This document shows positions 1 through 64,000 of a DNA stretch of 64,000 nt, one piece after another; position 1 is the first letter of the stretch; every line of letters begins with the position of its first letter. The notes beneath the pieces were generated by a model that did no database searches, was not told where the DNA came from, and saw only the letters and a list, made by a program, of their open reading frames with translations. The DNA is from Liolophura sinensis (taxonomy: Eukaryota > Mollusca > Polyplacophora > Chitonida > Chitonidae), in NCBI RefSeq assembly GCF_032854445.1, contig NC_088299.1, positions 15,309,608 to 15,373,607 of the forward strand, given 5' to 3'. The position numbers and the translations under genes are program-made.

Positions 1-471
1 GTTAGTCGGATAATTGTTTAAAAATTGAAACTCCACAGTATGATCGAGTTCGTTAAATACAGCTTATGGGCAAAATTACAGCTTTCAGCTATGCCTCATC
101 GTGTAGTAAGGCTCCAAACTTTCAACTTTCAGGCCGAATTTTCCAGGTGACAGTGTGTTTGTTTACGAACAACCAGTCCTCGACAGCTACCGATGAAAGA
201 TTTGGGTCCATTAAGATGCACTTAAAACTTAAATTGTCGAGCAGGCCCTCAAAGTTATTCTTGAGCACGTGAGTAAATAAAATCAGTGCAGTAAGCTGAG
301 TAACAAGGACCTGTTAGTGTCACTAGCTTTAACTCACCACTGGTATCCAGAACTTGTAAAATCTGGACTTTCAACAGACAGTCCTCTTGAGCGACTGACT
401 TTGCGCACCGCCCATTCCTGCACGGTGACACTACTGATAAAGTGTATGATCTGTGGCTTCACCCCTAGACT
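1..471. other. Duplicated flank without recognised gene
   Basis: Single-copy-looking DNA found again at about 30,235-30,705 with a few percent divergence. The short open frames here show no family motif, and no splice-bounded exon was recognised. Confidence 0.5.
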
Positions 472-482
472 TATAGAAATAC

Positions 483-508
483 ACTCTGTCAAAAAAGAGA
501 CGCAACCC
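483..508 (+). repeat. Tc1 left terminal inverted repeat
   Basis: Matches the reverse complement of 1967-1993 over about 26 bases with one substitution and one indel. Transposase is expected to bind here. Confidence 0.85.
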
Positions 509-810
509 ATGTCCTCGGATATCAAAAATTCGTTCGAATAAAGTTATTGCTTCCAAACTAAATTTTAGCCAAATGTAATGAAATTATACACGTTTTTAAT
601 GAAGATTACCATCCAAACAACTGCCTTTTCTCTCCTAAGTGTATTTTATTGCTTATTACGTCACAACGCATAGACTGACCCTGTTGACGTCGCACACAGA
701 ACCATTCACATGCAAATCATGTCAGTGGCAGTTATAGTGTGGGGGTGTATAAAAGCCCATGTGCTTTCGTATTTTATTCATTCATTCGTCGACGAAAGGC
801 AGTCGGTAAA

Positions 811-1817
811 ATGCCGCGACTGAGTGCTGCCGACCGAAATAGCGCCATTGGTCGTCTTCAAGCCGGAGAAAATTTTGGTACTATTGCACGACACCGAAAT
901 GATCACAAAACAACGATATCCCGACTTTGGAGCCGTTACAACAACTTTAATTCAACCAACGATCGCCCGAGAAGTGGAAGGCCAAGAATCACGACCCCAC
1001 TTCAAGATCGGTACATCCGGGTCCTTCACCTGCGTAATCGGCATGCCCTACCAACCGTGACTGCCACACAAATACCAGGTTTGAGGAGAGTGTCGGCTCA
1101 AACGATTAGGAACCGTCTGAAGGAAGCGGGTTTACGTGCGTGTAGACCAGTTGTTGGACCTGTACTACGCCCCTTACATCGACGCCTACGACTCAGGTGG
1201 TGCAACAACGTAAGGATATGGACTTTACAAAACTGGAGGCGTATCTGGTTTTCTGATGAATCCCGTTTTCTTTTGACACGTCACGACGGAAGACAGCGTG
1301 TGTATAGGAGACGTCATGAGCGCTTTGCGCCCATCTACGTCCGCCAGGTGGACAGATTTAGCGGAGGCAATGTTATGGTTTGGGGAGCCATCTCGTACAA
1401 CCAGAAATCAGGCTTGATGATTGTTCCAGGGAACCTGACAGCCCAACGTTACATCAACCACGTGTTACAGCCTCATCTTCTCCCGATTATTGACCGACAG
1501 ACACAGCTTTTTCAACAGGACAACGTCAGGCCTCTACTGCACGTGCAAAAATGAACTTTCTGCAGGATTCCAACGTCAATGTCTTGCCGTGACCCTCTAA
1601 ATCACCAGACCTCAACACTATCGAACACCTGTGGGATACTCTAGATCGACACTTGCGTCAACGTCAGCCACCGCCACAGACGCTTCAACAGATCGCCGTT
1701 GCGTTACAGGAGGAGTGGAGGGCCATTCCCCAGGAGAGAATCCGGCGTCTTATCCGTTCTTGTCCAAGGAGATGCCGTGCAGTGATTGCAGCTCGTGGTG
1801 GTCATACGAGATACTGA
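811..1817 (+). pseudogene. Tc1-type DDE transposase, broken
   Basis: The reading frame starts at the ATG at 811. It shows the Tc1 layout: an N-terminal paired-like helix-turn-helix region with a GRPR-type basic motif, then the DDE catalytic core. The first aspartate lies in FSDES, the second in QQDN, and the catalytic glutamate in the IEHLW segment. The spacing of 34 residues between the second Asp and the Glu, counted by reading across the break, gives DD34E. The frame is interrupted near 1,530 by a frameshift inside the segment after QQDN. A TGA sits at about 1,588-1,590 where the family has a tryptophan codon. The normal family end follows at 1,817. Total length would be about 335 residues, usual for Tc1. 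It cannot make active transposase as read, although the ends could still be moved in trans. Confidence 0.88.
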
Positions 1818-1966
1818 GGAAGACGCCCCCTGGTGAGCAACTGGTGTCTGTGAGATGACTTTTGAAAAGACAGTTTTAAACATGACCATCTTGATTATTA
1901 TTCTGCCAAATTTCTGACTTTTGTCTTCAATAAGAAAAACTAAATATTAAAATCTCTAAAATACGG

Positions 1967-1993
1967 GGGTTTGCGTTTCTTTTTTGACAGAGT
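1967..1993 (-). repeat. Tc1 right terminal inverted repeat
   Basis: Inverted partner of 483-508. The DNA beyond it (TTATAACCTGACG) continues as in the empty site of copy B. Confidence 0.85.
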
Positions 1994-2039
1994 TTATAAC
2001 CTGACGTTTCAGTTTATTAGAAGTACGGCATGTGGTTTT

Positions 2040-3840
2040 AGACTGGTGGAAATATGTCTGGTTTCGGTGACTGACCTACACGTTTTAGTGTAATGGAATC
2101 GTGATCTGTGGTTTTGGCCTCATGGAAGTATGTCGTAGAGTTTTAGAACAATACAATTGTTAACTGTGGTTTTGGTCTAATGAAAGTATGACCTAAGGTT
2201 TTAGTGTAATAGAATTGTCACCTGTTTTTTTGGTCTAATGAAAGTATGACCTAAGGTTTTAGTGTAATGGAATTGTCACCTGTTTTTTTGGTCTAATGAA
2301 AGTATGACCTAAGGTTTTAGTGTAATGGAATTGTGACCTGTTTTTTTGGTCTAATGAAAGTATGACCTAAGGTTTTAGTGTAATGGAATTGTGACCTGTT
2401 GTTTTGGTCTAATGAAAGTACAACCTAAGGTTTTAGTGTAATGGAATTGTGACCTGTTGTTTTGGTCTAATGAAAGTATGACCTAAGGTTTTAGTGTAAT
2501 GGAATTGTCACCTGTTGTTTTGGTCTAATGAAAGTATGACCTAAGGTTTTATTGTAATGGAATTGTGACCTGTTGTTTTGGTCTAATGAAAGTATGACCT
2601 AAGGTTTTAGTGTAATGGAATTGTGACCTGTTGTTTTGGTCTAATGTAAGTATGACCTAAGGTTTTAGTGTAATGGAATTGTGACCTGTTTTTATCTGGT
2701 TTTTGGAAGTATGACCTCAGGTTTTAATGTAATGGAATTGTGGCCTGTTGTTTTGGTGTAATGGAAGTTTGACCTAAGGTTTTAGTATAACGGAATAGTG
2801 CTCACTGGTTTTGATCTAATTTAAGTATGACATAAGGTTTTAGTGTAATGGAATTTTGAGACATGGTTTTGAGTTAATCTAAGTATGACCGAAGATTTTA
2901 TTGTAGTTTTAGTGTAATGGAAGTGTGACCTAAGGTTTAAGCGTAATAGAATGGCGGGCTTTCGTACTGACTGCATGTGGGCATAGCAGAGGGCCTGGAT
3001 AACCCTCTCGGGCACCGGTATTAGGCATGTGGGAAGGATAGGTGGCCGCTGGAGGGTCAGTTAGGATTACTACTTTTCTCCACTTTGTCGTAGAGTTTTA
3101 GAACAATACAATTGTTAACTGTGGTTTTAGTCTAATGAAAGTATGACTTAAGGTTTTAGTGTAATAGAATTGTGACCTGTGGTTTGGATGTAATGGAAGT
3201 GTGACCTAAAGTTTTAGTGTAATGGAATTGTGATCTTTGGTTTTGGTCTAATGGACGTATGACCTAAAGTTTTAGTGTAATGGAATTGTTATGTGTGATT
3301 TTGGTGTAATATAACTATGACCTACGGTTATAGTGTAGTGGAATTGTGACCTGTGGTTTTGGTCTAATGAAAGCATGACTTAAGGTTTTAGTGTAATAGA
3401 ATTGTGATCTGTGGTTTTGGCCAATAGAAGTATGACCTAGAGGTTTAGTGTAATGGAAATGCGACCTGTTGTTATGGTGTAATGGGAGTATGACCTAGAG
3501 TTTAGGTGTAATGGGACTGCGACCCGTTGTTTTTGTGTAATGGAAGCATGACCTAAGGATTTAATGAAATGGAATTGTGACATGTGGTTTTGGTCTAATG
3601 GAAGTATGACCTAAGGTTTTATTGTAATGGAATTGCGACCTGTTGATTTGGTCTAAAGGAAGTATGACTCAATGTTTTAGTGTAATGGAATTGCGGCCTG
3701 TGGTTTTTTTGTAATGGAAGTATGACCTAAGGTTTTATTGTAGTGGAATTGCGACCTATTGTTTTGGTGTAATGGAAGTATCACGTAAGGTTTTAGTGTA
3801 ATGAAAATGTGATCTGTGGTTTTGGTCTAACGGTGGTATG
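2040..3840 (+). repeat. 59-bp minisatellite, copy A
   Basis: About 28 units of roughly 58-60 bp, each alternating a GGTTTTAGTGTAATGGAATT-like half and a GGTCTAATGAAAGTATGACC-like half. The block at 2,160-2,700 is nearly homogeneous (about nine units), while both flanks are degenerate. A non-repeat island lies at about 2,945-3,085. The array continues almost to the 3' flank of the three-finger gene. Copy B has about half as many units. Confidence 0.9.
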
Positions 3841-4671
3841 ACGTGGGTACACACGGAGAGAAATGTTCATGAGTGAGGATGAGTCATTATTATTTCTGAG
3901 CCGTAGTTTACAGCGTTTGAATAAGATTTTTCAAATAATAAGCAACATTGGGTTTTAGATTGATTGGAAAATATTGGCCAACCACACCAGCAGACGACAT
4001 CATCTAAGTGTTTATTTAATAATATGCACGGTAATAAAAGGGTTAAATTTGCAGGAGTCAAGTGTGAAGATAAGTAGTAATATTGAGGAACTTTACTGTT
4101 CTTGGATTAATTGTTGTTGTGTGTTACAATCTTGTCTTTTCCTATTGACTGTATACGCGCGATGAATACGACCATTTTAACTAATCGGAAGAGACGTCAT
4201 AAAAACCCGATGTGATTATGTCTTGTTTAAAGATGGTACTGGAAACATGGGAGTAATACCATTCTGTACTGATATCACAATACATTGACACAAAATCCAT
4301 GTAATGTATAATAGTACAATACAGTGTAAATACCAGTTTGAGCCCCTTCCCAGATATCTTTTCAAAGAGTTTTCCATAGAAGTGAGTATAGTTAAGCAGT
4401 AAGACAAGTTCACTAATTTGGCCCAAGGTACAGTTTATTAATTGGATCAACTTTGAACATGAGGTTGGTCATTGGTTTCCCCCGGGATCTGCCCGGTTTC
4501 CTCCCAAAATATTGCTGGCCGCCGTGGTGTTAGTGAAATATTCTCGTGTACGGCGTAAAACACCACTCAGATACATCAATTAATAAATAAATTCAACATT
4601 AGGCAAAGTTGTCATTACAATGGCAAAGCTATTAGAGAAACACATACAAATCACATGCTGTTGAAAAAATC
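3841..4671. other. Intergenic stretch downstream of three-finger gene A
   Basis: AT-rich sequence, repeated in copy B at about 31,660-32,480 with few changes. It contains a SINE fragment at 4,470-4,592; otherwise I see no gene. Open frames on both strands lack family motifs. Confidence 0.5.
4470..4592 (+). mobile_element. SINE fragment (central and tail part)
   Basis: It carries the GTTTCCCCCGGGATCTGCCC and GTGAAATATTCTCGTGTACGG-like blocks and ends in an ATTAATAAATAAAT tail. These match the reverse complement of the fuller SINEs at 27,487 and 50,057. The tRNA-like head is missing. It is shared with copy B at 32,280-32,404, so it predates the duplication. Confidence 0.75.
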
Positions 4672-4677
4672 TTTATT
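4672..4677 (-). terminator. Poly(A) signal AATAAA of three-finger gene A
   Basis: AATAAA on the minus strand about 370 bases after the stop codon at 5,046. The same hexamer is conserved in copy B at 32,484-32,489. It is the best 3'-end candidate. Confidence 0.6.
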
Positions 4678-5045
4678 TGTACAACAACTGCACTTATAAC
4701 AAGAATTCTACAGGCCAGTGAACATAGAACATCATTCTTGTAGATTTTAAGACAACGTGGATATGTCATAAATCATTTGACTGGAGTCTCCTCGATCATC
4801 TCAATTAATGTTTCCTAGTTTTGTAGATACGGCTCTTACATGCTTTGTATTTAATGGTTTATGACCGATTCTTTTCATTTCTGGAACTATTCAAGAGTCA
4901 CACGTACAGTAAATGTAAATTTTCACCGAATTATTAAAAACGTAAGCAAACATGTATCCATTCTCAATAACAACGGTAGAATTTAGCCATTCGATTATAT
5001 ATATTTTTGTGTTTCTTGAAACTGAAAAGCGAAAGTACAGCGTTT

Positions 5046-5302
5046 TCACAGCTGACGTGCCATCAGCGCCAGAAGTAGCCCAGCCAGCCAACAGAATTTC
5101 TCGGCGGTAATGCTGAGCTGACCGTTACATACATCTGTGGAGCACACGCAATCCGTTCCATAAACAGAGGTGACTTTCACTATGGAAAAAAAGCCTACTG
5201 GCAGTAGGGATTTGTCGTTGTCAGTAGCTGTCTCACACCTGTCTGAGGAAGCAGTAGCCTGTGGGGAGCAGGTACGAGACACTATATCCATCTTTACGTC
5301 CA
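5046..5302 (-). CDS. Three-finger gene A, exon 3 (LU finger 3 and GPI signal)
   Basis: Acceptor TTTTTTAAATCAG before 5,302; stop TGA at 5,046-5,048. It supplies the last five domain cysteines, the CVCSTDVCN terminus and the hydrophobic C-tail. It carries two codons (Gln103-Ala104) that copy B lacks. Confidence 0.83.
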
Positions 5303-8300
5303 CTGATTTAAAAAACAACAAACACAAACCGTCATAATCAGAAAATAAGCCATCAGTAAGCGTTTGAATAACATGATTTGAAAAGTCAGGATTTGTTTCA
5401 TATTTCAGTCACTGTATTGGTGTATCGGAAATCAATGTACAGAAGAAGTAGTACAGGCTTATAAACTACCAAGGATTCCAGAATTTGCAATCATGTTTTA
5501 CCAAGCAGAAAATTAGATGACAGGTTTGTGATATATCCATGCTGATAGCCTATAGGTATTTTTTGAAGAAAGGCGCCAGGTATAGAGTTTATCAAAGAAG
5601 AAAGACTGTTACAAAGGTAACCTTTCCACATGAATTATAAGTTACTCGGGCAGTAGGACAGGGCGATTCACAAAGGAAGAGTATTACGGTATCATGTCAT
5701 ACTCGGGATGTAGGACAGGCGATTCACAAAGAAAGAGTATTACGGTATCGTCAAGGTACACTCAGGATGTAGGACAGGACGATTCTCAAAGAAAGAGTAT
5801 TACGGTATCGTCATGTCATACTCAGGATGTAGGACAGGGCGATTCACAAAGGAAGAGTATTACGGTATCATGTCATACTCGGGATGTAGGACAGGGCGAT
5901 TCACAAAGAAAGAGTATTACAGTATCGTCATGCCATACTCGGGATGTAGGACAGGGCGATTCTCAAAGAAAGAGTATTACGGTATCGTCATGTCATACTC
6001 GGGAAGTAGGACAGGGCGATTCTCAAAGAAAGAGTATTACGGTATCGTCATGCCAAACTCGGGAAGTAGGACAGGGTGATTCACAAAGGAAGAGTATTAC
6101 GGTATCGTCATGCCATGATGTGGCTTAAAAATTCACAAATGTTCCAAAGAATTTTGTAAAGGGTATACATGTATATTTGTAAACAATATGCAAATTAGTT
6201 CCCTGGTTACGCAGTTGACATGGGAAACATGGCGAAAGTTACCTCCAAAAACCGAACCTTCCACTGTGGATTGAAATTTGCCACACTTGTACCCACTATC
6301 GGAGGGACATGTTTGTGGCTTGTTACCACTGTCTTTGCAGTTCTCGTCAGAAAGGGATGTGACTGCAGACAAGGCTTGGTTCACAATTGCACTGGATGAT
6401 TCTAGATGGTAATAGTCACAGACATAGCACCGCAGACCTAAAGAAAGAAACGTGCAGAGTTACTCAGTACATACATCTAATTCTCTGACAGCTTTTCTCT
6501 TCCTGTATTTATTAACTTGAGTGTTGGTTATCTCCATACTCTGCCTTAACTCACACAGTCTGTACATTTCTGTGATGTAGTCTAGATATCTCTATGGAGG
6601 GATTAAACTTCAGTGTAAGGTCGGTATAGCTCAGCTTCAGTTTGTACCTTCCTGTGACGTGGTCTATATATCCTTATGGAGAGGTTAACCTTCAGTGTAA
6701 GGTCGGCATATAGCTCAGCTTCAGTTTGTACCTTCCTGTGACGTGGTCAGTACGTCCTTATGGAGATATTAATCTTGGTGTAACCTCGGTATATAGCTCA
6801 GTGTCAACGTGTACGTTCCTGTGACGTGGTCAGTACGTCCTGATGGAGATATTTAACCTTGGTGTAACCTCGGTATATAGCTCAGTGTCAACTTGTACGT
6901 TCTTGTGATGTGGCCTATACATCCTTATGGAGATATTAACCTTGGTGTAAGGTCGGTATATAACTCATCGTCACCTTGCACGTTAATGTGACGTGGTCTA
7001 TATATCCTTGTGGAGAGATTAAACTTTGGTATAAAGTCGGTATATAGCTAAGTGTACGCTTGTACGTTCCTGTGACGTGGTCTATAGATACTTATGGGGA
7101 TGTTAAGCTTGGTGTTACATCGGTATATAGCTCAGTGTCAACATGTACGTTTCTGTGACGTGGTCAGTACGTCCTGATGGAGATATTTAACCTTGGTGTT
7201 AGATCAATATATAGCTCAGTGTCAACTTGTACGTTCCTGTGACGTGGTCAGTACGTCCTGATGGAGATATTTAACCTTGGTGTTAGATGGGTATATAGCT
7301 CAGTGTCAACTTGTACGTTCTTGTGAGCTGGCCTATACATCCTTATGGAGATATTAACCTTGGTGTAAAGTCGGTATATAGCTCAGTGTCAACGTGTACG
7401 TTCCTGTGACGTGGTCTATATATCCTTATGGAGAGATTATAAGTTCGGTATATAGCTCAGCGTCAGCTTGTACGTTCATAGAACCTATAGATCCTTATGG
7501 AGATATTAACCTTCAGTCTATAGTTAAGCACCAGCTTTCATGTCCCTGGAGAGATCAAATTTTGGTGTATTTATTGTCTAATTAAGCACCAGCTTGTACG
7601 TTCCCGGAGAGATTAAATTGTGGTGAGTTCAGTATATAGTTAGTCCCCAGCTTGTAAGTTCCTGGAGAGAATTTTGGTGTATTCTGTCTATATTCAAGGA
7701 CCAGTTTGTACGTTCCTGGAGAGAATAAATCATGGCATATGATCAGTATATAGTTCAGAATATAGCCATTGTTTTCCACGCCTTACTCACGTGTGATTTC
7801 GTTACAATACAAACTCCACTTTCATTTTAGAAGAGTTCTATTTCCGCGACTTAATAAATCGGGTAGCTTCAGATAGACACAGAAATCACGCTGTGAAAAA
7901 GTTTCTGAAACTAAATGTACCATGTGTTCAAACCTAGCTCTTGCATTGCAGTGACAGGCGATTACCATGCACTGGACTGAGAACCCACTGTCTCTTGCGC
8001 ATAAATGTCTACAGGTAACTGACAGCTAACCGATATTAACACTGGTCAATTAGATAAATGTATTTCCATTGACCCGCACCTTGGAATGGTCGTCACGATT
8101 GTGAGATCTCCGGCCAAATCTAGACTAGCAGACGGAGGCCCATAAATTTACCAACAGCCACCTGTTCAGTGTTTTTTTAAATGAGTTTTCTTACGACTGT
8201 TTTTATCTTTGCTACTAAACCATTTCAGGAAACAATGACAGTCATAAGTCATGCATTTCAGTGCTTTTCACAACACACGTAATCCGTTTGCAAAAGAAGG

Positions 8301-9799
8301 ATTAAATCAAGTTTTTGTACTAGACTGTTATTGTTTGACCTCTCCCCCCCCCCATCCCCCCCTCCACCACCGCTCCCCCCACACACACCCACCCACACCC
8401 TCAACACACACAAATTTCAATACAATGATTGTTTTTGTTAGATTACCAGGGCCTACATTGGTAAGGCACGTGTCATCATGAGTTCCCATGAAAACAATCT
8501 GCCTGCGTGGAAAATGGTATGGTACGTTCAATCAGGCGTAATCAAAGCTGCACGATTTAACCCAGGAAATCCTATCTCCACTGTAAGCCAATCAGCGTCG
8601 ATTCTTAATCCGTTTAACCATTATAAGTTGTGAATGTTCACTCGGGTCAAAATCTCTGGTTTTGTAGTTACAGTAATGCACTGTTACAACTAGAATTAAT
8701 AGATTGATTGAGCTAGTGAAAGCATGCAATCTGGATATCACGGGTTAAAAACCAAATCTATCTGTATGTTTCCGTAATCGGGGAAGTCATAAGCAGTTAG
8801 ATTTATACACTTGTTTCTCCCCTTGAAATGAAAATCACGGGGCGCTGTTATTCCACCAGTTCAATAAATTCATGGGTGAAATGGGAATATAACAAAGACA
8901 CAAAGACAATTTCAAACTTAGTCTCCCTGTTTAGTTTTCGATTTTGAGAGTTGAAATTTTGACATATTTATGTTAAGATAACATTGATGTTATTTATCAA
9001 AATATTAATTTACACGGCTCAAAAGTAAGCCATAAAATCATATTCCAAATTTTTGACACAAGTCAAAACTGGTTTTGTGGAATCAGCCACTGTGGAAACA
9101 GCCACACAGCCCAATAATGACCAGTAAAATGTATAGGTTTTTGTGGCGTCCTCCATCATACAAATACACGCACTCAAGTAAAAATGCAGGTTATCACTAT
9201 ATATGTCTACTCTAAAGAATTGTTGCTTGTTTAAATTAAAAATGAAACCTTTAAAGTTCAATACCGGACTTTTGCCAATTCATGTCACGTCTAGTTATGA
9301 ATTACACGAAAACAGGCAGGCTTAATTCCCCTGACAATAAATGGATGAAATATTTATCAACTATATGTGTCTGGCTTACATATAATAGGTCAGAACTGGT
9401 GAAATCCCATATACAGAATGTAGGTTTATCTGATATATCTGTTGTATATTAACTACAATACAGAGTAAATAAAACCATTAGCGACGAAAACAGAGTGAGA
9501 ATCTTTGTAATACACTCGCCCAGCATTTAAAGACTTTAATTTGGAGTCTAAAGTAACAACTATCTACTTTTACTTTTACTACCAGTGATGTCAGAACTGG
9601 TTTAACAGGTACAATCTATACACTAAAAAATAATCTGCTATTGCAACAGATTATTCTGTTAAATATGACACATATGTTCTATCAGATGTGTAAGTTATAG
9701 CCTGTGCAGTTGGGGAATAAACCAATTGTCGGACTATCATCCGTAGACTGAGAACTGTGGATTCTATATATAGGTGGACTGACTCGCCTTTGGAAGCCG

Positions 9800-9866
<67 letters not shown>

Positions 9867-12450
9867 TTGTAATATTTGTATTGTTTTGTATATTATTCTC
9901 AGTTGTGTTATTTGTGTATTTTGTTAAATTATATAAGTTATTTACTTTTGCGCGACCGTTACTTTCATTTGTATACTACAAAATTTAAATGGTTGTTTTA
10001 GTGGACGATCTTCATTTTACATACCTTCACAAGATTTGCGGGATAATGGCGGTATATTTTTGGAGAAATTTCATTGGTTATTTACGTACACAGTTGTCTT
10101 GGTCTTATTGACTATTATTTGATTTAACTACTTATTATGTAGTACAGGTGCGTGCGATATGCATTTGATTTAATTCCGTATGGCTGTTTTGATATATTTC
10201 TGAATTTTACAAAACTGATTAACAAACTCTCTGTCACGTTGCACAATGAATGAACTGTTCCTGAATTTTTTTCTCATATTTGGCATTTTATATCAGTCAG
10301 GATTACCCGTCTCAACCATATATGTACTGAACTTATTCGTGTTTCTTGGTTTGTCCAAGGTCTTTCGCTGATCTTAGAAATAAACAAGCCAGTTGTTTCT
10401 CATCTTTACTCTCCGATAGTGATACCCTTTCAAATTCAACACAAAACATACATTAGACTAACACTTTATTATGTTGAATATGACACGGTATTATTTTATA
10501 ATAGAATACAATTGATCATCACTAAGTCAACATACTTTTTGTTAAAATTAACACACTGATTTATTTCTGTGTATATGCCTAGTACATGTGGGCGATGAGA
10601 GTGAGTGATTGGGTTTAACGTCGTACTTAACAATTTTTCAGTCATATGACGACGAAGGAATCCTTAGAGTGCATGCAATGTGCCTCATTGTTGCAGGAAG
10701 GATTTCCACCGCTCTTTTTTCTAGTGCTGCTTCACTGAGACGACTTACCGAAGGCAAATAAGCCGCCCTGCCCGAACCATTATATTGATACGGATCAACC
10801 AGTGGTTGCAATATCCCCTTCATGCTGAACGTCAAGAAAGGAAGTTACAACTTCCTCTTTCAAGGTCTTATTGGTGACCCGACCCAGTGTAGGTCATTAG
10901 AGTAACAAGACATCCTTGACCGGACAACGGCATTATATAATGCGATTCTATCCGTCAGCTCGTCACAATATTCTGTCCTTTTGGAAAACAATTACTCGCT
11001 CGCGGATATACATAACTGCTTACAAATTGTGAGCAAACTAAGATGTTTTTCCACATAAGTGATACTTAACTGCTACACATTATGCACAGTATGTTCTTGT
11101 AAATGCCAACACATGAAAATGTTAACATATCATTGCCTTTAAGGTGGAGAAATCATAAAATGACATAAACTTCAGATGAAAGAGTGCGAAGATATTCCTA
11201 AATGTGGCCTTCAATATTTTTTCCGATTTTTTATTAAGGAGAAAAAGGCACTTGAAAATAATTTTTGTATGGTGGGTATTTGGGACCACCTTTTGGTATT
11301 TATAGCCTGTGGTTAATAATGTCATAAATGAGGATGTAACACAGGTTTAATCAATATTTTTGCACTTGAATTGGTTCTTTTCAGCTAACAAATTTATTTA
11401 GCTTCAATTTGGATCATATTTATACTTTTAATAAATTCATAAATATTAGGTTAATTTAGGTTAAATGCATGTGTCTATATAAACAACAAATTTACATTCA
11501 AATAATTTTATTAGAGAAGCATCACATCCTTATTTAGAACATTATTATACAACAAGGATAAATACCAAAAGTTGGTCCCAAATACCCACCGTACAAAAAT
11601 ATTTTCAAATAACCTTTCTTCTTAAAAAAACAAATCCAAAAAAGATATTAAAGACAATAAGTTTTGACGCTCTATTATCTGATTTTGGCATCATTTTCAT
11701 GTTTTCTTCTTTTTTAAAACTAAAAAAAAAGCGAATATGTTAAGCATTTATTGTCTAAATATCCTTGATTATAAAAAAACAAAGGACATATACACACTTG
11801 TTGTGTTTTCCTGGCATTATGAGTAATACTTTAGTGTATTTTGTTCACTAATTAGCAGTAACAAATAAATATAATCACCCTCAACAAAAATCACAACGTT
11901 TTTATTTGTGTGTGGAATATGTCTATGTAATACAAATTATCAAATTAATGGAACAGGAGTACATATATACCCGATTTATAAGTAACAGGGCGATTCTTGT
12001 TTTTGGCACTGGCACTTTTAGCGGAATACCGCACCATAAATTAATAAATATATTATAAAATTTTAAATATACTGCAGATTAACTGTTTTCATATTAAAAT
12101 GCCAGTTGAAAACTTTATATAACAGAAAATATTTAAATGTGCGCGCTTCGTACTGTAATGGAGTTATCACCTGACTGTGGTTCATTTCAGGAATACAAAT
12201 ACAGACTACAGTTTAAGATTGATTTAGAAAACTTCATCTAAAATGACCATAGTCTTTGTCTTGTTTGGATTGGAAAGTGTACAAGGTACACATAAACTAA
12301 AAATGGAATGACACCCTCCTCTTGTAATACCGTATGGTTTTCCAGACACTGTGCTCACTGTGAAAACAAAGTTGTCTTACCTGTTACTACAGACAGACTG
12401 ACAGACAGACAGATGGCCAAGATCAACAGTCGTTCCTTCAGGCATCCCAT
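5046..12450 (-). CDS. Ly6/uPAR-type three-finger GPI-anchored protein, copy A
   Basis: Coding exons are 12381-12450, 6243-6437 and 5046-5302 (70+195+257 nt), giving 173 residues. Both introns are phase 1, as is usual in Ly6 genes. Residues 1-24 are a signal peptide with a Leu/Ile/Val core. The mature part starts GLRCYVC and has ten cysteines (27, 30, 57, 67, 75, 100, 111, 140, 142, 147). These fit the LU domain, including Cys-x2-Cys at the start and C-x4-CN (STDVCN) at the end. After Asn148 comes a short spacer and a hydrophobic tail (WLAGLLLALMA), which fits a GPI-anchor signal, so the protein should sit on the outer cell surface. Family roles include receptor modulation, adhesion and defence; the ligand here cannot be told. 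Nearly all the gene lies in duplicated DNA. Paralogue B differs mainly by amino-acid replacements. Intron 1 (5.9 kb) and intron 2 (0.9 kb) both hold minisatellites. Confidence 0.85.
5303..5640. other. Intron 2 sequence of three-finger gene A
   Basis: Unique intron DNA, with a matching stretch in copy B at about 33,109-33,410. Nothing else recognised. Confidence 0.5.
5645..6122 (+). repeat. 60-bp minisatellite in intron 2, copy A
   Basis: Eight units with core GTAGGACAGGGCGATTCACA and AGTATTACGGTATCGTCATG. Because 60 is a multiple of three and one plus-strand frame has no stop, a spurious 144-residue open frame runs through it with a 20-residue periodicity. It lies inside the intron, antisense to the gene, so I treat it as non-coding. 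Confidence 0.9.
6243..6437 (-). CDS. Three-finger gene A, exon 2 (LU fingers 1-2)
   Basis: Acceptor TTCTTTCTTTAG before 6,437 and donor GTAACT after 6,243, both phase 1. It encodes residues 24-88 with five cysteines, from CYVC to GYKC. The acceptor is strongly pyrimidine-rich and the same splice sites occur in copy B. Confidence 0.85.
6590..7760 (+). repeat. 84-bp minisatellite in intron 1, copy A
   Basis: About 13-14 units. Typical parts are TATATAGCTCAGTGTCAAC, TTGTACGTTCCTGTGACGTG and GAGATATTAACCTTGGTGTA. Units are most alike between 6,700 and 7,400 and shorten towards 7,760. Copy B keeps only two or three units (34,290-34,510). Confidence 0.88.
7761..9620. other. Intron 1 sequence of three-finger gene A
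   Basis: No gene seen. A C-rich and CA-rich low-complexity stretch lies at about 8,343-8,410. From about 8,145 onward the sequence matches copy B from about 34,575, with small gaps. Confidence 0.5.
9630..9866. repeat. Copy-A-specific insert ending in a (TA)n microsatellite
   Basis: Copy B passes directly from AATAATCTG to the TATATTTGTAATATTTGTAT sequence (35,870-35,905), whereas copy A has about 240 extra bases. The insert starts with a short hairpin (AATAATCTG and CAGATTATT arms) and ends with about 29 TA units at 9,802-9,861. No coding content. Confidence 0.7.
9867..10594. other. Intron 1 sequence, A-rich in copy A only
   Basis: No recognised feature. Most of this stretch (about 9,930-10,560) has no counterpart in copy B, which is shorter here. 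Confidence 0.4.
10597..10922 (+). mobile_element. Dispersed SINE-like repeat, copy A
   Basis: It begins GTGAGTGATTGGGTTTAACG and continues through CAGTCATATGACGACGAAGG to a region with CTTCATGCTGAACG and ACAACTTCCTC. Copy B has the same element with a large internal deletion (35,998-36,170), and related heads occur at 25,718 and 44,188. This recurrence marks a dispersed family. I recall very similar repeats in bivalve genomes but cannot name it with certainty. Confidence 0.65.
11138..11718. mobile_element. Foldback (long inverted repeat) element, copy A only
   Basis: Two arms of about 200-240 bp, roughly 11,138-11,345 and 11,510-11,718, are reverse complements at perhaps 75-80% identity. The best-matched part is GGTGGGTATTTGGGACCA in the left arm against TGGTCCCAAATACCCACC in the right. 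About 170 bp lie between them. Copy B lacks the whole block at about 36,392. It has no coding capacity, so it would be a non-autonomous foldback or MITE-like element. Confidence 0.75.
11719..12380. other. Intron 1 sequence next to the signal-peptide exon
   Basis: Well conserved with copy B (36,400-37,046). No other feature seen. Confidence 0.5.
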
Positions 12451-12474
12451 TGTGTATGAGTACAGTTTCCTGTC
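12381..12474 (-). CDS. Three-finger gene A, first coding exon (signal peptide)
   Basis: ATG at 12,448-12,450, in frame with the hydrophobic MGCLKERLLILAICLSVSLS segment. The donor GTAAGA follows 12,381, leaving one base of a Gly codon (phase 1). The exon probably begins at 12,474 after a TTTTTCAG acceptor, making 12,451-12,474 5' UTR. The same arrangement is found in copy B. Confidence 0.85.
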
Positions 12475-13145
12475 CTGAAAAATATACAGTATAATTTTAT
12501 AGATTACAGATTTTCCGCAACTCGCATCACCTCGTAAGCCAAAACTTGAGGCCTTCACTACAAAAAATGTGAGAATGAAAGAATTTAGATTTTCGTCGCT
12601 TTACGCCAAATTTTTTAGAGTGATCTCACACTTGAATGTGTAGACAAGTAAACAATAGCAAATCATTATACAACATGTTTTATATGACATGTTTTACCTG
12701 TTTGCATACTGCATAATATGTGCACATGTAATAAATGTGCAACGAAAACAAAAGCATAGTCTACAATTTGGAAGCATTGAACGTCGAAAAGAAATCTCTC
12801 ACCAAAACGCTTTTTAGGAAGTTAGAAGATGTTTGTAAAAATGGTTAAAGACCTTCTCATTTAGATGCACTCATTTTCATTAAAAAAGCGACACCTGACG
12901 AACTATAATCCACTAAGTGCCCTCTTACATTGTACTCTTGATTTCGTTGTTTTTCTTTAAAAACTTTTCTACTTTGTAGAATAATTTAAGACCCGCCCTT
13001 AAGTTCACAACTGCAGTTACACCATCCTTCTTATACCAGTAAACTAGCTTCACCCAGACACCTTCTATGGCGAAGACATTTTCCTACAATTTATACTGTA
13101 TATAAGAAGCACTAATCTACTATTCAATCAATACAAACTGTTTAC
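12475..13145. other. Probable 5' UTR intron of three-finger gene A
   Basis: Bounded by the TTTTTCAG acceptor at 12,475 and a GTAAAC donor at 13,145. It is closely conserved with copy B, and no ORF of interest was found. Confidence 0.45.
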
Positions 13146-13242
13146 CTTATAGCAATTCACCCAAAGTTTTCTTCAGTAGGGCCTGGATACACCTGTGATA
13201 CCTGATTGAACGCGACAAGAGACGAGCCACACACAAACTGGA
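13146..13242 (-). other. Probable 5' UTR exon of three-finger gene A
   Basis: Located between a TATA-like box (13,266-13,273) and a donor (CTATAAG followed by GTAAAC) at 13,146. It has no ATG-initiated coding frame into the gene. The start site is inferred at about 30 bp from the TATA-like box. The same layout is kept in copy B (37,815 to about 37,911). Confidence 0.45.
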
Positions 13243-13265
13243 TCCAGGCACCCCGAGTCACAAGG

Positions 13266-13305
13266 TATTATAGAAGGCTCGGGAGGTTACTTTCTAGAAG
13301 TAACC
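13266..13305 (-). promoter_or_regulatory. Putative core promoter with palindrome, gene A
   Basis: A minus-strand TATA-like CTATAATA sits at 13,273-13,266. A 21-bp palindrome lies just upstream at 13,285-13,305, with arms GGTTACT and AGTAACC around a TTCTAGA centre. The centre fits the inverted TTCnnGAA pattern of a heat-shock element, but a single pair is weak evidence. Both elements are intact in copy B. Confidence 0.45.
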
Positions 13306-13309
13306 TATC

Positions 13310-14060
13310 GCCTCCCTGGATTTTCAAGTCTGCTTTATTATTTAAATGTTCGCTCCTAAATACTCTGATATTAGGCTTCTTATAATTTCAATTGCTTTAT
13401 GGCTCTGTTGTGGTAGCGGATAGCAGCCGTGTAGACTGCCACCTTATAGCGACATCACAGATCACGTGGTACCGCTCCCTCTGCACCTTCAGTGCTCAGT
13501 AACACCGATTAATCATAAGTTTTCTGAACGAAGTGTTTTGGGGGCTGTAAGTCTATGCAGTTGATGTAATCGACAAGCCCGAAATGCGAAGAGGGACAAA
13601 GTTCGGTGTCACTGTATATTAGCAATTAGTAATACTAATTAGTTACCTTTTACAGCGTGCTATGGCTTCAAGAGAATTTCAGAATGAAAGTTTTACGTGA
13701 AATTAAACTGATTTGTTATTATTGCAACAGGGTTTTCTTGACACCAGTCAGTTAACTTACCACTTGATGGTCACCAGCATGAATTTTTTTATTCCCTTTT
13801 TTTACGGTAAACAAAAGATTTGTAACATACTTCTTTCGTATATCTTCGGAAGCATCGGATAGACAGCAGCCATTGGTGTTAGCAGTGGTTTTGCAATCTG
13901 CATTCATAGACATGTATACATAGCAAATAACAAGAGCATCAACTCAAAGAATGTTTAAATTATGTCTTGTTTATGTTTTGAATATTAAAATTAGGTGGTT
14001 TTCAAATAAAACACCGAGTTCCGATATGAACTCAACGTTTCGTTGCAGTACCCTCATCAG
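13310..14060. other. Upstream region of three-finger gene A
   Basis: Conserved in part with copy B (37,980-38,870). No gene or named repeat recognised. Confidence 0.4.
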
Positions 14061-14061
14061 G

Positions 14062-14166
14062 TAGACACTCAGCTAACAAGTGCTAATGTCGGCTGTAATA
14101 TTGCAGGCACCTTCATGAACCACTTTATATACGCTGTTGATATGTTTCTGTTTTTTTTTGTCTTTC
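14062..14166 (+). pseudogene. LINE reverse-transcriptase relic, truncated, copy A
   Basis: The sequence matches the copy B reverse-transcriptase fragment (39,330-39,420), including the CNI.GTFMNH segment. The catalytic YADD box reads YAVD here. It stops abruptly at about 14,166, where copy A jumps to sequence found in copy B at 41,812, so a deletion removed the rest. Confidence 0.7.
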
Positions 14167-14597
14167 GTGGTGGAATACTTTGGCGTTGCAGCAGTTTATG
14201 CAGCCGTGGTTAACTCCTTTTGAACAACTTGGTAAGAATAAAACTTACTGACAAATATAATATCGCTATGTGCCTACAGAACAACCAGTGTTAAAGTTAC
14301 ATTGCACCCATTGCTTTCTAAAACATCGAAAAACACAACAAATCCAGAGACTGGGTTCATGGTTGATTATTATTATGGGGGTAAAACACTGTAAAGTGAA
14401 GTATACAGTGTGGAGCTCATTACACAAGTGTTACACAGGTACATATGGCTCAAGGCAATCGCATTAACAGTGTCATGGCGACCTACAGATAGTATAATGA
14501 TCGATGTCCCATATAAGTAGGTTTAGCTATTACTGAGAAGTGTGTTGTGCACTAAGCTCGCCATTGGGTTCCTGCTGCATATTTACACATTGCAAAC

Positions 14598-14603
14598 TTT
14601 ATT
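14598..14603 (-). terminator. Poly(A) signal AATAAA of the orphan gene
   Basis: Minus-strand AATAAA begins 20 bases after the stop codon at 14,623, a plausible distance for a short 3' UTR. Confidence 0.45.
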
Positions 14604-14622
14604 AACCTTATTGTAATCGTTG

Positions 14623-14935
14623 TTAGGGCCTGTCACTGGAGTAGTTTGTGAGCGCTCTTTGCATATACCCTCTAAACTCCAGGCTCGTCCCAATATTAGA
14701 CTGGCTATTGACTTTTAAGACCAGTTCACAGAAGAACACAACAGAAACGAGATCAGTCGGAGACGAGATGTTAAGTCTGCGGTATCTCTCCACACAGCGG
14801 TAGATATATGATGGGTTTTTTCCCTTATTGAAGGAATGCGTGATTGTCATACCTGTCATCCATGTGTAACATTGTCTCGAACTGGTTGAGTCACTTGACA
14901 TGTCATCCGGGAGCAAGATATAGCAAAGAGCCTCT
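14623..14935 (-). CDS. Orphan gene, terminal exon
   Basis: Open from the acceptor at 14,935 to the stop at 14,623-14,625. It includes EALCYILLPDD, RQCYTWMTG, YIYRCVERYRR and a hydrophobic VSVVFFCELVL segment. A possible internal donor (ATGACAG|GTATGA) near 14,845 could shorten it. Confidence 0.5.
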
Positions 14936-17900
14936 CTGTATCCATATGTAATCCGGGTTGTGTGGGAATGGCGACCAATTTCCGCCAAAATTGCGTTATT
15001 CTTTATTCAGTTATTCGTTTATAGTAAAATGTTTATCGTCAAGCTGCCTGATTCTTTCTTCTATATACCCTAACATTTGTATAGTAACGAATGTGACATG
15101 GGGCGGAGGGGTAGTGGGGTGGGGGATAAACCATAACACGTGAGTTCATAGCTCCCACAATCCCCTGCTTATTCTGGTCAGGCGGAACATGATATATAAG
15201 TAATGATAACCTCAATTTAAATTTCCAGAATGTGCGAAATCTTTAATACCTTTTCAAGAGTGTTTATTTGAGGATCATGGTGGGGTGGGATAGAGTTGTG
15301 CACTTGCAGCGGACAGTAGGCATGTTTTTTGACTTATATGTTTGGCCTAGGAGGAATCTCTTTACCTCTGTTATAAGTTGGTATTTTTTGGCTGTCCTAA
15401 AGGTGGACATACAAGAGTTATCAAGATATGGTTTGAGATCAGTTTTTAATCCAGTCATAAGTGAATATTTTTTGGCTGTTCCAAAGGTGGACATAGCCGA
15501 CTGACCAAGATATGGCTTAGGAGAAACCTCTTCACCCCAGCTATAAGTGACTATTTTTTGGCTTTCCCAAAGATGGATATAGCCGAGTTTCCAGGATATG
15601 GCCTGGCAAGAATCTCTTTACCCAGAGCATTTTTTGGCTGTTCAAACGGTGGACATAGCCGAGTTACCAGGATATGGCCTGGGAAGAACCTCTTTACCCA
15701 GAGTACTTTTTGGCTGTCCAAAAGGTGGACATAGCCGAGTTAACAGGATATGACCTGGGGTGAGTCTCTTTACCCCAGTCATATGTAGATATTTCTTTCC
15801 TCTCCCATAGGGGGGACACAGCGAAGTTACCAAAATATGGTTTGGGAGAACCTCTTCACCCCAGTCGTAAGTGGGTATTTTTTCACTGTCCTAAAGGTGG
15901 ATATACAAGAGTTACCAAGATATGGTTTGAGATCAGTCTTTTAATCCAGTCATAAGTGAATATTTTTTGGCTGTCCCAAAGGTGGACATAGCAGACTGGC
16001 CAAGATATGGCCTAGGAGAAACCTCTTCACCCCAGGTATAAGTGAATATTTTCTGGCTGTCCCAAAGATAGATATAGCCGAGTTTCCAGGATATGGCCTG
16101 GGAAGAACCTATGTATCCAGAGTGTTTTTTGGCTGTTCAAACGGTGGACATAACCGAGTACCAAGATATAGCCTGGGAGGAATCTCTTTACCCCAGTTAG
16201 CCCCAGGACGTAGCCGGGCTGCCAGGAAATGGTCTAAGATGAATCTCTTTACCCATTCATAAGGGGGTATTTTTTGGCTGTCGAAAAGGTGGACATATCC
16301 GAGTTAACAGGATATGACCTGGGGTGAGTCTCTTTACCCCAGTCATAAGTAGATATTTCTTTCCTCTCCCTAATCGGGGACTCAGCGAAGTTACCAGGAT
16401 ATGGTTTGGGAAAACTTCTTCACCCCAGTCAAAAGTGGGTAATTTTGGACTGTCCCAAAGGAGGACATAGCCGAGTTACCAAGATATGGCCTGGAAAGAA
16501 CCTCTTTACCCAGAGTACTTTTTGGCTGTCCGAAAGGTGGACATAGCCGAGTTACCAAGATATCGCCTGGGAGAAACCCCTTTACCCCAGTTATTGGTGG
16601 GTATTTTTTGGCTCTGCAAAAAGTGGACATAGCCGAGTTACCAGGATATGGCTTGGGAGGAATCTCTTTCCCCCAGCCATAAGTGGGTACTGTTTGGCTG
16701 TCCAAAATGAAGACATAGCCTGGTTACCATAATATAGCCTGAGGGGATTCTCTTCACCCCAATCATGAGTGAGAATATTTTGGCTGTCTAAAAGAGGAAC
16801 ATAAGCGATTTACTAGGATATGGGCGGGAAGTGGGGGGGGGGGGGGGGAGGGTCTCTGGCGATATATTACATAAATGACTGGCTATGAATGGTTTACCAG
16901 CGCAAATTGGCGGCTGCCGTTGGACACCACCAAGGTGGTTGGTTGTGATATCTTATACATGGCTATTACGTAATATAGAGGTACTCTAATGGTACACAAA
17001 GAAGTGCCCACAGTTCCCATTTATGTCCCAATGAAAAAACAAGAGGAAAAAAAGGATGCCGCTAATCTCTATCTCCCTTTGAAGGTGTTGTTAGTGTTTT
17101 AATATGTTTTTATTAATGAGCACAGTTACTCTTTGTCATTGAAAATGTCTTGAGAAGAACTTAATATAGTACATTGTCCGCATAAAGAAATAAACTTGCC
17201 CGAAACCTTGACGGAATAATGCATCCTCTTATTAAATGTGGGCTGAACGTCCATGTATAATTTAAAAAAGCTTCTTTTCATTCAATTTTCTTATACCTTC
17301 CTAATAAGACTTCCGTGTACCTCTAATTTTCAAGTCCAGGCACATATGGTAATTTAATCATGTCTTTTGTGATTATTCCTGCCTTTAGTAATGGATTTTA
17401 CCTGATATATTGCCCGTATGTTCAGGAAGTACATACCAATGATACATTTGAGACGCCTACAGAGCTCACGTGCGGTACAGATAAATTATCGAATCCTCCA
17501 GACGAAGTCAGATGTGTCAGTTGAGTAGACTTTCTCCCTTTGTTGGATTCCAATATTAACCATATAGCTAAAGTGATTCACCTATGTATCGATCTTCTGC
17601 AGTGAACTGATGAGTCTTTGCAGGATAAATTCGTTACATGGTTACTCAGTGATAGGATATGCAAATATATAATGTCAATAATGTAAATAATCCCCATACT
17701 GGCGTTAGGATTATTACTGACATATATTTGCCTGTCCTATCCTGTCCATGTAACCAATAGTATCCCACATAAAACATTTAGAGGCATATACTTGCCTTTT
17801 ATATCTTGGGTTATACGACTGTGTAACGGTCTTGCCGTTTGTCATGATTTCTGGTGCTTTGTGCTGTTGATAAGTGGATGGTATATATTTCTCTTCAGTC

Positions 17901-17995
17901 CGTTTATTGTCCAGTACACAGTAATGACAAGGTCTCAGATCTACAGCACAGTTCCTCGCTGAACTTTTACAAATATCTGTATACTCTTCCATTAA
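14623..17995 (-). CDS. Unrecognised spliced cysteine-containing protein (3' part)
   Basis: Two exons fit together: 17796-17995 (66 codons plus two bases) and 14623-14935 (one base plus 103 codons and stop). The first has a good CCCGGTTCAG acceptor and ends in the GC-type donor AAAAG|GCAAGT, the usual context of GC-AG introns. The second starts after GGATACAG. The split AG|A codon restores Arg, so the phases match, and AATAAA follows 20 bases after the stop. The joined 170 residues contain DICKSSARNC, PCHYCVLDN and RQCYTWMTG, with nine cysteines, and show no family I recognise. The upstream end is missing. An open, ATG-led piece with a donor at about 18,193-18,266 could be a first exon, but its phase does not match. 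The large intron carries the 87-bp array. No counterpart is seen in copy B. Confidence 0.5.
15290..16835 (+). repeat. About 87-bp minisatellite (copy A only)
   Basis: Seventeen or eighteen units of about 76-90 bp with cores TTTTTGGCTGTCCAAAAGGT, GGACATAGCCGAGTTACCA and GGATATGGCCTGGGA. Length varies because some units lose the CCCAGTCATAAGTGGGTATT part. It lies in the intron of the orphan gene. Confidence 0.9.
16832..16852 (+). repeat. Poly-G tract
   Basis: A G run of about 15-20 bases at the right edge of the 87-bp array, interrupted by a single A or T. It could form a G-quadruplex and is prone to sequencing error. Confidence 0.8.
16853..17795. other. Orphan-gene intron, no feature
   Basis: AT-rich and unique. 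A weak exon-like stretch near 17,410-17,480 (minus strand, donor GTAAAA) was not phase-consistent, so it is not called. Confidence 0.4.
17796..17995 (-). CDS. Orphan gene, upstream exon with GC donor
   Basis: Open throughout. An alternative in-frame acceptor (GAGAACAG) would extend it to 18,028. It encodes five of the cysteines seen and ends in NPRYK plus a split Arg. Confidence 0.5.
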
Positions 17996-18504
17996 CTGAA
18001 CCGGGTCACGATTTTGTTTTCCAAAGGGCTGTTCTCAACATTGTCAAAACTGTTTGATATAATACAAGTTTCCTTTAATCCTGATTTCATTCTAGCCTTA
18101 TATCGCCGAGTTAATCTTGAATAATGAACACCATGACATCAGCATTAACCACAATTTAACTCACACATTGAAAGCAGCCGAACTTCCCTACCTGTCATTT
18201 TCCAATCGAGTCCACCGCACTCGGCATCGTTTAGAAAAAGATACACTCCTAGAACGTGAGGCATTAAGCCAAGGAGATTTACACAGTTAAAATGGTTATG
18301 GACAGGGAGAACAGATGTACATTAATAACAGCCACAGAGAAAAAAGAAAATACTTTTAGTTTAGGAACAGTAGGCAGTTCCAGGAACAGAGTCACGGTTA
18401 TTCAATATGGCGGCTGATGAAGTTCGTCTGATGACCGACACGATACGCCGGTGACCTTTGCCTTTTTTGCTCACGAACAACAAGTATGTATGAAGACAAG
18501 ATTA

Positions 18505-20394
18505 CTCATGAGCATATACTGTAATCATTTTTCGTATTACTCAACGGAGCGGAGGACAGCACAGTCGAAATGTGCCAGTCCCAGATAGTAAATACACTGA
18601 AGAAGAAATGGTGGAGTTGTCTTAATCTACAAACCTCTATCTCCAATACGAAAACGACTTTACCGAGTTAAACTTTTCAGTACTTCATTACTTTGCCTCA
18701 GAATGATTAATTTATTTATTTGAATGATGTTAAACGCCCTGCTCAAGAATTTCTCATTTTAATGGTGATGATGAGGATCTTGGGTGGAGGAAACTACATT
18801 GCCTGACAAAAGCGAACGCCAAACCAAGACAGACGACAAACTGCCAAACATAATGCCGCTGCTGAACCGATGAGAGCTGGATTCGACCACGCGGCTTCAC
18901 TGGTGAAGAGCCGGGCAGCAGTAAGCTGGCTCTTAGCCGTCTGAGCTGTTCAGAATGAGGGAGTAAAGCTAAAGTATTGGTCGGACTGATGTCACTATAC
19001 TGTAACTGTTCTTTCTGGGTGGCATTACACGCATTGGTATGGAGACCGGCTTTCTAGGAAAATAGTTTTGAGTTTTTTGGGTGTGTCGTACATGAAAATG
19101 TATGATGTTTTAACCAAACAAATACTCGGGTAATATGTTGGATGCAATTTACGTCCCGATACATTTTATGTAACAGTTCAAGGTAACAGACTTGGTCACC
19201 ATGTTATTTGACCGGTAATCCAGACCTTGGACTGACCAATGCATGACCTATACCAAGTCAAGAAGCCTATATAGGGATAGAAACTGCAATCTACCGACAT
19301 TTCTGATCTTAATGAATGTGCATGGCTGGGGGTTGAACCCGAGTCTAGCGTTCTCGAGACCTGTCTTCCAATTATCCAGTCAATCCACGTACACGTACAA
19401 CAATCGCCACAAATGTTATTTGCAAAGACAGGGCAAAACTTATGTCTGTTTTTTCAAGGTGACAAACACTTTAGTAGCCCAGAGTGTATTCTCCAGATAT
19501 CTTGACAATATTCTCGCTAAAAGATCACATGGGTGTTTGTTTAGTGCCACAGTCGCACTCATACATGATCTACAATCCATGATATGTTCCCTTCAACAGG
19601 GCTTGCAGCACACGCTTATGTGTACAGTTACCGGCGTCCAACGCATGTTGTAACCCACCTTTAAGAGATATAGATGACATATTTTGACAAAACGTGTGGT
19701 TGCTCTCATTGTCACACAAGTCACGAAGCAGAATTCAGGCGTACATATAATCCCTTTACCATTGAATTTGTTTGAAAGTCGCACTCTTGCATGATCAACC
19801 ATCTTTGACATCAGTTTTTTTCAACAGAGCTTGTAAATGTATTTTATCGAACAAAGCGTTTTCTGTAACTCATGCTCATGTGTCGAGTCGACCTAAACAT
19901 AACGTCTCGCTATATAAAGGCCACTTGCTTTGCCACTATCGAATACCCTGTTCCTTTATACGGGAGCTTTAAAGCCTCGTTTATAGCACTGTTGAGGTTT
20001 TCGTGAACTTAATAGGCGCGTATCTCGTACGTATTTCGTACGTATTTCATGGAGAACATCACAGAGTATCGGCAAAGTATCTGTGAAATGCTACAGTACA
20101 TGATATGAGTTTTGGTAGAAATAGAACTGTTGTTTTCGACGAATTATCGCTGGCGCCGAGGAACTTTCTTGGATGACAAAACTGTAGACAACAGACAACG
20201 CCTGTAACACAGTTCTTTTCCTGATGGTCGTGGAAAAAAGTTTGGAGGTCGGGACCTAAATCCTTAGATAAAGGCCTGTACACAACATTCCCATACGACA
20301 CTATTTGTAGACTCCAATGTCATACATCCACTGATACCATGTTCGAGTGTACTGAAATAAAGGAGAATAGTAAGAATACGTACAGTTATACAGG
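18505..20394. other. Duplicated DNA left of the 55-bp satellite
   Basis: Matches 41,890-43,765 in copy B. It contains an old SINE-like repeat (18,715-18,960). Short minus-strand open frames around 19,600-19,810 are partly kept in copy B (42,980-43,200) but carry no motif or clear splice sites, so no gene is called. Confidence 0.5.
18715..18960 (-). mobile_element. Old SINE-like repeat, copy A
   Basis: It reads GATGTTAAACGCCCTGCTCA then GGGTGGAGGAAAC and ends with a GCTCTTAGCCGTCTGAGC block. That block resembles the antisense of a tRNA A-box head. The order is the same as in the SINE at 50,057, but it is strongly diverged. It is shared with copy B at 42,117-42,350. Confidence 0.6.
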
Positions 20395-23300
20395 TGGGAT
20401 GGACATGTACTTGGCATAAATATCAGACAGACATGGTTTGACACTCAGATGTAATGGACATGCACTTGACAGATATGTTGAATAGAAATGGTTTAACACA
20501 GAGGTAGGATGGATATGCAATTTGCATATATATGGGAAAGACAAGGTTTAACACAGGCAGAATGGACATGTGCTTGGCACAAGTATTGGACAGCCATGAT
20601 ATGACACACGGGTGGGATGGACATGTACCTGGCACACATGTAAGACAGACACTATTTGACACACAGCTGGAATAGACATGTTCTAGGCGCATATCTGTGG
20701 ACAGATATGGTTTGACATCCAACCGGGGTATGTACATGCTCTTGGGGCACATGTGTGGTAGACATGGTTTGACACACAGGTGGGATGGACATGTATTTGG
20801 TACATATGTGTGACAGACATGGTTTGGCACACGGGTGGAATGGACATGTACTTGGCAGATGTGTGAGACAGACATGGTGTGTACATATGGGATGGACATG
20901 CACTTGGCACACATGTTATATAGACATGCTTTAACAAACATGTAGGATGGAATTATGTATGGTTTTACATACAGGTGGAATAGACTTGTGGAAATATGTA
21001 GGACATACATTGTTTGACATACAGATAGGATGGACATGTATTTGGCACATTTGGTGGACAGACACGGCTTGGAAGACAGTTGGAAGTGACATGTTCTTGG
21101 CGTATATGTGGGACAGATATGGTTTGACATCAAGGTGGGATATGGAAATGTACTTGGTACATACGTGGGACAGACATGGTTTGGCACACATGAGCGAAGG
21201 ACATGTACTTGACACAGACGTGCGACAGACATGGTTTGACACACAGGAGAAATGAGCTTGTACTTTGAACATACGTGGGGCAGTTATAATTTGACACTCA
21301 GGTGAAATGGACTTGTAGTTGTTACATACGTGGGAGAGGCACAGTTTGACACACAGGAGAGATGTTCATATTCTTAATAGATATATGATACACACAGAGT
21401 TTGACATACACCTAGGATGATTATGTACTTGTTACACACGTGGGACAGACATGGTTTGACACACAGGAGGGATGAGCATGTACTTAACACATATGTGGGA
21501 CAGATATGGTTTTGACACACAGGTGGTGTCAAAATGGGCTTAGCGTATATATCGAGCAGACATGGTTTGACAAAAACGGAAGGATGCACTCATACTAGGC
21601 AGATATGTAGGACAGACATGATTTGGCATAGAGAGGGAATGGACATGTACTTGGAACATATGTTGAACAAACATTGTTTGACACTCAGATTGGATTGACA
21701 TGTACTTGGCATATACTTGTTACATATGTGGAAAAAGTCACGGTTTGAACATCGGTAGGATGGACATGTATTGGGCACATATGAGCGACAGACATGGTTT
21801 GACACACAAGTGAAATGGACAAGTACTTGACAAACAGGTGAAAAAGACATATACTTGGCGCATATGTGGGATAAACATAATTTGACACACAGGTGAAATG
21901 GACATGTACTTGGCATATATGTGAGACAGACATTGTTTGACACACAGGTAAAAGGGACATGTACCTGGCGCATATGTGGGGCAAACATAATTTGACACAC
22001 AGATGAAATGGACATGTACTTGGCACATGTATGAGACAGACATGGTTTGACACACAGTTTGGATGGATAGGTGCTTAACACAGATGAGCGACAGGCATGA
22101 TTCGACAAACAGGTGGTTGGAAAATGGGTTTGGCCTATGTGTGGAACAGATATGGTTTGACACACAGCCGAGGATAGTCTCATACTCGGCAGATATGCAG
22201 GACAAGCACGGTTTGACTCACGGGTGGAATGGACATGTACTTGGCACATATGTGGGACAGACATGCTTTAGCACACATGTGAAATGGATATGTACTTGAC
22301 ACATATGTGGGACAGACATGGTTTGACACACAGGAGAGATGGACATGTACTTGGCACATATGTGGGACACACATGGTTTGACACAGATGTAGAATGGAAA
22401 TGTACTTGGCGCATATGTGGTACAAACATGGCTTGGTACACAAGTGAAATGGACATATGTGGGACAAACATGGTTTGACACACAGGAGAGATTGACATGT
22501 ACTGGGCACATATGTGGGACAGACATAGTTTGACACACAGGTGGAATGGACATGTACTTGGTGCATATGTGGGACGGACTTGGTTTGACACACAGGTGGG
22601 ATGGACATGTACTTGGCACCTATGAGGCACAGACACTGTTTAACATAAAGGTAGGATGTACGTATATTTGGCACATATGTGGGAAAGAAATGGTTTGATA
22701 CACAGGTTTAAATGACATGTACTTGCCACATTTCTCGAATAGACATGGTTTGTCATACAGCACATATGGTTTCACGTATAGTTGTGATGGACATGTATTT
22801 GGCACATATGTTGGATGGACATGGTTTGACACACAAGAGAGTTGGACATGTACTTGGCACATTTGTGGGACACACATGGTTTGACACACAGGTGTAATGG
22901 ATATATAGTTGGCACATTCGTGGGACAGATATGGCTTGACGTACAGGTGTAATGGACATGTACTTGGCACATATGGGGGACAGACATGGTTTGACACACA
23001 GAAGAGATGGACATGTACTTGACAGATATGTGGCACACATATGGTTTGACAAAGAGGTGTGATGGACATGTACTTGGCACATTTGTGGGACAGACACGGT
23101 TTGACACACAGAAGAGATGGAGAGGTACTTGGCACATATCTGGGACAGACATGGCTTGACGTACAGGTGTGATGGACATGTACATGGCACATATGTGGAA
23201 CAGACATAGTTTTATGTACATATGTGATGGACATGTACTTGGCACATATGTGGGACAGATATGGTTTGACACACAGGAGAGATGGACATGTACTTGGCGC

Positions 23301-25645
23301 CTATGTGGGACAGACATGGTTTGACACACAGGAGAGATGAACATATACTTGGCACATATGTGGGACAGAGATGGTTTGACGTATAGGTGTGATGGACATG
23401 TCCCTGGCATATATGTGGGACAGAGATGGTTTGACGTGCAGGTGTAATGGACATGTACTTGGCACATATATGGGACAGTCATGGTTTGACACACAGGAGA
23501 GATGGACATGTACTTGGCACATATGTGGGACAGACATGGTTTGGAAGGAAATGTGCTTTGCACATACTTGTTACATATGTGGAAAAGTCACGGTTTGAAC
23601 ATCTGTAGGATGGATATGTTTTGGGCATAAATGAGGGACAGACATGGTTTGACACACAGATGAAATGGACTTGTACTTGACACACAGGTTAAATGGACGT
23701 GTACTTGGCGCATATGTGGGACAAACATAATTTGACACACAGGTGAAATGGACATGTACTTGGCACGTATGTGAGACAGACATGGTTTGACATACAGATT
23801 GCATAGACATGTGCTTAACACAGATGAGCGACAGGCATGATTTGACAAACAGGTGGGGTGAAAATGGACTTGGCGTATATGTGGAACAGACATGGTTTGA
23901 CACACAGGTGAGGATAGTCTCATACTGGGCATATGTTCAGGGCAAGCATGGTTTGACTCACCGGTGGAATGGACATGTACCTGGCACATATGTGGGACCG
24001 ACATTGGTTGACACACAGGAGAGATGGACATGTACTTGGTACATATGTGGTACAGACATGGTTAGGTACACAAGTGATATGGACATATGTGTGACAGACA
24101 TGGTTTAATACACAGGTGCAATGGCCATGGGCTTAGAATCTTTGTGGGACACACATGGTTTGACACAGATGTAGAATGGACATGTACTTGGCGCATATGT
24201 GGTACAGACATGGTTTGGTACACAAATGAAATGGACATATGTGGGATAGGCATGGTCTGACACACAGGAGAGATGGACATGTACTTGGCGCATATGTGGG
24301 ACAGACATGGTTTGACACACAGGAGAGATAAACATGTACTTGGCACATATGTGGCACACACATGGTTTGACATACAGAAGACATGGACATGTACTTGGCA
24401 CACTGGTGGGATACACGCGGTTGGACACACAGAAGTGATTTTTATGTACTTGGTATATATGTGGGACGGACATGGTTTGACACACAGGAGAAATGGACAT
24501 GTACTTGGTACATATGTGGGACAGACATTGTTTCACGTACAGGTGTAATTTACATGTACTTTGCACATATGTGAGACAGACATGGTTTGACACACAAGAG
24601 AGATGTACATCTACTTGGCATATATGTGGGACGGACATGGTTTGACACATAGAGGAGATGGACATGTACTTGGCACATATGTGGGACAGACATGGTTTGA
24701 CTCACAGGAAAGATGAACATGTACTTGGCAGAAATGTGGCACACACATGGTTTGACATACAGAAGACTTGGACATGTACTTGGCACGCTTGTGGGATACA
24801 CACGGTTTGACACACAGAAGAGATTTTTATGTACTTGACACATATGTGGGACAGAGATGGTTTGACGTAGAGGTGTGATGGACATGGACTTGGCACATAT
24901 GTCTGACAGAGATGGTTTGACGTACAGGTGTAATGGACATGTTTGTGGCACATATGTGGGACAGATATGGTTTGGCGTACAGGTGTGATGAAAGTGCACT
25001 TGGCACATATGAGGGACAGACTTGGTTTGACACACAGTGGAGATGGACATGTACTTGGCACATATGTGGGAGAGGCATGGTTTGACGTACAGGTGAAATG
25101 GACATGTACCTGACACATATGTGCGACAGACATAGGTGTGATGGACATGTACTTGGCACATATGTGGGACAGACATGGTTTGACGTACAGGTGTAATGGA
25201 CATGTACTTGGCACATATGTGGCACACACATGGTTTGACGTACATGTGTGATGGAAATGTACTTGGGACATATATGGGACAGACGTGGTTTGACACACAG
25301 GTGTGATGGACATGTATATGGGACATAAGTGGGACAGACATGGTTTGACGTACAGGTGTGATGGACACGTACTTGGGACATATGTGGAACAGACATGGTT
25401 TGACATACAGGTGTAATGGACATGTACTTGGTACATATGTGTGAGAGACATGGTTTGACACACAGGTGTGATGGACATGTACTTGGTACATATGTTGGAC
25501 AGACATGGTTTAACACACAGGAGAGATGGACACGTACTTGGCAAATATATGGGACAGACATGGTTTGACACACAGGAGAGATGAACATATACTTGGCACA
25601 TATGTGGGACAGACATGGTTTGACACACAGGAGACATGGAAATCT
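20395..25645 (-). repeat. 55-bp satellite array, about 95 units, copy A
   Basis: The plus-strand unit reads GACATGTACTTGGCACATAT, GTGGGACAGACATGGTTTGA, CACACAGGAGAGATG, totalling 55 bp. The array fills 5.25 kb. Units in the left third are degenerate and those from about 22,200 rightward are more alike. None of the three minus-strand frames of the consensus has a stop. Since 55 is not a multiple of three, any long frame cycles through all three translations every 165 bp. This yields overlapping open frames of up to 318 residues with Cys-rich repeats, which I read as by-products. A higher-order copy of about 1.8 kb is visible (around 21,725-22,230 and 23,565-23,970). Copy B holds only about six units. 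Confidence 0.93.
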
Positions 25646-25717
25646 AATTACTACACAAGTAAGAAATACTTCTACTTATTCAGATGACATGAAGATAACG
25701 AAGTATATTTGTGTATT

Positions 25718-25893
25718 CTTGGGTTTTTACCTCATTGTTTACAAGTTTTCAGGCATATGAACACGAGGTGTCATTCGGTGTGCGTGTACATACAGTGCCT
25801 TCTTTTTTCAGGTCGAGCCCATACCCTTTAAGTTCCGAGGTTAATTCTGGATCTTTTGACTTCGAGGCGGACGCTTTAAACACTAGGGGATGA
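25718..25893 (+). mobile_element. Fragment of the GGGTTTTTAC-type dispersed repeat
   Basis: It resembles 44,188-44,520 and the head of the repeat at 10,597 (cores CAAGTTTTCAGGCATATGAA and GAGGTTAATTCTGGATCTTT). Partly deleted relative to copy B. Confidence 0.55.
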
Positions 25894-25954
25894 AAATTAC
25901 TGACCTAAGAACTGTACATGCTTCATATCTCGCCTAGTCACCACAGCACTCAGT

Positions 25955-26215
25955 ATGGAGAGTGAGCTGGATGGATGTTGGATTCATTGTGGGAGTGGGG
26001 TGGGTGGGGAAGACAATATGGCGAGTGAGCTGGATAAATGTTAAATTTTTTATGGGGGTGGGTAGATGAAGAGGTCAGTATGGCGAGTGAGCTGGATGGA
26101 TGATGGATTCATTATGGAGGTGGATAGGTGGGGAGGTCAGTATGGCGAGTGAGCTGGATGGATGGTGAATTCATTATAAAGGTGGGTAGGTGGAGAGGGA
26201 ACTAATGGACATGTC
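25955..26215 (+). repeat. Short 65-bp tandem repeat
   Basis: Four units with core GGCGAGTGAGCTGGATGGAT followed by a GGTGGGTAGGTGGGGAGGTC-like part. It lies immediately outside the right end of duplication copy A. Confidence 0.85.
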
Positions 26216-27474
26216 AGGTACCTGCCCATAATTATAATAAAACGCAATCTCTTTCAATAGCCTGAGGGTTTTAAATGTTCATCTTGTGTTTTTCCCAACT
26301 AAAAAGCCCTTGTGAAAACTGAAAAAGATCGTTCAAAATTTAAATCCTCTCATCCTGGATTTGATGTGTAAACAGTTCATCCAATGAAAGTGGCGTAGTT
26401 TTTTCTTCTGTTAGTGTAATTTCCACTCATACCGTAAAATGATCGAAGTGTATTTTTATGAATTTCTACCTTACCTGTATGGGTTTAAGGGAATGAAACC
26501 TCCAACCACCGCGTCTGTGTAACAAATCTTACCAAACATGCCCACAGAATGGCATAAGCGTGGCGATGCTTTCATTTCACCCCGGACTCTCAGTTCAGTG
26601 GTCAAAAATGTATCGATCGAAAGTGGCTATCAGCTCAAGGGACAAAACTCTGCTCAGGCGTTAGCAGCTTAGTGTCCATCGGTTGTCTTCCCTGTGAACT
26701 CCTGGTTAGGCGGCGAGAAACTCATGTTTATTGTTGCTTAACATTTGAAACTCACTTCCTTTTAGGAAGAGAGGTTAACTTTTGCTATTTATATGAAAAA
26801 GATAACTTTATCTGAATGCTAGCAAATGTAGACCTACGGTGATTTATTGTTAACAAACCACAACATCCCGACTATAGGAACACAGGCTTGCAGTATTGAT
26901 TTAGTTATTACTTATATTTGAACATTTTCAGAACATATTCTTAACTAAAAAGGGTTAAAATATTTATAACGCTTACTCTTTAAAATTGAATAATAAATCA
27001 TATAGTTCTCAGTTAAACGAAAGAAACTTTATCTTGTTAAAAGGATCACCTAAAACAATATTATTTGGGGAGAAAATGACGTCTTTCGCCGTATATATTG
27101 TTTAGATCTGTTTTCAATAATTTTATCAGTTATTTGAAATTGTGGTTACAAATCTGTTTCATCATCCAAGTATAATCTACCCAATTAAAAAAATAACCGT
27201 GTGAATATACCGACATCTATATTTTGTGGGAGTCGTATTTTATACGCCTATAGCGCGGGGGAGCGGAATCGCTCTCTGTGCAACAGATAACCAGTACATT
27301 CAATAAAATACATTGTTCCTAGAATCCACAGATTTTGGACTATGTGACACTGCACCCGTATATTCAGAGTTGTAAGCAGTCTATGTTATCAGTTTCCTTG
27401 GCCTGCTGTGAGCGAATTACGCCCTGTTTAGGCTCTGCATATCTGTCAACAAACACTTTCGGTATCTTTAATAG
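26216..27474. other. Spacer between duplication copies
   Basis: AT-rich DNA with no recognised gene, repeat or exon on either strand. Confidence 0.5.
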
Positions 27475-27486
27475 CGAATATATGAA

Positions 27487-27761
27487 TTTATTTATTTATT
27501 TATTTTTTTTGATCGGTGTTTTACGCCGTACTCAAGAATATTTCACTTTTACGACAGCGGCCAGCATTATGGTGGGAGGAAACGGGGCAGAGCCAGGGGA
27601 AACCCACGACCATGTGCAGCTTGCGGCCAGACCTTCCCAATTACGACCAGAGAGGAAGCCAGCATGAGCTGGACTTGAACTCACAGCGATCGCATTGGTG
27701 GGAGATTCCTGGGTCATTACGCTGTGCTAGCGCGCTAAAAATCTGAGCCATGGAGGCCCCT
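27487..27761 (-). mobile_element. tRNA-derived SINE, nearly full length
   Basis: Read on the minus strand, it starts GGGGCCTCCATGGCTCAG (tRNA-like A-box region) and passes a GTGAGTTCAAGTCC B-box-like block. It continues through the GGTTTCCCC...CCTCCCACCATAATGCTGGC conserved centre and ends with AGTACGGCGTAAAACACC and an A-rich tail (poly-T on the plus strand). It is flanked by target-site duplications of about 12 bp, CGAATATATGAA at 27,475-27,486 and CGAATATATAAA at 27,762-27,773. Confidence 0.85.
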
Positions 27762-27773
27762 CGAATATATAAA

Positions 27774-28500
27774 GCAGCTTCTGACGTTTTTTGGGCTGTT
27801 TGATCAGTCACGTGATCTAACAGATATTCTGAATTTTATCCATATGCTTAAATCATTTTTTTCCCTAATCAGCTAATGATCTTTGAATGAAATTTCATTG
27901 CAAGTTTTGGGTGGATCGCGCACCCATATTGTATTGTACCACTGTTTAAATAGCCAAAGTGCACATATACGGCCGCTGTATTCCTGGGTCGGGTCGTCGC
28001 CTCCGGAGGAGTTTTGCTGGTGATTTTGACCCCTATAAAACGTTTACAAAATTACAATAGGATTGCTATACAACTAGATTCGTGCTTATTTCTGAAACAA
28101 ACAGAAATAAAAACAAGCACCACTCAGGCTAATCCTGCCATTCGACTGTCGCTGGATTTTATGCCTGAGTTTTGTAGCGGTGGCTTCTAAGATGAAAGCA
28201 GTGCTGACTTAGTTATCGCGGACGTCAGAGAAAGCAGCTCCGCTTGAACACGGCGTTTGAGTAATTTTACTGTATTTTTGGAAAACAGAAAATAACCATT
28301 CTTTGTATGCTAGAATTACTAAGGCGTAAAATATAAATTCTTCAATTGTAAAAAACTCAGAGAAAAATTGTATCTCGAGATTTAATTAATTTTAAGCGTT
28401 GGGTGGGATGCCGTCTTCTCACTTCCATAAAAATTTCGGCATCCCAAATGAATATTGCACTGACTCTGACATTTGTTGTTTAGAAACTGCTGACGAAACA
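27774..28500. other. Spacer without recognised feature
   Basis: Unique DNA between the SINE and the 44-bp array. No motif-bearing frame seen. Confidence 0.5.
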
Positions 28501-28502
28501 CT

Positions 28503-29210
28503 AAAATAGGCGTGTGGAGTGTTGTGTGTTGGGAGTTGTAGTCTGCTTGATGACGGTGTGGAATGTTGTGTGTTGGGAGTTGTAGACTGCTTGATGAGGG
28601 TGTGGAGTGTTGTGTGTTGGGAGTTGTAGTCTGCTTGATGAGGGTGTGGAGTGTTGTGTGTTGGGAGTTGTAGTCTGCTTGATGACGGCGTGGAATGTTG
28701 TGTGTTGAAAGTTGTGGTCAGCTTGATGAGGGTGTGGAGTGTTGTGTGTTGGGAGTTGTAGTCTGCTTGATGACGGTGTGGAGTGTTGTGTGTTGGGAGT
28801 TGCAGTCTGCTTCATAACGGTGTGGAGTGTTGTGTGTTGGGAGTTGTAGTCTGCTTGATGACGGTGTGGAGTGTTGTGTGTTGGGAGTTGTAGTCTGCTT
28901 GATGACGGCGTGGAATGTTGTGTGTTGGGAGTTGTAGTCTGCTTGATGAGGGTGTGGAGTGTTGTGTGTTTGGAGTTGTAGTCTGCTTGATGACGGTGTG
29001 GAGTGTTGTGTGTTGGGAGTTGTAGTCTGCTTGATGACGGTGTGGAGTGTTGTGTGTTGGGAGTTGTAGTCTGCTTGATGACGGTGTGGAATGTTGTGTG
29101 TTGGGAGTTGTAGTCTGCTTGATGACGGTGTGGAATGTTGTGTGTTGGAAGCTGAAGTCTGCTTGATGACAGTGTGTAGTGTTGTGTGTTGAAAGTTGTA
29201 GTCTGCATGG
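28503..29210 (+). repeat. 44-bp minisatellite
   Basis: Sixteen near-identical units with core GTTGTGTGTTGGGAGTTGTA and GTCTGCTTGATGACGGTGTG. The minus strand has no stop in any frame of the unit, giving a spurious 251-residue open frame with a 44-residue period. Confidence 0.93.
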
Positions 29211-30232
29211 AATTATTTAAATTTCCTAAAACCGAAAGTTTTTCCGTTTTTCGCAATTGGATTGAACATCATGAGCCTCCGGAATTAGCACTTGGTTGAT
29301 ATCCTTTCTGTTTATTGATTTGTCAAGCGATTTGTGGTCGACTTCGAGACAAAATGAAATCAAGTTACACAAGATATCTTAAAAATTTCTCACAACACCC
29401 TACTGATGCCAGACTTTCTATTTCAATTCGGGTGCGTAACCCTTTTCCATGTCTAGAGATGTCTTTGGCGCGTACACAAAGGGTTTCCACCCCGATCCTT
29501 GAAACTGCAATAAGACACGGCCAAGTCCACATAGAAATGTGTGTGTACTAACCGTTGTTGTCAGTTTCATATCGTAGACAGCTAAACAGGGCTTAAGCAA
29601 ATCGGACAAATCTGGGAGATTTTAGCCAAGGTAATTAACCGTTCTCAAAAGGTATCTTAATTCAGTCAGGTCAGTTGGTGGATTAAGTCGCCGTGAAAAT
29701 ATTCCAATAGCGGTGGAAATATTCTTGCCATGAAAAAAATTTTCCTTTTAAGAATGTTTTTCTGTGTAAGTATGATTTTTCTCGTAAAATGTTATTCCTT
29801 GTGTGAAAAAATTACCGTGAATATGTAAACTGATTAGCTACATTTACTGATAAACAGCCTGATAAGCCGCCTTACTAGCAACTACATGTATATATAGAAA
29901 ACATCCCAAAAATTCAATTCAATTATTAGTCATTTCTCCATTTTTATAGGCTGGAATTTAGCTACTTGTTTACAATATGTAAACGCTGTATTTTAAATGT
30001 AAGTAGGCCAAGTATGGTTTTTATATCTTGTCTACAGTCTAGTTTATATTTGGTTTTGGGGCCATGGAATACCGGACGGCGGCTGTGTGGGACTTTTGGC
30101 CTTGTTGTTATATGTAACCGCGTGCGCAACCTAACAATACCTAAATGATCTCCCACCTTATTCAACACACTGACATCTGCCTTATCGGTCGATTGAATAA
30201 AATCTATAACATGGAGGTAGTACATTTGAAGC
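29211..30232. other. Spacer left of duplication copy B
   Basis: No recognised gene. Several short frames on both strands are without motifs or splice context. Confidence 0.45.
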
Positions 30233-30719
30233 ACGTTAGTCGGATTAATGTTTAAAAATTGAAACTCCACACTATGATCGAGTTGGTTAAATACAGCTTA
30301 TGTGCAAAATTACAGCTTTCAGCTATGCCTCATCGTGTTAGTAAGGCTCCAAACTTTCAACTTTCAGGCCGAATTTTCCAAGTGACAGTGTGTTTGTTTA
30401 CGAACAACCAGTCCTCGACAGCTACCGATGAAAGATTTGGGTCGATTAAGATGCACTTAAAACTGAAGTCGTCGAGTAAGCCCCCAAAGTAATTCTTGAG
30501 CAGGTGAGTAAATAAAATGAGTGCAGTAAGCTGAGTAACAAGGACCTGTTAGTGTCACTAGCTTTAACTCACCACTGGTATCCAGAACTTGTAAAATCTG
30601 GACTTTCAACAGACCGTTCTCTTGAACGACAGACTTTGCGCACCGCCCATTCCTGCACGGTGACACTAATGATAAAGTGTATGATCTGTGGTTTCACCCC
30701 TAGACTAACCTGACGTTTC

Positions 30720-31660
30720 AGTTTATTGGAAGTACGGCATGTGGTTTTAGACTGGTGGAAATATGTCTGGTTTCGGTGACTGACCTACGCGTTTTATTGT
30801 AATGGAATCGTGATCTCTGGTTTTGGCCTCATGGAAGTATGTCGTAGAGTTTTAGAACAATACAATTGTTAACTGTGGTTTTGGTCTAATGAAAGTATGA
30901 CTTAAGATTTTAGTGTAATAAAATTGTGACCTGTGGTTTGGATGTAATGGAAGTGTGACCTAAAGTTTTAGTGTAATGGAATTGTGATCTTTGGTTTTGG
31001 TCTAATGAAAGTATGACCTAAAGTTTTAGTGTAATGGAATTGTTGTGTGTGATTTTGGTGTAATATAACTATGACCTACGGTTATAGTGTAGTGGAATTG
31101 TGACCTGTGGTTTTGGTCTAATGAAAGCATGACTTAAGGTTTTAGTGTAATAGAATTGTGATCTGTGGTTTTGGCCAATAGAAGTATGACCTAGAGGTTT
31201 AGTGTAATGGAAATGCGACCTGTTGTTATGGTGTAATGGGAGTATGACCTAGAGTTTAATTGTAATGGGACTGCGACCCGTTGTTTTTGTGTAATGGAAG
31301 CATGACCTAAGGATTTAGTGAAATGGAATTGTGACCTGTGGTTTTGGTCTAATGGAAGTATGACTGAAGGTTTTAGTGTAATGAAATTGCGGCCTGTGGT
31401 TTAGGCGTAATTTAAGTATGACCTAAGGTTTTATTGTAATGGAATTGCGACCTGTTCATTTGGTCTAATGGAAGTATGTTCTGAGGTTTTAGTGTAATGG
31501 AATTGCGGCCTGTGGTTTTGGTGTAATGGAAGTATGACCTAAGGTTTTATTTTAGTGGAATTGCGACCTGTTGTTTTGGTGTAATGGTAGTATCACGTAA
31601 GGTTTTAGTGTAATGAAAATGTGATGTGTGGTTTTGGTCTAACGGTAGTATGACGTGGGT
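30720..31660 (+). repeat. 59-bp minisatellite, copy B
   Basis: About 16 units of the family at 2,040-3,840. It lacks the homogeneous block and the island found in copy A, and its units align with the first and the later part of the copy A array. Confidence 0.9.
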
Positions 31661-32483
31661 ACACACGGAGAGAAATGTTCATGAGTGAGGTTGAGTCATT
31701 ATTATTTTTGAGCCGTAGTTTACAGCGTTTGAATAAGATTTTTCAAATAATAAGCAACATTGGGTTTTAGATTGATTGGAAAATTTTGGTCAACCACACT
31801 AGCAGACGACATCATCTAAGTGTTTATTTAATAATATGCACGGTAATAAAAGGGTTAAATTTGCAGGAGTCATGTGTGAAGATAAGTAGTAATATTGAGG
31901 AACTTTACTGTTCTTGGATTAATTGTTATTGTGTGTTACAATCTTGTCTTTTCCTATTGACTGTATACGCGCGATGTATACGACCATTTTAACTAATCGG
32001 AAGAGACGTCATAAAAACCCTATGTGATTATGTCTTGTTTAAAGATGATACTAGAAACGTGGGAGTAATACCATTCTGTACTGATATCACAATGCATTGA
32101 CACAAAATCCATGTAATGTATAATAGTACAATACAGTGTAAATACCAGTTTGAGCCCCTTCCCAGATATCTTTTCAAAGAGTTTTCCATAGAAGTGAGTA
32201 TAGTTAAGCAGTAAGACAAGTTCACTAATTTGGCCCAAGGTACAGTTTATTAATTGGATCAACTTTGAACATGAGGTTGGTCATTGGTTTCCCCCGGGAT
32301 CTGCCCGGTTTCCTCCCAAAATATTGCTGGCCGCCGTGGTGTTAGTGAAATATTCTCGTGTACGGCGTAAAACACCACTCAGATACATCAATTAATAAAT
32401 AAATTCAACATTAGGCAAAGTTGTCATTACAATGGCAAAGCTATGAGAGAAACACATACAAATCACATGCTGTTGAAAAAATC
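31661..32483. other. Intergenic stretch downstream of three-finger gene B
   Basis: Counterpart of 3,841-4,671 with few differences. It holds the SINE fragment at 32,280-32,404. Confidence 0.5.
32280..32404 (+). mobile_element. SINE fragment, copy B
   Basis: Same fragment as 4,470-4,592, almost unchanged. Confidence 0.75.
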
Positions 32484-32489
32484 TTTATT
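32484..32489 (-). terminator. Poly(A) signal AATAAA of three-finger gene B
   Basis: Conserved position relative to copy A, about 370 bases after the stop at 32,858. Confidence 0.6.
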
Positions 32490-32857
32490 TGTACAACAAC
32501 TGCACTTATAACAAGAAATCTACAGGCCAGCGAACATAGAACATCATTCTTGTAGATTTTAAGACAACGTGGACATGTCATAAATCATTTGACTGGAGTC
32601 TCCTCGATCATCTCAATTAATGTTTCCTAGTTTTGTAGATACGGCTCTTACATGCTTTGTATTTAATGGTTTATGACCGATTCTTTTCATTTCTGGAACT
32701 ATTCAAGAGTCACACGTACAGTAAATGTAAATTTTCACCGAATTATTAAAAACGTAAGCAAACATGTATCCATTCTCAATAACAATGGTAGAATTTAGCC
32801 ATTCGATTATATATATTTTTGTGTTTCTTAAAACTGAAAAGCGAAAGTACAGCGTTT

Positions 32858-33108
32858 TCACAGCTGACGTGCCATCAGCGCCAGAAGTAGCCCAGCCAGC
32901 CAACAGAATTTCTCGGCGGTAATACTGAGCTGACCGTTACACAGATCTGTGGAGCATACGCAACCTGATCCATCAACAGAGGTGTCTTTCACTATGGAAG
33001 GAAAGCTTGCTTGCAGTAGGGATTTTTCGTTGTCAGTAGCTGTCTCACACCTGTCTGAGGAAGCGGTAGGGGAGCAGGTACGAGACACTATACCCACCTT
33101 TACGTCCA
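32858..33108 (-). CDS. Three-finger gene B, exon 3 (finger 3 and GPI signal)
   Basis: Acceptor AAATCAG before 33,108 and stop TGA at 32,858-32,860. It lacks the Gln-Ala pair of copy A. The hydrophobic tail is identical between copies, but the loop before CVC is heavily changed. Confidence 0.83.
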
Positions 33109-36100
33109 CTGATTTAAAAAACAACAAACACGCACCGTCATAATCATAAAATAAGCCATCAGTAAGCGTTTGAATAACATGATTTAAAAAGTCATCATCG
33201 GAAATCAATGTACAGAAGAAATAGTACAGGCTTATAAACTACCAAGGATACCAGAATTTGCAATCAGGTTTTACCAAGCAGAAGACTAGATGACAGGCTT
33301 GTGATATATCCATGCTGATAGCCTTGAGGTATTTTTTGAAGAAAGGCGTCAGGTACAGAGTTTGGAAAAGAAGAAAGACTGTTACAAAGTAACCTTTCCA
33401 CATGAATTATAAGTTACTCGGGAAGTAGGACAGGGCGATTCACAAAGGAAGAGTATTACGGCGTCGTCATGCCATGCTCAGGAAGTAGGACAGGGTGATT
33501 CACAAAGGAAGAGTATTACGGTATCGTCATGCCAAACTCGGGAAGTAGGACAGGGCGATTCACAAAGGAAGAGTATTACGGTATCGTCATGCCAAACTCG
33601 GGAAGTAGGACAGGGCGATTCACAAAGGAAGAGTATTACTGTATCGTCATGCTATCCTCGTGTAGTAGGACAGGGCTATTCACAAAGGAAGAGTATTACG
33701 GTATCGTCATGCCAAACTCGGGAAGTAGGACAGGGCGATTCACAAAGGAAGAGTATTACGGTATCGTCATGCCATACTCGGGAAGAAGGACAGGGTGATT
33801 CACAAAGGAAGAGTATTATCGTCATGTCATGATGTGGCTTAAAAATTCACAAATGTTTCAAAGAATTTTGAAAATGGTATACATGTATATTTGTAAATAA
33901 TATGCAAATTAGTTCCCTGGTTACGCAGTTGACATGGGAAACATGGTGAAAGTTACCTCCAAAAACCGAACCTTCCATTGTGGCTTCAAATTTGCCACAC
34001 TTGTACCCACTATCGGAGGGACACGTTTGTGGCTTGGTACCACTATCTTCGCAGTTCTCGTCAGAAGAGGATGTGATTGCAGACAAGGCTTGGTTCACTC
34101 TTGGATCGGATGATTCTAGATGGTAATAGTTACAGACATAGCACCGCAGGCCTAAAGAAAGAAACGTGCAGTTACTCCGTAAATACATCTAATTCTCTGA
34201 CAGCTTTTCTCTTCCTGTATTTATTTACTTGAGTGTTGGTTATCCCCAAACTCTGCCTTAACTCACACAGTCTATACATTTCTGTAATGTAGTCTAGATA
34301 TCTCTATGGAGGGATTAAACTTCAATGTAAGGTCGGTATATAGCTCAGCGTCAGCTTGTACGTTCTTGTGATGTGGTCAGTACGTCGTTATAAGGATATT
34401 AACCTTGGTGTAAGGTCAGTATATAACTCAGCGCCAGCTTGTACGTTCATGTAACATGGTCTATATATCCGTATGGAGAGATTAAACTTTGGTGTAAAGT
34501 CGGATGATTCTTTACATACGTCAAAAAAGGTTTTGTTGAATCGGCCCAGGAGACTCTCACCCATGTAGTAGCTGTGAGTTCAAGTTTACCAACAGCTACC
34601 TGTTCAGTTTTTTTAAATGAGTTTTCTTACGACTGTTTTTATCTTTGCTACTAAACCATTTCAGGAAACAATGACAGTCATAAGTCATGTATTTCAGTGC
34701 TTTTCACAACACACGTAATCCGTTTGCAAAATAAGGATTAAATCAAGTTTTTGTACTAGGCTGTTATTGTTTGACCTCTCCCCCCTTGACCCCCACCCAC
34801 CACCCTCACCCACCCATCAACCCACCCACATTGTTTTTTCGATGAAAACAATCTGCCTGCGTGGAAAATGGTATGGTACGTTCGATCAAGCGTAATCAAA
34901 GCTGCATGATTTAACCCAGGAAATCCTATCTCCAATGTAAGCCAATCAGCGTCGATTCTTTATCCGTTTAACCTTTATAAGTTGTGAATGTGTACTCGGG
35001 ACAAAATCTTCTGGTTTTGTAGTTACTGTAATGCACTGTTACAACTAGAATTAATAGATTGATTGAGCTAGTGAAAGCATGCAATACGGATATCACGAGT
35101 TAAAAACCAAATCTATCTGTATGTCTCCGTAATCGGGGAAGTCATAAACAGCTAGATTTATACACTTGTTTCTCTCCTTGAAATGAAAATCACGGGGCGC
35201 TGTTATTCCACCAGTTCAATACATTAATGGGTGAAACAGGGCCGATTCTACAAAGACATTTTTGACCTAAGCCTAAAATCATATTCCAAATTCTTGACAT
35301 AGGCTTCGTAAAATCGGCCCCTGGTCTATACACAACCAAAAAATGACCAGTGAACTATATAAGTGTTTGTGGCGTCCTCCATCATGCAAATACAGGCACT
35401 CTAGTAAAAATGCACGTTATCACTATATATGTCTACTCTAAAGAATCGTTGCTAGTTTTAATCAAAAATGAAACCTTTAAAGTTCAATATCAGATTTTTG
35501 GCCAATCATAATGCGTCTGGCTATGAATTACACGAAAACAGGGAGGCTTAATTCCCCTGATAATAAATGGATGAAATAGTTATCAGCTAAATGTGTCTGG
35601 CTTACATGTAATACGTGAGAACTTGTGAAATCCCATGTACAGAATGAAGGATTATCGGATATATCTGTTGTATATTACCTATAATGCAGAGTAAATAAAA
35701 CCATCAGCGACAAAAACAGACTGAGAATCTGTAAAGTACACACTCTCGGCATTAAAGGTTTTAATTTATAGTCTGATTACATGACTGTCTATTTCTGCTT
35801 TTGCTACCAGTGATGTCAGAACTGGTTTAACTGTTACAATCTATACCGGTACACTAAGAAAAATTTAAGAAATAATCTGTTAATTTTATATTTGTAATAT
35901 TTGTATTGTTTAAGTTATTTCCCTCTGAGCGACCGCGACCCCCCCCCCAAAAAAAGGATTGATTTTTTCTTGTATATACCGAGTACATGTAGGTCCCTAG
36001 AGAGAGTGAATGCTGGGGGGTTTAACGTCGTACTTAACAATTTTTCACTCAACCAGTCGTTGCAATATCCCCTTCATGCTGAACACCAAGCAAGGAAATT

Positions 36101-37116
36101 ACAACTTCCTGTTTTAAGGTTTAGGCGTGACATGACCCAGTGTAGGTCATTAGAGTAACAAGACATCCTTGACCGAACATCGGTATTATACAATGCGATT
36201 ATATCGGTCAACTCGTCACAATATTATGTCCTTTTGGAAAAAAATTACTCGCTCGCAGATATACATAACACTGCTTACAAATTGTGCGCAAACTAAGATG
36301 TTTATTCCCATAAGTGATACTTAACTGCTACACACTATGCACAATATGTTCTTGTATGTGCCAACATATGAAAATATTAACATATCACTGCCTTAATACT
36401 TGAAAAAAAATATGCTAAACATTTTTTGTCTAAAAATCCTTGATTACAAAAAAAAAAACAACGGACATGTAAACACTTGTTGTGTTTTCCTGGCATTATG
36501 AGTAATACTTTAGTGTATGTTTTATCACTAAAGAGCTGTAACAAATAAATGTAATCACCCTCAACAAAAATCACAACGTTTTTATTTGTGTGGAATATGT
36601 CTGTGTAATACAAATCATCAAATTAATGGAACAGGAGTACATATATACCCGATTTATAAATAACAGGGCGATTCTTGTTGTTGGCACTGGCACTTTTAGC
36701 GGAATACCGCACCATAAATTAATTTGTATAAATATACTGCAGATTAACTGTTTTCATATTAAAATGCCAGGTGAAAACTTTATATAACAGAGAATATTTC
36801 AATGTGCGCGCTCCGTACTGTAATGGAGTTATCACCTAACTGTGGTTCATTTCAGGAATACAAATACAGACTACAGTTTAAGGTTTTTTTCAGAAAACTT
36901 CATCTAAAATGACCATAGTCTTTGTCTTGTTTGGATTGGAAAATGTACAATGTACACATAAACTAAAAATGGGATGACACCCTCCTCTTGTAATACCGTA
37001 TGGTTTTCCAGACACTCTGCTCACTGTGAAAACAAAACTGTCTTACCTGTTACTACTGACAGACTGACAGACAGACAGATGGCCAAGATCAACAGTCGTT
37101 CCTTCGGGCATCCCAT
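32858..37116 (-). CDS. Ly6/uPAR-type three-finger GPI-anchored protein, copy B
   Basis: Coding exons are 37047-37116, 33957-34151 and 32858-33108 (70+195+251 nt), giving 171 residues. The splice sites and phase-1 introns are those of copy A. The signal peptide is MGCPKERLLILAICLSVSLS. The mature part starts GLRCYVC, the ten LU cysteines are all kept, and it ends CVCSTDLCN followed by a GPI-type hydrophobic tail. Compared with A there are about 24 replacement codons (1 in exon 1, 11 in exon 2, 12 in exon 3), a two-codon deletion, and only about six silent codon changes, while the nearby 3' UTR is about 99% identical. Changes fall between cysteines, that is in the loops that make contacts in three-finger proteins. 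Intron 1 is only 2.9 kb here. The ligand is unknown. Confidence 0.85.
33415..33835 (+). repeat. 60-bp minisatellite in intron 2, copy B
   Basis: Seven units of the same family as 5,645-6,122. Units within copy B resemble each other more than their copy A counterparts (GGAAGTAGGACAGGG throughout), a sign of within-array homogenisation. Confidence 0.9.
33957..34151 (-). CDS. Three-finger gene B, exon 2 (LU fingers 1-2)
   Basis: Acceptor CTTTCTTTAG before 34,151 and donor GTAACT after 33,957. The block SSDPRVNQ replaces SSSAIVNQ of copy A, with three adjacent residues changed. Confidence 0.85.
34290..34512 (+). repeat. 84-bp minisatellite remnant, copy B
   Basis: Two to three units of the family at 6,590-7,760. 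The rest of the array is absent. Confidence 0.85.
34513..35997. other. Intron 1 sequence of three-finger gene B
   Basis: Matches about 8,145-9,630 of copy A with gaps. C-rich low complexity at about 34,780-34,825 and a C-then-A run at 35,938-35,956. No gene seen. Confidence 0.5.
35998..36170 (+). mobile_element. SINE-like repeat with internal deletion, copy B
   Basis: It keeps the TTTAACGTCGTACTTAACAA head and the CTTCATGCTGAACACC to CAAGACATCCTTGACCG end of the element at 10,597-10,922, with about 160 bp missing between them. Confidence 0.65.
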
Positions 37117-37140
37117 TGTGTATGAGTACAGTTTCCTGTC
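37047..37140 (-). CDS. Three-finger gene B, first coding exon (signal peptide)
   Basis: ATG at 37,114-37,116, donor GTAAGA after 37,047, and an upstream TTTTTCAG acceptor putting 37,117-37,140 in the 5' UTR. One replacement (Leu4 to Pro) relative to copy A. Confidence 0.85.
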
Positions 37141-37814
37141 CTGAAAAATATACAGTATAATTTTATAGATTACAGATATTCCACAACTCGCATCACCCCG
37201 TAAGCCAAAACATGAGGCCTTCACTACAAAAAATGTGAGAATGAAAGAATTTGGATTTTCGTCTCTTCACGGCAAAGTTTTAGAGTGATCTCACACTTGA
37301 ATGTGTAGACAAGTAAACAATAGCAAATCATTATACAACATGTTTTATATGACATGTTTTACCTGTTTGCATATTGCATAATATGTGCACATGTAATAGA
37401 TGTGCAACGAAAACAAAAGCATAGTCTACAATTTGGAAGCATTGAACGTCGAAAAGAAATCTATCACCAAACCGCTTTTTAGGAAGTTAGAAGATGTTTG
37501 TAAAAATGGTTAAAAACCTTCTCATTTATATACACTCATTTTCATTAAACAAGCGACACCAGACGAACTCTAATCCACTAAGTGCCCTCTGTAATACATT
37601 GTACTCTTGATTTCGTTGTTTTTCTTTAAAAACTTTTCTACTTTGTCGAATAATTTAAGACTCGCCCTTAAGTTCACAACTGCAGTTACACCATCCTTCT
37701 AACACCAGTAAACTAGCTTCACCCAGACACCTTCAGTGGCGAAGACATTTTCCTACAATTTATGCTGTATATAAGAAGCACTAATCTACTATTCAGTCGA
37801 TACAAACTGTTTAC

Positions 37815-37911
37815 CTTATAGCAATTCACCCAAAGTTTTCTTCAGCAGGGCCTGGATACAACTGTGTTACCTGACTGAACGCGACTAGAGACAAGTCACA
37901 CACAAACTGGA
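37815..37911 (-). other. Probable 5' UTR exon of three-finger gene B
   Basis: Same donor context (CTATAAG|GTAAAC) and distance to the TATA-like box as in copy A. Confidence 0.45.
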
Positions 37912-37934
37912 TCCAGGCACCCCGAGTCACAAGG

Positions 37935-37974
37935 TATTATAGAAGGCTCGGGAGGTTACTTTCTAGAAGTAACC
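37935..37974 (-). promoter_or_regulatory. Putative core promoter with palindrome, gene B
   Basis: TATA-like CTATAATA at 37,942-37,935 and the GGTTACT/AGTAACC palindrome at 37,954-37,974, both unchanged from copy A. Confidence 0.45.
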
Positions 37975-37979
37975 TATCG

Positions 37980-39250
37980 CCTGCCTGGATTTTCAAGTCT
38001 GCTTTATTATTTAAATGTTCACGTTAAAATACCCTTATATAGGCTTCCTATAATTCATGTTGCTCCATGGTTCTTTTGTGGTAGCGGATAGCAACCGTCT
38101 AGACTGCAACCTTATTGCGACATCACAGATCACGTGGTACCGCTCCCTCTGCACCTTCACTGCTCAGTGACACAGATTAAACATTACCGTTATGAACGAA
38201 GTGCCTGTTGGGGCTACTAGTCTATGCGGTTGATGAAACCGACAAGTCCGAAATGCGAAGAGCGACAAAGTTTAGAGTCGCCGTATATTAGCAAACCACC
38301 CACTAATCAGTTACCTTTTACTGTGTGCTATGGCTTCAAGAGAAATTCACATTCAAAGTTTTACTTGAACGTAAACTGATTTGTTTTCATTGCAACAGTG
38401 GTTTTTGACAGCAGTCAGTTACCTTACCACTTGACACTCACAGGTATGACATTTTTAAAAATTGTTTTCTTGCTTTTTTACGGTAAACAAAAGATTTGTA
38501 ACATACTTCTTTCGTAAAACTTCGGAAGCATCGGGTAGACAACAACCATTGGTGTTAGCGAGAAAAAGATTCAAATATCGAAGTATTTTAAAACTCCGTT
38601 ACCATCGAATTATTAGTAGTAATTAAGTCTTTGAACAAAAAAACACGTATATGACATACCATTAAAATTCCACTAAACGACCCTTTTACATTATTCCCGG
38701 CTAGAGTTGAAATGCAGTTAATGAAAGTGATTTCATAATCTGCATTTGTAGACATGTATACATAGCAAATAACAAGATCATCAACTCAAAAAATGCTTAA
38801 ATTATGTCTTGTTTCTGTTTTGAATATTTACATTAGGTGGTTTTAAAACCGATATGAACTTAACGTTTCATTGCATTATTATTCATGTAATTCCGTTTTG
38901 TTACAAACTGTTGATTTAATCTCTTTCTTGATTTAGATTTTTTCAAGCCACGTACATATGTTTTGAAATAAAATAACATATGCTTGTATAGCACCGTCAG
39001 TTAAATAACTGAAATCTTTTTTGATGCATTTTCACACATATATTTATGTTTTAATGGCGATAATGACCTTCTATTGACTAAACGTTAGTCTATGTGTGCT
39101 TTAAGGACGCGTCGAAAGCTTTATTACATTATTACAAAAACTCACCGATAGAGATTTACCTTCATACATTATCAAACTCATTGTAGATGTATTACTCAAC
39201 AGTTCACAGTGACATGAGGTTCTGTTTTGGGGTTTTTTTTTTTTACTTTT
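37980..39250. other. Upstream region of three-finger gene B
   Basis: Partly matches 13,310-14,060. Stretches at about 38,563-38,730 and 38,880-39,310 have no match in copy A. No gene recognised. Confidence 0.4.
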
Positions 39251-39253
39251 TTT

Positions 39254-40010
39254 CAGTGCATCTAACGGCGTCCGTCAGAGCTGTGTTCTCTCCCCTTGTT
39301 TGTTCTCTATCTATCCTCATAAGTTAGATACTCAGCTCACCAGTGCTAATGTCGGCTGTAATATTGGAGGCACTTTCATGAACCACTAAGCATACGCTGA
39401 TGATATGTGTCTATTTTGTCCATCTACTAGTTCTCTACAACTGCTTTTAAATGAATATAAGTCTTATGCCGCTTCGCATGATATTCGTAAAATACGAATA
39501 CAATACCAATAAAACATTATGTATGTTGTTCAAACCTTGTAACTATACTCCGCACAAAATACCTAAATTGTCACTTCAGGGTTCAAAACTTTCTTTTGTA
39601 GAGTCGTACTCGTATCTTGGTCACACTTCTTACCTGTGATCGTTGTGATAATTGTGATACTGAAACTCAAAAAAGGAAATTGTGTGTTAGAGCTAGTATG
39701 ATGCTGAGGAAATTTTGTCAATGTACAACATTAGTTTAAAAAAAAAACAACACTTTTTCACAGTTTTTGCTCAGATCTGTACTGCTCCCATTTGTGGTGT
39801 AAATTTACCAAACGTGTATATAGTGGCTTGCGGTTCATGTACAACAACTCTTCTAGATGGTTGGTGAACTATAGACGTGACTGTAGCGCACGTCAGATAA
39901 TTCTTATCAATCGTGTTATGTCGTTTGGTGAACTGATTCGAAAAGCTATATGTTCAGTTTTCAGTGCCGTCTACACCAGTCGAGCAATATGCAATTGTTT
40001 GTTCTAAAAC
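39254..40010 (+). pseudogene. Non-LTR retrotransposon (LINE) reverse-transcriptase fragment
   Basis: Conceptual frames show the usual order of a non-LTR reverse transcriptase. First comes SNGVRQSCVLSPCLFSIY (family NGVRQGxxLSP), then FMNH followed by an in-frame stop. Next is the catalytic AYADDMCLF box, SLQLLLNEY, KTLCMLFKP, ESYSYLGH, and a later WCKFTKRVYSGLRFMYNNS with NYRRDCSARQ. The frame changes at least twice and several stops interrupt it, and both ends are missing. Clade cannot be assigned by eye. It is a decayed insertion predating the duplication, because copy A keeps a 100-bp piece. Confidence 0.85.
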
Positions 40011-41329
40011 ATTCTGACCCGAGCGTTGTGTTCCCTTCTCAAAGCCCAGTGAATGCGTAAACTGCACGGAATCTAGTAATTATTGTCTTTCCTATAACAC
40101 TAGCTAATTTATTCACATATATATGTATATATGCCATTATCCTATGTATGTGGACATTACAGGTTCAGTACAGTGTAACTGAAATCGCCTTTCTGTTGTA
40201 GTAGGGAACTAGCTTTACGTGGCCAGACGCTATAAACATATACCATGGTACAAAGAAAAGAGCACAAACCCAAGGTCCATTTATACTAAAGCGTCAGTAT
40301 TATAACTCGTTCAGTACTACGTGTGAGTATATATGGATTTATGAACAGTTGCAACCAAAGTGCAACTAAGATATGCATTTTAATTGACAAGTACTTATGA
40401 ACAAGCACTATTTCGATGCTAATTTAATTTATTCGCCTTGATTTCACATTCCTTCCGTCTTTCCGTCACCAATTAAGACTGCGGAGTCCACACATGGCAA
40501 GCTTATGGTAATACATTCAGTGATATCAAGACAATAACCATTGTTTTCTTGCGAAAGACCAAGTATCAATATTTTTGTAATGCATTTCCTGTAGGTACAA
40601 AGATTGTTTGCAAAAGTCTGTCGTCAAAGTTCTTGTCGATATGTTTCATCTCTAGGGATAAGGCCTTGAAAATATCTGTCTACAAAATCTACGAAATCAG
40701 GGCAGTATAGGTCTACTTTCTAGAACGTTAAATGCATAATTGCTTCACTCACTGCCCTGGCCACGTATGGTCTTGAAAAGGACGCAGGAACGACGGGGAG
40801 GCATTAGTATATGGTACACAGGTAAATTAAGTGTTTCGTTTATAAATGGGTCCTGGTGTTTATGTATAAATACAATGTTTAGCAATCAAGTGGATGTGTT
40901 TATGATAGTAAATAGGCGATATGTTTACGTAGCAAGTGTCAGATATTTACATGTCACATGCTTACTATAGTCTTAAACGCTTTTACATGTTTGTCGACTT
41001 TTTACAACTAGTAACTGAGTCATGTTTACTGTACTACTTGTGCCAATTGAAAATAGCCACCACATTACTTTGTAAACATTTCACATGTTTACTATAATAA
41101 ACACATTTCTGTAGTTGCTAAATCTCCTCTATACGCATCAAGACCATGCCGCATTTAACAAATTGTCCCGGTTATGTGTGACAATTTTCGAATAATCATA
41201 CTGTCGTCGGTGCTCTTGTTTTCCTTTATCAGGTAGTCTTTTGAACTGTATAACACGCATCTAAGTGTCGAAACAGACATTGGAATACCTGCCGTCAGCC
41301 ATATAGAAAACAGTGTTCAGCCAAACAAA
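40011..41329. other. Copy-B-only stretch without recognised gene
   Basis: AT-rich, absent from copy A. No motif seen. One open frame at 40,740-40,970 is not bounded by convincing splice sites. Confidence 0.45.
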
Positions 41330-41334
41330 CATCT

Positions 41335-41465
41335 TTCAACCATCCAAAGCAACGTCCATCCGTCCAAAGCAACGTTCAGCCGTCTAAAGCAATGTTCAGC
41401 CGTCTAAAGCAACGTTCAGCTGTCCAAACCAACGCTCAGGTATCCAAACCAACGTTCAACACAAA
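41335..41465 (+). repeat. Short 20-bp tandem repeat
   Basis: Six degenerate units of the type AGCAACGTTCAGCCGTCTAA. Copy B only. Confidence 0.8.
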
Positions 41466-42116
41466 CGACACAAAGTCTAGTGGTACAGCTTCTTTAGCTC
41501 ACAATAAAGCGAGTTTTGTATAGGAATTTATGCATTTAAAGGAATACAATGAAGTTTTTTTGTATTTATATCAGTGTGACTGGAAAGTACAATTAGAATC
41601 CTTTCTTACAAAACTAACAGATGTGCACGCACATTAAAGTTGTGCACAAACGGCGGACTGTCAGCATGTTTATTGACTTATATCTTTGGATACGCTAGAA
41701 ACTTAAGGAAAATTTCAATAATGGGGTGGGGTCACCTCCATGCGATTGGAAAGTATAATTAAGACTCTGTTCTTACAAAATAACAGATTTGTTCAAGAAA
41801 TTTCTTCAGAATTTTTCCTGGTGGAATATTTTGGCGTTGTAACAGTTCATGCAGCCGTGGTTAACTCCCTTCGAACAACTTGGTAAGAATTACTCATGAG
41901 CTAAAAGAAACCATTTTTCGTATTACTCAACGGAGCGGAGGACAGTACAGTCGAAATATGCCAGTCCCAGATAGTAACGAAATAACGAATAGTGAAGAAA
42001 TGGTGGAGCTGTATTAGACTACAAACCTCTATCTCCATTACGAAAACGACTTTACCGAGTTAAACTTTTCAGTACTTCATTACTTTGCCTCAGAATGATT
42101 TATTCATTTATTTGAG
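41466..42116. other. Copy B stretch with a direct repeat
   Basis: Two related segments of about 50 bp (GACTGGAAAGTACAATTA and GATTGGAAAGTATAATTA) lie about 180 bp apart at 41,578 and 41,740. Homology to copy A resumes at about 41,812. No gene seen. Confidence 0.45.
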
Positions 42117-42350
42117 TGATGTTAAACGCCCTGCTCTAGAATTTCTCATTTTAATGATAATGATCAGGTTCTTGGGTGGAGGAAACTAGATTGCCTGACG
42201 AAAGCTAACGCCAATCCAAGACAGATGACAAACTGCCACATATAAGGCCGCAGCTGAACCGATGAGAGCTGGATTCGAACACGCGGCATCACTGGTGAAG
42301 GGCCGGGCAGCAGTAAGCTCTTAGCTGTCTGAGCTGTTCAGAATGAGGGA
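42117..42350 (-). mobile_element. Old SINE-like repeat, copy B
   Basis: Counterpart of 18,715-18,960. Confidence 0.6.
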
Positions 42351-43765
42351 GTAAAGCTAAAGTATTGGTCGGACCGATGTCACTCTTCTGTAACTGTTGT
42401 TTCTGGGTGGCGTTACACGCATTGGTATGTGGAGCAGCTTTCTAGGAACAAATGGTTTTGCGTTTTTTTTGCGTGTGTCGTTCATGAACATGTATGATGT
42501 TTTAACCAACGAAATGCTCGGGTAGTATGTTGGATGCAGTTCACGTCCCGATACATTTTATGTAACAGTCCAAGGTAACAGACTCGGTTACCATGTTATC
42601 TGTCCGGTAATCCAGGCCCTGGACTAACCAACGCATGACGTATACCAATTCAAGGATTCATATACGGATAGAAACTGCAATCTACCAACATCCCTGATCT
42701 TAATGAATGTGCATGCATGAGAGTTGAACCCGAGTCTCGCGATCACCAGACCTGTGTTCCAATCATCCAGTTAATACACGTACAGGAATCGCCAAACATG
42801 TACACAGACTTATTTTATAAAGACTTGGCAAAAAATATGTTTCTCAGGGTGACAAACACTTTTGTAACCTAGAGTGTATTCTCCCGACTTTTTGTCGCTA
42901 AAAAGTCACATGGGTGTTTGTTTAGTGCCACAGTTATTGATACTTGCTCCAAGTCTTGTCATATTCTTGCCACCTGATATTTTAAACACTGACGTCCAAC
43001 GCATATTGTATCCCACCTTTAAGAGATAAAGATGACATATTTTGATTAACCGTGCGGTTGCTCTCATTGTCACACAAATCACAAAGCAGAATTCGGACGT
43101 ACATATAATCCCTTTACCATTCATTTGTTTGTAACTCGCACTTTTGCATGATCTACCATCTATGATATAAGTTCCTTTCAACAGAGCTTGTAAATCTTTG
43201 TTCAAGAACAAAGTGTTCTTTACATGTGTCCAGTTGACCAAAACATGACGTCTCGTTATGTGAAGGTCACGTGCTTTGTCACTATCGAATTTCCTGTTCC
43301 TTTATACAGGAACTGTGACGTCTCGTTTTGAAGCACTGTTGAGGTTTCCGTGAACTTAATAGGCTCGTATCTCGTAGGTATTTCGTGCAGACACAGCATG
43401 GAGATCATCACAGAGTATCGTATCGACAAAGTATCTGTGAAATGCTACTCTACATCGTATGAGTTCTGGTAGAAATCGCACTGTTCTTTTGGACGAATTA
43501 GCGCTGGCGCCGAAAAGCTTTCTTGGATGACAAAACTGTAGTTAACAGACAACGCCGGTAACGCAGTTCTTTTCCTGCTAATCGTAGAAAACAGTTTGTA
43601 GGTCGGGACTTAAGCCCTGAGATAAAGGCCTGTACCCCACCTTCCTATGCGACACTATTTGTAGTAGGTGAAGTCATCCGTTGACATCAATGTCATGCAT
43701 CCACTGACACCATGTTCGATTGTACTGAAATAAAGAAGAATAGTAAGTATACAATATCTCCCACA
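42351..43765. other. Duplicated DNA left of the satellite remnant
   Basis: Matches about 18,961-20,394 with a few percent divergence and some gaps. No gene called; see the rejected items for the open frame at 42,906-43,241. Confidence 0.45.
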
Positions 43766-43767
43766 CA

Positions 43768-44110
43768 GGTGCTATGGACATGCACTTGGCACATATGTTG
43801 GGCAGACACGCTTTGACACACAGGTGGGATGGACATATAATTGCTACATGTGTGACAGACATGGTTTGACATACAGGTGGGGTAGACATGTACTTGGCAC
43901 ACATGTGGGAGAGACATTGTTTGACAACCGGGGTAGGGTTTGGGGTGTGGTGGTGGGGGGGTCTGTTGGGGGTGGGCTTTGCACATATCGGGGGCATATG
44001 ACTTGGATTGACATCCAGGTTTAATGGCCATGTATTTGGCACAGCTCGGATGGACATGTACTTGGCACATATGTGGGACAGACATGGTTTGAACACAGGA
44101 GAGAGGGGCA
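43768..44110 (-). repeat. 55-bp satellite remnant, copy B
   Basis: About six diverged units of the copy A satellite, interrupted by a G-rich stretch at about 43,928-43,978. Either copy A expanded greatly or B contracted. Confidence 0.88.
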
Positions 44111-44187
44111 TCTGCTTACCATACAAGTAGGAAATATTTCTACTTACACAGATGGGAGGAAGATTACTAGGTATTTTTGTATATGAT

Positions 44188-44525
44188 TGGGTTTTTACAT
44201 CGTACTTAACAGGTTTTCAGTCGTATAAATACGAGGAGTCTTTAGGTGTGTGTCCATATATAGTGCCTTCTTGTGGCGGGTCGAGTCCATGCCCATAAAG
44301 TGCTGCTCACACTGAAGTATACCGAATGCACCAGGCGTGGCACCCCTCTGTCACTTTCTTCTGGCATTGGGCCATTCAGTCCTGTTTCCTTGCTTTAACC
44401 GCTTAGTGCTAAGTGCTAAGTGCTAAGCGCCAAGCGATGCAGCAACAAGTATCACTATTAAAGCCATTTTTATGAGCTGACCCGAGGTTAATCCTGGATC
44501 TTTTGACTTCGAGGCGGACGCTCTA
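44188..44525 (+). mobile_element. Dispersed repeat of the GGGTTTTTAC type
   Basis: Fuller version of 25,718-25,893, with the head CATCGTACTTAACAGGTTTT related to the repeat at 10,597. It includes a short GCTAAGT tandem run at 44,401-44,430. Confidence 0.55.
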
Positions 44526-44597
44526 AACACTAGGGGATGAAAATTACTGACCTAACAACTGTGCTTGCTTCATATCTCGCCGTGTCACCACAGCACT

Positions 44598-45585
44598 GCT
44601 GGGGCGACGTCGTGAAGTTACAGGCAACTCGGGTTCCTGTGTGCAATAAAGTATTCACATGTATTATTAGACAAAATTCTGTATATATCAATGTGGCTTT
44701 TGAAACACCAAAAGCTTCAGACTTTTAACAGCTTATTATCCAGTAATGTGAAACTGAAAGGCGTCATTTCTTTGTAGTATGTCACCTAAAGTCACACAGT
44801 ATATTAATAATAATAATAACAATAATAAAGTATTCCCAAATACCCACTGTAAAAATGTCTAGTTCCGTTCTACACGTTCCGTTTTCACAGTACATCTGCT
44901 GAACAAGCTTATGCCAACTTTGTCTAGTGCCTTGGTAATCCTCTAAAATGGTACACAGCTATCTTAATCCGTCCAAATAACAACAGGATTATTTTAGTTA
45001 ACAACTAAAATGATAAAATGACTCACTGAACCTTCAGCAACTTGGCCTTAAATGTTCCTGTTAGAGACATGTCGCTTGACAAATGAAATCTTTCTTGCTT
45101 GTGGTTTCAATGAGTTTCGTCAAAATTCGAACTTTTCTCCCTGCGTGATATCTCACAGATATATACACAGATTGCTTATTGCAGAGCAATCTCAGATCAA
45201 CGTTTCACTGAGCTTTATCAGCTCACACCGGGATCACAGGGCGATCTTAGTCTTAAGTCAGAATTCCAAATGGCTTTAAACTTGTTATTTTTGATGTAAA
45301 CAGATGAGGATATTGCTTGGCAATGTAAATTCTGGGTAATATGTTGTTAAACAAATTTCAGGTAAAATAACGGAAAGAAACATAACGATATTTAAAATGA
45401 GCATCTTCTGCTAAATGAAATCTCCCCAACTTAAAACACTACAGCATGGAGAGTGAAACCACGCACAACAGCGACGACAGCAGGATAGGTGACAAATGAT
45501 CACACGTAACCGGCGAAGTATGGCCTCTTGTCAATCTAGCTAAGTTAGAGTTTTATTTTAAATCTTAGTAATAGTAGCAGCTTAC
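44598..45585. other. Region between duplication copy B and the CNB gene
   Basis: Unique DNA. A short AAT microsatellite lies at 44,803-44,827. I searched the minus strand for the next exon of the CNB gene and found none that was convincing. Confidence 0.45.
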
Positions 45586-45629
45586 ACTTCCCTCGCAATG
45601 TTAACTGCGATGTAACGGACCTCAATGAA
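45586..45629 (-). CDS. CNB gene exon (tentative)
   Basis: 44 nt, acceptor AATAATTTCAG and donor GTAAGC, phase 0 to 2. Encodes FIEVRYIAVNIARE. Short intron of 144 bp before it. Confidence 0.5.
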
Positions 45630-48600
45630 CTGAAATTATTTGAAATCCTGAGTTGCCATCACATTTAATAACAAAACGACGGACTTAATTACCGCTATGA
45701 AAAAAATTGTCTGAGTAAGTGCATGAAAATACGCGAACACACAATTATACAATCGTACATGTAAACAACGTACCTCGCGAAGCGTTGCAGGGGTGTGCTC
45801 CTTCACCAGCCTCTCGAACGATTTGCCCACTTGTTTAGATCTCATTAGCTTGGCGCTTCTCTTGAACTTCTGTACTGCTTTTCCCACCATCAAAACGCCA
45901 GCTATGGAACTTGACCGCATCTAAACCATCAAGTAATGTATAGCACATATACATATATGTACGAGTTATCGCCCCTGTATATATAAATACAGACATCTAC
46001 GTTAGATAGGTCCACCTCGTTTTACAAGCTCCTTAACAACTTGAAAAACGTATGAAGTAAAATGAACTCAATATCCAGTTATATGTCAGGTAAAAGGATA
46101 CATAGGCTTGTGGGAATGTGGGTGCATAGGTGTGAGTGTGTACGAGTATAATGGGTATATAGGGGTGAGAGTATACGGATATGATGTTATATAGGTGTTG
46201 AGATATATGGGTGTGAGATATATAGGTAAAAGGATATATAGGCTTGTGGGAATGCGGTTGTATAGGTGTGAGTGTATACGGGTATGATGGGTATATAGGG
46301 GTGAGAGTATACGGATATAAGGATATATAGGTGCTGAGATATATGGGTGTGAGATATATAGGTAAAAGGATATATAGGCTTGTGGGAATGCCCGTGTATA
46401 GGCCTGAGATATACAGATATGAGGATAGATAGATGTGGCGATGTATGGGTATGGGATATATAGGTGTGAGGATATATAGGTATCTGTCCCAAATATATAC
46501 CAATCACAGCACCCGTGCCACAGAGGCCACGATACTTTCACAGTTCAACTTCAGCGCGTTACAAATTATGGTGGTCACGGGTCACAAAAGTGTGTCGAGC
46601 GTTGCTGTGTATCAACGTGTATCCGGGGGTGAAAAGTTGGTAATGGGGTAACCCATGACTGCTGGTATGTCATCAACAAACCTAGGGTGCCTATCTCTGG
46701 GATACAACCTCCTGCAATACTTTCCGCTACTGTAACTGCCAGTTCATCATCAACAAAGCCTAGACTATCTGGCTCTGTCATGTCACCTCCAGTCATTCTT
46801 CCCGCTACTGTAACTGCCAGTTCTTTATCAACACAGCCTCGGGCCGGTTTCATGAAGCCCACTTAGCTGAGTGAGCCCATAAATACTATGAAGACGTGTG
46901 TTGTAGAGATATAAAGTGTCATTAGCTAAGGGCGACTTAACACAAAGTAAACTTCAGTAAACTCCCAATTTTAACCAATTGCGTTTTTTCTGGTCCAGTT
47001 AATTTTATCATTTAGAAACAGAAAAAATTATAAATTCAACTAGTAGCTTGTTTCCAAGACAACAGCCCAAGATAAAAGGCTACTTGTATACAGGCCCCCA
47101 ATATATGTGTTGTCTGCTATGTCGATATAATTATAAATTCAGCCCATTGGCAGTTTGTTTCCTAGAAAAAGGCCCTAGATAAAGTCTCTTGGTGTATAGG
47201 CCCTTAATATATGTGTTGTCTGCTATGATTATAATTATAAATTCAGCCTACTAGCAGTTTGTTTTCTGCACAAAGGCCCAAGATAAGGGCTACCTATAGG
47301 CCTATATAGGCCCCCAATATATGCGTTGTCTGCTATGATTATAATTATAAATTCAGCCTACTAGCAGTTTGTTTTCTGCACGAAGGCCCAAGATAAGGGC
47401 TACCTATAGGCCTATATAGGCCCCCAATATATGTGTTGTCTGTTATGTCGATATAATTATAAATTCAGCCCATTGGCAGTTTGTTTCCTAGAAAAAGGCC
47501 CTAGATAAAGTCTCTTGGTGTATAGGCCCTCAATATATGTGTTGTCTGCTATGTCGATATAATTATAAATTCAGCCCATTAGCAGTTTGTTTCCCAGACG
47601 AAGGCCCAAGATAAGGGCTACCTATAGGCCTATATAGGAACCCAATATATGTGTTGTCTGCTATGTCGATATAATTATAAATTCAGCCTCTTAGCAGTTT
47701 GTTTCCTAGACGAAGGCCCAAGATAAGGGCTACCTATAGGCCTATATAGGCCCCCAATATATGCGTTGTCTGCTATGTCGATATAATTATAAATTCAGTC
47801 CATCAGCAGTTTGTTTTCTGCACGAAGGCTCAGGATAAGGGCTACCTATAGGCCTATATAGGCCCCCAATATATGTGTTGTCTGCGAAGGCCGAAGATAA
47901 ATTTCTCTTTGTATACAGGCCCCCAATATATGTGTTGTCTGTTATGTCGATATAATTATAAATTCAGCCCATTGGCAGTTTGTTTCCTAGAAAAAGACCC
48001 TAGATAAAGTCTCTTGGTGTATAGGCCCTCAATATATGTGTTGTCTGCTATGTCGATATAATTATAAATTCAGCCCATTAGCAGTTTGTTTCCTAGACGA
48101 AGGCCCAAGATAAGGGCTACCTATAGGCCTATATAGGAACCCAATATATGTGTTGTCTGCTATGTCGATATAATTATAAATTCAGCCTCTTAGCAGTTTG
48201 TTTCCTAGACGAAGGCCCAAGATAAGGGCTACCTATAGGCCTATATAGGCCCCCAATATATGCGTTGTCTGCTATGTCGATATAATTATAAATTCAGCCC
48301 ATTAGCAGTTTGTTTCCTAGACGAAGGCCCAAGATAAGGGCTACCTATAGGCCTATATAGGAACCCAATATATGCGTTGTCTGCTATGTCGATATAATTA
48401 TAAATTCAGCCTCTTAGCAGTTTGTTTCCTAGACGAAGGCCCAAGATAAGGGCTACCTATAGGCCTATATAGGCCCCCAATATATGCGTTGTCTGCTATG
48501 TCGATATAATTATAAATTCAGTCCATCAGCAGTTTGTTTTCTGCACGAAGGCTCAGGATAAGGGCTACCTATAGGCCTATATAGGCCCCCAATATATGTG

Positions 48601-51600
48601 TTGTCTGCGAAGGCCGAAGATAAATTTCTCTTTGTATACAGGCCCTCAATATATGTGTTGTCTGTTATGTCGATATAATTATAAATTCAGCCCATTGGCA
48701 GTTTGTTTCCTAGAAAAAGACCCTAGATAAAGTCTCTTGGTGTATAGGCCCTCAATATATGTGTTGTCTGCTATGTCGATATAATTATAAATTCAGCCCA
48801 TTAGCAGTTTGTTTCCTAGACGAAGGCCCAAGATAAGGGCTACCTATAGGCCTATATAGGAACCCAATATATGTGTTGTCTGCTATGTCGATATAATTAT
48901 AAATTCAGCCTCTTAGCAGTTTGTTTCCTAGACGAAGGCCCAAGATAAGGGCTACCTATAGGCCTATATAGGCCCCCAATATATGCGTTGTCGGCTATGT
49001 CGATATAATTATAAATTCAGCCCATTAGCAGTTTGTTTCCTAGACGAAGGCCCAAGATAAGGGCTACCTATAGGCCTATATAGGAACCCAATATATGCGT
49101 TGTCTGCTATGTCGATATAATTATAAATTCAGTCCATCAGCAGTTTGTTCTCCACGAAGGCTCAGGATAAGGGCTACCTATAGGCCTATATAGGCCCCCA
49201 ATATATGTGTTGTCTGCGAAGGCCGAAGATAAATTTCTCTTTGTATACAGGCCCCCAATATATGTGTTGTCTGTTATGTCGATATAATTATAAATTCAGC
49301 CTATTAGCAGTTTGTTTCCTAGACGAAGGCCCTAGATAAAGTCTCTTTGTATATAGGCCCCCAATATATGTGTTGTCTGCAATGTCCATATAATTATAAA
49401 TTCAGCCTGCTAGCAGTTTGGTTTTACACGAAGGTCCGAGATAAGGGCTACCTATAGGCCTATATAGGCCCCCTACATATATGTTGTCTGCTTTGTCGAA
49501 AGTTACTACATTGATCCTTGTTCACGCGACAGGCCTACACATACCTACATGTACATTTCCGTGTACCGGTACAATGTGAACATAAATGTTTACAAAGATG
49601 AATTGATCTCGGAGTTTCTTATTACATTTATTTACATGGTTCATCTTCTAGTTGAGTTTTTTTACTTTATTAAATTTCTAGTTGACATTGCATGCGTTAT
49701 ATATAAATTGCCGGATTAAATTTGCTTTGATTGGCTAATAGAATGATTGCCATTCTGATAAAAGCGTGCTTACACGATAGATGTTGACACCCATTGGAGC
49801 TGGTCACGGAAAAAGCCCAACTGGTAATGAACCCCAAGGGTACATAGATAGCCTATATAAAATTAAATTCCCTATATAATGGCATTTGGAGACAAAATCG
49901 CTGTCCGATGGATATGGAGGTGTTTTAGCACGGTACGACGAGTTCAGCTGACGTCAATTTTCTTTGTGTCGCTGCATTCCATGGCGCTTTCTGAATGCGA
50001 TATGACATGCATTACATTTCGTAGCTCATCTTTACATATACTCAAGAATGGCTTTGATTTTTTTTTTTTTTTTGATTGGTGTTTTACGCCGTACTCAAGA
50101 ATATTTCACTTATACGACGGCGGCCAGCATTATGATGGGTGGAAACCGGGCACGAGCCCGGAGGAAACCCACGACCATCCGCAGGTTGTTGACAGACCTT
50201 CTCACGTACTTGAACTCACAGCGACCGCATTGGTGAGAGACTCCTGGGTCATTACGCTGCGCTAGCGCTTTAACCGACTGAGCCACGGAGGCCCCAAGAA
50301 TGGCTTTGTATTTGATAAATATTGTAGGAACAAAATCGTTATCCGTGTGTTGAGAAGGGTACATGGGGATTTAAACCCATATGCCCTTCTCATTACGTGG
50401 ATAACTAATAATGGAAATATAAAGGTATTAGAAAGAAAAAAAATAATAATAAAACGCCTTCTCAACTTTCTACATTCTGTTATATTCCAGCTGCAGATTC
50501 AGACTTCATGTTATCAAGTATATAGGTATGGGATATAGGTATGAAGATTTTTTGGTATGGGGTATATAGCTATGAGGACATATAGATATGAGGATATACA
50601 GGTATGAGGATATATAGGTATGGGGATACATAGGTATGATATATAGATATGAGGATTATAGGTATGGGGATATATATAGGTATGGGGATATATAGGTATG
50701 GGAATATATAAGTATGGGGATTTATAGGTATAAGGATATATAGGTAAGGGTATATATAGGCTTATAGGGATACGGGTGTATGGGTGTGAGTGTATACGGA
50801 TATGAGGGGTATATAGGAGTGATGATATACGGATATGAGAGAATATAGAACTGAGGGTATACGATATGAGGGGCATATAGGAGTGATGATATTCGGATAT
50901 GAGGGTATGTAGGGCTGAGATATACGGATATGAGGGTATGTAGGGCTGAGGTATACGGATATGAGTGTATGTAGGGCTGAGGTATACGGATATGAGGGTA
51001 TATAGGGCTGAGGTATACGGATATGAGGGTATATAGGGCTGAGGTATACGGATATGAGGGTATATAGGGGTAAGGGTACATAGGTATGCGGCACTATAAT
51101 TATTTACATACAAGAACAAACATCTGAGATACACACATCTTCCCCCACATAAAATATGCGGTCAAATACAAGGTTGCAAGTAAAGCATGGTTATGTGCTC
51201 TACAATCGCTTTTTAATGTACCAATAAGTAATCATTTTCACATGACTTACCGCGTCTTTATCCGCGTCCAAACGGATACCATCTGCTATTTTATCCAGTA
51301 CAAAACCCTTCAGCTTTTTCTGATCGTCCAGCGTTTGCTCTTCTAACATTGACCGTGAGGGTAACCTCCCCTTTTTCCGCTCTCGTGTTCGTTGGCTTTG
51401 AAGTTCTATCAGTTTTTTTCTTAAAGTTTCGGTTCGGTATTTACTGACAGCGATGAACACTTTAGACTGCTTGTTCTCTGTCCGAAGGATTGTTTCCCAA
51501 CTGAAAAGTCAAAATTCAAGAAAATGGTGAGGGACTTTGGCCAGTTGGTTTAGAGAATGGTGTAAGCTGAGGGTGATTTAATCGATTGGAGTTTTACCCA

Positions 51601-54600
51601 TGAATGCTGCGTGTATATGAAGACGGTCAGGTTTATTGGTAGACGGACCCGGAATACCCTGAGAAAACCACTGCCCTTCAGCAGGTATTCTGGTGTGATG
51701 GTGGTGGTGGTGTGAGGGTGTGGGGAGGGGGGATTGTGGTTGTGGTGGGAACTGGAATACCCTGAGTAAACCACTGCCCTTCAGCAGGTATTCTGGTGTG
51801 ATGGTGGTGGTGGTGTGTGGGTGTGGGGAGAGGGGATTGTGGTTGTGAAGGGAACCGGAATACCCTGAGAAAACCACTGCCCTTCAGCAGGTATTCTGGT
51901 GTGATGGTGGTGGTGGTGTGTGGGTGTGGGGAGGGGGGATTGTGGTTGTGGTGGGAACTGGAATACCCTGAGTAAACCACTGCCCTTCAGCAGGTATTCT
52001 GGTGTGATGGTGGTGGTGGTGTGTGGGTGTGGGGAGAGGGGATTGTGGTTGTGAAGGGAACCGGGATACCCTGAGTAAACCACTGCCCTTCAGCAGGTAT
52101 TCTGGTGTGATGGTGGTGGTGGTGTGTGGGTGTGGGGAGGGGGGATTGTGGTTGTGGTGGGAACCGGAATACCCTGAGTAAACCACTGCCCTTCAGCAGG
52201 TATTCTGGTGTGATGGTGGTGGTGGTGTGTGGGTGTGGGGAGGGGGGATTGTGGTTGTGAAGGGAACTGGAATACCCTGAGTAAACCACTGCCCTTCAGC
52301 AGGTATTCTGGTGTGATGATGGTGGTGGCGGTGTGTGTGTGTTGGAGGGGAGGGGGTGGGGTTGTACTGGTGGTTGCCATCACACAACATCAAACCTTTC
52401 GGTTTTGTAGACAGAACATCATTTCTTCTGTGACTTGAGTATTTTATGTTTTAGCTTATAAGTTAAAGATAGGCCACATAGCAAGCCCTTGCTTAAGCGT
52501 AATTCACACTGTGTGATTTGTCGTACTGAAAAGTGTAAAGTGAACTGTTTGTAATTCGATTTTCATGTAAAAATTGTAACGAGTTCATACTACAGTTTTA
52601 ACTGAACGAGTCAAACTGAGTCGTGATTTGAGTGACACACTTGCCAGTTAGATACACTTATGAGTAAACCCGAAAACTGGAAAACGATCGATTTAACATT
52701 GTAACATGAGATACACCATTTTGTTATATTCGCTGGTATTTCGCTGGTACCGCTCGCATACAAGTGTTGCCTGGACTGAAACTGCATGTGGTGCGTGTCC
52801 ATAAACAAGTCTCCTTTTTATTTCTTCAACGACTAAATTTATAATCAAGATGGCAGGAGACAAATTTATTGAAGCTTATTGAATATAAATCTTCCACTCA
52901 CTCTTCGTCCTCCTTGAAAAAGCTAGATGTCTTCTTGGGTTTGACTTTGTCGGCGAAGGTGTCAGCGATTGCTTTCGCCTTCCTCACGATATCGTCGCTG
53001 TTCATGGAAACCAAGACTCCATTGTCCTACAAGAAATTGGTGTGCTAGTTAACAACGAGACAAGATATCCGATTTCTGTACCTTGTTGGCATTTTGTATT
53101 AAATGTTAAATATAACACAATTCAAAATCAGCTGGATGCTGATCTTTCATGTTTAACATAGTAACCAATATAACAGCATTTCAAAGGAAATTAACTCAAA
53201 ATTAGACTATTATTCCAAGGGTAATGTAAGAATAATGATTCATAGCTATTAATATTTAGTATTTTTAATTAGATAAACAGTTTATCAGTAATACTGAGAT
53301 GAAGGATATATGTACATATTTAACTCGTGATTGAACAGGTCCAATGTATGAAAACTGACTGACAAGTTTCAATGTAAATTTCGAAATTCAACCCAACCAG
53401 GTTCACGTGCATTCGTGTCTTCTTAAACGCTTGCACGATATTGATGTGTATTGACACTTGCCATGACACTTCTTAAATAGCCTAATGATATATTTGTTCC
53501 TCATTCACATTAAATAGTCTTATTTTCCAGAAATATTAACACATATTTTTCATAATTTTTAACAGTATACATCCCAGTTACCATGAAGTTTCTTTCCAGT
53601 GATTCTCGCTCCATGTCATCGATCCAAGCCGTCTTGAACTGTTTTGTGAGTTCCGTGTTATCCTGAAGGAACTTGTACAGCTCCGCTGAGTTGGCCGCTC
53701 CCACTTTATCGATTTCCTGGTTTTATCAAAGAGACTCAATAATCACGGCAGCCCAGCATTTGTCAGTAAATAACTCTTCATCAGTAAATTATTTATTTAT
53801 TTATTTATTTATTTTGTAATTGGGGTTTACGTCTTACTTCACAATATTTCACTTATATAATAATAGCGAAGAAAGAATACCGCCGCTCTTCGCCAGGTAC
53901 CTGACAAATTTCAGAATTTGGGCCGCAGCAGAACTCACACGATTGGGATTCGAACCGGCGACTTAATTGATCACCTGGCCAGTGGGATTCTGATTATTTC
54001 AAACCTTTGACCGAGTAATTATCGCTTTTTGTCATTTTGAGATTTTAAAGCTATGTTAATACAAAAAAACATAGCTCATTTTCTGTAGACTTCAATTGAC
54101 TACAATTGACTTAGAAAAGATAAACCTGATTTTTACAAACTTATAGCGCAGCCACAAGTAAGAAAGAAACAGATTTAAATATTTTCCATTCAATCCTGTT
54201 TAAGGAGAACCACACTGGCAACATCAAGCAAACACAGATATAGCACACAAAATTATGTGAGACAAAGTGCAATTACCATCACAGCACAACAATAGTAACT
54301 CGGCTAAATTCATTTTTCGACAAAGTTGAAACAACCTAGCAAGAACCAAGTTTGTGTTTTCTGGTGGATCTGTGTACTAATTGCTCTCCGCACAAACAAA
54401 CCTTTCCACCATGTGGCAAACTGAGAATTACAAGAAAAGGCGATATTATGTAGCTAGGATAATCAAAGACCCAGAACAGCATGCCACAGAATACAGTGGT
54501 GTGATAAAAAGCGTAAGGTGTATATATTGGTGCGTTGTCCAACAGACAGAATGATGTGCACTTTAGCATACCTGGGTGAGCAGAGATAGCTGAAAAACAA

Positions 54601-57600
54601 GATGGCGTCATGAAAAAAATAAAACAACATAGCCGACAGTAAGAATAATGATTAGCTCATTTTTCATGTCCATGTACGTTATCCTTATAAGCTTAAGTGA
54701 GTTTTCCATAACACATCGTTCTCTATCAAAACGTGAACATGAACAACGTACAATGCACACTGTATTTTAAATCTATAGTTTGACGTATTAATGTTTGGAC
54801 CGTAGATATGCCCTGTGCCTTTCATAGATTCTGAGTGAACACCAGAAAGCAAAGTATTTCCTACCCAATGCAGGTTAGAACATTAGCTTCTATATCTATA
54901 TTAGCAGTTTACGCCATTATTTCCAAAAGTTTACCCACTTTTCTTCGCGCCATCCATTTCTTATCCTTCGTCTCGCTAATGGACTAGATGAACAAAGAAG
55001 CATACAGGTGCAATGGAGAACAAGTGAAGCATGTAGAAATAAACGCAGAACAAACGAAGCTTAGAGAAATCAACGGAGAACAAATGAATTTTAGAGAAAT
55101 CAATGGAGAACAAACGTAGCTTACAGAGTTAGCAATGGAGAACAAGTGAAGCATACAAGTACAGGTACCTTTAAGGGTAATAGAAGCGTTTGTAAGAAAA
55201 GTGATGTGATGGTCACTGACTGAGGAAGAACGCAACGAAAACAGATAAAAGAAAGAAAAGAGTGTCAGTGTGTATCTGGTCAGCAGTAAGACTTGACCAC
55301 CATTAATCTAGTGAACAATCATTCAATATAGCATATAACACCAATCAAAATAGTCAATCTATAAATAAGGCTGCGTAGAGATAGAATTATTTTTTTCTAT
55401 GATTGGTGTTTTGCGCCATATTATAATATTTCACTTATATGACGATGGCCAACATTTTGGTCCGGGGGTGCGGGGTGGTGTGGGAGTACCCTCACAGAGC
55501 CCGGGGGAAACCGAGTTAGAGGTGAATGAATCTTGTTTAACTCTGACCTTGTGGTGCTTTTCCAAAACCCGAGCCACCGCTGGAACTAGTCGCCTGCTAG
55601 TCCGTCTGTTGTTGTGGACCAGTTCCTGAACTGATTTCGTGTCCGTGATATCTGAGGAAGTATTTATGTATTATTTTGAAGGTTGTTTATCACAATAATC
55701 AAGAATCAATGAAATTTACGGTGTGGATAAGTAACGGTACATTTCTATACAAGAAAGTACAAAGCACGAAGCGCCGAGGACTTTGTCATTCAGAAACGTA
55801 TACTGTTAGGGGGTTCCCATTGACGTATGATAAATTGCAATTAACATCAACGATGAGATAAATCTCATAGTAGTAAATTGCTACTATCTATTCATTTACA
55901 TGAGCAATTAGAATAAAACCCCAACTGAGGTAGACTGACAAGTGGCCGGATTTCACAGATTACTTGTGACCATTTGCCAGGTATCACACTGTCGTCGATG
56001 CTCTGGTTTCACCCTCTAGGCTGTACGTCTATCACACTGTCGTCGCTGCCCTGGTTTTACTCTTTATACTGTGCGTCTTTAATTACAATCTCCCACTTAA
56101 ACGGTTGAAATAATGTTACATAGTAAACGATTTCTATTTGGTTGTGGAAAGGAATGGGGGATACGAAGTGCGCAGATAGTATGAGGGATATGCTTTAGTT
56201 CTGATTCTTTATGTATGGCGACATGACCAAGGCATGTTTTTATTCTTATATGGTAATTATCCAATATCAAAATGATAATGAAAATCGTCATTAGTAATAA
56301 AGAAAATCTGGTACAAAATCATTTTACCGCTTTCTGTTTCAGAAGTATCGTCCTCGATCATAGGGTCTAAGGCTGACTTTGAGCGAGCCGGTAACGACAT
56401 CGGGGACACGGATCGGTTTACGGCAGACCGCGCGCGCACGGGTTGCATGCCGGAGCCTTTCAGGACAAATCGGTACATGTTTTCTCTCCGTAGTTCTCTG
56501 AAACACAAAAACTATAGACGGTTATTTATGTATTTTTTTCATTTGCTTATTTATTTATCTATTTACGTCGACAACTTTTGGTAATATTTTAGTAGTATGA
56601 TATCATTAAGGTTTATATGTGGGAGTATCATTTTACAGCCACAGATATCCATTTGAAACATCAGGACACAAGTATCTGTTTGAAATGGCTGCTGGATGCT
56701 GACCTTTCGCCAGGGGGTCGGGTCTGTGCCCTTTCCCAGTGCTTGGTTGTTAACAGATCCGGTCGTCTGCTCTCTGTCAGACAGGTCTTCACCTCGTTGT
56801 GTTTGAAATGGTTCCAGACGGAAGTAGAATACCCTTTGTCTTGAAGCTCGTCGTCCGTGGCGTATTGGTTACGGTGTTCCTGAATGATGTTAGCGAGACA
56901 ATCTTTGCTGACAATTTCCAGTCCCGATCTGTCAAAATTATATAATGTCTCTACATTATTGAAGAGATTATTGGTATAATTTTGTTCGGCCAACTTATAG
57001 ATACAACGAAATAGTAAGTGGTAAGTTCATACCTTTTGCCCTTGGCGGATATATTTGTTGAAGGACTATATAAGAGTGTCTGAAATTTTTGACGCATTTT
57101 TCACGTTCAGTTTCAGGTATTTACGTTTATTTATTTCACAGCTGTTTTTAGCAGTTAATAATGACAAAAATTAGATTCAAGGATGAAGGAAGTCGGTCAG
57201 GAAACACTGTTGGTCGAAAGATAGAATTTGATTGAAAGATGTAGGGAAGCTGACGTGACCCGATTTCGAACCAACCACCTCATTGGCAACGTGTTAAAAG
57301 GTCATATGACGAATTTGCTTTTCTTAAAGGCAGTTGGTAGAGCCTGTTTACAGTCCGCCTCACCTGTGCATTTTGTAGCAAACTGTGTGACATGTTGTTA
57401 TTAATGTGCAGATGCTGGGCATCTGGTTCAGCACACACTCCTCGGCGAAAAAGTTCCCTGTTGGGAAAAGTGTGACAAATATAATCGCAGTTGGTAAAAT
57501 GTCTGTTGAACTGGTGTAAATTGCTCTGATCAAAACTTAATTCGACACCCCATAGAGTCTCGATACAGACACACGAGAACCTGTACCGAAAAAATTTACC

Positions 57601-60600
57601 ATAACATAACTGGCAATTACCATAATTGTCCAACATTTTAACATATAACATCTATTACCTCTTTTCGTCTCATCTCCAAAGAACGTTTTACCACCTAACT
57701 ACTGTCAACCAAGCCGTCGGAAGCATCACACCTGTCATCTTTCGGCGTTATACCCATGACATCTTTTACCTGTCGCCCACTGAGCAGTGATTTGTATACC
57801 ATTTCTTACCTGCCGTCAGCTCAGCCATGAAAAACGTCACCTCTTTGTTGGTCTCTGGGATGAACACTTGACGGAAGGCGTTACAGCGTCCTGGGAACGA
57901 AGAGAAAATAAATAAACCACAATAACCAAAATACAGCTAGAAGGAGCACTATACCGGAAGGTATTACCGTAGCAATAGTATAAAATGGATATAAATTCAT
58001 AAGGCAACCCTTAGTAGTAGTATAAAAACACCGAGAAACTCACGAGTTAACCCTAGCAATAGTATAAAAACGGATACGAATTTATAAGCTTACCTTAGCA
58101 GTTGTATGAAAACGGACACGAATTCATAAGTTAACCTTAGTAGTAGTATAAAAACGGACAGAAATTCATAAGCTAACCCTTAACAGTAGTACAAAAACGG
58201 ACAGGAATTCATAAGTCTAGGCTAACCCTAGCGGTAGTTTACCCCAGCAGTAGTTTAAAAACGGATAGGAATTCATAAGTCAACCCTTAGAAGTAATATA
58301 AAAACGGACAGGAATTCGAAGGTAACTCTAGTAGTAGTATAAAAACGGACTTGAATCCGTAACGCAACCCTTAGTAGTAGTATAAAAACGGACAGGAATT
58401 CGTAAGTTAACCCCAGCAGTAGTATAAAAACGGACAGGAATTCGTAAGTTAATCCCAGCAGCAGTATAAAAACGGACAGGAATTCGTAAGTTAACCCCAG
58501 CAGTAGTATAAAAACGGACAGGAATTCGTAAGTTAACCCCAGCAGCAGTATAAAAACGGACAGGAATTCGTAAGTTAACCCCAGCAGTAGTATAAAAACG
58601 GACAGGAATTCGTAAGTTAACCCCAGCAGTAGTATAAAAACGGACAGGAATTCGTAAGTTAACCCCAGCAGTAGTATAAAAATGGACAGGAATTCGTAAG
58701 TCAACCCCAGCAGTAGTATAAAAACGGACAGGAATTCATATTAACCCAACAGGTTACACAAACACGTTGATTTTCCATACTGTTTTTCTAGCAAATTTAT
58801 CTTTAACCTCAAAATTATATTCATGGATGCTAGCATGACCAACATTTTCTAAACTGTGGTTACTGCAGGTGAAGTCATAATATTTTGTCACCGTGGTAAC
58901 GGTCACTGGGGAGGGAAGCAGTCAGTAGTAACAATGAGCAAATGTTTTCAATTTTATCCAAAACAGACAAAATTGGGACATATTTTAACTAGTTTGAAAA
59001 TAGCAGTGCAGACATTTATAGTGTATCAAGAACCTTAAATTTAAGAAATTAAGAAATTCCTAAGTTAACCGTAATCGTAAAAAAAGAGAAAACAATTCGT
59101 ATGTTAGCCCTAGTGGTAGTATGGAAACAGAAAAAAAATTAGAACAACTTGAACAGTATAGTGCAAAACAGACAGGAAATTCATAGGTTAATGGAGCTGT
59201 TCACCACGGTGGTCACGCATGGACATTGGCTGTTACTGCGACGGTCGTGTTCATTGGTGATGATGACTGTGTTGTTGGTAGGTATAACTCTAGTGTTAAT
59301 GGTCATGATGGTTATCACACCCGTGGATATAACTCTCATGTTTGTGGTAAATATGACTGCGATGTGTGTGGGTATAACTCTCGTGTTAATGGTGATGATG
59401 ATTGTCGGTATAACTCTCATGTTAATGGTGATGATGACTGATGTGGATGGGTGTAACTTTCGTGTCTATAGCGATGACGACTGATGTTGGTGTGTATAAC
59501 TCTCGTTTTAACGGTGATGATGACTGATGTTAATGGGTATAACTCTCGTGTTAATGGTGATGACGACTGCTGCTGAAGGGTATATTGATGAGTATAATAA
59601 TGTTGATTGGGTATAACTTTTGCGTCTATGGTGATGATGACTAATACTGATGGGTATAACTCGCTTGTTTATGGTGATGATGACCGATGTTGACGCGTAT
59701 AACTTTTGTGTCCATGGTGATGATGACCGATGTTGACGGGTATAACTTTTGTGTCCATGGTGATGATGACCGATGTTGACGGGTATAACTTTTGCGTCTG
59801 TGGTGATGATGACTGATGTGGATAGGTATAACTTTTGTGTCCATGGTGATGATGACCGATGTTGACGGGTATAACTTTTGCGTCTGTGGTGATGATGACT
59901 GATGTGGATAGATATAACTTTTGTGTCTATGGTGATGATGACTGATGTGGATAGGTATAACTTTTGTGTCCATGGTGATGATGACTGATGTTGATGGGTA
60001 TAACTGTCGTGTTAATGGTGATGATGACTAATACTGATGGGTATAACTCTCTTGTTTAATGTGATGATGACCCATGTTGATGGGTATAATTCTCTTGTCT
60101 ATCGTGGTGATGATTGATGTGGATCTGTATAATTGTCGTGTCTATGCTGATGATGACTGATGTTGATGGGTATAACGCTCGTGTCTATGGTGATATTCGT
60201 GGATATTCCCATTGTGATGTTCACTGATGACAGTGATAACCGTGGTGATCATCAGCAATGATGTTGACTTTGGCATCGATGACTTGATGTTAAGTGATGC
60301 GTAGTGATACACTATGAGGCATACATACCATAGTCATTGCTCATCCGTTCAAATGAAAAAAAAACAGCAAAAGCTGACTTGGAGAATTAAACACAATGGA
60401 ACTGTCTTTGAACTGTCTTTCGAGTCGAAAGTTGCAATTTTTTTAAAAATATGGATTGTCCTATTTTACATTCGACAAGTCGAGTTCGGCAAGTCGAGTT
60501 CGGCAAGACGATACAATTAACACATCGCGATGTGAGAACAAGGCTTTATGAAAACACACAATTGAATACGAGAAAAATGGCGTCTTACCAGAGAGAATGA

Positions 60601-63600
60601 TGAAGAAATCGTCTGCGGTTTCATCTTGATGAATTATAATTTTGTTTGGAGGATATTCCTGGAAATACAAGTATACATGGATTTGTTATTACAGGGATTT
60701 CCCGAAGAATTTGTGACATGGCATGGGGGAATTAAGATATGGAATATCAAAATCATATGGATTTGAATTCAGCACGTGCTCGTTTTTCAACAAGGGAAGC
60801 ATTTCAGGTTCTTGGCAAGTAATGTTGTCTAAACATGATTTTGGCCATGAGACGCTATTGTATCCATTACCTCAATGTAACCTGATGTTATTAATAAGAC
60901 GATCCATTCGCATAGTTGTATCTTAACAATTTTGCTTGTATATACCCTTGTATCTATTATCTGCAAGATAAACTTCATCAGGGCAGGGGTGGCGTACCCT
61001 TGTATACGGTTTTATATTTATATAGTGTGCATTTATTTTTTTTTTGATTGGTGTTTTAAGCAGAAGAATATTTCAACTTATGTGACCGAGGCCAGCACTG
61101 TGGTAGGAGGAAAACCACGGCCATCCACAGATTGCTGCAAAGCATTTCCATGTACGACAAAAGAGGAAGTCAACATGACCTAGACTTGGACGCACAGCGA
61201 TCACAGTGGTAAGAGGCTCATGAGTCATTCTGTTGGGCTAACGCGCTAATCATTTGACCACGGGTGCTCCTAGCCTGCAATTTAGTGCAGGTTCATGTTT
61301 ATTTAATATATATACAAAATATATATTTATTCTATGGTGATTTATTGGGACGACTTTTTGGTTTACCTTCGAGGTTGGCTGGCGCCTAAATACGGCTACC
61401 ATAGAGGAATACCACCTTTCATATTTATATGGTATCCGTAGTTATGACTTGAAAAGTGGCATCATCCATATATATACTCCAACAAGAGCTATACAATAAC
61501 ATATCATTCTAACGTCATTGCGATTATTAACGCTAAACACACTAACAAAAAATATAGTTTACCAAAATTTCTTATGTGTGCAAGTGTTATGATGAGGGCA
61601 CAGTTCGGCATGCAGCTGCATGCAGTGATAAGGAATAGGATCGCCACGCTAGGTGTCAGCACCCACCTGTTTCAGGAGTTTGGGTAGCACTTTCTCTTTG
61701 CCATCCTGGGGCATCAAAGACAAGACGCTCGGTCCGCTTGCCAGGTATTTCCTTTTTTCTTGTGCTTCTTTTGTGAGAATCCGCTCAATGGTTTGGTGGA
61801 AACTGGTTCTGTCTATTCGAAGGAATTCACAGGCTTCTTTGGTGTATATGGTAGCAGGAGGAGCGAGATCTTCCCTCCAGCCCTCGGGGGAGACCAAGCC
61901 GAGGTACTCCCCGGACCCGTGATTGTAAATGATATTCGGCTGGTACATATTCTTAGACTCTGTCACGCTGATCCCATACGTCACTTCCACTGCGCCGTGG
62001 ACGATGTAATAGCAGGAAATATTCTCTTCGTGTGTTTTCTTTGTAATGTATTCCCAAGGGGCATAACTCTCGTACGTCACAACCTGACTGAGACAGTCTT
62101 TTATGTAGTCTTTTCCTTTGTGAATTAACTTCAGTCCTTCAACCACAGCCCGCATCGCCAGTAGTTCGGACTTTGGCATAATGGACGAATCCTTGGTTAT
62201 GTTTCTACTTTCGTTTTTGCGCATGATCCTTCTTGCTTCCGGTGTGAGGACGACTGTACCTTGTGAGGCAAACAGCCTCTTGTTAAAGACCGGAGGGAGG
62301 TCGTCTTCACTCTGTGAGTCCAGCGACACCGCACGGGGGAGCCGGCTGGCCGCCAGACGATCCTGCTGCCGATATTTCAGGGTGTCTTCATAAAACTTTT
62401 GGGTTTCAGTTGCCTCCCTCACCACTTTCTTCATTCTCCTGTTAAACCAATTAACTTGTATTATAAAACTTCCTGATCCGTCAGATATCGGCATCTAACT
62501 GGCGTTGTAAAATTCGACTTGTCCTCAATGGGTAACATTCGATAAATATGGCAGTACCATTGTGTTTTTATTTTTGACTTTTAAAGAACTTACAAATGAC
62601 CGATTGATTGATTTTTCATTCATCAGTATGCCATACAGAGTTGTAGCGGTACAGAACAAAGCTCCACAGAACTTGCCCTATCCCACCATGGTTACAAAAT
62701 TAATACTGATGATGGCTGAAGGCGAATTATATCACGCACATATGACATATTATTTGGAAAAAAAAAACGAAACAAAACAAGGTACATGGGAATTTTTGTT
62801 GGTGACCAAAAATGTGACTAGCAGACACTTCAGGTATTTTGGCAGGTAAACACTCTAGCCGTTATCGTGCGTAGTGGTTTCCTCATTGTGAGATCGATAA
62901 AAGCTATGTAGGGTAAAAAGGGCGCAGATAAACTTTTTGGTACTTTGTATAATGTTTGTTTAAGGCGTAAGGGTGTCACGGAAGTCTACCAAGATAACTC
63001 AGAGTTATGTACGTACTTTGGTGCATGTGATAGGCCTACAATCAAAGCACAAATTTCATTACCGGGATCGACAATTTCTATACTACCATGGTACACGATC
63101 TGAATACTGGTTTAAGTCATTTGCCCAGAACATTCCTTCGTCTTTCTAACATCATTTATTGTTTCTCTGCGCATGATTTCGTCCTAATTTCATACTTCAT
63201 ATACTTTCTTAGTTCTTGGTGGCTTGCGTTAAATGTCGTTTCGGAACTGACCTTGTGATGATTGACCTGGAACCATATTGGTTGACGGCTTGTGTACAAA
63301 TGTCTCTTTCGACGCATAGATCCGTTAATAAAAGAGCCTATGTCGCTGATGTGGATACCACGATTGCCAGATTGATCCCGGATATCATCACAGAGAATGT
63401 CAACATAACCCTGATAGTGTGCCCCTAGCTCTGGCACACCTTGATGCGATACCTCGAAGTAACTTTTCTTATGCCGTTCCTATAACATTATCGCATTGTA
63501 CAGTAGGCTGGGTCATATAATGCCACCGAGTTTCAATTAACGATTTATAGCTTTATTGGCTTTAATGAAAGTGGACTGATCGAGTAGGCTTAATTTATTT

Positions 63601-63937
63601 TGGTATGTTTCATACTCTGATAACAGAACTACTTGTGTACTCATGCATATATACATAGACAAATTTAAACAAAATTGACAATAACACATATAGTTCCAAG
63701 AGCAGTGGCTAAACAGCAGTGCGTTTCATAACACTCAACGTTTCTTCCGTGCAGTTTAATACAAAACAACAACAACATCAACGTTGGCTAAGCCTGTACA
63801 TGTACATGACTAGCCCCACACTGGGCACATCCACGAGAGCACTGTTATATAAAAACATATTTTTAACGACTATACTCACGGGGCGACGTTCTTAAAACTT
63901 TTTGAATCTTGATCATTGCTTTTCTCCATTCCACATT
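45586..63937 (-). CDS. Large protein with two cyclic-nucleotide-binding domains (CNBD1/2-like), partial
   Basis: At least 15 exons with matching phases: 63880-63937, 63252-63345, 61667-62454, 60589-60658, 57810-57890, 57364-57457, 56704-56928, 56328-56497, 54935-54975, 53582-53716, 52902-53026, 51251-51500, 45774-45920, 45586-45629, and one junction before 61,667-62,454 that may hide a micro-exon. The third exon onward gives more than 700 residues. A first CNB fold lies in the third exon (YYIVHGAVEV, GEYLGL, PPATIYTKEACEFLRI). A second spans the fourth to seventh exons (EYPPNKIIIHQDETADDFFIILSG, then NFFAEECVLNQMPSICTLIT). In typical cAMP-binding cassettes the FGE..L and PRAAT motifs supply a Glu and an Arg. 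Here the Arg is missing from both domains, so nucleotide binding is doubtful. The C-terminal half is charged and unrecognised. The gene is cut by the right edge, and the 3' end is not found. Resemblance to human CNBD1 is from memory. Confidence 0.8.
45774..45920 (-). CDS. CNB gene exon, basic
   Basis: Acceptor TTGATGGTTTAG and donor GTACGT, both phase 0. 49 codons, MVGKAVQKFKRSAKLMRSKQ and FERLVKEHTPATLRE. It lies 5.3 kb from the previous exon, across the most repeat-laden intron. Confidence 0.72.
46090..46485 (+). repeat. ATATAGGT-rich tandem repeat with 136-bp higher order
   Basis: Basic elements of about 20 bp (GGATATATAGGTGTGAG) are arranged in about three higher-order units of 136 bp, each with TATAGGCTTGTGGGAATG. 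It lies in the large CNB-gene intron. Confidence 0.85.
46490..46860 (+). pseudogene. Crypton-like tyrosine recombinase, 3' fragment
   Basis: The plus-strand frame has NHSTRATEATILSQFN and then TGHKSVSSVAVYQRVS with EKLVMG. This is the C-terminal catalytic box of tyrosine recombinases: HxxR, a His in GHKS, and the nucleophile Tyr in VYQRV. This wording is typical of animal Crypton-type elements. A stop follows directly at 46,649-46,651. The downstream DNA (46,700-46,855) can be read as a Ser/Thr/Pro tail with a duplicated ATVTASS segment. The N-terminal core and first catalytic Arg are missing, so it is a 5'-truncated relic. Confidence 0.7.
47090..49485 (+). repeat. About 112-bp minisatellite with higher-order structure
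   Basis: About 20 units with AATATATGTGTTGTCTGCTA, CGATATAATTATAAATTCAG, CAGTTTGTTTCCTAGACGAA and GGGCTACCTATAGGCCTATA. A variant block with TCTGCGAAGGCCGAAGATAA recurs at about 47,882, 48,603 and 49,213, showing higher-order units of about 720 and 610 bp. Confidence 0.93.
49490..50042. other. CNB-gene intron, no feature
   Basis: Unique AT-rich intron. A plus-strand open frame starting at 49,879 runs into the SINE and is not called. Confidence 0.45.
50057..50294 (-). mobile_element. tRNA-derived SINE with target-site duplication
   Basis: Best SINE in the window. The minus strand reads GGGGCCTCCGTGGCTCAGTC (A-box region), then a GTGAGTTCAAGT B-box-like block. It continues through the conserved centre and the AGTACGGCGTAAAACACCAA tail, ending in a long poly-A (poly-T on plus at 50,057-50,073). 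A 14-bp direct repeat, CAAGAATGGCTTTG, flanks it at 50,043-50,056 and 50,295-50,308, which proves insertion by target-primed copying. Confidence 0.92.
50515..51090 (+). repeat. ATATAGGTATG and 31-bp tandem repeats
   Basis: The left part has about 20-bp units (GATATATAGGTATGGG). The right part has about nine units of about 31 bp (GGTATACGGATATGAGGGTA). It is related in sequence to the array at 46,090, on the other side of the 112-bp array. Confidence 0.88.
51251..51500 (-). CDS. CNB gene exon, coiled-coil-like
   Basis: Acceptor TTTGACTTTTCAG and donor GTAAGT. 83 codons: SKYRTETLRKKLIELQSQRT and RERKKGR, then EEQTLDDQKKLKGFVLDKIA. The Leu/Lys/Glu spacing suggests helix or coiled coil. Confidence 0.78.
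51650..52375 (+). repeat. 103-bp minisatellite, G/T-rich
   Basis: Seven near-identical units with ACCCTGAGTAAACCACTGCC, CTTCAGCAGGTATTCTGGTG and a GATGGTGGTGGTGGTGTGTG-GGG-rich half. Minus-strand frames give spurious 100-residue His/Pro-rich open frames every 103 bases. It lies in a CNB-gene intron. Confidence 0.94.
52376..52901. other. CNB-gene intron, no feature
   Basis: No recognised element. Confidence 0.45.
52902..53026 (-). CDS. CNB gene exon, Lys-rich
   Basis: Acceptor TTTCTTGTAG and strong donor GTGAGT, phase 0 to phase 2. Ends TFADKVKPKKTSSFFKEDE. Without splicing the frame would stop at the TGA inside the donor, so an intron-retained form would end here. Confidence 0.75.
53027..53581. 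other. CNB-gene intron, no feature
   Basis: AT-rich, nothing recognised. Confidence 0.45.
53582..53716 (-). CDS. CNB gene exon
   Basis: Acceptor ATAAAACCAG and donor GTAACT, both phase 0. 45 codons: EIDKVGAANSAELYKFLQDN and the helical, charged ELTKQFKTAWIDDMERESLE that follows. Confidence 0.75.
53785..53995 (-). mobile_element. Diverged SINE-like element
   Basis: An ATTT-repeat tail, then GTTTACGTCTTACTTCACAA and ATTTCACTTATATAA, ending in a GATTGGGATTCGAACC block that fits an RNA polymerase III B box in antisense. A different subfamily from the SINE at 50,057. Confidence 0.6.
53996..54934. other. CNB-gene intron, no feature
   Basis: No exon or repeat recognised. Confidence 0.4.
54935..54975 (-). 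CDS. CNB gene micro-exon (tentative)
   Basis: 41 nt between GTCCATTAG and GTAAAC. Its phases (1 in, 0 out) match both neighbours and it encodes RRRIRNGWREEKW. The polypyrimidine tract is weak. Confidence 0.5.
55008..55168 (+). repeat. Short tandem repeat of about 33 bp
   Basis: Four to five units of CAATGGAGAACAAGTGAAGC and variants, in a CNB-gene intron. Confidence 0.75.
55389..55560 (-). mobile_element. Partial SINE
   Basis: T-rich tail, then GATTGGTGTTTTGCGCC and ATATTTCACTTATATGACGA with the GCCCGGGGGAAAC block. The tRNA-like head is absent. Confidence 0.7.
55561..56327. other. CNB-gene intron with a two-copy repeat
   Basis: TATCACACTGTCGTCG plus about 40 bp occurs twice at 55,982 and 56,031, with a relative at 41,195. 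Otherwise nothing recognised. Confidence 0.5.
56328..56497 (-). CDS. CNB gene exon, Arg/Ser-rich linker
   Basis: Acceptor TTTGTGTTTCAG and donor GTAAAA. 56 codons with ARSAVNRSVSPMSLPARSKS and an acidic MIEDDTSETES. Likely disordered, with possible phosphorylation sites. Confidence 0.78.
56704..56928 (-). CDS. CNB gene exon after the second CNB domain
   Basis: Acceptor ATTTTGACAG and donor GTCAGC, the latter a weaker but acceptable donor. 74 codons; begins SGLEIVSKDCLANIIQEHRN, the C-helix of the domain, then a charged stretch ending TRPPGE. Confidence 0.78.
57000..57363. other. CNB-gene intron, no feature
   Basis: Short introns between neighbouring exons. Nothing recognised. Confidence 0.4.
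57364..57457 (-). CDS. CNB gene exon with the divergent phosphate-binding cassette
   Basis: Acceptor TTTTCCCAACAG and donor GTGAGG. Encodes NFFAEECVLNQMPSICTLIT and TCHTVCYKMH. The Glu of FGE is present in altered context and the cassette Arg is replaced (PSICT for PRAAT). Confidence 0.82.
57810..57890 (-). CDS. CNB gene exon, second CNB domain middle
   Basis: Acceptor TTCGTTCCCAG and donor GTAAGA, phases 1 and 1. Encodes RCNAFRQVFIPETNKEVTFF and MAELTA, the strands before the binding cassette. Confidence 0.82.
57950..58745 (+). repeat. 42-bp minisatellite
   Basis: About 18 units, the central eight or nine almost identical. Unit parts are AGTAGTATAAAAACGGACAG and GAATTCGTAAGTTAACCCCA. Every good unit contains an EcoRI site. 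On the minus strand, the strand of the gene, 42 bases give 14 codons without a stop and a hydrophobic LGLTYEFLSVFILL repeat, but no splice-bounded exon joins it. Confidence 0.93.
58746..59229. other. CNB-gene intron between two arrays
   Basis: No recognised feature. Confidence 0.45.
59230..60205 (+). repeat. 43-bp minisatellite
   Basis: About 22 units with GGTATAACTTTTGTGTCCAT and GGTGATGATGACTGATGTTG. It lies in the same intron as the 42-bp array and is unrelated to it. Confidence 0.92.
60589..60658 (-). CDS. CNB gene exon, start of second CNB domain
   Basis: Acceptor GTATTTCCAG (phase 0), donor GTAAGA (phase 1). Encodes EYPPNKIIIHQDETADDFFI plus ILS, the typical first strands of a CNB roll. 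Confidence 0.82.
61030..61272 (-). mobile_element. Old tRNA-derived SINE
   Basis: Poly-T at 61,030-61,045, then GATTGGTGTTTTAAGCAGAA and the GAGGCCAGCACTGTGGTAGG centre, ending in a diverged tRNA-like head. Target-site duplications are not clear. Confidence 0.75.
61273..61666. other. CNB-gene intron, no feature
   Basis: AT-rich. No recognised element. Confidence 0.4.
61667..62454 (-). CDS. CNB gene exon with first CNB domain
   Basis: Donor AAACAG|GTGGGT at 61,667. The acceptor is either TACAAG at 62,454 (phase 1) or TTTAACAG at 62,438 (phase 2). About 260 residues. A basic, Arg/Lys-rich start (NRRMKKVVREATETQKFYED) and a linker with SLDSQSEDDLPP lead into a helical LTPEARRIMRKNESRNITKD segment. 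The CNB beta-roll then ends with PPATIYTKEACEFLRI and a C-terminal helix up to LLKQ. An in-frame ATG at 62,494 could be an alternative start if this were the first exon. Confidence 0.8.
62455..63251. other. CNB-gene intron, possible micro-exon
   Basis: A 37-nt stretch at 63,063-63,099 has an ATTCAG acceptor, a GTAATG donor and phases that would bridge its neighbours, but it is too short to support alone. Nothing else is seen. Confidence 0.3.
63252..63345 (-). CDS. CNB gene exon (basic segment)
   Basis: Acceptor ATCCACATCAG and donor GTCAGT. It encodes 31 residues, including SMRRKRHLYTSRQPIWFQVN. It ends in phase 0, which does not fit either acceptor of the next exon directly. Confidence 0.5.
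63346..63879. other. CNB-gene intron, no feature
   Basis: AT-rich. No recognised element. Confidence 0.4.
63880..63937 (-). CDS. CNB gene exon, N-terminal side (tentative)
   Basis: Acceptor GACCTGTCAG and donor GTGAGT. In the phase-2-ending frame it encodes CGMEKSNDQDSKSFKNVAP, which joins the next exon in phase. Another open frame exists, so assignment is tentative. Confidence 0.5.
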
Positions 63938-64000
63938 CTGACAGGTCTAGTGGTATTTTGTCCGATACGCATTTTCTTCGTCCATAGTTATATGTAGGCA

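Follow-up and report, generated by a model that had tools for sequence, protein, structure and literature searches.

The primordial consensus of the Ly6/uPAR (LU) domain is described as spanning 60–90 residues, and members with a longer loop 1 have been described as well (PMC6600238). In snake venom three-finger toxins, exons are reported to diverge more than introns while the cysteines stay fixed (PMC2474615), and point replacements at exposed residues are ascribed to positive selection (PMC3847720, PMC2711939), with the ASSET model being rejected in one of these studies (PMC3847720). The salamander pheromone plethodontid modulating factor (PMF) is a multicopy three-finger protein in which hypervariable coding sequences under positive selection are combined with conserved UTRs (PMC6487043, PMC8830517), and Bouncer and SPACA4 are single-LU-domain proteins acting in gamete recognition (PMC8830517).

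The window analysed here is a stretch of 64,000 nucleotides from Liolophura sinensis, an animal with repeats that appear molluscan in type. It contains two intact three-exon genes on the minus strand, termed A and B, that encode LU proteins (Pfam QVR) and are composed of the following parts:

5046..5302, minus strand: gene A exon 3, encoding the second half of finger 2, finger 3 and Cys 6–10 as well as the CN motif, the GPI-type tail and the stop
5303..6242, minus strand: gene A intron 2, phase 1, in mid-finger 2, containing an array of 60-bp tandem repeats
6243..6437, minus strand: gene A exon 2 (195 nt), encoding Cys 1–5, finger 1 and the first half of finger 2
6438..12380, minus strand: gene A intron 1, phase 1, containing tandem repeats of 84 bp
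12381..12450, minus strand: gene A exon 1, coding part (70 nt, GT donor), encoding the signal peptide and followed by the phase-1 intron
32858..33108, minus strand: gene B exon 3 with stop, two codons less than in A
33957..34151, minus strand: gene B exon 2
37047..37116, minus strand: gene B exon 1, coding part, encoding the signal peptide

Gene A scored 27.3 bits with the Pfam QVR profile (PF17064) and thus only just reached the cut-off of 27.3. The profile matched all nine intact proteins of the family introduced below at E values up to 1 (best 2.9e-6), and UPAR_LY6 gave a weak match in four of the nine. A sequence-based search of solved structures matched no LU structure and returned a single chance-level hit (E 0.91). 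Ten mature cysteines in LU order and the asparagine following the tenth (C147 N148) are invariant in all nine intact proteins, each of which also carries, as judged by eye, a short hydrophobic tail after CNGQLSI. Both exon junctions are in phase 1, and the second, at alignment column 93, is flanked by Cys 5 (79) and Cys 6 (104). The genes thereby have the LU form of three exons separated by phase-1 introns, of which the second interrupts the tip of loop 2. The domain of gene A, about 124 residues long when measured from LRC to CN, exceeds the 60–90 residues of the consensus, which we did not take as excluding LU because of the members with a longer loop 1 (PMC6600238). Judging from these sequence features, the proteins probably adopt the three-finger fold and are probably anchored at the surface by the GPI-type tail.

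QVR being the best Pfam model and Drosophila quiver/sleepless acting on Shaker and on a nicotinic receptor (PMC6600238), the genes could encode neuromodulators like Quiver/Sleepless or LYNX1, i.e., endogenous tuners of ion channels or nicotinic receptors, in which variation would be of little meaning. QVR is, however, a broad family label, and we give this reading little credence. Neuromodulatory regulators would be expected to bind slowly changing partners, which makes recurrent positive selection, as reported below, unexpected for them.

Genes A and B belong to a close LU (Ly6/uPAR, Quiver-type) family of about ten copies, most of which form one tandem array. Ten copies were found, nine of them with intact frames, and GT/AG splice sites are present at all exons found. 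Eight copies are located on contig C5, where their third exons lie at 15.143, 15.169, 15.183, 15.226, 15.252, 15.283, 15.315 (A) and 15.342 Mb (B), A and B being the last two; the small contigs C315 and C602 carry one further copy each. The copy at 15.169 Mb (G2) has the sole broken frame, shifted by a one-base deletion in exon 2. Its exon 1 was not found, and it was left out of all codon models. When 1,541 bases around exon 1 of A served as the query, six of the seven other C5 copies matched at 93–97%, the C315 copy at 95% and the C602 copy at 87%, with no match for G2; C602 was left out of 5' comparisons. A solo copy of exon 1 at 15.79 Mb was set aside as a remnant, as exons 2 and 3 had no match within 6.8 kb downstream. 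The PF17064 family search also revealed further LU-like exons elsewhere. Two loci on C9, possible outgroups, were left out of all counts together with other C9 relatives.

Additional copies on two small contigs mean that unmerged haplotypes may exist, and intron 1 of G1 and G3 differs by 2%. A and B, or other units, might then be alternative haplotypes that were placed in tandem by the assembly. We consider such an artefact improbable: eight copies share one contig of 19.5 Mb, the window is free of N runs, and the introns of A and B are about 9% different. Moreover, were some copies alleles, the replacement excess described in the following would remain, as within-locus diversity.

A sequence-only reading of the window had proposed that A and B differ mainly by amino-acid replacements in the loops. 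Its counts largely hold. There are indeed 24 replacement codons (about 24 had been given) and a two-codon in-frame indel, the 3' UTRs are nearly identical (2 differences in the 200 bases that follow the stop), both genes preserve the leader, all ten mature cysteines and the hydrophobic C-terminal tail, and 23.5 of the 27.5 replacement differences reside in the inter-cysteine fingers. Silent changes are few, as stated, although eight codons rather than about six are silent-only. Within the fingers, pN is 0.133 versus a pS of 0.026 (Fisher p=0.022, rounded counts), and outside of them pN is 0.019 versus a pS of 0.132. The expected dN/dS above one did not materialize for the gene as a whole: omega is 0.84 (NG86) or 1.17 (ML, p=0.68 against 1), and values near or below one had been named beforehand as speaking against the proposal. 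Since the whole-gene dN/dS of this pair averages two opposite regimes, it was set aside as the sole test.

The 3' UTR was rejected as a neutral yardstick, because it lies inside a tract that has been homogenised between A and B and that spans the UTR and the tail, and because it is apparently constrained between subfamilies. A and B diverge by 0.010 in the 3' UTR and by 0.018 (19/1045) in the 1,045 bases beyond it, and exon 3 is identical over its final 66 bases; where introns 1 and 2 can be aligned, divergence is 0.097 and 0.088, respectively. The tract extends as follows:

3842..5111, no strand assigned: homogenised 3' tract, A side (downstream DNA, 3' UTR and last 66 bases of exon 3), left limit approximate and set at the end of a 58-bp repeat array
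31655..32923, no strand assigned: homogenised 3' tract, B side, left limit approximate

Between subfamilies, the 3' UTR diverges by 0.026–0.071 versus 0.088–0.138 for the end of intron 2 (p 0.003–0.043 in six of six comparisons, which share copies), corresponding to 0.3–0.6 times the divergence of the intron end adjoining exon 3.

Comparison of the intact copies supports the conclusion that the finger loops have been altered by natural selection while the disulfide frame stayed fixed. For the nine intact genes, M0 yielded an omega of 1.49 (p=0.017 against 1), M2a was favored over M1a with a 2dlnL of 47.7 and 21% of codons at an omega near 5.5, and M8 over M8a with 47.4 (with an lnL equal to that of IQ-TREE). 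The signal was retained when exon 2 (22.4) and exon 3 (27.4) were analysed singly, with a separate tree for each, and upon masking of gap-flanking codons (41.7). The array sisters G1, G3, G4, G5 and G6 jointly gave an omega of 2.18 (p=0.011; M2a p=0.0006), and their variable codon columns comprise 46 with replacements versus 8 that are silent-only. All 16 codons with P>0.95 are situated in the three fingers or the C6–C7 linker. When the fingers of three disjoint pairs were pooled, pN amounted to 47.5/528 and pS to 2.5/177 (p=0.0003, rounded counts); the linker showed 0 replacements in three disjoint pairs, and for finger 1 over all pairs pN (0.108) was lower than pS (0.135). In all six pairs tested, mature pN exceeded the divergence of close non-coding DNA 2.1–6.4 fold, in windows picked after the divergence profile was known and, for A–B, understating whole-intron divergence (0.042 versus about 0.09). 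Whole-CDS NG86 estimates are above 1 in 19 of 36 pairs, 1.00 in two and below 1 in 15, including all eight that involve B; two pairs reach p<0.05 one-sided (G4–G6, G6–C315). With ML, three of nine tested pairs are significant (G1–G3, G4–G6, G3–G5), and B–G4 (0.84) and G4–G5 (0.94) are below 1. Diversifying selection on the loops is thus borne out across paralogues and in the fingers of A and B; for the gene average of this pair it is not.

Redundant copies might have drifted after duplication, in which case an omega near one would signify no more than neutrality. A whole-gene A–B omega indistinguishable from 1, the 15 NG86 pairs below 1 and the frameshift in one array copy are in line with such relaxed constraint, which we nonetheless judge very unlikely: M1a, with conserved and neutral codons, is rejected, the five sister genes jointly exceed an omega of 1, mature replacement rates surpass those of close non-coding DNA in every pair tested, and nine frames are intact with every cysteine kept. 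Over the nine-gene tree, unconstrained genes would be expected to have gained about 9 stops and lost about 13 cysteines; the absence of any such change also disfavors the earlier caveat that one copy might merely be drifting.

The units have exchanged sequence and are mosaics. Trees differ between the 5' and the 3' portions of the genes (AU p 2e-7 and 0.016), and exon 3 of A, B and G2 diverges from that of the G copies by 0.207–0.248 in 18 of 18 pairs, with lower values in the flanks. Upstream intergenic DNA (window positions 13400–15250 and 16900–20000) is 94–97% alike between A and five G units. This weakens the idea that only the 5' end has been homogenised, and it follows that the greater part of the unit is young and that the gene's 3' half is old. 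The C315 copy combines B-like and G4-like stretches in a patchwork. It is A-like at 28.8–30.8 kb, a region for which G upstream DNA was outside the comparison, B-like at about 30.8–32.4 kb (97–98% just upstream of exon 1, over about 31.2–32.4 kb) and G-like beyond about 32.4 kb; from about 36.8 kb on, G4 is best in most windows and most of the gene body matches it, mostly at 99–100%. The A-like and B-like stretches rule out a plain allele of G4, and the succession of A-like, B-like and then G-like stretches rules out a simple two-part join. Gene-conversion imports from distant copies could raise exon divergence and inflate site tests, and the discordant trees, the C315 patchwork and the divergent exon 3 between closer flanks agree with this, but as the source of the selection signal they are highly implausible, since imports would carry silent differences while the fingers of the three disjoint pairs hold 2.5 silent against 47.5 replacement differences, the signal persists in exons 2 and 3 separately and inside the close G group, and none of 60 simulations under a three-tree mosaic null, with breakpoints inside fingers lying outside their coverage, gave more than 12.0, compared with 47.4 on a like-for-like basis.

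We regard it as probable that the locus is an exchanging LU array with the frame under purifying selection, the fingers under positive selection and a likely changing outside partner. Duplicated units keep trading sequence via unequal crossing-over or gene conversion, purifying selection preserves the cysteine frame and the CxCxxxxCN end, and recurrent positive selection swaps residues in each of the three fingers as well as next to Cys 6. The fingers most likely bind an outside partner that most likely changes itself, so that new finger variants would be favored; candidates are the surface of a parasite or microbe, a partner on gametes and a cue of non-self. A role in surface recognition, which had been suggested from the window, fits this pattern. 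As to the class of partner, in our opinion defence is the foremost if uncertain candidate, reproduction is a possibility held more tentatively, and any other class is doubtful. It is conceivable, though rather unlikely, that the array acts as a living repertoire generator, in which exchange would join the fast ectodomain (exons 2–3) to different promoter-leader parts and the set of anchored three-finger receptors would differ between individuals, in the manner of a locus for allorecognition, gamete recognition or immunity; the C315 patchwork would then be a natural product of such exchange.

Among the matches listed in a literature search on three-finger/Ly6/LU proteins (molluscs, invertebrates, selection, expansion), such an array appeared in no title or abstract, which is weak evidence for its novelty, literature coverage being thin for subscription papers. 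The array shares with described LU gene clusters the three exons, the phase-1 introns with the second in finger 2, the ten cysteines, the asparagine after the tenth, the GPI-type tail in exon 3 and the clustering itself (PMC6600238). It differs in its longer domain (about 124 residues), its youth with units still exchanging sequence, and the strong positive selection measured. Bouncer and SPACA4 likewise possess a single LU domain; they are vertebrate proteins. As in PMF, variable coding sequence stands beside a less diverged 3' UTR (here 0.3–0.6 times the intron end), but the disulfide pattern of PMF is altered (PMC8904931), whereas our proteins carry a GPI-type tail and arrange their ten cysteines in LU order. 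With snake three-finger toxins, for which the ASSET and RAVER models were put forward, they have in common fixed cysteines, exons that diverge more than introns and point replacements under positive selection; they differ in the tail of the membrane-anchor type and in that only point replacements and short in-frame indels were observed. Particular codons and gene pairs of the array can serve as starting points in the search for a binding partner, and recurrent positive selection as known from snake toxins and salamander pheromones is encountered here in a young LU array with GPI-type tails.

Two genes, A and B, lie on the minus strand of the window, which spans C5:15309608-15373607 in a genome of 609 Mb. 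Each has three coding exons, the first of 70 nt encoding the leader and the third containing the stop:

A, minus strand: exon 1 12381-12450, exon 2 6243-6437, exon 3 5046-5302
B, minus strand: exon 1 37047-37116, exon 2 33957-34151, exon 3 32858-33108

All introns have GT/AG splice sites and are in phase 1. The encoded proteins (A 173 aa, B 171 aa) share ten cysteines in the order of Ly6/uPAR (LU) three-finger domains, a CxCxxxxCN end and a short hydrophobic tail; a signal peptide and GPI anchoring are predicted from inspection of the sequence. In the profile search, protein A scores exactly at the cut-off of Pfam QVR (PF17064), a model matched by all nine intact family members at E up to 1. 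The window also contains:

472-1996: Tc1/mariner-like transposon (HTH_Tnp_Tc3_2 match), inverted ends ACTCTGTC...GACAGAGT; absent from the corresponding site in the second unit, with 30235-30706 running straight into 30706-31612
about 4456-4593, downstream of A: dispersed repeat, presumably of molluscan type from its look, with at least 30 near-full genome matches at 83-88% among the candidates scored; also at the matching place downstream of B
20388-25650, between A and B: satellite-like block of about 55-bp units spanning over 5 kb, with a three-unit trace at 43762-43926
61649-62494, minus strand: open frame of 281 codons with a weak cyclic-nucleotide-binding match (26.3 bits, cut-off 27.5)

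DNA and protein searches placed eight copies of the gene (in order G1-G6, A and B) at 15.143 to 15.342 Mb of contig C5 and one each on the small contigs C315 and C602, so that the family, of which the genome search scores the best candidates only, has at least ten members; more distant relatives are carried by contig C9. Reading frames are intact in nine of the ten copies. In G2 (15.169 Mb; G000:C5:15168100-15178000), exon 2 carries a one-base deletion and exon 1 could not be located in the fetched stretch, which includes a 200-N gap; this copy is either a pseudogene or an assembly error. A copy of promoter and exon 1 with an intact donor lies on the opposite strand at C5:15791176-15792695, with no exon 2 or 3 matches within the next 6.8 kb. 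Without constraint, a tree carrying about 265 coding substitutions should have accumulated about 9 stops and about 13 cysteine replacements, rough figures based on the family's own rate; none was seen in the nine genes.

Joint codon models, which assume exons free of internal recombination and were run with our own script (reproducing the IQ-TREE likelihood of -1856.41), gave an omega of 1.49 under M0 for the nine genes (p=0.017 against 1). M2a was preferred over M1a (2dlnL 47.7) with a class of 21% of codons at omega 5.5, and M8 over M8a (47.4). Run on separate trees, exon 2 reached a statistic of 22.4 and exon 3 one of 27.4. The statistic was 41.7 for the 142 codons remaining when all gap columns and three neighbours were masked, 31.5 with C602 left out, 45.0 with C315 left out, 18.6 for A, B and C602 only, 17.3 for the G genes plus C315, and 14.9 for five C5 sisters only. 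Sixty null data sets were simulated under M1a as a three-segment mosaic, in which exon 2, exon 3 and the tail each followed a tree of their own, and were then fitted to a single tree whose branch lengths had been taken from M0 and kept fixed. Their highest value was 12.0 and their mean 2.1, compared with 47.4 for the observed data treated in the same way. In G1, G3, G4, G5 and G6, replacements occur in 46 codon columns and silent change alone in 8. Sixteen codons had a posterior above 0.95:

Selected codons (alignment columns, posterior above 0.95)
Finger 1: 40, 41, 50
Finger 2, up to Cys 6: 83, 84, 88, 97, 99, 101, 103
C6-C7 linker: 105
Finger 3: 116, 122, 125, 127, 129

Nine remained after masking, spread over all three fingers. 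Across all pairs, pN exceeds the respective pS in finger 2 (0.221), finger 3 (0.213) and the linker (0.245), is lower than pS in finger 1 (0.108 vs. 0.135) and falls to 0.016 vs. 0.283 in the CxCxxxxCN segment. Three close disjoint pairs gave 13.5/183 replacement vs. 0.5/54 silent changes in finger 1, and 0/56 vs. 2/22 in the linker.

In single pairs the signal is weaker than in the joint tests. Whole-CDS omega by the NG86 counting method was above 1 in 19 of 36 pairs, 1.00 in two and below 1 in 15, including all eight pairs involving B; two pairs reached p<0.05 one-sided. Maximum likelihood (ML) was applied to nine of the 36 and gave an omega significantly above 1 in three of them and significantly below 1 in none. 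What carries the signal is thus the codon class in the joint models and a split by fingers, not gene averages. For A and B, the sequence-only reading had proposed an excess of replacements in the loops. Its sequence work was accurate: our recount returned the same 24 replacement codons and the two-codon indel, with eight silent changes instead of six. As a gene average the excess did not hold (NG86 0.84 for the whole gene, 1.10 for the mature part; ML 1.17, p=0.68 against 1), whereas it emerged in the fingers (C2-C3, C5-C6 and C7-C8, a partition fixed before A and B were split, yet after the family results were known), with 23.5/177 replacement vs. 1.5/57 silent changes (p=0.022, rounded counts) compared with 4.0/211 vs. 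9.0/68 outside.

In six chosen pairs, replacement divergence of the mature part came to 2.1 to 6.4 times the value in neighbouring windows of intron and UTR (p 0.026 to 3e-10). These pairs have copies in common and are non-independent, and the windows are well aligned, close to exons and were picked after the divergence profile had been seen. Between G1/G3 and G4/G5/G6, that profile runs at 0.01-0.04 in the 120 intron 2 columns before exon 3, rises to 0.13-0.20 in the first 120 exon 3 columns and returns to about 0.02. In A and B, Jukes-Cantor divergence is 0.097 in intron 1 and 0.088 in intron 2 where these can be aligned, 0.010 in the first 200 bases past the stop (two differences, bearing out the near identity noticed earlier), 0.018 in the next 1,045 bases and zero in the final 66 bases of exon 3, which encode the tail. 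The likeliest reading of this 3' stretch is a tract of recent conversion or crossover, so that tail identity would be no proof of constraint and the 3' UTR of the pair no gauge of the neutral rate. Between subfamilies, the 200-base 3' UTR has 0.3-0.6 times the divergence of the intron end adjoining exon 3. About 120-160 bases past the stop the copies compared hardly differ (0.004 from one subfamily to another), which may reflect a shared RNA control element.

Regions of the unit differ in age. Around exon 1, divergence is 0.023-0.043 in all 28 pairs of eight copies and the tree is star-like with weak support. In exon 3, by contrast, A, B and G2 stand apart from C315 and the G group, at a divergence of 0.207-0.248 in every one of the 18 pairs; the two region trees reject each other (AU p 2e-7 and 0.016). 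Upstream intergenic DNA of A is also 94-97% alike to that of five G units, which makes most of the unit young and leaves the 3' half of the gene as its old part. On C315, a B-like stretch at about 30.8-32.4 kb (over 31.2-32.4 kb, 97-98% to B vs. 83-96% to others) is followed by G-like sequence, for which G4 is the best match in most windows from 36.8 kb on. This patchwork, together with the conflicting trees, indicates that units are being recombined.

The gene form found here is that of LU genes in general, as described in an excerpt of PMC6600238. In its evolutionary form the family resembles the salamander pheromone PMF, whose hypervariable coding sequence lies beside conserved UTRs (PMC6487043, in part), and snake toxin genes, whose exons are less alike than their introns according to a section of PMC2474615. 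Since PMF and snake toxins meet an outside partner, we infer by analogy that the A/B family proteins would do so as well, be it a parasite, a gamete or another partner.
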